DNA from: Spirogloea muscicola
Lineage: Eukaryota > Streptophyta > Zygnematophyceae > Spirogloeales > Spirogloeaceae
NCBI GenBank assembly: GCA_009602725.1
Contig: WELB01000137.1
Span: 222,823-286,822, forward strand
Direction of reading: 5' to 3'
DNA length: 64,000 nucleotides
The first letter of the stretch is position 1, and each line of letters opens with the position of its first letter. Both the position numbers and the translations under genes were made by a program. Under the pieces are notes generated by a model. It was not told the DNA's origin, made no database searches, and saw only the letters and a list, made by a program, of their open reading frames with translations. Positions 1 to 64,000 of this stretch are shown here, in pieces.

Positions 1-454
1 CCCCCCCCCGCCGCGGGCCCGGGCGGCAACCCACGAGCGACAGGGGAGGCCCAACCGGCTCGCCACGTGGCGGCCGCTGGCGCGCCCCTGTGCCTGTATT
101 CACCGACGGATTCGTGGCGGGGCTACCGGGCACCGCGCAACCCCAGTGGCCTTGACCCCCCTGGGCATGGGCGACGGGACGATTATTCGCCACTCCCAAC
201 TCTCCCGCTTCCCCCCGGCTGTCCAGCCGCCTATCTGTGAAGAGTCTCTGTGGGGCCCCGTGCTATTATTGCCGTGCTATGGCTGCTACTTCCGGGCCTC
301 GACAGAGTGCCGCTTTTCCCGCTTCGAGTTACTCAGGATCTGCTGTTGCTCACACGTGGATACTGAGCATCCGTCTGCATCTCCCTCCGCACCGTCTCGT
401 GCTTTGTAGTGTAGTCCTTTTCCGGCACTTGTTCCTTTGGCTTTGGAGTCTGTC

Positions 455-515
455 CATTCTTTTTGGGTTGGCTTTGCCAGCCCCTCTTCTCTATGGGCGA
501 GCTCTTCTCTATTTT
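455..515 (+). repeat. Family A hairpin element, short copy
   Basis: The hairpin is at 465-483 (GGGTTGG loop CCAGCCC). Upstream lies TGTCCATTCTTTTT and downstream ATGGGCGAGC, both family hallmarks. Confidence 0.65.
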
Positions 516-609
516 TGCAAGAGCTGTTTCTTGGAAGCGGCCAGGCAGCCGTTTGTTGCCCGACCTCCCGTGAGGCTTGTTGGCGAGGGGACCCACTTCC
601 AGGAGCCTA

Positions 610-785
610 GCATCTCTGATCTGCGGCTGCTTAGCAGGGGTTACTGAGTGATTCGTAGCTGCTTTGTTTCTGTGTATGCTTGTTTTTCTGAGCGCTTCCC
701 CTGGCCCCTTCTCATATCTTGTTCATTCTTTTTTGGGCTGGCTTTTCCAGCCCCTATCCTGAATGGGCGAGCACTTTCTTCTTGT
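610..785 (+). repeat. Family A hairpin element, long form
   Basis: This is one of the longest family A copies. A block containing CGGCTGCTTAGCAGGGGTTA is followed by a pyrimidine-rich stretch and then by the hairpin at 735-753, GGGCTGG-CTTTT-CCAGCCC, ending in an ATGGGCGAGCACTTTC tail. It matches 32646-32815 almost base for base along its whole length and matches 4915-5110 in inverted orientation. Confidence 0.8.
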
Positions 786-2029
786 TTGATGGCCGCTAGC
801 GACCACTGCTTAATAGTAACCTCTAGCGGCCACTAGCGACCACTGCTTAAGAGGCATCTCAGGAGGAGGCCATGGCTTTCCCACCTCCTTGATCTGGTCG
901 CTCTTCGCGCCATGTACTGCTTGTTGTTTTGGCCTCCCTCTCCATCCATGCGCAACGCGCGCCTTCTTACCCTCAAGAGCCCCCCTTCTGCTGGTGTTGC
1001 TCGCCCCACTCTGTCCAGCCTTGGGCTACACTCTTTTAGCCATCACGCCTTTCGGCCGAGTTCATGCTCTTTCCAACCTTTTGCTGCAGCCTCCGTCCTC
1101 CTCCCAGGCAGAAGCAACCAGGAGCCAGTGTGCCATCGATGCCCACTCTGCGTAAAACAAAGTTAAAAGTAGCCCACGGCGCAATCCGAGGTGGGGAGAA
1201 GCCTGGGGCTTGTGCTGGCTCGAGGCTTGTAGTCTCGCCCCTTGGACACCCTCTTCACCGGCTGGCTTTTCTTAGCCACAACCACCACCTTCTCTCTCCC
1301 TCTCTCACAAAGGATAGCTTCCCCACCGCCCTGGCATCGGTGGGAGAGCCACCACCTAGACGCGCAGAAGTCCTCAACGTCCAGACGAGAGAGAAGGAGC
1401 CCTTACAAAAGGATGCGATGGAACTTTGTACAGTCATTGGTGGGCTGGCTTTTCCCAGCCCCAGCCCCCTTTTGTAGGAGCTGCTTCCTCCTTCCGTTGG
1501 AAGGCCAGCCCATCAGGATTGTTGAGCAAGGTAGCGAAGGGCCACGGCGTCCCAGCACACTCCCGCCCGACGTCAGCGGGGCGCCGGCGCTGACGTCCTG
1601 CCAGCAGGCTTGCTGACGCCAGCGAGGCACTGCCTGGACAAGGGCTTTGCTCGGCGCCCGCCTGGACGGGAGCCCCAGATGGCCGTTACCGTTGAGGCGT
1701 TGCCGTCCACTCGGTGGTGGTGCCGAAACGGCAGGTCACCTTCGGGCATGTACACTGTAACTGCGCAGCAGTTACGGGCCGGGCCTGTTTTTATTGTTGG
1801 GGACCACTATCGGCCGAATAGAGAGAGAGAAGGCGCGCGGTGCGCATGAAAAGAAGAGGGTTGCCAATTCAAAGCTGTACCTTGGACAGGCAAAAGCTAG
1901 CTGCAGAAGAGGTCATTCATTCCCTCACTCCTTGCGGCTGTTGACTAGGGTCCCTGTTGGACTTACCCAGCCCCTACCTTCTGTGGGCGAGCAACTCCAC
2001 TTTCTTAGATCAGTCCTTGTTCTTACCAC

Positions 2030-2100
2030 GACAGTGTGCTGGCTTCGGGCTGGTTGTTCCAGCCCCTATTCTCAATGGGCGAGCACTTTCTTCTGCTGGC
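2030..2100 (+). repeat. Family A hairpin element
   Basis: The hairpin is at 2047-2065 (GGGCTGG loop CCAGCCC) and is followed by the usual ATGGGCGAGCACTTTCTTCT tail. A degenerate second copy of the tail lies at 1965-2000, and a fragment of family B follows at about 2112-2150. Confidence 0.65.
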
Positions 2101-2289
2101 TTGGCTTGGCCTCCCAACCCATACGCACCGCGCGCCTCCTTTTCAAGAACCCATTCGGAATAGTCAAACAGCTGCATAGCTGCTTGGTTTTAGCGCATGA
2201 CGGCCCCTTCAGAGCTTGTCCACTCCTTATGGACCCTCTGATTGTGAGGTAACCTTCCACAGCCATCGGCCATGGAAGAGCTTCTTTCT

Positions 2290-2372
2290 GTCTGAATAAT
2301 GTATTGGCTTAAATTGGCCTCCCTTTCATTGCATGAGCTCCGCGCGCCTTCTTTCTCTTTCTTATCCAGATT
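2290..2372 (+). repeat. Family B hairpin element
   Basis: The copy starts near CTGAATAATGTATTGGC and continues through the family B core to CGCGCGCCTTCTTTCTC. The inner GAATTG/CAATTC stem is partly lost here (AAATTG...CATTGC), so this is an older copy. Confidence 0.65.
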
Positions 2373-3019
2373 TGCGGCTACATACCATGGGGTTACAACT
2401 GAGTAGCCTCCCTTTATAGTCACTTCTTCTGCTGTGTTGCTAGCCTTCAGGTGTCGAACCTTCCCCTTAAGACCTTGACCATGCTTATTGGACTGGCCTT
2501 TCACAAAGACCGCCTCCTTAAAGAGCTTCTCCATGGATCAGCCACCTAAGTAGCCTTGAGTCAGTAGCCACGAGTGAGTGACGGGCAAATTCAGGTCTTT
2601 CTAGCAAGACATACGATACCAGAGCAATTAAATGGACGTGCATCTCAAGGCTATCGGAGGCCATTTTCTGTGACTTGCGCAAGAACCCTTCTCATAAAGC
2701 GGACCACCTGTGACCTGTCTTGATGCTAGCTTTGGCATTTTTTGGCATCAAAATGTTGAATGGTAGCTGGCTCTTCGTTCATGATGGATCGTCCGGTATG
2801 TAGGAGCATATGCAGAAACGAGAAAGTGGCACTGTACATAGAGCATGCTCACTTGTTGGTTTTCTCTCTGTGACTTGTAGTTGCTTGAGTAAGATCAATC
2901 TCCTCGCATGCAATCAAGCACCGCAGTCAGTTGAGATATTATGGTAAGGCCGAAGGAGCCACTTTGGCAAGATGCAGACGCTGTGGGTGGCCAGCCCAAA
3001 AAGGAGTCCTTGTCCTTCG

Positions 3020-3092
3020 TACTCCGGCTCCTTCAGACCTTGTCCATTCCTTTGGGCTGGCCTTTCCCAGCCACCTGTCAATCTGGCCGCGC
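3020..3092 (+). repeat. Family A hairpin element, subtype with GGCCGCGCTTCC tail
   Basis: The hairpin is at 3054-3072 (GGCTGG loop CCAGCC). It is flanked by CTTCAGACCTTGTCCATTCC on the left and a tail with CAATCTGGCCGCGCTTCC on the right. The same subtype recurs inverted at 58285-58345 and 63935-64000, and as a right half at 39330-39372, with only a few mismatches. Confidence 0.75.
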
Positions 3093-4029
3093 TTCCAAAA
3101 GGAATAGTGACAAGGGCTGAAAAGTACAGGTGCCAACAAGGAAGTACAGAAGGGGCAAATTTGGGCAGAAGTATCAGGAGCGACGCTCACTCAGCTGTCG
3201 AGCAGCTGCTGTGACGAGGGGGTTGTTGACCGATAGAAGGCTCCCATGAGAGTAGCGGCTGTGAGGAGCCAGCCATAAAGGAGGACAGAAGTTGGGCAAA
3301 GCCAGAAATAACACCCTCTTAGGGAGTCCAGCGGCTGCGGTGAGCTGGAAGCTCTGTGGAGATGGAAAGCACGATGAGGAGAATGGCTATCATAATAGTG
3401 TGGCTATGAGGAGCCAGCTAGACAAGAGCCGGAAATGTGGAATGAGTTCTCTGAGGAGGCCCAATCAGAGAAATTGGTGGTTCGCACTTCAGGTTTGGTA
3501 GCCCTTATAAGCAACCGCAAAGTGGACACGCTGACTGTACTGAAGACACATGGTTGTTCTGAGCAAACGGTGGCCCACTTGGGTCAGACTTCAGTGAGCA
3601 GCAGCAGCAGAAGGGTTCACTGGAGCCAAGGCGTCCTTCCATCGCCGGGCTGGTCGCGCCCTTGCAGCAGCCTCTGGTTTTGCGCAGCGGGGTTGCTCTT
3701 TCTCCCCTCAGCTCATCTGACTTCCTACTGCTGACACGGGGGTATTGAGGGCTGTCTGCCTAGCCTTTGGCTCCGTCATGAACACCTGTATGCATCTGGC
3801 TGGCAGTTTACAGCCGATTCTTTAATATCAGCAGCCGCATTCCTTCTAATAAGACTTGGTGTGATACCTAGGCCGCAGCTGAAGGTCGGACATACTGGCA
3901 GCAGGGGAGGAGGGAGACAGGCTTCTAAGCTCACAGCCACCGCCCCCTTAAGAACTATGCTTAGAGAGATGGTTTTCTTAGCCAACCGTCTCCTTGAGCA
4001 TGACCGTTATCCCGCCCCCGCTGTTCTTT

Positions 4030-4110
4030 CGGCCCCTTCGGACCTCGTCAATTCTTTTCGGGCTGGCTTTTTGCAGCCCTCAGCCCCTCCGGAAGAGTTC
4101 ACTTCTTGAG
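4030..4110 (+). repeat. Family A hairpin element
   Basis: The hairpin is at 4060-4079, with stem GGGCTG/CAGCCC and loop GCTTTTTG. The upstream flank carries GGCCCCTTCGGACCTCGTCA. A degenerate neighbour follows at about 4250-4310. Confidence 0.65.
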
Positions 4111-4499
4111 AGGGATGAGGTCCCCACAGGATATCGGCGACCTTCAGGCTGCCAGGTTTTCCAACTTGTGGCTGTTGACCAGTTACCAAGTGGCCATCCA
4201 TACGAGTTACTTGTGCTGCCATATTGCTATTACATGTTGGGGCTTCCCTTTGGACCCTGTCAATTCTCTTTCGGCTGGCTTTTCACGACCACAGCCTCCT
4301 TGGCAAGAGCTCACATTGGAACTGCTGGTCAATATCTGCTGCTGTTGACTTGACTTACTGGGTGACGACTCTGTTACAAATACTATTGAACCTGACGGGT
4401 TTGCATTCTGAGACGAGGGTGATGACAGGGACGGAAGAGAACGCGGAAGCATGAGGAAGAAGGCAGGAGAACAACGGGACCTTTCAGACAGATTTACGG

Positions 4500-4590
4500 C
4501 AATGGCTGTAAGAGGCCAGCCCAAAGCATGGACAAGGAAAGAGAAGATCTCCAAAGGGGCGATTGCTGTAAGGTGCCAGCCCACCAAAAT
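4500..4590 (-). repeat. Two inverted family A hairpins in tandem
   Basis: Two minus-strand hairpin cores, at about 4504-4522 and 4565-4582, share the GGCTGTAA...GCCAGCCC form and stand about 60 bases apart. Confidence 0.55.
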
Positions 4591-4784
4591 GAATTAGCCT
4601 AAAGTGAGTGGAAAGGGCCCAAAGCGCGAAGGAGCAGCTTCTCGTCGTTTCTCATGCAGAGCTTCCTCCCTTGGTGGAAAATGAGAGAAGGCGCTGTATG
4701 TGTAAAGAAAGAAAGGGTGGCCTATTTAAGCCAATAGACTGTTCAGGCAAGGATAAGTGCAAAAGTGGGGCTACATAAGCGTAA

Positions 4785-4880
4785 GCCCTATGCTAAGGTG
4801 GTTAGGCAATGGAGTGAGTATAAAGTGATGGAGGGCCTGTGTGGCAAAGTAAGAAGGCAAGCACATTGACAAACGGTGGC
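4785..4880 (-). repeat. LINE 3' tail fragment
   Basis: On the minus strand this reads as a diverged copy of the LINE tail seen best at 11430-11494 (GTGCTTGCCTT...ACTTTGCCAC...). It belongs to the variant tail that is also present near 35025. Confidence 0.45.
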
Positions 4881-4914
4881 TAAGGTAGCAGGGGAAATGG
4901 GGTGGGGGCAAAAG

Positions 4915-5110
4915 CCGGGGGGAGGAGCCCTGCAAGAAAAGGGCTTGCCCATCGAGGATAGGGGCTGGGAACAGCCAGCCCGACAAAGACTGAACAAAAT
5001 ACGAGAAGGGGCCAGGGGAAGCACTTAGAAAGACACAAGCACTAAGTAAAACTTAGCAGCTACGAAGCACTCCGTAACTCCTGCTAAGCAGCCTCAGGTC
5101 AGAAAGGAAG
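4915..5110 (-). repeat. Family A hairpin element, long form, inverted
   Basis: On the minus strand the copy runs from the CTGCTTAGCAGGAGTTAC block to the hairpin at 4962-4981 and the GGGCAAGCCC tail. It is collinear with 610-785 and 32646-32815. The edge at 5104-5125 adds a GAAGCGCGGCCAGATTGACT piece typical of the other subtype. Confidence 0.7.
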
Positions 5111-5149
5111 CGCGGCCAGATTGACTCAGGTCAGAGAAGCTGACGCCGG

Positions 5150-5245
5150 CGCGCGGGAGCCTCGGTTCGAACCCGCGACCGGATGTCAGGCCATCAGGTG
5201 AGCGCGGCTTCCCCAACGGCGCGCCACGTGTCGGTCAGCTGCCAC
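5150..5245 (-). repeat. tRNA-like (possible SINE head) sequence
   Basis: The minus strand holds a B-box-like GGGTTCGAACC. Roughly 50 bases upstream lies TGGCGCGCCGTTGG, which resembles a pol III A box, and a GACATCCGGTC piece resembles a long variable arm. The T stem does not pair and no acceptor stem is visible, so this is not an intact tRNA. A tRNA-derived SINE relic is the likeliest reading. Confidence 0.3.
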
Positions 5246-5569
5246 GGTGGCGTCTCGTATTGGTGGCGCAGGCTCTAGTATTCTGGCGGGACCGCAGATT
5301 CCTACCAGCTACCAGTTCCCCCAGCCAGTCACCACAGCTTAGGAGATGATTCAGCTGACCGGTGCCAATCAGCCCCTTCCATCCTCCCTCTCTCTCAGCC
5401 ATTGCCGTGCTTTGGAAGTGCTCCTTCCTTCCCTGGCCTCCCCATCTCTTAATATACACGCATTTCCTGACGTCGAAGGAAGGCTTTGCAGCTTCTCTTT
5501 CCCTTTCAGACCTTGTACATTCCTTTCCCTTTTCGTATTATGTAGCATTGTTTAGTCTGCACTCGACTC

Positions 5570-5645
5570 TGCCTGAACAATGTATTGGCTTGAATTGGCC
5601 TCCCTTTCAATTCATGCGCCCCGCGCGCCTTCTCTCTCTCTTTTG
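5570..5645 (+). repeat. Family B hairpin element
   Basis: This is one of the cleanest family B copies. It starts GCCTGAACAATGTATTGGC, holds the 7-bp stem TGAATTG / CAATTCA around a 10-base loop, continues GCGCCCCGCGCGCC and ends in a CT run. Copies at 11502-11568 and 37178-37242 are nearly identical. Confidence 0.75.
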
Positions 5646-5774
5646 GCCTCGCTACCAGAGACTAGTTTCGCTGGCCTGCGGCTGCTCAATCGGGAATGTT
5701 AAGCGTCCAGCGGCCACCTGAGTCGCCGTGTGCTTTAGCGCTTTTGCCCTGGCCGCGCTTCCTTTGCTGGGCCC

Positions 5775-5970
5775 CTCGAACTATGTATTCACTCTTTTCC
5801 TGGGCTGGCCAATCACAGCCATCGCCCTCTACTGGAAAAGCTCGCCCATAGAAGAGAGGGGCTGGCAGAAGCCAGCCAAAAAAGAATGGACGCCCTCTAC
5901 TGGAAGAGTCTCCCTGTGAAGAATAAAGTGCTCGCCCATCGAGGATAGGGGCTGGAAAAGCCAGCCCAAA
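5775..5970. repeat. Cluster of three family A hairpins
   Basis: A plus-strand hairpin at 5802-5820 is followed by two minus-strand hairpins at 5858-5877 (GGCTGGC-AGAA-GCCAGCC) and 5948-5967. The opposed copies could let a transcript fold into a larger structure. Confidence 0.65.
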
Positions 5971-6185
5971 AAAGAATGGAAGAGTCTCCCTATCGCTCCT
6001 CCCTCGTAGCCATTGCCTTTCATTGGAAGAGCTGTTTCTTATTTTTCCCGCGCCTGACAGGAAAGCATATACCCGTCCCCAGTGGCAGGGTTGTTGGCCC
6101 CCGCCTACGCGGGGGCCCATGTGAAGCCACCCCCAATCTGAAGCTGCTACGTCCTCGTCCATAATTTTGTCAGCTTGCCATTCAT

Positions 6186-6250
6186 CAACGTATCGGCTTG
6201 AATTGGCCACCCACTCATTTCACGCGCACCGTGCACCTTCTTCCATCACA
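6186..6250 (+). repeat. Family B element, diverged copy
   Basis: It resembles the family B core (CGTATCGGCTTGAATTGGCC...) but the second stem half is altered and the CG-rich part reads CGCGCACCGTGC. Confidence 0.5.
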
Positions 6251-6404
6251 GCCTTCGGGGGTCCTCATCAAGGTGGGGAGCAAAGAGCAAAAATCTACTT
6301 GCTCACCGGTGTTGGCAAACCGGTGAGCCAATGGGGCTGGCTGCGTCTCAGATTGTTTCCCTCGGGCTGTTGCATAATGTGGTTGGGGGCGGGGAGGTTC
6401 CATC

Positions 6405-6470
6405 CGCCTGCATCCGGAGGAGGGAGGGAGGAGGGAGGGAGGAGGGAGGAGGCAGGAGGGAGGGAGGGCG
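6405..6470 (+). repeat. GGGA-rich purine tract
   Basis: GGAGGGAGGGA-type repeats cover about 65 bases, 250-320 bases upstream of the SPD1-like start codon. The tract has clear G-quadruplex potential. A single N follows at 6521. Confidence 0.7.
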
Positions 6471-6722
6471 TGGAGGAACTTGCGCGTCTGACGCTGCCAT
6501 CGCTGCCCCAGTGCCACTGGCNGACGGCGCGGGCCGCTCCCGGCGGGCGGGCGCGCGGACGAGCGCCCGCGGAGCGGCCATCTGGCGTTGGCGAGGCGCT
6601 GCTTGCTGCTGGCAGTGACCGCCTCGGCCGCCCTGTGTGGGGCGGTCGCCGAGCTGCCGCCTATGCGCCTCCGCTTGCAGCATCCTCAAGGCCGCCGCTG
6701 AGGTCCTGCCAGGCGCCTGATC

Positions 6723-9700
6723 ATGGCCGCCGCGCCCCGCACGCCGTCCCTCTCGGCCGTCCGCCGGCCCGCCGGCATCGTGCCGGCCGCGGCGGCCACC
6801 ACAATTCTGCAGCTCCATGGCGCGCAGCACTCGGCGTTCCCTGGCCCACTGGAGTGCCAATTATTTGTCGAAATGTCGGCCATCGGCAGTGGGCCACGGC
6901 TCTGGTGGCAGTCACGAAGCCCTGTCCTGGGCAAGTATGGCAGCCATGCGAGCAGCAGCTGCAGCGTCAACCTCCGCCCCATGGCTGTCGGTTGCAGCGC
7001 CCACGGCAAGGCCAGCTGCAGCGGCGGGCTCCTGTCGAGGAGGCGAGGGGCTGCCGCAGCAGCGCCAAAGGCGGGCGCGGCCGCTGCGTGTGGCCCGACC
7101 AAGGGCCTGGATGCAAGCGACTCGGCCGCCGCTGCCATCTCCGCGGCCTCCGCTGCTCCTGGCAACCTGGAGCGGCTGATGCTGGAAGACGGCCCGGTCA
7201 TCGTGCGCGACGACCTCAGCCAGCTCCTGGAGGTGAGCAGCTCCCACTTTCCCCCCTTGGTCGCGCAGAGCAAGCATGAGCGGGCTGCGCTTCTCATCAT
7301 TTGCGGCTTACTTCTCGAGAGGAGGTAGCTCAACTACTATGACTTGTTACGACACACTTAGATGTGGATGTGCGTTGTGGCACCATGGACCCCTGCAACC
7401 AACGCTGCCGGGTAGTCTGTGTCATCCGTCACACATAGGCTCGTCTCAGTGCCAGGGCTCAGAGCTCCTGGCTGTTGGTACAATAGTACGTCTTGTGACC
7501 GTCTTGACTTTCCTCAATATGAGGGCCTTGCTGTTTCCAGTGATTAGCATTGGCAGTCAGTGGCCAGACTTACCCCGCTGTCTGCCAAGGACTCTTGCCG
7601 TCTGGCATGGGCTGAGAACCTGTAGCAGATTGTGATGTTCCCAGAAGGATCAACTGGGTAACTGCAAGCTCATATTGTGGGTCCTGCTGCAGTGCTTACC
7701 TGAGGTGCTGCGATTGAAGCTCCGCGAGCACCCTCGCCGCTCTGAGTTGCTCGAGGTGAGGCTGCCGCTGCCTTGCCGTCGTTAGCTTGCGGCAGCTGAT
7801 GTCTAGGGGACATGTGCGACTGCTGGCTTTGATTGGCTGAGCGCTGGGCAGCTCGACTGAGGGCCTGTGCACTCGATGCTGGCCTTGCCTCAGGTCGTCC
7901 TAGATCTCGGCCGGCGGCCGGAGGCGCGGTTCCTGGGCGACGGCGGCGGCGAGTACCTCAGCCAACACGAGGTTGATAGCTTCTAATGGCGCTTCTTCTG
8001 AATCTTTGCAACCCTTTCTGTCTATCTAGCTTGGAGGTAAAGGATCTATGGATGATTGCCAGCAGCAGCACCTCATTGTTTATGCAATGGTGTTGGGCGG
8101 TGGCGCAGGTCACGCGGGTCGACTTGGAAGCGGCACAAGAAGCTGTTGGCGAGTTTGGCGGTGATAATCGCGCAGGCGTGGAGGGCACTCTGCACCGCAT
8201 CTCTGGCATCCGCAACCGCAAGGGTCACATTGTGGGGCTGACGTGCCGTGTAGGCCGCGCCGTGACTGGCCATGTAGACATGATACGTGACGTCCTCACG
8301 CTAAACCAGAGCATTCTCTTCCTCGGCAGGCAAGCCCTCTTGTCAATATGTACTTCACGCTCCTTTGAGCCATAGACATTCTCCAAGTTGCCTCTTGAGG
8401 AAGTGGCAATTAGTGCTAGCAGCCGAATAGCAGGGCTGGGTGCTGCCTTTTTGTTACAGCAAGTTGTTGGGCTTTTGGGCTGCAGGCCAGGCGTCGGCAA
8501 GACTACAGTGATCCGTGAGATTGCGCGCGTGCTCTCTGATGAGCTCCACCGCCGCGTGGTGAGGCAATTGAGCCCTTTGTCTTTGTCCTCTGTCCCAATG
8601 TCGTGCTCTTCTGAGTCGCTGAGAGCTTCATTGCTGGCGCAGCCCATCATCATCAGTGTCAGTTAGTTGTGCATTGGGCTTGCTGTCACCTGCTCATACT
8701 GTAGCTTGCCTGCTCACACATGCTTCTGGGCTTGCAGGTCATTGTCGACACGAGCAACGAGATTGGTGGTGATGGGGACATCCCTCATCCAGCCATTGGT
8801 GGAGCTCGTCGCATGCAGGTGAGAAGCACGACTGCTTCGTGCCATACATGGACTCAAATCGCATTTGTGACCACAGCATTCAACTGTGGACCCAACAATT
8901 TGCGTTTCCAGTGCTACTTCAGAGTGACTCTTGGCGTACCCTGGCACAGGTTCCAGATCCAGCGATGCAACACCGCATCATGGTGGAGGCGGTGGAGAAC
9001 CACATGCCAGAGGTGGTGATTGTGGACGAGATTGGGACCGAGGCAGAAGCGCTGGCCTGTCGCACCATAGCCGAGCGCGGTGTCATGCTTGTCGGCACGG
9101 CCCATGGCCAGCTGCTGGAGAACCTGATCAAGAACCCAACTCTCTGTGACCTGGTGCTCCGCTATGACTTATTGATGTGCTCAGCGTGCTGAACCTCTGC
9201 ACTACACAGTCACGGAAATTGCAGTCACGGCAATCGATCCTTGGGAGCAAGCTCATCGGCAGTGGGGACGGTGTGCTGCACGGGGCAGGTCGGGGGCATA
9301 CAGACAGTGACGCTTGGCGACGACGAGGCCCGGGCGCGCGGCACGCAGAAGAGCGTGCTGGAGCGCAAGGCGCCCCCCACATTCCCGCTGCTCATTGAGA
9401 TGCGGGAGCGAAACTACTGGGTATCTCACCAGGTGGGATCTTGCACTTAAAAGCCATAATAAGAAGCCATTATCAGGGTGCTCGCCAGGATTGCTGTAGG
9501 CACTCTAGACAGAAGGCATGTCATTTGTTACGGAAATTGTGTTGTGGCAACCTGTGCTGGCAGACTGATAGGAGCGTCGACACGCTGCTGTATGGCAAGA
9601 GGCCCTATGTTGAGGTGAGGGCCAAGCTGGGCATGCCCTGCCTTTGTGCTGCCCATCCCAGGCAGTCGTACAGGCACGCCATGGTTGTGCGACAGACAAT

Positions 9701-10449
9701 CCATCTTGTGTGGCAGAGAGGCTATTCTGCTTAGCTTCTCCTTAGGATAGAACATTCCTCACTTGCTTTCAGTCAGTGAGCTTGGCTTGTTGATCTGCAA
9801 TAGCAGCTTGCTTGTGGAAGGCACACAAGCTGCCGGCAAGGTTAGCTGTGCCAATCGTCCTGATAGAATTTCACTTTTGAATTCAGGTTCGCACAAGGGA
9901 TGGCATGTGTGACGTCGTGATTGAACGCAGGCTGTATGACAGCAGCGGCAATGGTCGCTCGGACAGTGACTACGAGTACAGCCTGGGCAGCCCACTCATG
10001 TCCATGGTTGGGGCGCTCAATCCTGCTGGCGAGATTGACCGCACGTATAGCTGGGCAGCCAAGCTTGGTAAGTCAAGCGCCATGGAGGCATGGAAGACAA
10101 TGAGCTGAACAGTGCCCCCTACCTCCTCCATCCAGTTTCCTGTCTTTAAGTTGCAGATGTCTCTGTGGTCTCAGCAGCTTGGGGCTTCTTGTGTTGGGCT
10201 CTGTTGTGTGTCGCAAGGCAGCCCCTTCACGCCCTTTGGATTATCAATCACTGATGGTGGTCCTTTATGGATGCAGGGCATGTGCCTGACAAGGACGCAA
10301 TTGCCGAGGCTGCCATGAGCTTCTCTGTCAGTGGGCGGAGGGGATCCTGTGAGGACTATGACGAGGAGTTTGCTGGGTACGGCAGCTCTGGGGGTTCAGG
10401 GGGTAAGCGGGGCTCCAAGCGCGGGCCCCGTGGTGTGCGGCTGCGCTGA
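6723..10449 (+). CDS. SPD1: SPD1 / ycf45-like (SpoIIIAA-type) P-loop ATPase, plastid
   Basis: The gene encodes a P-loop ATPase related to Arabidopsis SPD1 and algal and cyanobacterial ycf45, which is needed for plastid development; the exact substrate is unknown. Eleven exons keep phase: 6723-7232, 7693-7755, 7894-7971, 8109-8329, 8486-8558, 8738-8818, 8950-9153, 9289-9432, 9564-9614, 9887-10067, 10277-10449 (592 residues). The alanine-rich N-terminus looks like a plastid transit peptide. Walker A is GRPGVGKT (290-297), followed by [12 protein letters not shown]. Walker B is VVIVDE (to E369). A TLGDDEAR block and ERKAPPTF follow. The intron between exons 4 and 5 is GC-AG (donor GCAAGC at 8330); only this joins FLG to RPGVGKTT in frame. 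The tail is Gly/Arg-rich and basic. No R3H domain was recognised. The start is the first ATG of the exon; a more upstream start cannot be excluded because an unresolved N lies at 6521. Confidence 0.9.
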
Positions 10450-11239
10450 GCGCAGGACAGGTCGTCTTAGGGTTCTAATCCTTTCTTAATGAGGGTCAGA
10501 GGTACCTCTTCGTGATCTCTCTGCTAACAAGAGCTCAGAAGTTAGCACTTTCTAAAACATTCATGGAAACTGCGTAAGGTCTTGAGAGGCCAGTTGGATA
10601 GGGGGTGGGGATGGGTAAGGGCTTTCCAGTGAGCGTTTCTCAGTACCGCAAACTGGAATGCCCAAGTCACTGTGACGTAGCACATACGGAACACTGGCAG
10701 TTTCTCTGGGCGGTTGTGTGTTGCGCTGTCCTGTATTGTGCACATATATTGCAGCACCTTGCTCGACCCTCTGTCTCTTCAGCTGCTCTTGGTACTACAT
10801 TGGTATGCAATTTGACTTCTGGGAGATGACATGCATAGGCAGTTTGAGATCACGTGTCATGGGGCTTTATGTCCGGAGCTGCTCTTATGCTCGTGCACTT
10901 GGACAACAAGAAACCTGGGCAACAAAATCTGGCCTTCTCATATCACCGAGATTGATATCTTTCAAGCTGTGGTGCTATGGTGCAACCTAGCAGCCATGAA
11001 GTTTCGTTGCATCCAAACGAACAGCTGAGTGTGACGTACACATGGCCTTCACAAAAGAAGCTGGACGACTGCAGAAGCTGTTGCACCTCAAAGTGGACTC
11101 TCCTGTTCACACACCTCTTTCTTAGTGCTGATCCTGTAGCCAGGTGCTTCGAGCTCTTCCGCAAGTGTTCTAGCTGCCTTTCAACTATTGGTCTTCAGTA
11201 TTGGTGATGTATGTCAATCGATGGACATCAAATGGCACT
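10450..11239. other. Intergenic, no gene seen
   Basis: This stretch follows the SPD1-like stop codon. It is AT-richer than the exons and holds no conserved protein segment or clear repeat. It probably contains the 3' UTR. Confidence 0.5.
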
Positions 11240-11494
11240 CTCTTCCCTCAAGCCCTCTTTTGCGTGCTCAGCGTGCTCAGGCTAGTGCCTTGCACCAGAA
11301 AGCTGGGCGAGCTCTAGTTGGTGGCAGAAGGGCTCAATTACTGGCATCTAGTATTCATGCATCGATTAGTACTTTATTTTTTGACCCGTGGTTATTGAGC
11401 GGGTCAATCTGCTGTAGGTTATGTAGATCTTTAGATGTGCTTGCCTTTGTACTTGGCCATTTGGCCTACATTTGTTTCTAATATACGGAATTTT
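11240..11494 (+). mobile_element. LINE, 5'-truncated copy (3' end)
   Basis: The copy starts inside the last coding part of the element, with residues ASALHQKAGRALVGGRRA readable. It passes the hairpin TTGACCCG...CGGGTCAA (about 11377-11403) and ends in the tail GGCCATTTGGCCTACATTTG and ATATACGGAATTTT. It shares this end with the copies near 33568, 35440, 37545 and 39030 but has a different 5' cut, as expected for a LINE. Confidence 0.65.
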
Positions 11495-11501
11495 CTTTTG
11501 C

Positions 11502-11568
11502 CTGAACAATGTATCGGCTTGAATTGGCCTCCATTTCAATTCATGCGCCCCGCGCGCCTTCTCTCTTT
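11502..11568 (+). repeat. Family B hairpin element
   Basis: It begins immediately after the LINE tail with GCCTGAACAATGTATCGGC. The TGAATTG/CAATTCA stem is intact, and the GCGCCCCGCGCGCC part and CT-rich end are present. Confidence 0.75.
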
Positions 11569-11644
11569 TGGTACCTGCGTGGTCTGCGCTTCCAGCCCCT
11601 TCAACTTGTCTATTTTTCTTAAAAAACATTTCTTCAACTTTGTT

Positions 11645-11700
11645 GATGCCTGCTGGGCTGGCCTTTCACAGCCATCGCACTCTTGTGGAAGAGTTTCTCC
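11645..11700 (+). repeat. Family A hairpin element
   Basis: The hairpin is at 11655-11673 (GGCTG, loop GCCTTTCA, CAGCC), followed by the ATCGCACTCTTGTGGAAGAG tail. It closes a LINE-B-A composite just upstream of the prolidase gene. Confidence 0.6.
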
Positions 11701-11853
11701 TCCAGCCGCCCATGTATCCAAAATTGCATCTCCATCTGTGCCTTATGACACCAGCAGGGTCAGTAAGCGATTTGAAGAAAGGTGAGGATCTGAAGTCAGG
11801 ATGCAGCCTATGGTGATCACGTGGTGTGCTCGTTAGCCTCTGGCGCGCCCGCA

Positions 11854-14800
11854 ATGGCGCCTCCACAGGAGCAGCCGGCGGGCGCCGCCTGCAGAGCCGC
11901 CGAAACACCGAGCAGGGTTGGCGGCGCAAGCACGTACAATGTGCCCATGTCAATGTTCGCAGCCAACCGTGGGAAGCTCGTGCAGAGGCTCGCTAGCTCG
12001 GGAGCGCTGCCTAGTGGCGGTGCTGCAGGCCGTATCTATGTCTTGCTCCAAGTGAGTGAGCAGCAAGTCCAAGGACCTCCACCTCGCTCTGCCTTCAGCA
12101 GCATTCACTACAGATGCATTGCTTGTGTCACGAAGTACGACTAGGAAGCCTGGAACCTGCAGGGCACACCACAAGGACGCCCCTGCAGATACACCAGAAG
12201 CAGGATGCCTTGCTCGTTTGCTTGGTACTCGTTTGCTGCTGCCACCATCGTCGTGTTGTTTGTTGTTGCTTCTGGGCTTGCACGCCGTCGGCCACGGTGC
12301 GTGGTCATGTAGAGCTGCGGCTTGCATCGCGGGCGCATGCGTGCAGGGTGGAGTGCAGCTGCTGCGGTACTGCACGGACCACGAGCCCACTCTTCCGGTC
12401 GAATCCGCGCCATAACTTCCCTGACCGGGGTTAGGATTTAAGATGGTGTGACAGTAATTGGGTCCATATTGAGGCAACCCTAAACGCATTGCGCGGTAAT
12501 TAAGGTGATGCTGGGCGGCACTGCTGACAAGGCTGTCAGGCAGAGATTTTAGCTCATACTCGAGCCAGTCATCCACTGGTGCCCCTGTAGGACTTCAGCA
12601 TCAGGTTGTCAGCTCCCATCTAGGGGATGAGTCTAGCGCTACATCCAGAATATTAAGTTTCTAGGGTTCCAATAAATTTTTCACCTGCAAAAGCCTCAAC
12701 CAAGGCCTGGCGCATGAGGCAAATTTTGGACATTCCTGCCGTCTATAGCATGCATAGCCAACTCAAAAGCATCCACTGGCTGGGTGTGCACAGGCAGGAG
12801 AGCTACTTCGCGTACCTCTTGGGGGTCACCGAACCTGGCTTTTACGGAGCCATAGTGAGCAGCTTGAACATTCCATTGGCTTGCAGGCTGCTCTACTGTT
12901 ATGGCCAGATTTGGCTTCAATTGGCAGAGCACAATTGGGCAGTCAGTGCGTGACTGCTGCAATGTCATCTCAGGAAGCAAAGACTGGAGAGTCCATTCTC
13001 TTCGTCCCTCGCCTCCCGGCCTCATATGCCGTCTGGATGGGCAAGATCCACGATCCCCAGTTTTACAAGGTAACTAAACGCAGGCAAGCTGCTAGCCCTC
13101 TGTGGAGCGAAAATACTAGCTGGAAGTAATCTTAGGTAAGCCGCTTGAAGATGTTTGTAGCCAGCCCTGATGCAGTCCTGTTCCTCCTACTCCTCCGCAG
13201 TTGAAGTACGAAGTGGATGCTGCATTCTATGTAGATGAGATGAGCACAGTGCTCTCAGCTGGTGGGAACTGCGCTGATGGATCCAGCAGCCAACGACGAG
13301 AAACATTGCTTCTGCTGCTCCAGGGCCTGAACAGTGACAGCGGCAACTGCTCCAAGCCTGCAGCATTTGAAGTAGAATTTTCTTGGCTCAACCTCTTGCT
13401 GAACAGGCAGACTAAGTGGACAAGAGGAAGAAGCACTGAAACACGAACGGACTAGCTCGGTGGTACCTACAGAGCAGATCAGTCTTTCACTTTCAGCTTC
13501 CTAAGCATTGTGCAGTCCTTGTCCTACTATAAAGGCCAGCATCTCAGATTCCAGGGGCTAGCATCACTGACCCACTTCAATCTTAGCCTCAATGTCTGTG
13601 ACCGTGTATTTGGTCTCAGCTATATCCAATCCAGTGATTACGTTCATATAAGAGCAGCATTAAACAGGGAGGTCGTCCTACGAATAAGGTCTTAGGATTC
13701 ACCCGTTGCACCAGGAGTTTGTAGACGGCAGTACTAACACCTGTTGCTCGTGACAGGGCATACAAGACTTCCGGAGAGATGATGAGGTTCTCCACCCTGT
13801 GCTGAGTGAGTGCCGTGTGACAAAGTCAAAGGAGGAGCTGGACCTCCTGCGATATGTCAACCGTATAAGCTCCGAAGCTCATGTCGAGGTCGAGCCCAAG
13901 TTGTTGCTTCCACGTCACATACAAATATCACATAAACGCTGAGAGTGGCGAAGAACTCTGTAACGGGCTTTGGACTGCATTCTGGTCAAGGAAGGATGGT
14001 GCACATGTGCCATATAGTGGAGTTTTGAGGGTTGAAACATGATAACCTGTTCTTGACCAGGTCATGCGCAAGGCATCACCTGGCATGATGGAGTATCAAC
14101 TAGAAGCTGACTTTCAGCACTATGTGTGTCATAAAGGCGGTTGCAGGTATTTTTTCAGGCCCCTCTCCCGACTTACACAAGACCCCTGCCCACACTGAAG
14201 CAGGCTAGCCCACCACAAGAACAAGAATGCACGTCCACCAGTCCGTCTATTGTAAGATGTGCTCCTTGGCTCAGCTGGAAATGTTCTTTGACACAGCTAT
14301 AAATGTCCGTGGCAAACCTCAAACCTCACTTGTCCGTCTCTGATCAGGCACTGCTCGTACACATGCATTTGTGCAACCGGCGAGAATTCTGCTGTCCTCC
14401 ACTACGGCCATGCTGGGGCTCCAAATGATAGAGTACGCTGCAGTGTGCACACCCCAGTGATGGTTCTGTCGTCTGGCAAACCTGACAGAAGTGAATGTCT
14501 GCTGAGAGGCACTTTACAATGCAGAGACTGGAGGATGGTGACATGGCCCTTCTTGACATGGGGGCGGAGTACAGCTGCTACGCCTCAGACATCACCTGTT
14601 CCTTCCCCGTCAACGGGCGCTTCTCGGACGATCAGCGAGTCGTTTATGAGGGCGTACTTGCGGCGCAAAAGGCAGTGTTTGCTGCTATGAAGCCTGGCGT
14701 CAGCTGGGTAAATATGCACATGTGAGGGCATCACATAATCCTTTGCAGTACTGCCAGTGCATCATAATCCAAGCAGCTACCTATGGTAGTGTGCAGTTGG

Positions 14801-15872
14801 GCATGGAATGGGAAGTAGGGTTTAGGCATGGGACTGACATTGAGACGAACTACAGTGACCACAGATCAGTTTGATGTGAAAGCTCTGGCCTTTTTTCTGC
14901 CGCATATGCTAGTGCTGGTGGCTTGCTCATTCTTGACTTGATGCAGCCTGGCAGAGCGGCACATCTTGAGGGCTCTCAAAAACGGCGGCTTTTTGCAAGG
15001 GTGAGTGGCTGCCTCACGTGAGCTTGTCCTGGCTATGGTATAGTAATCACACCGCTCTCCCTCTGTGCAACATGACGATCCAAAAAGCATGGACTCGAAG
15101 GGCTGCGATTTTAGCAAGACCTTTGCAAAGTCCAGGTCGGAGGAGGAGATGCTCGAGAAGGGCTTGGGGGCTGTGTTCATGCCTCACGGCCTCGGCCACT
15201 TCATGGGCCTGGACACGCATGACGTTGGCGGGTACCCCAAGGTCTGCCTGCCTGACTTTGCACGACGCAAGGCTGGATGGTGACGCGCACCGTTTGCCAG
15301 AACTTGATCTGCCAACTTGGGCGATTGCATGTCATGTACTTCGAGACAATGGTTCAAGAAGGAACTTTTTGTGCTGGCACGGACATCATCTCGCTGATCG
15401 ACTGCACATGGAGGAGGGCAGGGTACAGTGCAGATTGAGAAGCCGGGCCTGAGGAGCCTGAGGACGGTGCGGTGCCTGGAGGAAGGCATGGTCCTGACGG
15501 TGGAGCCCGGGTGCTACTTCATCAGCGCAATCCTGGAGCCATCCATGGCAAACCCCTCCTTGATGCACTTCTTCACAAGCGCCCTTGCTCGGCTGCGCGG
15601 CATTGGTGGTGTGCGCCTGGAAGACGATGTGGTCAGTCTCTTGATCACTATGATTGCCAAGGTATTAGGTCATTACCTGTGGCGGTTCACTGTCTGCAGG
15701 TCTTTATGTGGGCCTGCCGCTCTATCTCACAGTGCCGAGCCTTGTGCTTGTTCTGCAGATTGTGACCTCGGAAGGGATTGAGAACATGACACAGTGCCCG
15801 AGAGAGATTGCGGACGTGGAGGCTGTGATGGCTGGAGCACCCTGGCCGCCAAGGAAAGAAGTCTTGCAGTGA
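11854..15872 (+). CDS. PEPD: Xaa-Pro dipeptidase (prolidase, M24B)
   Basis: This peptidase cleaves dipeptides with C-terminal proline, using two Mn ions, and is probably cytosolic. Thirteen exons in phase give 525 residues: 11854-12051, 12347-12397, 12798-12854, 12974-13069, 13201-13371, 13757-13888, 14061-14146, 14348-14432, 14525-14721, 14947-15000, 15115-15241, 15422-15631, 15759-15872. The length is close to human PEPD (493). The metal ligands are all present: D303 and D314 ([20 protein letters not shown]), H404 (GLGHFMG), E446 (TVEPG) and E485 (VRLEDD). [17 protein letters not shown] and [20 protein letters not shown] are family signatures. The ATG at 11854 has a good context (gcaATGG). 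Exon 2 to exon 3 is the least certain junction; the family's FRQ stretch before ESYFAY is missing, so a tiny exon may be overlooked. The gene converges on SCAMP. Confidence 0.95.
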
Positions 15873-16354
15873 CCAGTCCGTCGTGTAGGACACATGCAAT
15901 ACTGCTGAGTAGGCACACTGCCCTTCATCAGCACCCTTCCTGTGAACAGTACAAGCATTGTGTAATATATTTTGTGTTACTCGATAACCATCTCAGAATG
16001 TAACCTGAAATTGACTTGTGGAATCAGTGAAGCAAGTTGCAATAACAACACACCAGTAATGGAAGGTGAGAAGTGCACAGCAGAGAGCCAAGGGTGCTCT
16101 GTTTGGGTTGGCTGAAGCTGACGGACAACTCCTGACTGCTAGTATCTCTAACTCCAAAGAAGGGTGGAAGTGAGCGCTATGCTCTGCCTCGAACTTGTGG
16201 ACCTCTGCAGGTATTGTTGCAAGTCAACTGACGCAGTTTATTGTTTGACAGTTACTGTACTAGTCTTGGTCAGTCCAAGCCTCCTAGTTCTGCCCAGGGA
16301 GTATGCCCAAAGTATGCAACAAGCTGAAAACCGAATGAACAACTAGCCCTCAGC
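15873..16354. other. Convergent 3' spacer (prolidase / SCAMP)
   Basis: This 482-base AT-richer spacer separates two convergent stop codons. TGTAA occurs at about 15960 and 16000 and may serve the prolidase poly(A) site. I see no gene. Confidence 0.5.
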
Positions 16355-19300
16355 CTACACACGACCTCGTATGCCTGCTAGAGCAGCCTCCCGCTTGGCT
16401 TCGGCAGCTTTTCCCGTGCCACGGAAATAGAAGTACACTTGCTGCACATCCATCAAAACTTGCCAGCATAAGCAGCTACAATGGAGGGGCCCAGTACATG
16501 AAATCAATCACTAGCGTATGATCAGAAAAAGTACCATTGTGGCACAGGATGTCATTTTCAACTTGAAGCCTTAGGTGTGCAAGTCTTTCACTCACCTGCA
16601 TCACAAACAAGCTAAGAAGGGATTCCAAAGTGAAGGAGACAAAGCCGACTATGAAGAATATCTGCACAACACAGAATGATAATGACTGCTTCAGCGGCCT
16701 GACCAGTTAGGGGCTGATTTTGCAGTAGAAGCTTCACAAGCAGGTCATACAGCATCATGTCGTGCTGAGGAGCTTAGCGCCAAACAGCTGTGCGCAGTAT
16801 GAGGCCTTCAGCTTGGCGACGAAAAGGGCTGAAGCTCAGTAATACTCACTCCCACAACAGTGTGACCGTCTGCCAGAATTTGGATAGCTGGCAGGATTCC
16901 CCTGCACAAAGTTGGGTGTTACCTTCAGACGACTTGTGACGTGCAGCAAGATGATGAGAAGGCAAAAAGGTGAAAGGCATTGACTGCTGATCAAAGGGGT
17001 TACTAAGCACCAACACAGATAGGTGATCCAGAGGAAGCTGCGGAACCAATATTCAGCAGATTGAACTTCTGTTGGCTATACAGGGCTCTATTCCTGGCGA
17101 TTGCTCTTAAACAACTATCTGCAACGCTAAGGTGGTGCGAAATCAGAGGAAGCTGCTGAAGAATATCAAGCTACCTACTTCTAGGCATTATTGCAACCTA
17201 GTGAAGCTCAGTTGCTTGCAAATACTCACGATAAGGACCTTCCTTTGAAGACAAAAGGTGGTGCCACAGCAGCAAATATCACAAAAGCACAATGGACCTG
17301 TCACAAACTCGTGGAAACACTTCAATGCCATGTGGGGTACAACATTCAGCTTGCCTTGCCTTCTGCACGAAACTGCAACTCTCAGCTTCTGCTAGTGCGA
17401 AGACCAGCAGCCAAGATGCTGTCAGCAAGCCCCCTCGAAGTTTTGTTTCGAGAAGTGAACTTGCCAAGTAATATACAAAGAAAAAGACAAATCCCAAAGA
17501 GCTGTCCTTCCTGCATCACCAAGCAAACAAGCACGTCTGTGGCAATTGCAATAGCAATGGTATATATGTCGTTGCTTTGCTAGTTAGACAACTCAAAAGA
17601 TTTGAGAAAAGCTTTGACAAGCCTTCCACGTGACACCATTGACCATCAACAACCTAAGAGGTCTCTTCAACAATTCCCAAATAGTCCATGTGGCACGAGG
17701 ACCACCATGCCATGGTGATGATAATGCACTGCCAGTGAAGAAAATGCACTGGTACCTCATGGACACATAGAGACGCCTGTACCACAAAAAGTAAGAGAGC
17801 GGGTATCCTAGCGCAGCATAAAGTATTGCAAGCGCCCAATTTTCGAATCCTGCAGAGTAGAGGGCAGGCATGAGGGTGCGCATAGGCTTGCCTCTATTTC
17901 AAGTGCTACGACCCAGTGAAGCTAAGAGCCAGAAACAATTGCTACGTAAATGACTATTTTCGGTGTAGGAAACAATGCCTCAGTTGCTCATGAGCGTTCA
18001 ATGACATGGCTTGTCCTTGTATCACAACTGGTCTTTATCGACATTGTCATCACTTCATAAGATTGAAGGAAGTGGACAAACCCCGGCTGCCCTTAACAGC
18101 GTGGCCTATCCACGAAGCAGAGACAGCAACTATGTTCCACAGCAGACACCAAAGTATACCTGCAAGACACAGGAGCAGCAACCCAAAATCGTGAATTGAT
18201 GTATGCTTATGGACATCTCAGGTGGCTGCAATTGAGGACGAAGTTACGGAATCCAAGACTTGATGCAAGGATGACTGATAAGCAAGCAATGTCCAAGCAG
18301 TGTTCATGAGTCTGCTCACCCAACCAGCTATAGTATGCCATTCTTTGAACAAATTGGAGATGATTGGGGATATCACGGGAGATGTCATGATGCAGGAACG
18401 GAAAGCAAGGGGGCCAATTCTTCAGGTCACCTCCTCCCATAGCTGAATATCCAAACTCCCAATTAGCAACATGAGTAAAGCAACCATGTGATTGAATCTC
18501 TGACCGGAGTTTCACGATACATGTTCAACCTCTGTATTATCCTGTAATGTCATTGCTCCAAGCAATTAGCACATATTAACCACGCTCCTCTTGAGCTACA
18601 GAGTTGCCATGAAGAGGAAGTGTTCCTGCAGAGCTACATGAAGTCTTCCTGCAGTTAGTCTTTACTGTACTTTCCTCTCCTACTTCCTTGCTGCCTATAA
18701 GTAAGAGGATTATGAATGACTCGCACCAGCCAACTCAAGTTCACGCTTCCTCAGCTCCTGCAGAAGGCATGTCGCACAGCAATGATTGACTATTGTAGCC
18801 TTTGGCAAGTGAATGAGACAAAGTTTGATACATCTGCATCTATCGGAATTACAGATTTGAGACACTGTATGACAATGAGTGTCAAAATGTCAACAGAAGA
18901 GGAGTATAGTGGTTGAGCCACTCCTCATATAAGCAAGACCGTACTTCTGTTGCACGTGCACCAGCACACAGCACAGTGACATGCTCACACTGCAGAGCTA
19001 ATCTTGGCTCAAGATCAATACAAGTGAGAGTACAATATAGGAAGTGCCTCAGTAACGATACAGAGAAATGAGTGGTTCCTGACGCTGACCCTGGGTTTTG
19101 GAGGTCTAGTCAGGGCTCTGTGAAGAGAAAGATCACCTCTTCTTTCTTGGCTAGTGCCAATTCCTTTGCCTGAAGGGCCTTCTCCCTCTTCTGGAAATCC
19201 TGCACCAGCGACAGGGTTGTCTCCTTTCACATTCAAAACTCACTAAGGCAGCAAAGTAGGGCAGATCACATTTACAACTCACTAAGGCAGCAAAGTAGGG

Positions 19301-20294
19301 CAAAAGCAGCTGCTGCTTGGTGCTCAAGGACGGTCTGATTCAACTGAGTGCATCACTAAGAGCAATACCTAAGCTGTTCTTGCTTCCAGCAAAAGCATTG
19401 CAATACGACCATGATAAGAGGTCAGCGCACAGAGAATCCACCCAAGTTGACCTCCCAATGTCAAGCAGTGTACATGGTCTACAAGAAGTTCTGAAAACCT
19501 TACTACGTCATCTTGTCAATCTCCTCCTACAGTGGCTAGACAAGCTCTTTCACAAATGCTCTGACCTTGTTGGAGTTCCCCAGGGGGATCTCGGTGGTGG
19601 CATCTGTGACTGCGGCTGAGTGGAGTACAGGGTCTGGCTTGACAGATGCCGGCTGCAACTGCAGGCATAAACCAGGCGACTCAGGTCTCAGGTCGTGTGT
19701 ACTATAAGTAGGAGGTCTCCAGCTGTTTATCTCGACTGGAGGAAGTGGATGGGACTTCGACGACTGACTGAGCGGTCAAGCTAAGAGCACGCAGAGGTGA
19801 CACGTTCGCCTCCTGAGCAGGATCTGATTTCCATGCTACAGAGAGCAACAAGGCGCCTCAAGTCCTTCTGTCCGGCGCCTCGAGGATCCGTCCTGTGTGT
19901 ACATCACTCACCGTGTCGAAGAAGGAAGCGGTGCCCGCAGATTTGGCGGGAGGCGTGTAGGCGACCGGCCTGGCGGCTTGCCTCTGACCCTCCTGCAGGA
20001 CGGAAGAAGGCCAAGGCTCTTGTATCGATCAACCCTGACCGATGGAGGATTCAAGGGCTGGCGGTGATGCGCAGTCTTCGCGCATCCGATCTCGGCCGGA
20101 CGGCTAGCTCCACGGCCACCACCAAAGAGTGGCTGCAGGACTTGTGACATGCATGAAGTGGTAGACCGCACCGCAGGCCGGCAGTAGAGGGAGGGGACGA
20201 CGGCGGAGGGAGGACGGCGAGGCGGACTCACCGAGAAGGGGTTGCCTCCGGCGCCGCCGCCATCCTCGTCGAACGGGTTGTCGTAGTGACTCAT
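16355..20294 (-). CDS. SCAMP: Secretory carrier-associated membrane protein (SCAMP)
   Basis: SCAMPs are four-pass proteins of the trans-Golgi, endosome and plasma-membrane trafficking route. Twelve exons in phase give 287 residues: 20232-20294, 19566-19658, 19137-19199, 18727-18757, 18320-18442, 18082-18159, 17756-17849, 17465-17510, 17230-17297, 16850-16901, 16596-16661, 16355-16441. The N-terminus MSHYDNPFDEDGGG and NPFS carries the two NPF motifs. A charged coiled coil (KREKALQAKELALAKKEE, ELRKREL) follows, then KNWPPCFPFLHHDI, and four membrane segments including ALGYPLSYFLWYR and GFVSFTLESLLSLFVMQ. The basic tail is FYFRGTGKAAEAKREAA. The intron after exon 8 is GC-AG (donor GCAAGT ending the plus-strand complement at 17464). 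The length and order match plant SCAMPs. It is divergent from uL24m, 847 bases apart. Confidence 0.95.
19228..19305. repeat. 39-bp tandem duplication in a SCAMP intron
   Basis: Two head-to-tail copies of a 39-base unit (19228-19266 and 19267-19305) share ACTCACTAAGGCAGCAAAGT and differ at only a few bases. They lie in the intron between SCAMP exons 2 and 3. Confidence 0.8.
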
Positions 20295-21141
20295 GATGCC
20301 GCCGCTGCCGCCAACGCCGGCCCGCCCGCCGGCCGGCTCGCCCGCCGCCGCCGCAGNCGGCGCCCAGCCGCGGTAAGCGGCTACGGGCTGGCGGCCTGCC
20401 GGGGCTGCGACTGCGCGGCCGCCGTTGAACGGCGGCCGCCGGCTGGCCCGCCCGGCAACTGCTGGCGACGGCGTGTGACGGGGGATGCCGTCACGCGGCT
20501 GACGGGCCTCCCCTTAACAGGAGAAAACCCCTCACCATCTGGAGCCGCGCTCCATTCCACACGTTTTCCTCGTCAGAGCTCCCAATGGGCCGGAGCCAAC
20601 GGCCAGTGGCATCAGGACCTCCTGCTTTGGCCAACCACAGCCGTCGCCCTTTGCTGGAAGCGTCTGCCACCTTGCAATACAATGCGGCTATCATCGAGTC
20701 TGCAGCGCTCCCAGGCACTCGCGATTCGCCAGCGTGCTGGTCGTGCATTCGCGCAGGCCCGTGGCTTCCGTGGTGCTGGTTTGGCTCCTCAGTATGGCGT
20801 ATCAGCCCCCTCAGCCAGCTCACTACCCAGTTAACAGGACACTCGTAAGGCTACAACTGGCCTCCAGTTTACTTTCATGCGCACCGCGCGCCTTCCCTCT
20901 GAGTCTACTTCCATCTGAGCGCGCGCTCGTTGCCAAACGCCATCTGCCCCCCCCTGCGGCATCGGTGGCGGCGGCTCCTGCGGCATCGGTGGCGGCGGCT
21001 TCGGCGACGGCAGAGCGGCAGCGGCGGCGACGGCGGCAGCGGCGGCGGCGGCGGTCGTGGGCCTCCAAGGCCGCCGCCAGAGCCGCACGGTTGCGAAGGA
21101 GGCGCCGGTCCCCCGGTGTCTGCGACGGGCCGGCCGGCCTG
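20295..21141. promoter_or_regulatory. Bidirectional GC-rich promoter region, SCAMP / uL24m
   Basis: This 847-base spacer separates divergent start codons. It is rich in CCG repeats and carries an N at 20357, only 63 bases from the SCAMP ATG. A family B copy sits at 20850-20905. Specific promoter motifs are not resolved. Confidence 0.5.
20850..20905 (+). repeat. Family B element in the divergent promoter
   Basis: This diverged copy has CTGGCCTCCAG, then TTTCATGCGCACCGCGCGCC and a CT-rich end. It is the family B copy closest to a start codon. Confidence 0.5.
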
Positions 21142-22904
21142 ATGGGCTGGCGGGCCGCCCAGAAGGTGTTCCAGAGCTGGAAGGTCCTGCGCGGCGACCG
21201 GGTGAGCTGCCGCCGCCGCCAGTCTCGGCGAGGGTTTAAGATTTAGGGTTTCGGTTATGTCTTTCTATTTAGGGTATTTGGGGTTTGGGGTTTGGGGTTT
21301 AGGCTGCGCCTCCAGTTCTGAAGTTGGCTGACATACCTTGGGCTCGGCACGCTCACAATGGCCTGCTCAATGGTGACCTGCTCAACGGGGCCGACCGTGG
21401 AGCGCTGGGATGGTCACAGTATGGATTGCACACATTTAGGCTCAGGGTGTGGGGGTAGGGTTCTAAGGGTTTAGGTGGTTAAGGGGTCAGATTTTAGCTG
21501 CTTGATATGGGCGGCCCTCTATGTTGGTGGATTCCAGGTGATGGTGATGGCGGGCAAGGACAAGGGCCTCACTGGCACGGTGCAGCGAGTGATCCGCGCC
21601 CAGAACCGCGTCGTCATCACCGGTCGCAACCTGGTATGCCCGCCTCCTCCCTCTCTCCCAGCTTCCGGGTCCATGCAGATGGGCTTCTCGCCGTCGGGCC
21701 ACTGGCTTGCTAGGTTACAAGCTCAGTGATTACAACTGGAACCCTTTAAAACGAAGTCACGCATGGCACGTATTGCACGTTAGGACCTGGATCAGCAGGC
21801 TCTGGCGCGTGGCCACACTCCTCCTGATGAGAGAAGTGTATGCGGATTCGATGCCACGCTGGCCGTCCTGCTTAATGACGTGCTCCCTGGCAGGGAATTA
21901 AAGAAAGGCCAGATTTAAAGGGAGGCAGGTGGCTGGCTGTGCTCAGGTGAAGAAGCATGTGAAGAAAACTGACAGCTCGCCGGGCGGCATCATCACTATG
22001 GAGGCGCCACTTCACGTTTCCAATGTGTCCCTGCTGGACCCAGTCACAGGGTGAGTTGCATAGTAGGCACACAAGAGATTAAGCTTGACTAGTCACGTGG
22101 TAGCTTGTGCTTAGTCAATGCCGCATTTGATGTGCTCGCCTGCATTGAACTTCAGTGTGTATGGCTGGTTAGTGAGGGGCTTGCTGTCAAGTTACTTAAA
22201 ATTTTACATACAAAGAGACCCCTTGCTCTGATTTTCTGTTGCCTGAGGTGAACTTCTCAGATTACAGTTTCCCCACAATTCCTCGGATATCTACTGATGC
22301 AGCACAGCAGACTTTATCCTGTATGCATCTGTTATGTAGTGATAAAAGCCAATGTATGAGTGCTACTGCAGGCAAGGTGTCCCTAGCTCTGGTTTCAAGG
22401 TTGTGCAAAGGGTCAACAGCCTCCAGTCACGCCCAACTTATGATAGAGTAGCTGTAGCATTAAGTTTTCCATGTGCCTGACTTTTCTTGAGTGTACATGC
22501 GGGTCTGCTGCAGATCACCCTGCAGGGTAAGCTTCAGATGGTTGGAGGATGGGACCAAGGTACGGGTGGCACGTGGCCCTGCATCCTCAGGCGCCATTGT
22601 TCCTCGCCCAGCCATTCTGCTGGAGAGAAGGAACCCTCTGCCACTGGCAGGTGCACCTGGTTTGCAGGACCCTAGCTGCAGCTAGGCATGCCAGTGGTCT
22701 TTCAGTCAAAAATTTGTTATGTAGCCGCCCTCTCGAAAGTTGATCAAGAATTGCTGGTAGCTGCTCTAATGTTGGGCACGAAGAATGTCTTGATGCTATC
22801 TGATGTGCTTCTGTGCCTGTGTTGTAGTTGGACCAAGGGATACGGTGAAGGGGGCTGTTTTTGAAGAGACCTATGACCCAAGCACTGGCCTTCCTCCTCT
22901 ATGA
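21142..22904 (+). CDS. Ribosomal protein uL24, mitochondrial type (KOW domain)
   Basis: This is a large-subunit ribosomal protein that binds 23S-like rRNA during assembly. Five exons in phase give 157 residues: 21142-21201, 21538-21633, 21947-22050, 22514-22650, 22828-22904. Arabidopsis At5g23535 has 159 residues, and the order [23 protein letters not shown] motif [40 protein letters not shown] and [13 protein letters not shown] is the same along the whole length. The first ATG of the exon starts the conserved MGW. There is no obvious cleavable presequence, as in the Arabidopsis protein. Intron 1 carries a telomere-like TTTAGGG tract. An AATAAA lies at about 23083, in the 3' spacer shared with the next gene. 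Confidence 0.95.
21232..21304 (+). promoter_or_regulatory. Telo-box-like tract in uL24m intron 1
   Basis: ATTTAGGGTTTCGG, TATTTAGGGTATTTGG and repeated GGGGTTTGGGG then GGGGTTTAGG begin about 30 bases after the first 5' splice site. Telo boxes (AAACCCTAA and its complement) are a known feature of plant translation-machinery genes, commonly near the transcription start or in the first intron. Confidence 0.6.
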
Positions 22905-23309
22905 TGGCATTCAGTTGATGGGTGGTAGGACATTGTACAAAGTGATTTTGCTGCCACCTAGGAATATTTCACGAGTAGCCCCATCATTTCGTGGCACATT
23001 CTCGTCGACTGTACATGCTTGACTTGACTGCCTAGCTGGCATACACACTGCAAACATTACCCGGTGATGTTCTTCCTTTGTAGCTCAATAAAACTCAGGA
23101 TCAACTCTTGCATAAAATATAGGACATAGGACTGGGGACGTAGGACTGTCTTCTCCAGTATTCAGATTGAGCGCATGACTGCCATTTAACCTTCAATCCA
23201 CTTCTTCCAGGAATTTTCCACAAGATTGTCATGCACTCGACCTTATGGCAAGGGAGACTCGATATTCCCAGTTGTCAGCTGTCTCTTTTCAGTAGTTTTC
23301 AGCTAATTT
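22905..23309. other. Convergent 3' spacer (uL24m / CPP1-like)
   Basis: This 405-base AT-rich spacer lies between two stop codons. CAATAAAAC at about 23083 is a plausible poly(A) signal for uL24m. I see no gene. Confidence 0.5.
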
Positions 23310-26251
23310 TCAGCGGTAATATGATGCAGTGAGGAAGAGAGATATGGAGGCTGCCAGCGTCACAAAGAGCTCCTGCAACAGATTGACACAACAAGAATCA
23401 GAATAACCTCAAGCTCTGATTTGATAACCTTGTTGTGAGGAGCATCTGTAAGTGCCGCTGGAGTACGAACTAAACAATTTCTAGCATGCAGCGGGCCAAG
23501 CATGCTGTGCTACAAGCTCGGAGATTGCTGACTTATTTATCCTGATAAAGAATGCCCGTGAAGGTGAGTCTCAGCAGTTCAGAGAGGCCCATAAATTGAC
23601 CTGGCCAGTTGCTAAGGCAGATGGAACAGCCCGGCCTATAGAGTCCAACGCTTTCACCAGGAACGTGTAGGACTGTGAAGAGCACAAAGCAGAGGTCAGT
23701 CTTTGACAGATGTGCACAGTCAGCAGCAACTCATTCATGTGCACACAAATGCAGCAGCATGAACCTCCCAGCTGTAAAAATTGGCAACGCAAATGGAAGC
23801 GATACTGCTTATTATAGAAGAAAGCAACAATGATACTGCTTGTTATAAAATTGCTGTACTGAGCAAATGTTGAGCTCCAAAGATCTTTCCCGCTCCTATC
23901 AAGTGACGGAGGAGGCATCTTACAAATGCAGCAACCGCAATGTTGCCAAAAACGAGACCCAGAGCTCGCATCAGCGTCTTCGCATTCTGCGTCTTCTTTG
24001 AAGCAGCAACCTCTGGTTCATCCCCACCCTCCTCTTCCTGCGCAAGTGCAACCCTCTGTCTGGATCATTCACAAGCAATCGCATTTATTGTTCACAAGCA
24101 ATCACAAATCACAAGGTCAAGCAATGCTCATCGCCAATAACAACGTTGCAGAGGCTCTAAAACAACACAGAACCTCCATACCGAATGAGGGTGATCACAG
24201 CTCTAAACATGTCGACCAAGCAAAAGATCATATCGAACATACTGAGGAGGTGCAGATGGCGACTGGCAGTAGCGTGTTAGGGAAATACATCTTCTGGAGC
24301 ATAAGACTTAGCCGGAGGTGGGAGGTATGACTTCAACTTGGTAAATACTTGATACATGTATGCAAATATGAGGAACTGCAGAGGTTTATATTCAGCTTGA
24401 CCTCCACAAGATAATATCCAAAAGGCCTGTCAAAGGAGGACACAAGCGGGTATTGTCAATAATCTCAGAGTGCAGATGCAAGGATCAAGCTATTATGCAG
24501 CTACACCCTCTTGTACAGATTAGGACCTCCTCCTCCACCTCAGAGTATTGGCTGTGTCTCAGGTTCGTATCTACATGGTTTGCCCATCGCCTTTTCAATT
24601 GTGCATGCTAAACGCTCTGATTGTGACCGCTGATTACATTGCAAGACTACTGGCCAAGTCAACCTCAGAGCAAAGAGGTCATGGTGTGGATGCGCTAACA
24701 AAAGTGGCAGAGATGGCCAAGTTGATGTAGATGTTATTCTTACTGGACTGCGCTCTCCTGTAAACAAATGTAAACAAAGTCAGTGCACGTCCACATCAGG
24801 GGCGAGACCTCTTCCTGCTAACAACTACTAGCTGCATAAAAGACATCTTCAGAAAACAAAAGTTCATAATATGAGAGCCTGGCTTTGATTTTCAAGCAGA
24901 TGCAAGCCAAGTTCTTCAGCTTCACCTGGGCATCCATGGCAAGCTTACAACCCTGTCTGCATACTTCACTTCATTTGACACCTGTACCCAGCAAGAAATA
25001 AATTGCTAAAGTGCAAACATGAGAATAAGCAAGGAGGGGATTGCTTTGCCTGGATGAGCATGCAGAAGTGCAGAAGGCTGAATCTCAGCATAGACCAAGC
25101 AAGCCGAGGATGCGAGCAGGACTGGACCAGGATGATGGGGAAGCTGTTGCTCGTGATGATGATTTTACCTTAACAGAGCCGTAGGTGAAACCCTCTTTGC
25201 GCTGCGTCAACTGCCGCATCATTATTTTGTCATATGCAGCCTCCACCTAAACAGCAGAGTATGTCATGCACTGAGCTGCAGGCACTTGCCGGGTATAGAA
25301 TAACAATACAGGCGTTGAGTCTAACCGAAATAAACAATACGTGCTAAGAGACAAGAGAGGGGCGAAGGACCTTGTCCATAGTGGCCTGATCCCCTCGCCT
25401 TTCCGCATCTTTGACTTTCCTGCTCCTTGCAGTCTTTGCAGCGTCGAAGCCTGCCAAGGGGCTTACCCCCAACACCTGTTAGGAACGTTATTCAAGAGTA
25501 CTTGTGAATGATCTCACCAAGCATGCTTGCAGCTAATTTTGAGCGTTTACTATTGAGCTTATAATTACCTTACGACGTCTCACTTACCAAGCATGCATGC
25601 AAATGTAAGTGTGTAACACTGGCCTTGTACTATCCACAATAATGCTCAGCTTTGCCATGACCTAAGCAGGCTCCAAGAGGGCTTGCTGCTCTAGTGAAGG
25701 GTATCCGTATCCGCCACTTGCTTGAAACAGCTAAGTTGGTAAATGAGTCAGAAGGCAACTCTATCCAAACTCCTTCAACATGGCTTACTTGGTATGGGTC
25801 ATCCTCTTGAGGCTGACTTGATGCACCGGCTGCAGCACTGCACCTTATCTGAGGCCTCTGTAGACGACCAGCCCCATTACTTCCAGCGTGCCTTCTGCTG
25901 ACACTGCATCAATATGACATGCTACCAAGTTCAGCATTGGCAGTCTTGACCCTGTCCAGCTTAGATTCTGAATGGCGATGATGTGTGGGAATGGCTCGCA
26001 GCTTGCGCCCAGCCTGACGGCACGCCTCGACCTCGCTGGATCTCGCTAGCACAGGTCAGCGGCGCAACCAATGAAAGCCACCACAGGGAAGCTGCACAAG
26101 CCCTCCCGAATATTCCCAACGGGCGAAGAGAAGAAGCTAATATGGAGGTGCCATAGCTGCCAATCAGGATCCAGGGCAGATCATATGTGACATTATGTAT
26201 GCACAGCGCGCTCGAGCAGGCGCAGAAACCTAGTAGCCCTACGCAGCCCAT
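23310..26251 (-). CDS. CPP1 / DUF3353-like plastid membrane protein with J-like domain
   Basis: The family has an N-terminal degenerate J-like domain and a C-terminal membrane region; CPP1 stabilises protochlorophyllide oxidoreductase at plastid membranes. Exons: 25789-25903, 25371-25475, 25169-25246, 24926-24981, 24700-24757, 24289-24426, 23924-24037, 23601-23672, 23310-23372, all in phase. DDPYQ joins VLGVSPLAGFDAAKTARSRK and VEAAYDKIMMRQLTQRKEGF, then EVKYADRVVSLPWMPR. Hydrophobic segments are NLAISATFAFWIL, PLQFLIFAYMYQVF, LMRALGLVFGNIAVAAF and ELFVTLAASISLFLTASYYR. The first exon (26019-26251, ATG at 26251, donor GTCAGG) is tentative: its phase fits, but the donor is weak and the peptide is not a typical transit sequence. 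Assignment to the family is firm; which paralogue (At5g23040, At3g51140 or At2g20920 type) is open. Confidence 0.8.
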
Positions 26252-27365
26252 GCGAGGCACGACCGCATGGCCGCGCTTCAGTGTCTGTCAGCAGCGTTCA
26301 GCTGCCCCTGCAACAGAGAGTATACTGCGGACTCAACTAAGGTGGCAACAATTCGACGTTACGTCTTCATCCCGAACCATTTCCCTCTCCTACTGTGCCA
26401 TCGTTCGGACCGCCACGTTGTAGTCGTCCGGCAGCACTTGCTAACGAGCCCAGACACTCGCTCTCTTCAAAGCTTCGCGCCTGGACGGACTGGTTACGAC
26501 CGCACCGCCGTCCTTGCCGAGGAAGGAGGGCTTGCGGACGCTAACACATGTAGCCTCCGCCGTACCGCGACACATGCTGGCCCATGGCTGCTCTGCAGTG
26601 GCGATCGCACCAGAATGCTTGGGCGAGCCCCGCGCTGCGGTGTGAGCCACTCGGCGGCTGAGCCCGCGACGGCGCCACTGCCGCCGCCGCCGCCGCCGAC
26701 GCCGCCGCCGCCGCCGCCATCGCCGCGACCACGGCCTTGGTTTAGGGTTCGGGTAGAGAACCGGCGGAGTCGACCTAAACCTGCGGCGGGCCACTACTGC
26801 GTCCCCGCGGCGTCGGGTGGAACGAGACGAGCGGGGGGAGCCGACGTTCCGTCCGCGTCCGGGGGCGCCCAACTGCCGCGGGACATGACCTGACCCGGGG
26901 GGGTCAGCTGGTCGCGGCGAGCCGCCCGCCGAGCCCCCGGGAACGCGCGCCACGTGTCCGGCCCGGGCGCCTCCCGGCTGCCGGGAAACTGCCGGGCGGC
27001 GCGCCGGCCCGTTGACGGGACGGCGGCTGGGGGCCGGCTGGGGAGCCATCTCCGACTTGGTCGTTGCCCAGTCATGTCTATGGGGGCGAACCTTGTCGTT
27101 CCTTTTCCCAATCATTATTATTCTTGGGCAGGCGCTATATGTCACACCCCGCCCCCCTTTGACGGCCTTCTGACGGCGGGCCGTCGGGTTTGACGGCGCG
27201 AGGTTAAGGACGCGCCTTGGCCGGGCCCCAACTGGCCCGCCGTCACACTCCACCGGCTCTCTTGGCCCCGGGCGGACCAACAGCTCTCCGCCCCCCGCGC
27301 CGCGCCCGCCGCCCCCGCCGTCGCCGCCACCGCCGCCGCCGCCCTTGCTGCGGCCTGCCTCCGCN
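26252..27365. promoter_or_regulatory. GC-rich divergent promoter region
   Basis: The region lies between the CPP1-like and methyltransferase-like genes. It holds a (CCG)n run at about 26676-26722, a telo-box-like GGTTTAGGGTTCGGG at 26740-26754, and a G-box core CACGTG near 26952. It ends at an N at 27365. Long frames on both strands here are GC-driven and unconserved. Confidence 0.45.
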
Positions 27366-30300
27366 TGGCGGCCGCGACTCGCCCTCCGAGCTCGCCGCCG
27401 TCGACCCGGCGCTGCGCCCGTACCTCCAGGCCCGGCTCGGCGGCGCCGGCGGCCTCAACCCCTTTCTCACCGACGCCGGCGACGCGCCTTACAGCCAGGG
27501 CAACATCCTTCGGCGCTCCAAGTCCGCGGCCGCAGCTGGTTCGGAGAAGCCCGCCCTCTCGCCGACCTCCACCCCCCCGCCGCCCCCTGGAGCTGCCAAG
27601 GCTGCCGCGTCGCCTGGAGCTCCGCCGGCGTCATGGGGCAACATTGTTGGCAAGTTTGCGGCGGCTGCCAAGCCCACGACGGGGCTGCCAGATGCGAAGG
27701 CGCCCAAGGCGCAGCCCGCCACGCCTACAAGTGCGGTGCTGCCGCAAGCTCGTGCCAAGCCTGCCGCATCAGCCAGGTCAGGCAGTCATCATGTCTGCAC
27801 CTTCTTCTTGCAGCGCACCAAGTTTTGAGGGGGCCTGAGCATGCCAATCCGGGTCGTACTCTTTGCATGTGTTGATCACACCAGGCTGTGCATCCGAACT
27901 TATGCTGGCCCCCTCCTGGTGGTAATTGTTCCTGTCGTATTAGTGGTGTAGAAGGACACGAATGATGACACAGTTAGAGTTGCGGATAGCATGAGACTAG
28001 CTATGTGGTATAGCTGCTAGTGAGAATGCCAGTCAAAAGAACGTTTGTGCCTAGTGACGGCCCTTTGACTGGACTCGCTCGATGGCCAGGCCACTGACTG
28101 GTCAATAGCTGGGAGGGAGTATGTGCTAGTGTGCAGGCATGTATCTCCTCTCCATATGCAGTAGCACTTGTAGGTTCTCACGCTCTTGCCTGCAAATTCT
28201 TGCAGTGGCAGAGAATATCCTGCAGCAGTCACCTGGCAGACTGCCCAAGAGGGCGGCCCAGCAGTGATCAGGTTTCCAGGGGACTCCAAGTATGTCCGGT
28301 ATCCTGTTGTAGTTGCAGGGTCCAATGCTGCTCTGTTAAGCCCTAAGTGACCATGCCATTTGCCAGTTGATGCATAGATGGCTGAGCATGGTTGAGAACC
28401 ACTTGACTGCTAGTCTTTGTGCTTGCAAGCACCGCCGAGGTACATTGTCTGGCAACTCTACTGTGCAGGCAAGTATGTATCACTGTAGCCGCTGACTTTT
28501 GGCTGTGCTGTTCTGTCGTGTAGCCCACCGGATCTTGATCATCGGATGCTTCATCCAGCCAGTCGATATCGCCTCATCAGTCATGCTCCCCTTTCGCCAG
28601 CCTCTGTCCTGGCTCCTGGATCACCGTCTCCACCCCTCCTGTCCCCTGGCTCATCTCGCTCTCTATCTCCAGGTGACCGTCCAACAGCCATTAAGGTCAT
28701 TTCAGGATATCAGTATCTGTGACAGCACCTTGCTCTGCCATAGAAATTGTGTGTGCATTTGACACATACACACTGAGCAATTTGTAAGTTCGCATTCTCC
28801 AGCACCCAGTACCGCATCTATACCAGTGGCTTTTCCAGTGGACTTTGCTGATGAGTCAGACTGCGCAAGGTCAGTTTGCACCTTTCCGATCTGGTGCATC
28901 ACAATGCACCCACTGGGCAAGTACATGTCTCTGTCTACAGCTTATAGCTTCAGAATACATTCAAAGTCTTGCATGCTTCCTGTTGGGTCCTGTTGCTGAT
29001 GTGTTTAGCATGTTGGATTGGCATTGGCCATAGAGACTCGTATCAGTAGATTGCCACCACTCCATGGTGATTATTTGCTGTGTTCCTAGTGGGTAAGTGT
29101 TTGAATGTAGCTCTGGATTGGCTTGTGCAGCCAAGCATCCACTGCATCTTACCGACCTCCAATTCGTGTCCAAGTGGGCAGCTCAACAATCAGGTATGTC
29201 ATCTCCACATATGCTGTTATTCGGTGGTTGTTTTGTAAGGGAACCGTCGGCTCTCCATCTTTGATCAGTGGTCCATGCATTCTGTGCCACTATGCGACCT
29301 CCTCATGATGCCTGAGATTACCTGTAATTAGTCAGTGAGGCACTTGTTTTGGGCATTCACTGAGCTTGTTGTGCTTCCAGAGCTCCACAAGCGGCACAAC
29401 TGGTTGGTGTTGCCCATGATGCAGTGGAGATGGCGACTAGTGAGGCTTCTGCTAGCACACAAAGCAACAGGTGATGTTGAGGTCTTAGCAACCATGTCCT
29501 TGCATGTTCTAGAAATTGCATGTCATTGGTGTTAAGAGAGGAAGGGGGTGCTTGCCATCAGGTAGAGGATGCTCATAGGAAAATCTTTACTGTAAGTGGT
29601 TGGTTATGCGCTGACGACAATGTTCAGCTGTTTTGCTGACTTTGTCGACGCCTTAAAGAGGAATTCTTTGTTGTGAGTCTGCAGATACTTTGCAAGATTG
29701 CCAAAACCTATCCCAAAACAATATGTTGACCTTCCAGCAATGCCTCGAAGCACATCCAGGTATCTTGACTGAAGTGCCCTTGCAGACGTCAGCCATGCTT
29801 CATCTTCTAAGATGCACACTCAACTAGTAGAACCATGCACAAGTCCTTCTTCCTAACACCTGGACCGCTACCTGGTTACAGGCTAGATGATTGTCTTGTT
29901 TCAACAACTGAGAGATGCTTGAGCTCTCTGTCTCCTGCTTGCAGCAAGAACAATCTGCCATCAACGCCACTGGCACCCCCTTTGTCAAGCCCCCTGGTGA
30001 GCATGTTATGTTGTCTTACTATTAGTAGTCTATGCTCTGAGTACGTCATTGGTTAAGGTTGAAATGAGCATTGACTGTATTTAACTGATTACCTACTTGA
30101 GTACAGTGGGTCAAAGCTCAATCTATCTATTTGCGGTATATTTGTTGCAGCCATCACTGAAATGTAGAGCACGTCAAATTGGTTGTGAACATAAGCTGCA
30201 GCCGCAATAGCGGCTTCACTGTCTTGCTTGCGTTCACCTTACTGTTGAGAGATGCATCTTGCAGGAGTGGCATTACACAAAGAGGCGAGGCCCTGAGGAC

Positions 30301-31347
30301 GGTGTCATAGAGGACCTTCTCCAGCAACTACTGAAACAAATTGCTGAAGAGACCGAGTCAACCCTCTCGGCAGGGGATGTGGGCAAGGATAAGGGCTCCA
30401 CAGTGGGACTTACAAGCACAGAGGGGCTCGATCAGGAAGACGTTGGAACATCTTCGTCAGTGGCTGGTCCAGTTGTGGATGATCTGTCAACAATCGCGCA
30501 AGCTTCAGATATGCAGCAGCCACAGCGGAAGGGAATTGCATCTAAGAGCTGGCCTTCTTCAGCAAGCATTCTAGCCAGGATCTTGATGATGCAGGCTGCG
30601 GCTCTAGCAAAGTCGTTTTCCAACCTCACATTTGCAGCTGCCTGGGCTGCTGACGACGAGCAAACAAGGAGCTGGGATGTGCGTGAGGCCACGGTGGCGG
30701 ACAGCCGCGTGGTGACCTGTAACGGGATGCTGGTCATGGACCTGACGCGGAGGTTCGTGGACAGGGAGCTGGAAGTGTACGAGGCTCTTCTGAAGGCGGA
30801 GACCCTGGGAGCCTTCAAGCACTTGCGGATGAAGTTGAAGGAACCAGGCGGGAAGTTTGCCAGCATTGGAAGTGGCCCAGGCTGCAACGGTGCAGGCCTG
30901 CGCTTGTTCCTGCACAGGATGGGTGTAGACATGGACGTTGATGTGGTCGGTTACGGCCCAGATAATGTTCATCACAAGTGGGGCCAGGGGTGGCACAAGG
31001 TCGGTCAGGCCATATCACTCAAGGGCGTCGGCACTTTTGAGGCCAGGGGCCTGGAGGACCTGCAGGAGCACAATGTGTCCCTGAAAGACTGTGCGGTTGT
31101 GTCGCTGACATACTCAGTGATCGAGGCCATGAAGGGCAAGGTGCCGAGCAAGTGGGCTATCTTCTGGCAGAAGTTGCACGCGGCCACCAGTGACGACGTG
31201 GTGGTTCTACTCTGCGATTCATACGAGGACCGCCGGTTCTTCAAGGGTCCAGCGGAGGAGCTCTGGGAGAGCACCTTTTTGAGCGAGGAGGGCATGGGCC
31301 GACTCAATTACCTCATGGTAAAGCAGGGGAGCAAAGCTCCCAACTGA
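27366..31347 (+). CDS. Methyltransferase-like protein with long disordered N-terminus (5' end missing)
   Basis: I do not recognise the gene as a known family. Model in phase: 27366-27776, 28206-28289, 28524-28712, 28789-28869, 29131-29193, 29381-29470, 29945-29996, 30265-31347, about 680 residues. The frame of the first exon stays open up to the N at 27365 and contains no ATG, so the true start is hidden. The N-terminal half is low-complexity (PSPPLLSPGSSRSLSPGDRP) with motifs such as PYSQGNILRRSKS and SWGNIVGKF. The last exon encodes a globular domain with FASIGSGPGCNGAGLRLFL, resembling a class I SAM-binding loop, then DVDVVGYGPDN and CAVVSLTYSVIEAMKGK. It ends at TGA 31345. The junction 28712/28789 is the weakest. 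Methyltransferase activity is inference from one motif. Confidence 0.55.
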
Positions 31348-32379
31348 AGGTAGTGCCAGTAGCGCAGAATAATTGCTTCAAGCAGGAGCTCGGAGCAATA
31401 CTGTGTGGTGTTGACGGCTGGGCGACTCTGTGGAGTTTGCAGTCTGTCATCCCCTTGCGCATTAGGCGTTTGGCATTCGACAGCGACTACATTAGGCAAT
31501 GCGTGTGCAGCACCTGTGCACATGAGAGAAGCTAGGATGCAGTGTCAGAGCCGTAGGTAGCTCAGGAGAGGCTCGAAGCAGAGCTGGTGCAGGTCTCTAG
31601 GACTAAAGTGCCTGAAGATGTTTCCCGGCTCCTGGTAGGACAAGACGATATTGCATTCTGTCAATAGCAACAGATGGCAACTGAAGGGCCCCAATTGCGG
31701 GGCCACCGTACATAGTCTAGGATGATTGCATAGGCTGAGGAGCAGCGCCAGCAAGCATTGCTCCCCAAGTTGGACCCTCTCGCTGGATTTTTCCACACAG
31801 CCAATCTACATGAGGCTCTGCTGCTTTCTTGTATTTAGTTGGTGTGACCTGTTGCTGTCAGGCCAAATGTCAGTAGCACATAAGGCCACCCTTTCATCTT
31901 TGCCTTGCGTCAACTTCCCATTGTACACTCAGCACCCTATCTCGAATCCTGCCAGCATGTGACGTGGCAAGACTCAGCTCCTGTAAGCACACGGTGCACA
32001 ACTACAACTTGCGCAAAGTGCGTCAAGCCTCCCTGGCGATCTAACAGCCCAGAGCAGGACTGGGAGGCGAGAATGGGATGGGGGCAGAGTAAGGCCCGTA
32101 GCAAGGTGAGTGAGTCTGGTGGGCAAGGGCTCACCATTGTGACAAGACCGTGACTGTATGATATGTCGGCTATGATACGGCAGCAGGCCAATATCATCGC
32201 GGCAGGCTCTCGTGGCCAGGGGTATCGCAAGCGCCTATCAACACTGCTGCAGCAGTTAATGGCACACGCAGTGCATGTGCATGCCGGTCGCTTTAGCTGC
32301 AACCTCTGGCTACAGACAGGGCACCTACTATTTGAAAACTACTTTCTCTGCTGCGACTGCTCACTAGGGGAGACTGAGC
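31348..32379. other. 3' flank of the methyltransferase-like gene
   Basis: This is probably 3' UTR plus intergenic DNA. I see no conserved coding segment on either strand and no clear copy of families A or B. Confidence 0.45.
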
Positions 32380-32645
32380 ACCCAGTAGCCACTTGAGTCG
32401 CTGTGTGCTCTGGCACTTTTCTGGCCCCTTTAATTTTGTTCATTCTCTATACATCTCTCTATAATAAGGCAAAGCTGTGTGCCTTCTGGCCCTTCAGACC
32501 CTTGCCCACTGTTACTGAGATGTCTTTTTACAGCCTTTGCCCCCTTTAGCAGAGCTTGGTTCTAGAACAGGCGGATGCTCAACAAGAGACGTTCAGCTCC
32601 AGTGGCCACTTGAGACGCTGTGCGCTTAAGCGCTTTTCTGGCGTC

Positions 32646-32815
32646 TCTGACCTGAGGCTGCTTAGCAGGGGTTACCGAGTGATCTGTAGCTGCTCTGTTT
32701 CTTTGTGTGCTTGTTTTTCTTAGCGCTTCCCCTGGCCCCCTTCTCGTCCTTGGTTAATTCTTTTTGGGCTGGCTTTTCCAGCCGATATTCTCAATGGGCG
32801 AGCACTTTCTTTTCT
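32646..32815 (+). repeat. Family A hairpin element, long form
   Basis: It is collinear with 610-785: the CTGCTTAGCAGGGGTTACCG block, a CT-rich middle, a hairpin at 32766-32783 and an ATGGGCGAGCACTTTCTT tail. It is followed at 32845-32890 by a second hairpin (32865-32883) of the GGGCTGGCCAAT type. Confidence 0.75.
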
Positions 32816-33003
32816 GGCCCCTTGGAGTTGCTGGCCCCTTCGAGCTCTGTTCGATCTTTCAGCTGGGCTGGCCAATCGCAGCCGTCACACCCTCTGCGGA
32901 AAAGGAAGAGCTTGCTTATGGAGGGAAGGAGGTGGAGCTGCTTCCGGGGATCTCCTGAAGCAGCGGAGGGGGCCCCACCAGCTGTGTCCGGAGGCACGCG
33001 CCG

Positions 33004-33129
33004 CACGTGACGCCAGCCCATCGGCGACCGCTGGCTCTTCCTTCTGCGGCACGTGGCCGACGCACGTGACGGGCCTCTCGTGGCTGCCGCTTGCCTCGAA
33101 GACCGTTGGCAAGTGAGCTGCGGCACGTG
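33004..33129. promoter_or_regulatory. Cluster of four CACGTG (G-box core) sites
   Basis: CACGTG occurs at 33004, 33050, 33063 and 33124 within a GC-rich patch that has no recognisable gene next to it. G-boxes are bHLH/bZIP sites in plants. Function here is unknown. Confidence 0.4.
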
Positions 33130-33399
33130 CCAGTGGCGGCCACACTTGGCAGGCGCTGATCCCCCAGCGTACCTTGGCCCCCCCTCCGCTCTCTGAAAAA
33201 GTTCTCTGAAAAGTTACTTGAAAGAGCTATTTCGGTAGTACATGGCGTAAACCCCGAGGCTGTTCTGACATTGGGCGTCGGCAGTGTGCACAGCAGCGTC
33301 GGTTTTGCGATCTCAGTGTACAAGTCCGGTGATGTGTCAATAGCTTGCTTGGCAGGCAAAGCAGCAAGAAGACGGCCTTGATGAAAGACGAGAGACCCT

Positions 33400-33440
33400 T
33401 CCAGTAAAGGGCGAATGGCTGTGATTGGCCAGCCCAGGGA
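33400..33440 (-). repeat. Family A hairpin, inverted
   Basis: The core at 33418-33435 reads GGCTGTGATTGGCCAGCCC on the plus strand. This is the GCCAAT loop subtype, as at 5802 and 32865. Confidence 0.55.
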
Positions 33441-33567
33441 AAACGACAAAGGTTTGAAGGGGCTAGAGGTTTACGGACGACGAGCCTTCCACTTGTTGAC
33501 AAAGTTGCGAGCAGTGCTGGGGGAGCTCCAACTCCAACTGCTTCTGCGGCATGATGTCCTCCTTCTG

Positions 33568-33634
33568 TGCTTGCCTTTGTACTTGGCCATTTGGCCTACA
33601 ATTGTTTCTTATACACGGAATTTTTCCTTCATGT
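33568..33634 (+). mobile_element. LINE, extreme 3' tail only
   Basis: Only the last 65 or so bases of the LINE are present (CTTGCCTTTGTACTTGGCCA, then ATACACGGAATTTTT). This is a strongly 5'-truncated copy. Confidence 0.6.
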
Positions 33635-34424
33635 GTTGGGGGGAATGACATGGGGTGCTTTGAGTAAGTCATTGTGAAGTGCCTCGTGCTGCAGATGGGA
33701 GTTCGATAAAGACAGCAACGTACATTGGGTTCGAGGGATTCAACTCATGACCGAAGGAAGGGCTGATAGTTGCAGCTATGATCAGCTTATAGATCGTGCC
33801 CAAAGTGGACACTGTACGTGGTTGCCTTGATAGTCATGCATACAGTTGAGAAAGAGCTGCGTTGCATAGGATCTCTTGCACTCAATGTGCAGAGGGCATC
33901 TGGTGATTCCAAACACTCTGTCAGTACCACCGATCTGCAGTCCATTGAGGGCGCCACTGGGCGTACCTCTGTACTTTTCTCGGACCCAATGAACCATCCT
34001 GAGATGTTTTCAAAGGTATAACTCTTCAGTGCCGTCTGGCACAAATTCAATGATGGAAAGACGATGTATCAACAGAAGCGTTGATGACCCGTCCTGAGTC
34101 CAAATCCTTACACTAAGCAGAATGCAACCTGGCTGCAACAAGAAAGTGTTCTCAGTATGATCGAGACCTTGATCAAATGGACTCGATTGTAGTCCAGATG
34201 TAGTCAATCAAAGTCCAGATGTACTCAAATCTATGTATAGATGTAGCAAGACAGGTGCCAGAGCTTAGCCCCATCAACATCTAAGTCACTAATTCCCACA
34301 AGAGAAGAGTCCTCTCGGCCCAGTACAAGGTGATGCGGCAAGATGCAATCTACTCAATGCAATGAAACAAGCGCGAGAAAGTCCGCAATGCCCTCTCTGA
34401 AGAGTCTCACGCAGTCTCTGGCCC

Positions 34425-34505
34425 CCTTCTCGTTCTTTGTTCATTCTTTTTTGGGCTGGCTTGTCCAGCCCCTATCCTCAATGGGCGAGCCCTTTCTTCT
34501 CACGC
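34425..34505 (+). repeat. Family A hairpin element
   Basis: The hairpin is at 34453-34471 (GGGCTGG, loop CTTGT, CCAGCCC). The flanks TTTGTTCATTCTTTTTT and ATGGGCGAGCCCTTTCTTCT match the copy at 721-785. Confidence 0.75.
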
Positions 34506-34530
34506 AGCACCGTGTGACAGCGCTGCTGAG

Positions 34531-34700
34531 GGCAAGGCCCAATGGCCTGTAAGCAAGGGCGGGGCTCAAGATCCACTAACCAATGGGCAAGGCCCAGCTA
34601 TGTAAGTGGCTCGAACGGAGCAGGGCCCAGCCTTTTACGTAGCTCGGACGTGGGCAAGGCCCAGCTATACAAGTAGCCTGAACGGGGCAAGACCCAATGC
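34531..34700 (+). repeat. Minisatellite of a roughly 37-bp unit
   Basis: Four to five imperfect units contain GGGCAAGGCCCAGCTAT followed by AAGTGGCTCGAACG-like sequence. They directly follow the family A copy at 34425-34505. Confidence 0.55.
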
Positions 34701-35024
34701 AACAGGCAACCTCCACATTGTCCATCACAAGATGCAAACGATGCAGCCTCGCAAACAAGCAAACAACACTGAGACTGCACTCGACAGCCTCTGAGCAGAT
34801 CGAGGCAATGCTCGACAACTGCAACTTTATCACACACGAGGTCACAATAATCCGACGCTTACCTGGTGTGACTGGGCCTGTCACGACTGCCTGCGGAACC
34901 CCTCGGGACGATGCTCCTCTGCTGCGCTGCTGCCCTTGATCTGAACCCGCGCCTTCTTGGCGTGACACAGTAGGAGCCATGAAGCCTGTCCTTGATGCGC
35001 CGCCGGCGGCGCGGGGCCAAGGAA

Positions 35025-35400
35025 ATCGTGTGTATTAAGAGATGGGGAGGCCATGTGTGGCCAAGTACAAAGGCAAGCACTTTGACAAATGTACGTCACC
35101 TGCTGCTTAGCTGACCCGCTCAGTAACCACGAGTCAGCACATAGAGGTCGCTAACTGATGCTCGAATACCGGACGGCAATCGACAAGCACTTGAACTACC
35201 AGCCAAGGCTCGACCAGCTTTTTGATGCAACGCATGAGCCTGAGCTCGCTGCAGACAAGCTGACACTCGACGTCGCAAGAATGACAGATAGGCTGCCGGC
35301 ATACCCATCTGGGCTGAGAGGAACTGCTCGGCTGCGGGCACTCCACACCCAGTCAATGCTCGGTAAGGTAAAGGTTCACGTTCTTTGATGGGATATCTGG
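35025..35400 (-). mobile_element. LINE, 5'-truncated copy (variant tail)
   Basis: On the minus strand this reads the element's C-terminal peptide (AYLSFLRRRVSACLQRAQAH, ALHQKAGRAL). The hairpin CTGACCCG...CGAGTCAG (35111-35137) follows, and then a tail with GGCCTCCCCATCTC. The tail differs from that of the copies at 11.4 and 39.0 kb, so two LINE subfamilies are present. The copy is broken. Confidence 0.6.
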
Positions 35401-35439
35401 CCTTCAACCAGTTTCTTTCTTCAGCCCCCCACAGCACAT

Positions 35440-35530
35440 AAAATGTCGTGTGTTTGAAACAAACGAAGGCCAAATAGCCAAGTACAAAGGCTCAGTAATC
35501 AAGGGTCAAAATACTATAGCACCCAGGGCT
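35440..35530 (-). mobile_element. LINE, short 3' copy
   Basis: The minus-strand tail includes TTTTGACCCTTGATTACTGA, GGCTATTTGGCC and GTTTGTTTCAAACACACG. It lies next to the plus-strand family B copy at 35586. Confidence 0.55.
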
Positions 35531-35585
35531 TCATTCAAGTAGCCCATCCTTTAAAAGAGTACTCTCATTCTTTGCACTAGCTTTG

Positions 35586-35652
35586 CCTGAACAGTGTATA
35601 TGGTTTGGTCTCCCTTCGATTCCGTGTGCACACCGCGCGCCTCCTCTTTTTT
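35586..35652 (+). repeat. Family B element, diverged copy
   Basis: It starts GCCTGAACAGTGTATATGG and keeps the CACACCGCGCGCCTCC part. The inner stem is largely lost. Confidence 0.55.
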
Positions 35653-35949
35653 AGACCCACGTCCCAGTGGCAACTGTAGCCTGGGACCATCACTTCCACC
35701 TATTACCTTCCCCTTTTGTTGGCTCGTTAGCTCAGGTGTTTCGTATGCACCTAATCATTTGTCTAAGCAATTCTACCTGTGCACCTTCCGGTGACGGTAT
35801 GGAGTGGTCCTTCTCTCATCCAGCATCTTGCAGGGCTGGTTGACGCGCGTCATCGCAGTCGGGGGGGCAGCTTGGCCACATTAGCATGCAGGCAAGTTGG
35901 ACATGAATTCTACATGATTTTTGCTCAATTGGGGAATCCAGCGCTATTT

Positions 35950-36030
35950 GGCCCCTTCGTACCTTGTCAATCAATCTGTCGGGCTGGCTTTTCACAGCCC
36001 TCGCCCCCTTTGGATGAGCCTACTTCTCAG
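35950..36030 (+). repeat. Family A hairpin element
   Basis: The hairpin is at 35981-36000 (GGGCTG, loop GCTTTTCA, CAGCCC), with GGCCCCTTCGTACCTTGTCA upstream and CTCGCCCCCTTTGGATGAGC downstream. Confidence 0.7.
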
Positions 36031-36134
36031 TAGGTGCATCTTATAGAATGCGGCTCTCGCACAGTTGCAGCGCTCTGAAGCTGTGGCTATTAATCAGCGT
36101 GGTGGACGCACTTTAAGTTAGGCTACCAGCTTCC

Positions 36135-36629
36135 ATGGCGGCGCTCCGGCTCCCCAAGTTAGCGTGTCGATTATATGTTCGCTCAAATGTGATTACTAAT
36201 GTCACACCGTTCCCTAAGCATGCACGGCAAAGACCCGCCGCATTTGGCTGCCACAACAGTCTCGCTGCTGCGGTCGTAGAGCTGGACGCCCTTTGCCAAA
36301 TACCGGTCGAGAAAGTGGTGTCCTTCGGAGCCCCGTTCAAGCGATTCCACCGGGCAGACTCTACCACGCCGGAGACGCTCAAGCCGTCCGCCGATTGGCG
36401 TCACTTCCAACCAGAGCTAGCGCAGTGCTTCATCAGTCAATCAGCGACCTTGGACGAGGCAGTGGACACCTTGCATGCCTTGGCGACAGTCACGCCCTTG
36501 CGGCCCGCACCAGCAGCCTCGAAACTAGACACGTCGCCTACCCTGGAACCGGCAACAACCACCACCGTTGCAAAATCAACAATATCGAGGGGAGAGATGA
36601 CCGCAGTGCTGGAGAAGTGGAAAAGATAG
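36135..36629 (+). other. Unrecognised single-exon open frame
   Basis: A 164-residue frame starts at an ATG and ends at 36629, inside the repeat island. The peptide has a normal amino-acid mix (for example WRHFQPELAQCFISQSATLD, then EKWKR at the end) and an alanine/proline/threonine-rich middle. It might be a gene, a mobile-element remnant or chance. No family is recognised and nothing upstream identifies a promoter. Confidence 0.25.
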
Positions 36630-36754
36630 GCATTGCGATCAACATCTCTTTAGCAAAGACCGCAACATAGCCTGAACTGTAGACACAGAGTAGCTCACAA
36701 CCAATACTGGCATCTCTATACGCTACAGCGCAATATCATCTGGTGGAAGAAGAA

Positions 36755-36805
36755 AGACGCGCAGTGCGCATCAATTCAAGCGAAGGAGGAGCACAGTAAC
36801 TCCCT
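36755..36805 (-). repeat. Family B element, partial, inverted
   Basis: On the minus strand this reads the CTTGAATTG start of the core and the GCGCACTGCGCG part; it is truncated on both sides. Confidence 0.4.
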
Positions 36806-37029
36806 CCTTGCGGCAAGTAGCTACGCAGATATCGCCCTCTTGCGGTGACAAAAGTGGGGCTGTATGGTGCCGCCATATCAAGCAACGATGACCGTTCCTG
36901 GGTTGATACGAGTTCCACCATCTCCACGTTCGGTAACGGTGCATTCGGCGTCTGCGATCGCCGGGACAGCTTGCCGAAACCCCTGGGGCCCGGCGCGACC
37001 GGCCAGGGCACAACTTGGCCCCCTGGGTG

Positions 37030-37090
37030 CTCCAACTTGCATCACCCGGGGATCGAACCCGGGAGCAGCACTCCGGTTCTCCGGTGTTCT
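37030..37090 (-). repeat. tRNA T-arm-like sequence
   Basis: On the minus strand CCCGGG-TTCGATC-CCCGGG (37045-37063) forms a perfect T-arm-like hairpin with a B-box. No matching acceptor stem or D-arm was found, so this is at most a tRNA-derived fragment. Confidence 0.3.
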
Positions 37091-37177
37091 GTGCAAGAGG
37101 TCCAGAGCGAACAAGGTAACCCAAAAAGGTCCACGAACGGGAACTGCCACTGTCTGATGCACTTAGTAGATTGGTTC

Positions 37178-37242
37178 TCCTCTTTGGCTTGAATTGGCCT
37201 CCTTTTCAATTCATGCGCCCCGCGCGCCTTCTCTCTCTCTTA
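37178..37242 (+). repeat. Family B hairpin element
   Basis: The TGAATTG/CAATTCA stem and the GCGCCCCGCGCGCC and CT-run end are intact. The first 15 bases of the family are missing. Confidence 0.7.
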
Positions 37243-37544
37243 TCATCTTATTTAGACAAAATTGTAATCAACGACGCGGCCCGTTGCCTGTGCTGGCAGC
37301 GCACTGGCAACTTGAGAAAGAATGTGGACCTTAGAAGTTATTTCAAGCTGGCCCCTTCGAAAGTGCATCCTTTGCGTCGCTGCAGCCAGAGAACTGCGCT
37401 CTTCAGATCAGATGAGGGGAGATAAACAGGGAGAGGTTGGAGAATTTTCAATCGACGAATTGCAGCTGCTGATGTGAAAGAGCCGCTGTGGAAATTAGGT
37501 GCACAAAGAAAGTGTTAAGATCTCATTAGCACAGACAAAGGCTC

Positions 37545-38830
37545 GGCAAACAAGAAGATTCCGTGTTTTAGAAACTAATGTAGGCCAACTGGCCAAGTAC
37601 TAAGGCAAGCACATCTAAAGATCTACATGACTACAGCAGATTGACCCCGCTAAATAATCACGGGTCAAAACATAATGGTCACTATTCAATGCGTGAATTC
37701 TAGATGCCAGAAACGGAGCCCTTCTGCCACCAACTAGAGCTAGCCCAGCTTTCTGGTGCAAGGCACTAGCCTGAGCACGCTGCAAACAGGCCGAAACTCG
37801 TCGTCGCAAGAGCGACAGATATGCAGCTGGCAAGCCCATCTCAGCCGGAAGCACATCTGCACGTCGAGTGTAGCCTAGACTGGCAATGTTTTGAAGGAGT
37901 GTGGAAACGAGGACCCAAACAGCCAAAGATGTGCCGCTGGCAGGAGCTGATCGCATTGGGGGTAATCGGAGTAGTGCCGCAGTTTTCTTTGTTCTGCACC
38001 GCCCACTGCATGCCCAGCGATGTGTGTCGATGCTGGGCCTTTATATGCCTCCGTAACAACAACGTCGACCAGGGCCCGTGGTCCTCCAGCAGGTTGCACG
38101 CCCACAATGTCAAAGTGTGCGGCGATGATGACGTCCCTGGGCGTCCGTGGTGATAGGCATGATATTGTTGACTTCCACGACCGCACGGTAGCCGGCGTCG
38201 CGCATCAAGCCCGCCAGGGCGTCGCGAAGGAGATTATGAATGCCCACCACTTCTGGTCCAGTGGGCCATCTCAGCATGTGAGTGGCGAGCACAACACCCT
38301 CTGCACGGAAGCCGCACTCGCACTGGCGCACCCCAATCAGGCAGTTAGGTGGGAGGCCGAGAAAGAGTTGAAGCGATGTCCAAAAGGCCTCGGAGCTGAT
38401 GCTGAAAGCGTTGGCGACGGAGGGAGAGGTGATCCAGTCAGTGGCACCAGGTGTGGCCAGAGAAGTAAGTCTTGCCAAGCTCCTTGGATTCTTCTGAATC
38501 TCTGGCAGCCTCCTCAACCTTCTGCGGCGTTCGTCTTTCACTGCCGTAACCAGTCCGGATGGTGCCCCTCTATCAGAAGCTTGGGCGAGGGCGGAGAATA
38601 GCGTGTGTAGAGGTTGGAGAGAGGGGAAAGAGCTGATGGCTGAGTCGCGGATGCTCCCCAGATCCGCTTGGAAGGGGAAGGAGCCTTCCTCCACATTGCG
38701 TACAGGGTCGTGGAGGCAAGGGAAGCGCATGGGGAGCAGGGAGGCGATCTGGTGCCAGCAGCCCAGGAAGGCTGCTTGCGCCGTCTGCTCCAACGACCGC
38801 AAACAGGGCGCTCCTAGCGCTCCTAGTTAG
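37545..38830 (-). mobile_element. LINE (non-LTR retroelement) C-terminal coding remnant and 3' end
   Basis: This is the longest copy of the LINE in the window. On the minus strand it encodes parts typical of the C-terminal region of algal non-LTR retroelement proteins: AAFLGCWHQIASLLPMRF, LGLPPNCLIGVRQCECG, HNLLRDALAGLMRDAGYR, ALVDVVVTEAYKGPASTH and RKLRHYSDYP. The shared end ALHQKAGLALVGGRRA, the TTGACC...GGTCAA hairpin and the common tail follow. The coding region is not continuous and the reverse-transcriptase core is absent, so the copy is dead. Family naming rests on remembered patterns, not a search. Confidence 0.5.
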
Positions 38831-38849
38831 CGCTTCCCTGGCCCATTCG

Positions 38850-38935
38850 GTCTTTGTCAATACTTCTGTCTGGGCTGGCCTCTCCCAGCCACCGCCCTGT
38901 CTTGCCACTTCTCTTGGAAGCGTCTTTCTCCATGT
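38850..38935 (+). repeat. Family A hairpin element
   Basis: The hairpin is at 38872-38890 (GGCTGG loop CCAGCC). GGCCCATTCGGTCTTTGTCA lies upstream. A second, more diverged hairpin at 38994-39017 keeps an extended stem (GGCTGGCAT / ATGCAGCC) round a new loop. Confidence 0.65.
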
Positions 38936-39029
38936 CAGCAGTGGGTCCAATGAGCCGACGTGGGGGTGAGGAGAGGGAGGACATTCCTTTTTTGGGCTGG
39001 CATTGTATTATGCAGCCATCGCCTTAACT

Positions 39030-39320
39030 CGGAAGAATTTCGTGTATTTGAAACAAACGTAGGCCAAATGGCCGAGTAAAAAGGCAAGCACATCTGAAGA
39101 ACTACATATGCTACAGCAGATTGACCCGCTCAGTGACCACGGGTCAAAGCATAAAGGTCACTAATCGATGCATGAATACTAGATGCCAGAAACGAAGCCC
39201 TTGAGCCCGAGCCTGAGCCCGAGCTCGAGCCCGAAGCCTCTGCCACCAACTGGATCTCGCCCAGCTTTTTGGTGCGAAGCACAAAACTCGGAGGACACTA
39301 CTTGCTTTGCTTGATGTGTT
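39030..39320 (-). mobile_element. LINE, 5'-truncated copy with GAGCCC expansion
   Basis: The copy has the same tail (GTTTGTTTCAAATACACG) and hairpin (TTGACCCG...CGGGTCAA, 39120-39146) as the other copies. Its coding end is interrupted by a GAGCCC/GAGCTC-type microsatellite at about 39205-39236. Confidence 0.6.
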
Positions 39321-39329
39321 TGGACTTGC

Positions 39330-39372
39330 CAGCCACCAGTCAATCTGGCCGCGCTTCCTCTCACTTGGAAGC
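39330..39372 (+). repeat. Family A element, right half only
   Basis: CCAGCCACCAGTCAATCTGG and CCGCGCTTCC match the tail of the subtype at 3020-3092. The left hairpin arm is missing. Confidence 0.5.
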
Positions 39373-39439
39373 TTCAAGGTGAAGCCGGAGACGGAGGTGG
39401 GAGGCGATTGGCGAGATTGGGGCTACCCACTCTCCCCAC

Positions 39440-39820
39440 CCACTCTCCCCACCCCTCCGTCCCTCTCTTCCTTCCCATCCTTCCCTCCCTCCCCTTCATC
39501 ACCCACCTCTCTCTCTCTTGCCGGCCTTCGTTTGTTTCAGATACACGCAATTTTACTTGCCTTTCTACTTGGCCACTGAAGCCCGTCACCCAATACACAA
39601 CCATTCTCTCAGATAGGACGACGCTTACAGTAGACCGCGATCGCTGTGAGTGGCCAGCCCAGAAGAAGGGGCCCGAGAAGGGCGCAAAACATCCAGTTTC
39701 TCTCACTCCACCCGCCCGCCCCCCTCTTTCTCCCGCGCGCCTTCTCCCTCTCTCCCGCCCGCCCAATCCCTCTCACTTTCTTGCTCTGTCTCTCTCCCTC
39801 GCTCTCTCCCCCCCGCGGCG
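39440..39820 (+). repeat. Pyrimidine-rich (CT/CCCT) tracts
   Basis: Two strongly CT-biased tracts (about 39440-39540 and 39700-39815) flank an inverted family A hairpin (39643-39660). They lie upstream of the decayed VOC gene and may be its old promoter. Confidence 0.5.
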
Positions 39821-40033
39821 TCACAGCGACGCCTGGGCGTGCCACACCCGCACAGCCATTAAGAGCTGCAGGCCGTGAGGAAGCCCATAACGAGCAGTCC
39901 CCTCCCCACCTCTGCACACCTGCAGCAGCAGCTGCAGCTGCGAGCCTCCGAGTCTCTGCGCCCGCCGCTAGCCGCAGCAAGGCTCTCACAGCTCCACGGA
40001 CCCAGCTGCACCGCAGCAACCCCGTACGCAGCC

Positions 40034-40757
40034 ATGGCCGATAGCGCGCTGCCTGCGCCGACGTCACTGACCCCGTTCCTGTTGGTGGAGCGCGGCAAGG
40101 CCCATGAAGCCGTGGAATGTACAAGAGCACGCTCGGCTTCGAGCAGATGGAATTTGACGTCGACCCCCGGGCCTCTGAGGACGGCAAACCACTGCTGATG
40201 CATGCCCACCTGAAGAATGGAGCGGCCGAGATTCGCCTGGCGGATGCTCCAGCAAGCCGTTATCCACCGTGAGCGGCCGTGACTATCAACCCCTCTCGTC
40301 CTTGCAATCAATAAGGTCAGATAGGCGGGTTTGAGGAATCAGACAAATCTGCTGTACTTCTCTATGCTTCCTAGTCCTGCTGTACTTCCTCTGTGCTTCC
40401 TCTAAGTACCAAAGCGGCAAGTCGGTCAAAAATGTTGTGTAGGAAGGGCTGGCTGCATGTTGCAAACACTGAGCTACATAGGTTATCAGCATCAACCAGA
40501 ATGGGATACCTGCTCACCCATACTGCACTGCCATTGTCAGTCGCCAGACTCCAATGGAGCAGAAGATCACTTGCCACTTCATGCTGTTCATAAGCGAGGT
40601 AGACAAGCTGGTCGCCAAGGCAGAGAAAGCGGGTGCAAAAGTCACTATGGCGCCACATGATGCTTTCTGAGGAGCACGATACGCTGAGTTCGTGGACCCG
40701 TTTGGTTTTGCTTGGTCTGCACATCACCAACCATGCAAAGAGCCTGCTCAGATCTAG
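40034..40757 (+). pseudogene. VOC / glyoxalase-like protein, decayed
   Basis: The intact parent would be a single-domain VOC protein of the PhnB / At5g48480 type. The first exon (40034-40268) reads MADSALPAPTSLTPFLLVER, then GKAHEAVE, and after a frame slip near 40119 continues YKSTLGFEQMEFDVD and HLKNGAAEIRLADAP to a good GTGAGC donor. A second exon (about 40546-40757) reads SPDSNGAED. After another slip it reads HFMLFISEVDKLVAKAEKAG and VTMAPHDAF, an in-frame TGA at 40668 where the family has Trp, then GARYAEFVDPFGFAWSAHH. Two frame slips and one nonsense change in about 150 codons make it a young pseudogene, unless sequencing errors explain the slips. Confidence 0.75.
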
Positions 40758-42573
40758 GTATAGCAGAAGCTACGAAGCAATGCAGAAGCTTCTGCTTGTA
40801 GCAACAAGGCTCTGCGCTTCCAGTGCTACGTAAATGCTCACTCATGTAGCTTTTACAGTTGAGTGAACATGCTCATGTGCTGGCCTTGACCAGGGAATGT
40901 GAAGGGAGTCTTTCTTATACTCTCACTTCACCCAAATCCCGCAATGTCAACCTCACTTCTTGTGATGCTATCCACTCAACAATGTCTACTGTGAAGTACC
41001 ACAGCCGCCGCCCGTGACAGCATCGTTTACTTGTCAAGCTAGTCTTGCCATGTGCAATAGCTATCAGTGAAATACAAATCTTACAAGAAAGGTGTTCTCG
41101 TCAATTGTCCTAGCCCACTTGATTGACTGAGCAGGTCGTGGCAGGAATACTGAGCAGGTCGTGGCAGGAATGGGTGTCATACAGAAGTGCGTTTTCAACA
41201 GAAGAGAATAAGGAAAGCCCGACAAATGCATCCAAAGTGGCACAAACAGAGGCATCTAGGCATGCGACATGCCAGACAAGCACGTCCGGCTACAGCAACT
41301 ATGCCTGCTTTTGAGAAGACTCCTTGTGAGGTTGGAGTCAATGTCGTCTTAGTCTTACTTAGCAAACAGAGGGCAACTTGCATTGCTGGTATTTGAAACA
41401 ATGGTGACAATGGTACTGGAAAACGATTGGTACATGAATGGTGTTGTGACTGCACAAATAGCTTTGTTATCATACTCCCAAGTCCTCACAGATGACCATA
41501 GTGCAGAAAGGGGAAATCCTCAAGGCTTCAATACAAGGAATACAGACAAGGCCTCCCTGAATCTGTCCGCCCAGATGATAATTCGCAATCATTGCTAAGG
41601 GGAGAGTTTACATCCGATCTAATTGGTAGAGATTGAAGTATTTGGCTTCATCAATGTGGACAGAGGCTGACACTTTGCCTGCTCAGAACACTTGCTGAGA
41701 TAATTAGTGTAGTGGGACTGCTGAGCAGGCCAGGCATGAAGACGGAAGATAAGATTTTGCAGGGGCAATGGTTTATCGGATGGGGAGGAGAGCTATGGGG
41801 TGGTATAAGTTTGAGCGTGAGGACGCCGCGACTACTGTCGTGGTATCATGGGCATTAGTGATGGGCCACCAAGAGGGGAAAGAATGAGAGATAGACGAGC
41901 TGCAGTGCTTGGACCGAGAGAGCTTAAGTGAATGGCGTATGCCCACAATAAGTGGCTGTCAAGAGCGAGCCTGAGTAGGCAGATAGAAGGTTCATATGAT
42001 GTCACCTGACTCTGTGCAGCTGACTAAGTCCTTGGGCGAAGTGACTTCCAAGGCAATGCTGCACCAAGCTGCGCTGTAACTGCTTAGCTCTGTGCAGCTG
42101 AATGTTGTCCTGTCAATAAGCACATACCACCCTGAGTGCTTCTGCTTGGAGGGGAAGAGGACCATCTCCTGTAGCCTTCTTTTGAAGTGATTGTGCAGGG
42201 TCCATCATCGACGGTGACAACAAATGGTAGATCCTCTTGACAACAGTCCCTACAGCAGCATATGCAGGAGAACCCTTGGTGTGTTAGCCCAAGCCCAGCA
42301 AAATCCTCAGTATATCGAGCCTAAAGAAGGCCGGCCTGAGGCACTGTGCACAAGTTGCTATCATGGAATGAAAAAACAGCTTAATCAGCCAATGGCCCAT
42401 TTGGGTCATCATCTAAGTCATTGAGCTGTCAAAGAGCTGTCATGAGCAGAGAAAAGTAAGTTATGACAAGTAACTGCAAGCTGGGCGCTTACCCTCCACC
42501 TTGCTTGCTGGAACGGCATCGCCAGCAGCAGGGATGCATCTCTTTAGGCGTCAAGCAATCCAACGTCCTCAGG
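40758..42573. other. Intergenic, no gene seen
   Basis: Frames on both strands are short and unconserved. A 23-bp tandem duplication (41127-41149, 41150-41171; core GAGCAGGTCGTGGCAGGAAT) is the only structure noted. The last part is probably the YJU2 3' UTR. Confidence 0.5.
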
Positions 42574-44087
42574 TCAGTCGCTGTTGTCGCTGCTGTCATA
42601 GGACGAGACCAAGGAGGCGAGGCCGCCAGGGCCTTGGGCAGCGGCAGTGGCAGCCCCGTTGACGGCTCCAGCGGCCGCACCTGCAGCCGGCGGTGCCTTC
42701 ACCACCTGGGACGAGGGCGGGCCACCTCCGCTCGCCTTGACCTTCACAGCAAACGTCACCGGCAAGGCCCGCAGCACGAAGCCCGCATCCCGCTTCTTCG
42801 CCGGCTGCTGGCCTGGCTCGCTAGCCCTCTCACGCTTTCCCGAGTCCGCTTCAGCAGCGGCCACGCCCTCCTTGGCGCTCTGCGGCGGCTCTTGGAGCGC
42901 CTCGGGTCCGCCGTCCGCCACAGCAGCGCGGAGCTCGCCATCCTGTGCCGCCCCGCTCTTCTCCGCCGCGTCGGCCTCCGGAAACGTGCTCTCCTCCTCG
43001 TCGTCCTCGTCGTAGTCAATCGAAACGCCGTCGTCAACGGCGCCACCGTTGGCAGCAGCCGCCGCGTTGCCGGCCTTGGTGTACCGGCGCACGAGGCCGC
43101 CGGCGAGGGGACTCTGGAACACCACCGAGCGCAGCAGCGCCTCGTCCTCGGCGTCCAGCTCCGCGTCCGAGCGCGGCGCCGCTGGCGCGGCCGTGCGCTG
43201 CAGTGCGGCGAGCATGGCGTCGGTGCCCACGCCCGCCTGGCGCGCCCGCATCGTGCGCATCTCGTCCAGCGCCGCCATGATGTCCATCTCGCGCTTGGAC
43301 TCGGCCGTCCGGTTCTCCAGGCTCTTCATGGCGTTGCCCATCTCCTCGGCCTCGCGCTCCCGCCGCGCCACGTCCTCAGCCTCGTCCTTGGCGCGCCACG
43401 GCTCGAAGTTGCGCGTCGCCCCGGCCTCCTGCGCATTCAGTGTAATTGCGTGAATTCATTCTAATTGCTCTAGCAACTGTCAGTACAAGAAAACTCTATC
43501 AAGCTATTAATATAGCTGAATTCTAATGAATTGTAATACCGACCTGGAAAATGTTAGTCAGACAATCCACGTCCTTGTGAGCAGCTGCTTGATGAGTCCT
43601 GGCCCTGTGGGTCTCGATAGAAGTGGGAGATCAAGAGCCGGAGACGGCAGCTGAGAGAGCGCACCATGGTGTAGTCGCTGTTCTGGGGGTCCGTCTTCAT
43701 GACGAGCTCGGCGGAGCAGCGCGTGCACTTGAAGTAGAACCGGAAGATCTGGATGCCCAGGTACGCCTCGCCCACCGCGTCCTCTTTCTTGCTATTGAAT
43801 TTTTTTCCCTTGTAGATGTAGTTGCCGCATGTGCTGCACCGGATGCTCATTGGCAGCATCATGCGCACCTGGGCGTTTGAGATTTAGGGTTTAGGAATTT
43901 GGGTACTCAGAGTAAGGGTTAGGGTTTATGGGCCGCGCTCAAGGCGAAAGCCCATCTCGACGGCGACGGCGGCGGCAGTGGCGGCGCTCACCTTCATCTG
44001 TGCATTCTTGGGCTGCTTGCGGCGTGGGATCGTGGCGGGGTCGAAGTCCGGCGGGTAGTACTTGTTCAGCACCTTGCGCTCCCCCAT
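42574..44087 (-). CDS. YJU2: Splicing factor YJU2 / CWC16 (CCDC94 family)
   Basis: YJU2 enters the spliceosome with or after Prp2 and promotes the first catalytic step. Three exons in phase give 384 residues: 43992-44087, 43665-43868, 42574-43428. [20 protein letters not shown] is the family start; an in-frame upstream ATG adds only a poly-alanine run encoded by a GCC repeat and was not chosen. Exon 2 has the zinc-binding pairs CSTCG and CTRCS around [14 protein letters not shown]. Exon 3 holds GATRNFEPW, a charged coiled coil and [17 protein letters not shown], then an alanine- and acid-rich tail ending SYDSSDNSD. Intron 1 carries TTTAGGG telo-box-like repeats. It is divergent from the PRR gene, 836 bases apart. 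Confidence 0.95.
43880..43928. promoter_or_regulatory. Telo-box-like tract in YJU2 intron 1
   Basis: GAGATTTAGGGTTTAGGA and AAGGGTTAGGGTTTATGG lie in the first intron. On the gene strand they read as AAACCCTAA-type boxes. The placement matches uL24m intron 1. Confidence 0.6.
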
Positions 44088-44923
44088 GGCGGCGGCGGCG
44101 GCGGCGGCGGCGGCGGAGGCGGCGACAAAGTAGGGCAATCGACGACCTAATCAGTCCATCAGATTCCGGCCGGGTGTGAATACAGTGGAGCGCCGTTCCA
44201 GGAGGCCAGTGTGAAGATGTTCCCCAGGTCCTGAGGAGCCTGTTCACACTGGTGCTTTCCCGCTTGGTCTCGAGGGCTTTGGCCCGCGCCTCGCGGGCAC
44301 GTGGCGCACCCCGGGCGGCTGCCGCCGGCGGGCAGCCGCGCGACGTGGCGGGCTACAGCGCCAATCGCTGGGGCGAGCGCGCGTGAGGGCCGCGCGGTGG
44401 CGCCACGCGCCGCGCAACCGGTGGTCCGCCCGGGCTTGGGCCAATGCGTGGCCAGGAACGGATTGGGCTCGCCGGAAATATCCCGGCGCGACCCACCCCG
44501 CGGCGCGCTAAAGATCCGGCCACGTCGGCGGCGCGCTTTTTCCGCTTTTCGCCGCGGATGGCTGCGCCGCAGGGGCCGCCGATGCGCGCCATCCTCTCCC
44601 CCCCCCCACCGTCTACCATAGCCGATATTTCTTCTGCCGCCCTCCGCGCTGCGGCGCCGCCGCCGCCGCCGCCAAGGCCGCGGTTTTAGCCGCGGCGCTT
44701 CTGGCCTGGCCCTGATAGCCGCCACGTTGCCTTCAAGCGGGGCCATCGCAGGGCCAGGCCGCGCTCCGGGGGCTCGGCAGGGCCGTGCGATGCAGACCGG
44801 GGTCTCTTGGCCGCCCCCTTCGCAGGAGCAGGGGCGGAGCCGCCGCCGCCGCCGCCGTAGCTTGGCAGGCGGGGCACCGCCGCCGTTAGCGACGACGCTG
44901 GCATCCTTGTGGTGCCGCCGGTC
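44088..44923. promoter_or_regulatory. Bidirectional GC-rich promoter region, YJU2 / PRR
   Basis: The region is a CpG-dense spacer with a (GGC)n run at 44088-44125 and a CACGTG core near 44301. No TATA box is obvious. Long frames on both strands reflect base composition only. Confidence 0.5.
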
Positions 44924-47900
44924 ATGAGGAGCACCAAGGTCGCCACCATGGGGAACGCGGCCGCTGACAAGCAGAGCCCACGAGCCAGGACGCTGCCGCC
45001 CTTCATCGCCAAGCCGATGAAGCGGGAGGCCGGTGCAAGCGCCGCAGCCACGGCCGCCGGCGCCAATGCCCTGGCCAAGCCACAGCGCGCTGCGGAAGTC
45101 GTGCATGGCGTCTTCGGCAAGATTGCGCTCATCCGGCGCGGCGACGAGGAGGATGAGGCGGCATTGGAGCTAGTGCGCCGAGAGCTCGACGCCAAATACC
45201 CGGCAGGTGCTGCGGCGGCAGCGGGCGGGGCGGAGAGCGACAGCACCAGCAGCGGCCGCCGTGGGCGCGACATGGACTCAGAGAGCGATGAAGGCGGCGC
45301 AGTCGTGGAGGCCGGGCCGCAGATGTGCTGGGAGTCGTTCCTGCCGCAGCGACACCTCAAGGTGCTACTTGTGGAGGACGATGACTCCACGCGGCATGTC
45401 GTCGGCGCACTCCTAAGGAACTGCAACTATGAAGGTGAGGGCTGCAGCCACCTTACCTTCAGCCAATTTAGTTTTTGCCTTTGCCTTTGACTGTGTAGCA
45501 ACTTTTCCACCGCTAACTCTTTGTGTGTATCTGTGTATCTGTGTATCTGGCACGCCTCTTGCCAAGGGGCCTGGCTGCCATTCACTGTATCACAGTTGTA
45601 GACAGACAGAGCTTAGGGACACATGGGAGTCTTGTAGACCTCACTGTGGACGTATTGCTAGGAGTCTGGCTTGTTGTTGGTAAGTAAAACACTGTGGCTC
45701 TGGGCTCCTACTGCTACTGTGGTCGTCCAGGGCTGACGCATGCAGGGTCACCTGCATTGCAGTGATCCCTGCGTCCAACGGGCAACAGGCGCTGGAGCTC
45801 CTGGAGGACCGGAATAATTGGTTCGACCTAGTCCTCACGGACGTCGTGATGCCCGGCCTGAGCGGCATCACTCTGCTAACCAAGATCATGCAGCTTGACA
45901 TATCTCGCCGTGTGCCCGTAATCAGTAAGCTGCACTTTCCCTCTGCGACTTACTTGCAACCTGCCACCACCAAAGTGTCATCACCCATCATTTGCATTTC
46001 CAGTCCTGTCCTAGCAAGACCTTATGAGAGGATCCTCTGGCTGCCCACTTGTGCAGTGATGTCATCGCTGGACTCCATCGACATGGTGCTCAAGTGTCTG
46101 CAGAAGGGCGCATCCGACTTCCTCGTGAAGCCCGTCCGCAAAAACGAGCTCAAGAACCTCTGGCAGCATGTGTGGCGCAAGTGCAACAGCGTGAGTGCTC
46201 CATTGCTGCTGCGCACATCTGCTGTTGCAAGCTTGCTGCGGAAAGATTTGTCCACAATGAAATCTGGCGCTGCTTGACTCGCTGCAAAGTTGCTGGGATG
46301 TCTATCTTGTGCACAGTCGAGCGGCAGTGGCAGCGGTAGCGGCACGTCTGGATTCATGGGCGAGGACATCCCGCAGGATCTACCAACCGGGGAGGCGACA
46401 GTCGGGGAGGACCTGCGCAAGGAGAGCCCACAGTCACACTCGCCGACACCGACGTCCTCACCGTCGCCCGACGAGAGGCCATCCACCTCGGGGGCAGGTC
46501 GCAACGAGGCCTGCATGGACAGGGATGAGGAGCGCGAGCAGGGCAATGAGGAGGATGACGATGTGGATGAGGATGGGGACGATGGTGCACAGGATGATGA
46601 TGGATCTGGTGGCTCAACGTCCATCCTCGTTGCAGATTTGATTGGTGCCATGGCCAACAAGCCCATTAAGCAGCAAGGCGGGGGCGGTGGCAACGGTGGT
46701 GCTGGTGGCGGTGGCAGCGGCGGAAGGGTCGATGGTGGCAGCGATGATGCCAAGTCTCCTCTGGGCAGCAACAGCAGCAAGGATGAGGCTGACCTCGACA
46801 GCCGCCGCGATGCTGAGGGCAACGAGGTGCTCGACCGCGGCGGCAGCAACAGCCCCAAGATGAAAAGCTCTGGTGATGAGGATGACGGCGAGCACCTGCC
46901 GCTGCTGGAGCTGACGCTGAAGCGGCCGCGGGAGTCTGAGGAAGAGCAGCAGCAGGAGGAGCGCCGCATCCTGCACCAGTCTGGTGGCTCTGCTTTCTCA
47001 AGGTCAGAAGCAGCACCCGTGAGCAGGCCATCTACATTCACATTGTCAACCTGATGAGTCTTTTTCCCCCCAATAGGTTGGCGCGATGTGGTGACGGTGG
47101 TCGTCCTTCTGAACCTGGCAGCACTTTTGTTACCTTGATGGTGCTGTGCAGGTACAGCACAAGCGGCGTGCTCACTCAGCAGCATTCGCCATATCCTCAC
47201 AATGGGGGTGACCATAACCAGGAGATCAGCAGCCCAAGGAGGTAGGGAAATCTCTCTTATCATCTTCAGCCTGCCATTTTGGAGAAAACTTGTGCAGCGT
47301 GTCACACTTTATATCACTTCTTCAATCAGCATCTGTTAACAGTCACTATACACCAGCAACTTAAGAAACGCAATACGGTCTTTTCACCAACACTGGAACA
47401 ACTAAACTTGGATGGTGACCTGACACCATGAGAATTTGCGTCTGCTCACAGAGAACCAGGGCCCATGTACGCGGGTCAGGCTCCTCTGGAGGATGAGGGC
47501 TCCGACGACCCTGGCAATGGAGGATCTGGCCCGCTGCCTGTGGTGGCGCTGCCACCCGGCATGCACGCCTTCAAGGGCCATGTATCGCCCCCGTATGGCG
47601 TGCACCCACTCTACTACCAACGTGGCGTTGGTGGGCCACCGTCCATGTGGGCCCTGGATCAGGAACACTACGGCGGCGGCAGTGGCGGGGGCAACGGCGG
47701 CAGTGGCGGCGGCATCGGCGGCTCTTTTGAGGATTCTCCATATGGTGGCCCGCCGCCACCGCCACACTATCGCCACTACCAGCACGGCGGCCATGCTCAT
47801 GCGCAACGGCAGCACTACCACAACCATCATCACCACCACGGCGGTAGCCACCACCAGCACCATCACCGGCGGCCACCCTTGGACCCGTTCAGCGCTGCAA

Positions 47901-48556
47901 GGGCTACACAGCAGGAGGCGACTGGACCACTGGCAACGGCGGCCAGCTCCAATCTTGAGACAACTCTGGCCGACAATGGCAGCGGCGGCAGCCAGGGGTA
48001 CATTTGTAACGGCACTGGCAGCGGCAGTGGTGCCGGTGGCAGAGCTGGCAGCGGGAGTGGCGCTGGCACCAACCAGGTGGCACAGAATGGGAGCCACAGC
48101 GTCAGCCCAGTGGTTGGCAGGCTGGATGTGGAGAGCGGCGGGTGCAAAAGTGGCAGTCCGTGGGGTAATGGTCAAACTGTCACGGTCGGCGATCCTGGTG
48201 CTGGATTTGTTGGCCCAGCTCACAATCGGTTGGCCAGGCGTGAAGCTGCACTGAGTAAATTCCGGCAGAAGCGTACGGAGCGGTGCTTTGAGAAAAAGGT
48301 CAGCTTTCCATTCGTCGTTGTGATGGGATTGCCCTTGTTTTCTTGGTTTGATGGTCGGTGGTTGGTGGTACATGACTGTATGTACTGCATGTATACTATG
48401 AACAGCCATGTGACAGACAGCTGGCCTCATGCACGATTGCAGGTGCGCTACCAGAGCCGGAAGCGCCTGGCAGAGCAACGTCCGCGCGTGCGCGGTCAAT
48501 TTGTGCGGCAGAGCACCAGTGAGGCAGCAGTGCTGATACCAGAGCAGGCCAGATAA
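44924..48556 (+). CDS. PRR: PRR-type response regulator (receiver + CCT), circadian clock
   Basis: This is a plant clock transcriptional regulator. Seven exons in phase give 847 residues: 44924-45434, 45763-45924, 46057-46190, 46317-47002, 47152-47241, 47452-48298, 48443-48556. The receiver domain spans about 147-265: VLLVEDDD, DLVLTDVVMPG with Asp at 197, MMSS with Ser227 and FLVKPVRKN with Lys249. The spacing equals CheY D57/T87/K109. Land-plant PRRs usually have Glu at the phospho-acceptor site; this one keeps Asp. The middle holds ELTLKRPRESEE...SAFSRY, a PRR7/3-group motif, then Gly/Ser/His-rich low complexity. The CCT domain AALSKFRQKRTERCFEKK joins VRYQSRKRLAEQRPRVRG near the end. ATG 44924 is the first in frame; ATG 44948 has the better context (CCACCATGG). 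Confidence 0.95.
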
Positions 48557-49982
48557 TATGGGTGGCCCCTCCTCTGGGGCCTGTGCCTTTGATGACGCAA
48601 TTTCAGATTGCTCCAAGTTAAACACCACGCAAGGGTCCAAGCACCTGTGGTGAGGGCAGCCATGGGCAACTTGGACAACCGTGGTGTACCATCTCATTCT
48701 CCGTTTGCTGTAATTACTCCTTCCTGCTTCTCCGTGTTGCTGCAGTTTCATCAGCAGTGTCCTGAATTTTAAGCAGTAGCACACACTTATCCAACTCAGT
48801 GCCAGGCCAGCGATGTCTCGCCTGCACCTTTAGTGCAGAGTGGCATGTGTGCAGATAGCAATTTAGCAGAGTGATGGTGGCTCCTCAGGGGTATTCATCC
48901 TGCCCACACATTTGGGAAAGCTTGTCTCATTTTTAGTATCATATGCTATCAGTTATTTCTACAAGTTGGTGTGCGAAAATACTTGCCCTTTTTCAGTAAG
49001 TAGATGATGTGGTGGGTGGCTTATATCAGTAGACAAGGTCCCTTCAGTCCTTGTCAATCCTCAGCAACAAATTGGTGAGAATGTGGCATTGTGGTTGCTA
49101 GGAGTACCATTGGATAGACCCATTAGTCAAATTGCCTGTCATAACTGACAGCTGCAGGAGTGAGCAGCACATTTTGTATGCATCTTTGGACTGCTCGTCA
49201 TGCCACAATGGCTTCATTCCCAGCACTTAAAGAGAAAGCGCGTATAACAGATTTGCAGCTGGGTGGCTCATGTGGTGGCTTTCACGTGCGCCCCTGGACT
49301 GGCAATCCAGTTCTTTAGACTGGCCTCTAACAGCACGTCAGTATCAGTCTGTGGGCTGGCCGACTTCACTGGAAGTATCGTTTCTTTGCGTGAAGTCCAG
49401 GGCTGTGAAAAGCCAAGCGAAATTGCAAGAGCACCGCACGTTTCAGCCCTCAACATGGCCTCCTTGGAAAAAGAAACAGCGCTCTCAACATACATCCTTC
49501 AGTGCTTCAACGCTGGTCTCTTACAACCATCGCCCTCTCCTGGAACCGTTGTCTTTCCTTCTGCAGCCGTTGCCTGAGCTTGGAAGAGCTGCTCATTCCA
49601 GAAGAGGGCGAGGGCTGTGGAAAGCCAGCACACAGTGATGAGCAGCACCAAGGCCTCTTTTGGCGAAACGGTAACGGCGCCCGAGCGAAGCCCACTGGCC
49701 GTTAGCGGTACCCATACTGGCCAATGAAACGGTGCCCGTCAGGCGGCGTCACCTGCCGCGCACGCCACGCGGATGGGCCCGCAGCCCGACACGCAGGACC
49801 GGGGGGCCCGGTCGGCGGGCCAACGTGGCGCCTGCCGCGACGCGACGCAACCAGAACGGAGCGACCCCCCGGCTCCGCCGTTGCCGTTCCGTCAGGGGCC
49901 TTGCCCAGGAAGCGGTGTCCCCAAGCCCGCATTCCCGCACCTTCTCCTCGCGCCGCGTCGTCCGCCGCCGCTGCGAGCCGCC

Positions 49983-50019
<37 letters not shown>

Positions 50020-50031
50020 CCTCCGGAGACG
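48557..50031. other. Intergenic, PRR 3' flank and CKS1 upstream region
   Basis: TGTAA at about 48708 may mark the PRR 3' end. Degenerate family A hairpins lie at about 49300-49640 (cores near 49400-49417 and 49612-49629). 49640-50031 is GC-rich promoter-like DNA with a (CCG)n run next to the CKS1 exon. Confidence 0.5.
49655..49706 (+). promoter_or_regulatory. MSA-like (AACGG) and E2F-like motifs upstream of CKS1
   Basis: TTTTGGCGAAAC at 49658-49669 is a near match to plant E2F sites. AAACGGTAACGG follows at 49666-49677, and TGGCCGTTAGC at 49696-49706 is a near match in reverse to the mitosis-specific activator (MSA) consensus. The motifs are short, so this is suggestive only. Confidence 0.3.
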
Positions 50032-50084
50032 ATGCCGAGCATTCAGTACTCGGAGAAGTACTTTGACGACACGTACGAGTACCG
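50032..50084 (+). CDS. CKS1: CKS1 first exon (cyclin-dependent kinase regulatory subunit), orphan
   Basis: The exon encodes MPSIQYSEKYFDDTYEYR, the nearly invariant start of CKS1, and ends in a clean GTGAGG donor (phase 2). CKS1 binds CDKs and docks substrates in the cell cycle; the full protein is about 80-90 residues. The remaining exons (HVVLPPE..., GVQQSRGWVHYA...) were not found downstream. The next coding sequence belongs to the PYRP2 gene and is in the same orientation. An N at 50131, 47 bases after the donor, probably stands for missing sequence holding the rest of CKS1. A true exon-1 duplicate is the alternative. Confidence 0.75.
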
Positions 50085-50376
50085 GTGAGGCCCTCTGCCG
50101 CCGCCACTGCCGCCGCCGCCGCTGCCAGCTNCCGCCAGAGCCTTCCTCTCGCCCGAGCCGCCGCAGGTCGCCGTCGCCGGGCCCTCGCGCCTGGCGGCCG
50201 CTGGCGGCGGCGGCGCTAGGAGCCTCCTCCGGCATGGCGGCGCCACTCTGCTGGACCACCTAGGTCTGTGCCCCTCCGCCGCCGCCGCGCCCGCCGTCGC
50301 CGCCTTCGCCAACGAGCACGTCCACCTTTGGCCATGGCGATACGCGCCGTGGCCTGAGGGGAGGCCTGTCTTAGGC

Positions 50377-52507
50377 ATGGCACTGCCTCGCCGAATCTGT
50401 CGCTCACGGCAGCCTTGCGGGCCGCCAGGCACGGAGGCATTCGGGCTGGCGCCGTCGACCAGCGGGCGGCCGTCGGCGCGGGCGCAGGCGGCGGAGGCCG
50501 CTGAGGAGGCGGTCATGCCTGGCGGGCGGGACTATCGCACGCTCGACATCACGTCCTTCATCCAGGACTCCCCCATGCCTCGCCTGCCCCCCGCTCAGGT
50601 ACATCCCATCCACGCCATTAACAGTAATGGCTGATAATGGATATCAATTGTCCGCCGTCTTGGTCTCAAGGTGTTGCCTATGCTCGGTTAAGGGTCGTAC
50701 ATTGTAAGATGCTGCCTCGCAGTCTCTCCTGTTTATGGTGTTATTAGTGCTGTTATGATGGAGCACAGAGTCGCCTGCCAGTGCGAGGCTGCTGTCATGG
50801 CCGCCGTCCCGCTCGTCGTCCTGAGCCCCACCCATCTGCCTGTCTCTGACGTCCCCTGCCGCCGTCGCACGCGCAGCTGCCAAGGAAGAACCGGGCGGAC
50901 GACTCGTCGCTCAACAACCCCCTGCAGCGGCTCGAGCGCATGGGCTGCGGCTGGCTGGCGGTGGTCTTCGAGTGGGAGGGCGTGATGGTCGAGGAGGACA
51001 GCGAGATCGAGCGGCGCGCGTGGGCAGCGCTGGCCGAGGAGGAGGGCCGCCCGCAGGTACGGTGCTGCCGCTGCCACTGGGCGCTCATCGGGCCTGCTCC
51101 ATGCGCCATTGGCACTCACTGTCCCAGAAAAAATCTTAGGTCTGGCTTATTTGGAAGCACTGGCTGGCTATCGGTTGAGGTGTTATTAGAAGTTTTTTCC
51201 CATCAAGCTCATGAGTGCCGCAACAGCTACTCTAACCATTGCCTCCGCTTATTCTGCTTGCTTGGCTTGCGCTCGTGCTGGCAGCCGATGGCGTTCGTGC
51301 TGCGCAAGGCGGAGGGCATGAAGAACGAGCAGGCGATTCAGGAGGTGCTGTGCTGGTCGCGCAACTTCCTGGCAGTGCGCCGCCTCGCAGCCCGCAAGGA
51401 GGAGCTGTACGAGGCGATGCAGGGCGGCTGCTACCGCCTTCGCCCGGGCGCCAGGTCTGCTTCCTTGTCTCATTCAGAAGGCGTTGTAGTCAGCAGCTAT
51501 GTCGGCGCCAGTGTAATCAGCACGGAGCCGACTGCCAGGTTGCATCTGCTGAGGCCCATCCTAGGTTGCTAGCCTGGTCATCAACAATAAGTCTCAGCCT
51601 TAGCTTATCTTTGTTCTGGATGAGCAGCTAGCGCTTTGGATCTCTTGGATAAGCGCTGCCACTTGTCACTTTGACCAACTCTACTAGAACATTGCTAGAA
51701 TTCCTGCAAGCAGGTCCCTGCTTTGTAGCGCTGCTGAGCAAGTGTTTTCGGAGTCCATCAGGGACTTTGTGGAGACACTCCGGAAGTACAAGTTGCCGGT
51801 GGCCGTCGTCTCCACGCGCCCAAAGAAGTACCTAGAGCGCGCCATGGAGGCAGTCGGCATGGAGGGCTTCTTCAATGTCGTGGTCGCAGCAGAGGATGTG
51901 TACCGCGGGAAGCCAGACCCGGAAATGTTCCAGGTATTGGCTTTGTGATGCAAATATCATATGATATGTAATTGCCAACAGCAGGTACAGATAGTCTAAC
52001 TTGAACTGACATTGCATCGTCATGCCCTGGGGCTTGCAGTATGCTGCGGAGCTACTGCAATATATCCCAGAGCGCTGCATCGTTGTCGGCAACTCCAATT
52101 CGACTGTGGAAGCTGCCCATGACTCGCTCATGAAGGTCGCTACAGGCCGCCTGCATACCTACCCCCGCTGAGTTACTGAGTTGAATGCACTTGGTTGTGA
52201 GATGCCACGAAAAGCTTGGCAGATTGCAGCAGCCATGTACTAAGCTTGATTTCTGATTCTGGTATGCTATCTTCCCCCGCAGTGCATCTGCACGACTGGG
52301 AGGCATCCTGCCTATGAGCTGAGTGCAGCAGACTTAGTCATCCGGCGACTTGACGACCTCTCCATGGTGGATCTCAAGAACCTCGCCGACCTGGACTCAC
52401 CTGAGTTCCAGGCGCCCGAGCCTGAGCCTGAGCTGGAGATGGAGCCTGAGGAGCAGCAGCAGGTTGCACTCCCTGCGCTCAAGTTTCGGGATGATGACTG
52501 GCTATGA
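50377..52507 (+). CDS. PYRP2: HAD-family phosphatase, PYRP2 (At4g11570) type, plastid riboflavin pathway
   Basis: The Arabidopsis relative dephosphorylates the pyrimidine precursor of riboflavin in plastids. Six exons in phase: 50377-50598, 50877-51056, 51285-51454, 51729-51933, 52040-52135, 52283-52507 (365 residues from this ATG). The frame is open upstream to the N at 50131, so the transit peptide and start are uncertain. Family blocks are GCGWLAVVFEWEGVMVEED, FVLRKAEGMKNEQAIQEVLC, VAVVSTRPKKYLERAMEAVG, AEDVYRGKPDPEMF, VVGNSNSTVEAAHDSLMK and TTGRHPAYELSAADLVIRRL, in the Arabidopsis order. Motif I shows Glu-Trp-Glu (106-108) where active HADs have Asp-x-Asp, and motif IV has GNSN. The C-terminus is an EPEPE-rich acidic tail. 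Confidence 0.88.
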
Positions 52508-53710
52508 GCATGATTAGCTCATTTGCCTGTCAATACTGTACCTGTGCATGGGCAGCTACACTGCAGGCCGCTTGGCTTTAGGTTTGTATCTGCATGCGGT
52601 GGCAATGTTCCTTGCCAGGAGTAATTTGTTGATAAATAAGGCACAGTGTCTGTCTTGATTGTATTATTGTATAGGTGATTTCAGGACATTGTGTCAGAAT
52701 AATGTCTCTCTAGAAGGGCGTGAAAGCCTGCATTGTGTACATATATACAAACATTGCTACTCAGCCAAGTGCAAAGCTTGTGCCGATCCTACATGTGCCT
52801 CACTTCGTCCACTTTCGATCTTAGCTTCAGGTCTTCTCTTACACCTGGTGGTGAAGTGTGTACTAGGGCTATCTGCTGTGGTTGCAAAGCCTTTCCCACC
52901 TCTCGTAACCATTCTTTACTTTCGAGGCTGCTGTTGAGGTTATTAATTTAGTTAGTCTAGTATCAGTGACCCACACTGAACCTGTACACATCTGAGGCCC
53001 AAGAGGGTCAGCAGGCTCATGACTTTAGGGGCTACAGCCACCGCAGGCTGCTGCATGCTCAACATCAGGCTGTCAGGAGGATGAAACGTCCCGTCCACCT
53101 GACACCCACTACTTAAGTGGCACTTTGGAAATGTAGCAGCTGTACAAAAATGCAGTCCATGGACTGACAGATTGCAACAATGTCTACTTCAGCAAGCAGC
53201 TTTGATGTGCTCATCTCAAAATCGCGCTCCTCTAGAAACGACTTACAAGTACCTGGGATATGGCTTCATTATAATTATGAATGGCAGCAGGGAAACCTCA
53301 GAGAACCTCAGCACATTTCAATGTTCATATATATTACTGTGTTTACGGCTGCACAGCTTTCAGACAACTATCACGCTAGAGGACTTTTCTCAAGACTTTG
53401 CAAGTTATTGACAATATACACATTTCAACCTCTGATATGCTACCTGACCATGGATCTAGCCATTGATGGTCGACTTGGCTCTGTGAGGCACATTGACTCA
53501 CAGCCATGACACAACGTACTTATTTGAGAAAGTTGCGAGCTCACAGCAACATAATCACTACTGTGACAAGCGAGTGGGAATATTTCAAGCTAAGAGAGGA
53601 TTGAAGAAACAAGCAACACAGTATTTTCAAAGCACTGGCAAACAGCTATAACTATATTCTGTCTCTTGCATAAGTACTAAGTGTCCTTATATAAGTGCTA
53701 AGTTGGATAG
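52508..53710. other. Convergent 3' spacer (PYRP2 / At5g03900-like)
   Basis: This AT-richer spacer of about 1.2 kb has no recognisable coding segment and no family A or B copy. It probably holds both 3' UTRs. Confidence 0.5.
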
Positions 53711-56700
53711 TCATGTCCTTCCACTTTCTCTCAACCTCCTGTCAAAGTCGGCAGCATCAACATCTTGCTCTGACACCTCCTTCTCTGTGGAATATATGAT
53801 GCGGTCACTGCCAATCTCCAACCGCTCAGCCTTCTTACGAGCGTTGATCAGCTGAAGAAGTAGCCACACAACAACAGGACTTTAGAATCAAAGAAACACG
53901 CAAAGTGGTCTCTGAGCATCTCAGTGGCCTTCTGACCGTTTTGCCTTAAGCTTAGCCGGCAAGTGAAAGAGGGCATATCCTGCGCGGAACTAGGCTTGCA
54001 AGACATGCCCGTGCAACTTGCACCTTATCGGATATCTGTATATGATAAGTGCATACTTAGTGAGCAATGAGTTTGCGCTTGCAAGACTTGCCTTGCGTCG
54101 CAGCTCTGGCGTGGGCCGGCCTACAGACACAGCTCGCTGGACTCTGCTGTCATTCCTTGCCTTTATCTTCTCATTCTTCCTCTGCAAGAACAGCCATCGT
54201 ATAGCTGGGATGGCAAAGAAAGAGCCTGCATAGGCCTGCAAAAGCGTGTACCAATATAGAGGTGTGTGATGTCACAGACACGTTAAAGAGCTGTCTTGCG
54301 GCTGCAGCATTACAAAGTACCAAAGCAGCTGTGGACAATACCAACAGCAACCCTTGTATCTCAGATTGTCATGAGCAGGGAAGCATTGCATGACACATAC
54401 TCACAGCTGGGCATCACAGTGATTACCTGTAGGAATGGTAGAGACCTGGAGACAAAGCCTACCAATCCAGAGCCTATCTCCCGGGCCACCTGAGGATCTC
54501 TGCACTTGTTGATCCAGAGCAAGCTGTCAGTCACAAAGTCATGTGAAGAGCGTCATCTAACAAGGCGCCGGTTGACATTGTATGATATAAATTCATCATG
54601 ATAGGACAGGGTAAGAGAAGGGAGTGCACGGATGTGCAACCTACAGTAGGGAAGGTAGAACCGTGGTTATACATCATGGTTGCTCTTGGAGTCTGCAGAA
54701 TGTGCTCAAAATCTTGTGCACAAAGATCTTACTTTTCTACGTGAGATGCTGCACACCTTAGAAGGCCGCCAACAATGAGCACTCCTGCAAGGTTGACTGC
54801 ACCAAGCCCAATGGCCAAAGCCTGCTGAGATCCAGCAGCCTCACTGTAGAAAGGGCAGATCAAGGCATATCGAGGAGCATATCAGATCCTAAACGAAGCC
54901 TCGAACTCTAGGAGGTCTACTTGCTATAGTAGGTCTACAACTTCAATGCCAGCCACATTCATCATAAAGAAGGTACTCCCCTTCACCAGATTAGTGGCAA
55001 CACAGGACTCTTAATTATCCGGCTAGTACCAGTATGCTACCATCAATGACAGAGTGGATGATTGTCACCTGAACTTCCACTGCTTCTCTAAAAAGAAGGG
55101 CCGCTGATCCTCAAGCTCTTCGCTAGGCTCTTCGCCGGGTCTGCCTTGAAGCCTGCGTTTGAGAGCACCAAACCAGCCTCGATCCTTGGCAGTCCTCTGC
55201 AAGGAGGGGAAGCGGTACAGTATATGTCCCTGCAAAGTGCTCACACGGAGGTTTAGGGTCATCTGTAAGCAAGGACATTACTCTTGCGTAGGTATAGCAA
55301 TAATATTCCACTAAGGACCTTGACAATGTACGGCACAAATGTTGACTGTACCAAGATGGATATTTTAAGCACAGGCAAAGCTTGACCAAAGTAGCTACCT
55401 CTTCATCGACTTCAGGGTGGCCATCCAATCTTTGTAGTACAGGAAGCAAGTAGGACTCATCGTCCTGCCACCCCACAATTTTCCACACATTCAATAAAGA
55501 GCTGACTTGCAAAGTGACTGCAGTGCTCGTTTCTCGATTATAAGTAGCAATATTAAAGGACTTCGCATGCTTAACTCATGAAATAAAACCTCTTTCAACA
55601 TGGGTCAGATCTTCCTTAACAATATTCCTTGAGGAGCAGTGTCTTGCCTTAAGAGCAGCATAGCAAGAACCACATGACTTGTATTTCACGCACCGGTGCA
55701 TCAGGGTTAAGCTGAGGTGGATCCAGAAAAGGTGCTAATTCTTCGGCTGTCACCACACCACCCTGCTTTGTGATGTAGTCTCCAATCTGCAAATCAATGC
55801 AATCATGGCAGATGACATCAACTGCATAACCAAGCAGCTAAGAGCATATATATAGGCCACTATGCTACTGAAGAATCTAGACGTGTTCTATATCTAGCAC
55901 AGGCTTGCAGCAACTACCACACCTTTCTCCATCTCTGGGCCTCCATGCCCTGGTTGGGGTCACCATCTCCAAAAACAAAGGAGAACACCTGGTGACCATG
56001 CCGCCACATGCCAAAGCGTCAATGTAAGATGTGACACCTGCAAGCCATGGCAAGTGTCGTGCCACTATCAACAATGAAAAATAAGGCTGTGCCAATCAAT
56101 GCTGTACAGAAGCAACAGCAGGATGGATAAGCCAGAAAGCTTACAGCTTCAAAGAAGTTCAAGCCTTTCTTCTCCCGCAGCTTTGCTCTCATGTTGCGGT
56201 TGTAATTTGGATTCCAATACCTGAAGGAAAATGCAGAATCGATCGAAAAAGTTAAAGTAGTCTGCTGCTGGACGTGCAGCCAGGGACGATGCGGTAATAA
56301 TGCACCACATGATGAGGAGAAAGAAGAGTACAATCTCACCAGAACATGTCTAATGGGCTTATGTAAAAGCTAGGCCCATAAGAAACTCTTGGGCCTGCAT
56401 AATAGCCTCCTCCATACCCTCCACGCTGATTCCGGTTGTCTTGTTCGCTGCTGTAAGGGTCAATGCCATGTCAAACAATGTCAGGCGTGCTACTTAACGT
56501 GAACACATCAGCTAGTGCTGCAGAACCATCACATGCAAAGCCAACCGCCCACACAGTGCACTTGCTGCTGCTGCTGCAGAAGTGAATAATGGGAGTCAAC
56601 TGAAAGCCTGTGCTTACCTGCGTGCAGAGGACAGGAGTACGAAGATGGTTGTGTATACAAGAGCGATCGACGCCAGGAGAGTTGTCCCAAAGGAGACGCG

Positions 56701-57808
56701 GAGCAGATACTCTGCCGCCCCCTGGCTCAACAAGGTGCATATTAGCAACATAGAATGCCAGCAAGGTCAGACTAACGGCCAACTAACGACGATGCTGCCT
56801 GCCTCAAGTGCATGGGCCAACTCCAATTGCTCCACATCAGGTCTATCCATAGGTGACATCAGGACCAGCAAAGGATGGACCTACAATCCGCAAACCTTAG
56901 GCAGCTAAGAGAAATGTTGCTTGACCGACCTGTATCTGCTTGATTAGCGGCTGGAACTTAAGCCACAGGGATTTCTGATTGAGGATGGCCTGGAAGTTCT
57001 TGGGGAGGACGTACAGCACGTCGCCCTCGTCAGACACCTGCGGGCTCCTTCATCACCATGAGCGTCGCAAGCACGTGGCTGACGACTCTAATCAGCACAA
57101 ATGGCCTGTTGCGAAATTGTGTTCTCAGAGTTGGCGATCAATAGTCCCACAAGAGCTTGGTAGATAAGCCTCGTGTGTACTTCAGCTCATAAAAGGTAGA
57201 TTATCACAGTTATCTTGCTGCAGTCTGGCGCCACGCACCTCAAGGAAGCCCTGGGCATCGGCAGCCAGGGCTCGGAGGGCGCTCTCGGCCTCACTGAGCT
57301 TCAGCCCCGCCGAGGCCGCGACGTCGCCGACCGTCACCCGCCCGCCCAGGTCCGCCACCGCCGCGATCGCGCCGTCCCGGACGGCGGGCGGGAGCGCGTC
57401 CACCTCGTTGCGCAGGCCCAGCTTGAGCTCCGGCATGTCCCGTTCGGCCTCCTGGAATGGCGGCAGCGGCCGCGAGGCGGCCCGCTCCAGCTGCCGCTCG
57501 CGTTCCGGCTCCGCCTGGTACCGGCTATGGACGGTGAGCACCGCCTTGCCACCATTGTAGACGGCCACTCGCGACGTCCCGAGGCTGCCACTGGAGCCTG
57601 GCTGAGTGCCGCAGATGGAGGACCGCCAGGCTCCGAGGCGGACGACGGCTGCCGGCCTGCCTCCTGCGCCCCTGCGCCTGCCGTGGGCGGCCACCGCCAG
57701 CGGCGACGCCTGCGGCCGGCGCGGCTCGAAGATGGCGACGCGGCCGTCTCGCCGGGCGAGCGGCAGCGGCGGCGCTGCCAGCCGCAGCGGGAAGGCGGCC
57801 GAGGCCAT
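53711..57808 (-). CDS. At5g03900-like plastid membrane protein
   Basis: This is a conserved plastid protein of cyanobacterial ancestry, annotated in Arabidopsis as 'iron-sulfur cluster biosynthesis family' without a proven role. Thirteen exons in phase give 599 residues: 57239-57808, 56930-57037, 56618-56721, 56340-56450, 56145-56220, 55923-55988, 55694-55786, 55399-55464, 55069-55229, 54757-54843, 54427-54499, 54092-54235, 53711-53851. The start MASAAFPLRLAAPPLPLARR looks like a transit peptide. Signatures are VSDEGDVLYVLPKNFQ, a Tyr/Gly-rich loop, FVFGDGDPNQGMEAQRWRK (GDGDPNQ at 330-336), ESYLLPVLQRLDGHPEVDEE, ILYRFPSLQRTA and DRIIYSTEKEV near the end. Membrane segments: TTLLASIALVYTTIFVLL, ALAIGLGAVNLAGVLIVGGL and YAGSFFAIPAIRWLFL. 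No Fe-S ligand motif is visible. The last intron is GC-AG (AAG|GCAAGT, donor ending at 54091). Confidence 0.9.
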
Positions 57809-58883
57809 GCCGGCGAGGCCGCTGGAGCTCCGGGCTCGCAGAGGATGTGGAGGAGCCCCGCAGCGACGCCTCCTTCGAGAGTACCGGCGACGGCGCTCGC
57901 GCCAGGCGCCGCCGCCTCGGGTGACCTGCGACGACGGCGCTCGCGGCGCGCGAGGAGCGGGAGGCAGCTGCTCGCTCGCGAGGCCCGGGCNGACAGCGAC
58001 GGCGGCGGCGGCGGCGGCGGCGGCGGCTGCGGCGGCGGCGGAAGCGGGCGCTGCCACTGGAAGGCACTGACGGGGAAGGTGTCGTGGCGGGCTCACGGTG
58101 GCCTCCACGTGGCAGGCCCTTCGGGATGGGCCCGACGGGACGACCGGCGGACGACGGTGGCAGACCTGCGTCGTTTTCGAGCCCATCGTGAACGACTGCG
58201 GGGGGAATGTGGGAAAGCTGGGGAAGCTGGGGCGGAGGTGCGTGCTTACCGGTTTGTACATTCCTGTAGGCTGGCTTCACAGGAAGCGCTTTCAGATTGA
58301 CTGGTGGCTGGGAAAGGCCAGCCCAAAGGAGTGGACAAGGCTCTTCTCTGCCATTGCCTTACATGGGGAGACCTGCTTCGACTTGTTGCTGCTATTTGTG
58401 GGTCTCGTCGGGGTGCCTCTTTTCCAATTGCAAGGTACTCTGACTTGCGGCTGCTGACTCGGGGTTACTGAGATCCATCCCCTGTAGTCCCTTGCATAGC
58501 TGTGTCTTTGCTTGCACTGCAAGCTGCAAGTGACTCACCAACATGACCCCCAGGCGCCGTGAGGTGCCCACACACTGGCCTCCCAGGGGAGCGACTGGAG
58601 GCATACGGTATGCCCGGGAAGATGCCATTTCCTGTGCCCCGACGGAGCTGCACCCTCACAGTTAGTAATAGGGCTGAGTTTCGCTTCACTTCACGAAGTA
58701 CTTGGATGCTGGGCAAGGATTTGCCCCTGCTTCACATTGAAGTGCGTGCACAGCAAGGCTGCACGGCCCGCAAATAAGCAAGCACTCAACTACAATCGAT
58801 GTTGAGCTTATTTTGCTACTACAGCTAAAGATGACAATATGTGACCGTCATAGTGTTCAGCGCTAATGTGCTGGCTGGCGTGT
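57809..58883. other. Spacer between two minus-strand genes
   Basis: 57809-58200 is the GC-rich upstream region of the At5g03900-like gene, with a (GGC)n run at about 58005-58045 and an N at 57991. 58285-58345 holds a family A copy. The rest is probably the aldolase 3' flank. Confidence 0.5.
58285..58345 (-). repeat. Family A hairpin element, subtype with CAATCTG tail
   Basis: The inverted copy has its hairpin at 58306-58324 (GGCTGG loop CCAGCC) and AAAGGAGTGGACAAGG at the edge. It is close in sequence to 3020-3092 and 63935-64000. Confidence 0.7.
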
Positions 58884-61800
58884 CTACTTGCCAACACCTC
58901 CAAGGCGGAGGGCCTGGAGGATGCGGCCCCCGCCAGGAGAAGGGTGAGGACCATCATACTTGCCCAGCTGCACGAAAACACGAAACGAGGCCATATTCAG
59001 ACAGTAATAGTTACTGACTACCAACTAGAGAAGCACTAGGAGGAGATGGTCTTGATCAAGTGGTACTGCACTGTAAACAGTGAACCGAGGTTATTCTGTG
59101 GGGAATGCAAACCTGGGCTTCAGAGTTGGCCTTTGCTAGTGCTACGAGCCGAGTCTGAGCTGCTTCTCGATTTTCCTCCTACTCCAATAGAATCCCAATG
59201 TCATGTGTTGTTAAGAATCAGTACGCATATAGAGCAAGCAATGGCAAGCAAGCAATAGCAACAGCAAGGACACATAGCAAGCAAGCAATAGCAACAATAT
59301 GTTACCACTATTAAGTGCCATGATGATGCTCCTTGGCCAGAGATGTGGGTACATATCTCTCACAGAGTACATGAACCCGTGCAGCGCTGTGAATGCATGC
59401 ATGTAGGAGTTACTCTTACCTTGCCAGCCCAGATTTTCAGTGTGCTTGATTGAAGCGCGCGTCCATAAGAGAATGTGAGGGCCCATGGTTGCGGACCAAA
59501 TGCCTGGAGTGTCAATGCATGTGTGCAGTAATCAGAAAAAGTGGCAGTCGCCTATTCATGACCATGACCAGCCGTGCATGACCAGCAAAGTAGACAGACA
59601 GGTATGTGTCCACTTGCTCTGCTCACCTGCAGTGCATTTAGATTGAGTGTTGCTTCCTCTTCGCTCATCCCGCCCGATAAAAAGTGAATGCCTGCAGGCA
59701 CACATAAGAGCATCGTCTTATCAAGCAAGAAGGAATATTTTGCTTGTACAGAAGTAGGCAGGGCAAATAACTCCATCACTTTGATCCTGCTTGTGTGATG
59801 CATGTACCAGGCACAGCAGCAGGAACTGATCGCCTCATTGTTCGGACGGTGTAAGCTGCAACTTCTTGTGGTGGAGGAGTCGGGACATCAAGGCCTGCAA
59901 GGGGCTCAGAGACAACACATCTGAGTACTCTTGACGAGTGGACAATGTGGATATCCTCCCTTCTCTTCATCACACAGGTGCGGCATCACTAGGCAGGAGC
60001 ACGTCAACCACAATGCACCTGGCAAGATCATGTTGGGCTTGAGCAAGATCCCCTCCAGCATGACACTGCAAAGAGCGGATAGCTGAGGGTGTGAGCAATC
60101 TCTTCAACATTGGTTTGATACTCTTGTTACACGAACCGAATATCCTTGCATGGTTGGTGGATTAAGAACTAGCACAAGACTCCAGGATGCATGTATGATA
60201 GGGTTCCAAGTGCTTTAGCAAGCAACTGACACTTTTGACAATACAAGCAGATCATTGGCGCTTGTCATACTTGTACTCGTTCAGTAGCCGAAAAACATGG
60301 GAGTTGACCATCTCAGACACATAAGCCGTCCTCTCAATGCTGTGAACAGAGCAGCAAAACACATGATTACTAACAAGTTTACCTGTGGATAAGAAGTCCA
60401 CGTTTGAACGTGCAGACCTTGATACATGCTGCATGAGCCAGTAGAGCTAACTACTTGGGTGTATAGGCAGAACCTGTAGTCGCCATCACCAAGAGTCACT
60501 TCTGGCTCCACTATTGGCACAAGGCCATTGGCCTGCCACAAACACACCATGGTGACCAGATTAACACTGAGACCACTACCCTGTAGGGCAAGTCTTGGAC
60601 TGCAGATCACTTGCCAGCAGGTTGTCAGTGCAAGCTCTTACAGACAGCTGTCATTGACCCAGCAAGCTCAGAGGGCTGCCAATATCAGCCTGTGACTGCC
60701 TTGGCCATGACTTGATGAGAAAAAGGAAGGGGTTGACGGGGGAGTAGGGGTGGTGGGCGTTCTTCGGTCGGGGCAACACAGCAGCACAAACAGACCTGGC
60801 AAATGAGAGCGTAGCGAGCCAGCCCATGGCAGTTTTCCACAACTGCAACGGATGAGGGGCAAGTGCTTGCGTCCACCTTGATGACAGCTCGCCACTTGGC
60901 AAACCTGGCCCCTTGCTGATAATACCTGCTCCCAGAAGGCTACAGTTGGAGGTATGGTGCTTCAAGGGGGACAATCTCATACGCAGTGCAGCATCTCTTT
61001 GATGTCAAAGCCCATTGCCTTGTACGCACCTCTTGCAACGATCAGCGAGGCCGTCAAGGCCCTGGGTAGCTGTCTCCCCATCAGTGCCGTCAATTGGCTG
61101 CAGCCCTGTGTCAACCTTTATACCTGGGACAATTCCTTGCTCCTTCAGAATGTCCACAAACGGTTTGCCTTCACGCGACAACTGGAAGAGTGTCTCGTCG
61201 AACATGATTACGCCGCTTATGTACTGCAGCCACCAGCAATGTCATTAGCCTCTTGATGTGATCTCAGGCGGTGGCTACTAAGGTGGCTAGAAAGTGAGAT
61301 ATGCCTATCACCCTACCGCTTCAACTTTGCTTGAGCAGCTTCAAGAAGGACTCTGAATATATCTAAGCTGATGACAGCTATGAGCCATGCACGCACGATC
61401 TGAACCTCATGAAAAGCTTGGACTGTAAATGCACGTGTGTTTTCATGCTTTTTCCAAAGGCAGAGTTGAAGCAACAGCTCATCAGTTTCCATCTTCTGCA
61501 GAATTACAATGAGGACATTGCTGGCCACGTCCAAATGGCAGTAGCAGCCTCCGGATCTGCAGTTAGTGCAGATTACATACATTCCCAAGGCCAGGCGCGC
61601 TGTACAGAAGATCTCTCCAATTCCGTCGATTTTCCTCGGTGTTGTCAACTCCAACTGAGGCGAGCCTGCTTGGAGAACCAATACAGCTAGTCATCTCATC
61701 CATCACCAAGGGTTGCTGCTATTATAGCCTTGCAAGGCCATTCAGCACATGACGGAGTGGTGATTGCAATGCAGCATGCCAACTTTTGGCAATCAGCTGC

Positions 61801-61980
61801 TCTCATCGAGTCAGCATTGGCAGATCAACCCACAGCTTGGACAGGGCGTGCGCACCTCTTGCCGGTGGTGGCATTGCTCTCGTCGGAGGCAAGTATGCCC
61901 TTGCCGGCCTGGCAGATGTACGCGGCTGTGCACTTGAGCTCGTCGGCGTAGGGGTTGGTGCGCTCGAAGTCGGAGGTCAT
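58884..61980 (-). CDS. FBA: Class I fructose-bisphosphate aldolase
   Basis: The enzyme cleaves fructose-1,6-bisphosphate, or joins trioses, in glycolysis or the Calvin cycle. Twelve exons in phase give 364 residues: 61856-61980, 61581-61665, 61030-61223, 60796-60925, 60474-60532, 60271-60339, 60019-60065, 59808-59894, 59627-59691, 59420-59503, 59113-59178, 58884-58967. Catalytic residues are visible: Asp33 (ILASDES), Lys145 (RFAKWRAV), Glu187 (IVEPE) and the Schiff-base Lys230 (EGILLKPN). [19 protein letters not shown] and [18 protein letters not shown] are family blocks. [10 protein letters not shown] and [14 protein letters not shown] resemble plastid isoforms. The frame is open upstream to an ATG at 62124, which could add a short presequence. 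The C-terminus ends LRLGGVGK and lacks the usual terminal Tyr. Confidence 0.95.
59215..59290. repeat. Short AGCAAGCAATAGCAAC repeats in an aldolase intron
   Basis: Several imperfect copies of AGCAAGCAATAGCAAC lie next to each other. They lie downstream of aldolase exon 10, in the intron before exon 11. Confidence 0.5.
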
Positions 61981-62589
61981 GACGATGGCACCCCCCTGCC
62001 CCGCTCGCTGGCGGTGCCGCCACACCGCGCGGCTGTGAGTCGGCCTGCGCGCGGCGCCGCCATTGGATCCGAAGAACGCCGACGCCGGCAGCGAAGGGGT
62101 CTCCTGCTGTCCTGTTGACAGCACGCGAGCAGGAACAAGAGCTCACGTTGAGTGGCAAACCGAGTGCCATTAGATATGAGACGCATCAATCTGTGGCTGC
62201 TGCTGCGTAATGCAGCCGCGATGCAGAAGATCCGTGATCTGAGGCGCCGTCGACGGCAAGCGCGGCTGGCGTCTACGCCAGCATCGACAGCGCGTACTAC
62301 AGCTGGGGAGGCCGCGTGAGACGGCCGCCAATGTGGTGCCGCACGGCGCCACAAGAGCAGCCATCACTGCGACGGCTGGTGGTCTGCCAATGCCGCTTTG
62401 CCGTCTCTTCCGCGGAGGCCGACAGCGTCCAAGGCCGCGGCGGCGATGGCGGCGGCGGCGGCGTTAGGCGGGTGCTGGCCACGAGCCTCACGACAGCTCC
62501 GTCCGCGGGGTCCGGCGGCTGTCGGTGGCATCCGGGCAATTCCAAGGCAGTTCTCCGACAGCTAAACACAGCCCTTCGTAGTTTGGCCC

Positions 62590-62660
62590 TTCGACCCTTG
62601 TCATTTCTTAGTTCGGGCTGGCTTTCAACAGCCCTTGCCCCCAATGGGGAGAGCCAGTTT
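62590..62660 (+). repeat. Family A hairpin element
   Basis: The hairpin is at 62615-62634 (GGGCTG, loop GCTTTCAA, CAGCCC), with GGCCCTTCGACCCTTGTCAT upstream. Confidence 0.65.
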
Positions 62661-62744
62661 TTCTAAACACAGCGGGCTGCATGAGGAGCTGTCGGCGACG
62701 CGGTGCGCATGAGACGAAAGGAGCAACGACGCTTCCAGGAGAGG

Positions 62745-62885
62745 GCGGTGGCTGTGAAAGAGAATGAGCTCGCCCATAGAAGAGAGGGGCTGGCAGAAGC
62801 CAGCCAAAAAAGAATGGACAAAATCCAAAGAGCTACAGGAGAATCACTCAGTAACCTCTGCTAAGCAGCCGCAGGTCGGAGATGC
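62745..62885 (-). repeat. Family A hairpin element, long form, inverted
   Basis: On the minus strand this reads the CTGCTTAGCAGAGGTTACTG block and the hairpin at 62787-62805 (GGCTGGC-AGAA-GCCAGCC), which is the same hairpin as at 5858-5877. A family B fragment (62698-62722) lies just outside. Confidence 0.7.
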
Positions 62886-63224
62886 TAGGCTCGTTGAAGT
62901 GGGTCCCCTGGCCAGAGCCAGAGGCAGCAGCGAGGGCTCTGCCGGCACGAAGGTGCAACGCCGGGGCCATAGACCTCTGCAGCGAGACGGCCAGGCGCAT
63001 TCGATACACTTGCGCCAGCGACCCGACTGCAGGAAAGTCGACCGGCTCCCCATGGAAGCGACGGGCGATGGTGTGGCGGGCTCACTCAATGGGACGCCAG
63101 ATCAACCCACTACACCCCATTTTCCGCCCTCCGGTCATCCTGATCAGCACTTTGGTGACTAGAGGTTATTGAGCGCCCACTCGCAGTAGTCATAAAGGGT
63201 GGATTCATGCTTTTTGCACAAAAC

Positions 63225-63400
63225 GAAATTACGAAGCTACGAATCACTCAGGAACCCCTGCTAAGCAACCGCAGGTCAGAGTCTTCTTTTCCCGCCTATT
63301 GGCCCTTTCAGACCTTGTACATGTCCTCCGGGCTGGCCTCTCACAGCCATTGCCGTGAGCTTGAAGAGCTGTTTCTTCAGGCTCAATAAGAGAACGGGAC
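63225..63400. repeat. Family A fragments in both orientations
   Basis: An inverted CCTGCTAAGCAACCGCAGG block (about 63233-63280) is followed by a plus-strand hairpin at 63330-63348 with CAGACCTTGTACATGTCC upstream. Confidence 0.6.
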
Positions 63401-63774
63401 AAGGTAAGACGCTGAGCTCACTCCAAGGCATTTGAGCTCTTCCAAAGAAGGTGGGGGCAATGAAAGTTAGCTCAGCCCAAGGGAGCGAGGGCTGTGAGCG
63501 GCGGCTAGTCTTTCTGACTTGCGGCTGCTAACAAGAGGTTGCTAGATGATCATCCTACGTGGTACCTGCTTAGCTGTAGAGGTAGAAAGCCAGCCCAGAA
63601 TAACCAGAGGGAAGAGTTTCCCAGCACTAAAGGGCGATGGACAAGGTTCAGAGGGCAGAATGGCGCAAAAATGACACAGCTATGCAAGAGACTAAAGCGA
63701 ACGGAAGCCTAGTAAGCCCGAGTCCGCAGCCGCAATTCAGAGATGAATGAATAAATGAAAGAGCTCTTCCAGTG

Positions 63775-63920
63775 TAAAGTAATGGCTGTGAAAGATCAGC
63801 CCAGGAATGTACAAAGTCCAACAAGAAACAGCTCTTCCAGAGGGCTATGAAGTAAGCGTATCCAAATGGGCCGAGGGCTGTGAAAAGCCAGCCCGAACAG
63901 AATGGACAAGGTCCGAAGGG
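63775..63920 (-). repeat. Two inverted family A hairpins
   Basis: The cores are at 63784-63801 and 63875-63894 (GGGCTG, loop TGAAAAGC, CAGCCC). The second is followed by AGAATGGACAAGGTCCGAAG, the inverse of the usual left flank. Confidence 0.65.
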
Positions 63921-63934
63921 GCCGGAAAGGAAGA

Positions 63935-64000
63935 AAGCGCGGCCAGATTGACTAGTGGCTGGGAAAGGCCAGCCCAAAGGAGTGGACAAGGTCTGAAGGA
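63935..64000 (-). repeat. Family A hairpin element at the right edge
   Basis: The hairpin is at 63957-63975. It differs from the reverse complement of 3020-3092 at only about five of 64 positions and is cut off by the window end. Confidence 0.75.

Follow-up and report, generated by a model that had tools for sequence, protein, structure and literature searches.

The 64,000-nt stretch of Spirogloea muscicola DNA analysed here (the window) carries many short repeats that share a hairpin with a kept stem and a changing loop, which raises the question of what kind of element they belong to. Ten matches to the strict pattern GGGCTG-N0..16-CAGCCC lie in the window where 0.31 would be expected, a number reached in 0 of 100 shuffles, and GGCTG-N4..14-CAGCC, with each palindromic site scored twice, gives 64 matches on both strands compared with a mean of 6.9 (maximum 12) in 20 Markov-1 runs. 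With an iterated nucleotide profile, 30 copies are recovered from both strands of the window, between positions 439 and 64000 (Table 1). The whole 153-Mb genome returns 18,974 + 18,913 pattern matches, perfect hairpins being scored on both strands, whereas the reversed control gives 30 + 26; hairpin sites in the genome thus number about 19,000 or more. The original prediction of one large family with a kept stem, present in at least 25 copies on both strands, is thus borne out. The diverged hairpin with a longer new stem that it described is also present, as one lone diverged copy: it is absent from the 30 profile matches, no second site turns up in the window when as many as 3 mismatches are allowed, and 82 loci hold no exact second copy.

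The repeats do not form a class of their own; each is the 3' end of one of several related non-LTR retrotransposons (LINEs). Six families (A, B, B2, C, D and E) have the stem sequence in common and differ in loop and 3' flank. The expected variability of the loop is confirmed: CTTTT, TTGTT, CCTTTC, CTTTG, CCTCTCA, CTTGT and CTTTTCA are the most frequent forms among 228 copies, 51 of them unparsed. Shared flanks had also been proposed, and these do recur above control: with up to 2 changes, GACCTTGTCCATTC is found 11 times in the window versus 0.35 by chance and ATGGGCGAGCACTTTC 6 times versus 0 in the control, while exact GGAAGAGC is found only 10 times versus 3.35 in the control (control maximum 8). 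The tails, however, are not common to all copies but track family, with ATGGGCGAGC accompanying A and E, GGAAGAG accompanying B and B2, GGGAGAGCC in C and GGCCGCGC in D.

Table 1. Hairpin copies, LINE remains and insertion marks in the window.
Feature	Position (nt)	Strand	Details and basis
Family E LINE 3' end	439–502	+	stem GGGTTGG/CCAGCCC; = L009:1335-1385; profile
ORF-end-like motif (22/33)		+	72 nt upstream of copy 439–502; motif scan
Family A ORF end	585–644	+	aa 1301–1320, 95% identity; just ahead of next 3' UTR
Family A LINE 3' end	703–772	+	ORF end (32/33 motif letters) upstream; profile + motif scan
Diverged hairpin copy	1418–1481	+	best score family C (weak); = L009:2312-2364; profile
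Loop TTGTT copy	2024–2084	+	letters of family A; pattern + profile
Diverged copy, B2-like (weak)	2202–2281	+	profile
Diverged copy, no clear family	2463–2522	+	ORF-end-like motif (21/33) 61 nt upstream; profile
Family D LINE 3' end	3026–3092	+	profile
Weak diverged copy	3240–3307	-	18.0 bits; profile
Family C LINE 3' end	4031–4097	+	ORF-end-like motif (22/33) 279 nt upstream; profile
Diverged C-like copy	4241–4310	+	margin 1.0; profile
Family B2 copy	4491–4549	-	profile
Family A LINE 3' end	4943–5013	-	ORF end (30/33 motif letters) upstream; profile + motif scan
Family B LINE 3' end	5769–5841	+	decayed ORF end (LRLLNREC-stop) upstream; profile + motif
Family E copy	5840–5897	-	GGCTGG-CTTCTG-CCAGCC; profile
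Family A copy	5930–5986	-	profile
Family B copy	11629–11693	+	profile
Diverged C-like copy	32488–32555	+	ORF-end-like motif (22/33) 108 nt upstream; profile
Possible 10-nt target-site duplication CTTTTCTGGC	32633–32642 and 32809–32818		around 32734–32803
Family A LINE 3' end	32734–32803	+	ORF end upstream; profile + motif scan
Family B copy	32833–32910	+	profile
Family B copy	33396–33464	-	profile
Target-site duplication TCTCACGCAG	34405–34414 (left) and 34498–34507 (right)	+	around 34418–34497
Family A hairpin-only copy	34418–34497	+	73 nt from start to GAGC; inside 10-nt duplication
Family C copy	35950–36019	+	profile
Old ORF fragment, sister LINE (F)	37932–38823	-	two pieces align to family A protein aa 925–1225, 35–42% identity
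Diverged B-like copy	38840–38907	+	margin 3.5; profile
Lone diverged hairpin with longer stem	38995–39017	+	missed by profile
Family D copy	58286–58343	-	profile
Family C copy	62584–62654	+	profile
Family E LINE 3' end	62768–62833	-	immediately after A/E-type ORF end; profile
LINE ORF, C-terminal 77 aa	62851–63081	-	96% identity to family A protein; upstream of hairpin 62768–62833
Family B2 copy	63301–63369	+	profile
Family B2 copy	63763–63826	-	margin 1.5; profile
Family C copy	63856–63923	-	profile
Family D copy	63937–64000	-	clipped by window end; profile

The original prediction also saw no obvious coding capacity, but longer copies of the same elements carry an ORF. The hairpin of families A, D and E belongs to the 3' UTR and usually follows a conserved ORF end (LLxRGY-stop) at a single spacing. 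When the peptide [LIV]L[STNA]R[GD][YDH]-stop was sought within 350 nt upstream of the hairpin and compared with three controls, it was found in 37 of 62 family A copies (controls 5, 12 and 6), 24 of the 37 at 73–75 nt, as well as in 15 of 21 family E copies (controls 3, 4 and 2) and 5 of 14 family D copies (controls 1, 0 and 1). Few hairpins were seen beside reverse transcriptase loci, where the 1.5-kb flanks need not extend to the 3' end of the element.

Families B, B2 and C are weakly linked to the ORF, its end being found in 3/14, 2/9 and 6/29 copies, respectively, barely above controls. It is unlikely, but in keeping with this rarity, that the three are SINEs or other non-autonomous elements with a borrowed LINE tail, just as RandI tails are carried by SINEX families of Chlamydomonas according to PMC3747384. 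ORF remains nevertheless occur where expected in one good family C copy (LRLLTRSY-stop, in L012) and one decayed family B copy (LRLLNREC-stop), and age together with 5' truncation would account for a missing ORF end equally well. The one candidate head searched, a tRNA-like stretch at 5125–5245 (minus strand) with A- and B-box-like letters, has two genomic matches including itself, the other covering query positions 1–90 of 119 at 86%, and was rejected as the head of a SINE.

Two loci have open frames of 1,328 codons each, of which 1,266 are shared, with a reverse transcriptase inside, and loci L073 and L074 are 99.9% identical across 3.9 kb. The protein tail gave 17,455 first-look candidates in the genome; all 150 that were scored are 95–100% identical, and several of these lie in stop-to-stop frames of 1,271–1,403 codons. 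The family A protein matches RVT_1 (Pfam, 8.2e-16), and its PDB matches below E 0.1 are three R2 sequences (6.9e-7 to 1e-6), with no others below 1e-5. Near the C-terminus, KELKY and KERKY fit the KX2KY motif of the restriction-like endonuclease (RLE) as given in PMC5678591, and a CEC...H..RC arrangement precedes the RLE with a spacing unlike the CCHC knuckle (CX2-3CX7-8HX4C) of that source. A model of the C-terminus has a predicted element order of H-E-E-E-H-E at low confidence (mean pLDDT 51.8); its top seven Foldseek matches in PDB are all R2 proteins, at TM-scores of 0.24–0.31, and a low-confidence resemblance to the endonuclease region of R2 is suggested. The C-terminal profile matched no PDB sequence. 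The ORF is one long frame in which two finger-like motifs are visible by eye, the best Pfam finger (E 0.09) falling short of the cut-off. Two element copies start matching at one same base, a putative 5' end. Among ten long ORFs of the window there is no Pfam match at E 0.001. Two host exons gave weak P-loop matches only.

The kept stem and changing loop had been taken as a sign that the fold matters. A role at the RNA level is probable, but the stem is conserved as sequence, and a need for the fold is not demonstrated because compensatory change was sought and is absent (0 of 7 pairs, 0 cells) in 75 diverse copies. These were picked for spread across families from 163 full-span distinct copies, which remained of 246 after removal of 36 partial-span copies, 46 duplicates and 1 at the edge. 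Paired cells make up 85.0% versus 85.2% in shuffles keeping column composition, and RNAalifold retains just 3 pairs. The 3' ends of C, D and B show no more folding than their shuffles do (z −0.55 to −0.73), while family A folds well with an outer helix (z −4.2). The arms of this helix (GTYCATT/AATGGGC) beat shuffles in A and E and not clearly in C, D, B and B2, and it was dropped as a common feature. Comparison with Rfam gave no match at gathering score in the window and two chance-level matches only in L074 6740-6920. The R2 element model (RF00524, R2_retro_el) had no match in the window at gathering score, none at E up to 10 in L074 6740-6920 and 0 in the genome; control genomes likewise gave 0, so the model may miss true cases.

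A stem that mutates like the loop, with no paired changes, had been named as evidence against the importance of the fold. Paired changes are indeed absent; in A, C, B and B2, four of the six families, the stem nevertheless changes less than the loop does, but not in E or D. A rather improbable explanation is that the repeats are LINE 3' ends whose hairpin is no recognition tag but inherited 3' UTR sequence, with at most a part in RNA 3'-end formation or stability, or with no role. The lack of covariation suits it, as do family D copies found without use of the hairpin, in which the stem has changed about as much as the loop (7.0% versus 7.5%). Against it, all six families have the stem in common and vary in loop and 3' flank, and in 53 family A copies found without the hairpin the stem has changed by 3.0% compared with 13.0% in the loop and 6.9–7.8% in the flanks. 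R2 and ZfL2, moreover, depend on 3' UTR structure: R2Bm begins target-primed reverse transcription (TPRT) only on RNAs carrying its 3' UTR, a 43-nt core being enough (PMC10499050), and zebrafish ZfL2 requires its 3' stem-loop (PMC4176376).

Two marks of TPRT, a common 3' end and graded 5' truncation, are seen; target-site duplications, a further mark, are found at some copies only. With the last 1,500 nt as query, 98 of 136 distinct family A copies extend to the 3' end and 5 go back to the query 5' start; for family D the numbers are 37 and 4 of 65. In the 75 family A copies extending as far as GAGC, the start lies 47 to 3,915 nt upstream (60 within 278 nt, 20 within 98 nt), and 25 family D copies start 47–1,101 nt upstream. 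The remaining copies (38/136 in A, 28/65 in D) end before the 3' end, many near the stop codon, and probably represent related families with a different 3' UTR. Target-site duplications had not been obvious at first, but are found at a minority of copies, for example TCTCACGCAG around a hairpin-only copy; the clear cases are one of 21 nt and one of 10 nt. Shared words of at least 9 nt across the junction, a zone in which element end and target sequence are indistinguishable, occur in 11 of the 75 A copies (swapped-control mean 2.8, maximum 6) and in 2 of the 25 D copies (control 0.36, maximum 2), the latter not clearly above control; among 60 of the 75 A copies viewed, at least 3 of 7 such words are repeat letters. 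The insertion flanks of these 60 A and the 25 D copies, compared with each other, differ among themselves, unlike the single 28S rDNA site of the R2 clade proper. An independent short element (the arm of a DNA transposon, a MITE or cruciform DNA) is extremely improbable: the short inverted repeat in thousands of copies and the many A copies starting close to GAGC would suit it, but one end is common and the other graded, ORF ends lie at one chief spacing from the hairpin, and no second fixed end was seen among the A and D copies compared.

It is highly probable that the repeats are the 3' ends of a dispersed superfamily of R2-like RLE LINEs, the hairpin probably serving as an RNA tag recognised by the element's enzyme. 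The R2-like LINE reading follows from the ORF-end position in A, D and E, the common 3' end, the duplications at some copies and the R2-related reverse transcriptase; recognition by the element's enzyme is the most likely role of the hairpin, by analogy with known systems. The repeats had been said to fit no standard class, and a match to a known transposon had been held to speak against a class apart; hairpins carried by an R2-like LINE come close to such a match. A full element would consist of one long ORF, with finger-like motifs, a reverse transcriptase and a C-terminal RLE, followed by a short 3' UTR in which the hairpin stands about 20–30 nt ahead of the pyrimidine-rich 3' end of the RNA. 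The element's own protein would bind the hairpin and so pick its own RNA, nick a pyrimidine tract at the target and use the purine-rich strand to prime cDNA synthesis on the U/C-rich end of the RNA. Synthesis would mostly halt early, leaving remnants little longer than the hairpin.

UnaL2, ZfL2 and L1 are APE-type LINEs. Together with the plant L1 hairpin of Ohshima, UnaL2 and ZfL2 represent the stringent type, which likewise has a hairpin near the 3' end with presumed or shown recognition by the reverse transcriptase (PMC4176376, PMC3747384), and R2 is also classed as stringent in PMC4176376. In the plant L1 hairpin the stem shows compensatory changes and the loop is conserved (PMC3747384), whereas here the stem sequence is conserved and the loop varies. 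R2/RLE LINEs (CRE, R2, R4, NeSL and HERO) are alike in having one long ORF, finger-like motifs, a reverse transcriptase, a C-terminal RLE with KX2KY, a structured 3' UTR that may act as RNA tag and TPRT marks, and R2 proteins are the PDB relatives. R2 is rDNA-specific, however, while the present elements are found at many different sites, where the junction is pyrimidine-rich. HERO includes many non-specific elements according to PMC4640811, and a HERO-like affiliation of the window's LINEs is therefore possible. Dualen/RandI elements are RLE-bearing LINEs of Chlamydomonas and its relatives (PMC8226300), with RandI tails common to SINEX elements, as cited above. Dualen combines APE and RLE (PMC4640811), while no APE family is among the Pfam matches, at E up to 1, of the 1,320-aa ORF found here, the 5' end of which is putative. 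No description of this hairpin was noticed in literature searches around algal RLE-LINE 3' hairpins, which is not proof of absence.

In a tentative, more far-reaching reading, less likely than not, the superfamily has been active recently, and the tag and the pyrimidine-rich end would substitute for the site-specific addressing of R2, the tag being a natural counterpart of the 43-nt R2 tag. As the six families share one stem and have loops of their own, their enzymes might on this reading cross-mobilise each other's RNAs and broken hairpin-only copies. Without the link to the ORF, most of the repeats, although they end the members of a single LINE superfamily, would pass for unknown short repeats. 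Should the tag reading prove true, they would provide a natural series of RNAs, constant in stem and variable in loop, for the study of how R2-type enzymes choose their RNA without a fixed site.

The hairpin, which the original prediction had described as recurring on both strands, is present in the window far above chance expectation. The genome searched comprised 153,112,186 bases in 471 contigs, with the window at C137:222823-286822; its size and gene content indicate a eukaryote. A nucleotide profile started from five typed seeds and run for three iterations found 30 copies within the window. Window and loci together (315 kb) yielded 246 copies, or 228 without duplicates; copy density outside the window is biased, because many loci were picked for having a hairpin copy or a reverse transcriptase. 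Genome-wide, the pattern GGGCTGG-N3..9-CAGCC matched 18,974 times on one strand and 18,913 times on the other, against 30 and 26 for the reversed control; a symmetrical hairpin scores on both strands, so the site total is at least about 19,000. An exact 19-mer taken from a copy in the window has 1,954 occurrences and the family D form has 1,162 (control 0 in each case).

Searching with 167 nt around the window copy at 703-772 brought up 3,089 first-look candidates; 40 of these were scored, and the best others were 92-95% identical. Thirty loci compared side by side, the window being one of them, agree on the 3' side up to about GGGCGAGCACTTTCTTCT, whereas their 5' departures from the common sequence are scattered over many points. 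The upstream part of this common sequence is an open frame ending in ...SISDLRLLSRGY-stop. Its last 76 residues returned 17,455 first-look candidates; the 150 scored were 95-100% identical, and several of these belong to frames that run for 1,271-1,403 codons from stop to stop. Two loci, L073 and L074, each carry a stop-to-stop frame of 1,328 codons (1,320 aa counted from GTG in L074). Their proteins have 1,266 aa in common at 99.8% and their DNA is 99.9% identical across 3.9 kb, the match starting at the same base in both and the frames extending 5' of it into dissimilar flanks. The match start of each of these full-length A copies is preceded on the same strand, at about 340 and 40 nt respectively, by another 3' end of family A with the loop CTTGT. 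These two upstream ends are 97.7% identical across about 125 nt; the arrangement may reflect nested insertion or a head-to-tail preference. At ten further sites (L039-L048) the RVT_1 scores are nearly the same and the open frames span 1,172-1,237 codons; these sites apparently represent a further, recently active LINE type.

Six groups of copies (A, E, C, D, B and B2) have the stem and its position in common. Family D copies show up to 100% identity to the query across 144 nt, and the D protein end (DLHLLTRGY, pieces from L075) is 54-67% identical to that of A. The ORF end was found upstream of 37 of 62 family A copies (controls 5, 12 and 6, in the order reverse strand upstream, downstream, reverse strand downstream), 15/21 of E (3, 4, 2), 5/14 of D (1, 0, 1), 6/29 of C (0, 3, 3), 3/14 of B (0, 0, 2) and 2/9 of B2 (1, 1, 2). 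Compared with their controls, these counts make the tie to the ORF secure for A, E and D, while that of C rests on one clear copy, that of B on one decayed copy and that of B2 on none. Within the window, 29 copies were testable for a 33-letter ORF-end motif upstream, and in 10 of them it exceeded each of 100 shuffles, one of the 10 having its motif in common with a neighbour. The sister LINE family F ends its ORF in YVLTRGY-stop (L082) and has a 3' hairpin of its own, GTACTTGGCCATTTGGCCTAC, which lies about 25-30 nt short of the 3' terminus; the RNA fold of F is no better than that of shuffles (z -0.61). Repeat G, consisting of TTGAATTGGCCTCCCTTTCAATTCATGCGCCCCGCGCGCC and then a pyrimidine tract, with the stem GAATTG/CAATTC, is possibly another LINE 3' end, a candidate without an ORF tie.

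Insertion was surveyed with the last 1,500 nt of the element, the 3' end being counted as reached if within 25 nt. It was reached in 98 of 136 distinct family A copies and 37 of 65 of family D, and the 5' start of the query in 5/136 and 4/65; copy starts were spread over 39 (A) and 24 (D) different 10-nt bins. Of the copies that end short (38 of A, 28 of D), many do so near the stop codon, at a distance from the 3' end of about 120 nt in A and 97-110 nt in D, and are interpreted as related families whose 3' UTR is a different one. In a set of 75 A copies selected for reaching GAGC, starts ranged from 47 to 3,915 nt before it, the latter being the limit of the query, with 60 of the 75 within 278 nt; 25 D copies started at 47-1,101 nt. 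Words of at least 9 nt were found on both sides of the junction in 11/75 A copies (swapped control mean 2.8, maximum 6) and 2/25 D copies (0.36, maximum 2). Some are convincing, such as one of 21 nt at L021 and TCTCACGCAG on each side of a hairpin-only copy (34418-34497); others are repeat letters. After GGCCGCGC of family D (n = 35), positions 3-6 are 91-97% pyrimidine, C and T mixed, falling near background by position 9-10, and within this zone the element end is not separable from the target.

The LINE protein matched RVT_1 in Pfam (8.2e-16), with C2H2 fingers below threshold and no APE endonuclease match at E up to 1. In a search of PDB sequences its matches were three from R2 (E about 1e-6) and a single zinc finger (0.76). 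For the C-terminal part, 11 pieces drawn from families A and D and from an older sister family were aligned, and the resulting profile matched no PDB sequence. The AlphaFold2 model of this part is weak (mean pLDDT 51.8, pTM 0.48), the better part having the order helix-strand-strand-strand-helix-strand; Foldseek placed R2 proteins at ranks 1-7 (E 2.6e-4 to 7e-3, TM 0.24-0.31). KELKY and KERKY in this part are consistent with KX2KY, described as a motif of restriction-like endonuclease (RLE) LINEs (PMC5678591), and the older sister family carries KLRHY. The element is taken as an R2-like RLE LINE.

Across 75 diverse copies, 85.0% of cells in the 7-pair stem were paired, against 36.8-63.8% with a slide of 1-3 columns and 85.2% with the 3' letters redealt; two-sided changes numbered 0 pairs, and the central pairs are almost invariant. 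Within families, letters changed in 85/2,083 stem, 98/993 loop and 590/5,339 flank positions, pooled values that mask the opposite trend of E (reference GGGTTGG) and D and come from copies found by the hairpin profile, with a bias towards intact stems. When copies were anchored without the hairpin, change in A (53 copies) was 3.0% in the stem, 13.0% in the loop and 6.9 and 7.8% in the flanks, and in D (26 copies) 7.0, 7.5, and 13.0 and 13.1%. The stem is therefore kept as sequence, which fits a recognition element without proving a fold. For the A 3' end, the fold beat 199 of 200 shuffles (z -4.2) and included an outer helix formed by the two flanks noticed in the original prediction; the C, D and B 3' ends folded no better than shuffles (z -0.55 to -0.73).

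Other features are listed in the table. The tRNA-like stretch is immediately followed by a fragment of a D tail and a copy of family A. ARAGORN called no tRNA there, and the genome contains one further partial match. The best matches of the host exons are weak, a stage III sporulation AA-like NTPase among them.

Positions of additional repeats and features in the window
Feature	Position	Strand	Remarks
Family F	11450, 33580	+	22 distinct copies in window and loci (family total)
Family F	39057, 37578, 35463	-	
Repeat G	2308, 5589, 6197, 11518, 37188	+	24 distinct copies in window and loci; z -1.76
tRNA-like stretch	5125-5245	-	B-box-like GGGTTCGAACC
Second B-box-like word	37050	-	GGGTTCGATCCCCGGG
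Host exons	8109-8561	+	P-loop

The hairpin lies in the 3' UTR of an element related to R2, and its copies are of the kind left by target-primed reverse transcription (TPRT). For R2Bm, TPRT is described as beginning only on RNAs carrying the R2Bm 3' UTR, a 43-nt core of which is as effective as the whole (PMC10499050); in ZfL2 LINEs a 3' stem-loop is reported to be required, with specificity residing in the loop (PMC4176376). Tails in common are also described within the green lineage, in plant L1s and the Chlamydomonas SINEX/RandI pairs (PMC3747384). By analogy with these precedents, the hairpin most likely serves an R2-like enzyme as its RNA tag; the enzyme would bind it and so select the element RNA. 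Priming would then occur at pyrimidine tracts, where the U/C-rich RNA end could pair with a purine-rich primer strand, and families might use each other's tag or enzyme. HERO is described as including many non-specific elements (PMC4640811), and is therefore a precedent for dispersed insertion. What is new here is further families of a known LINE type; unusual are the constant stem with a variable loop across several families, and an R2-like RLE element with dispersed insertion.
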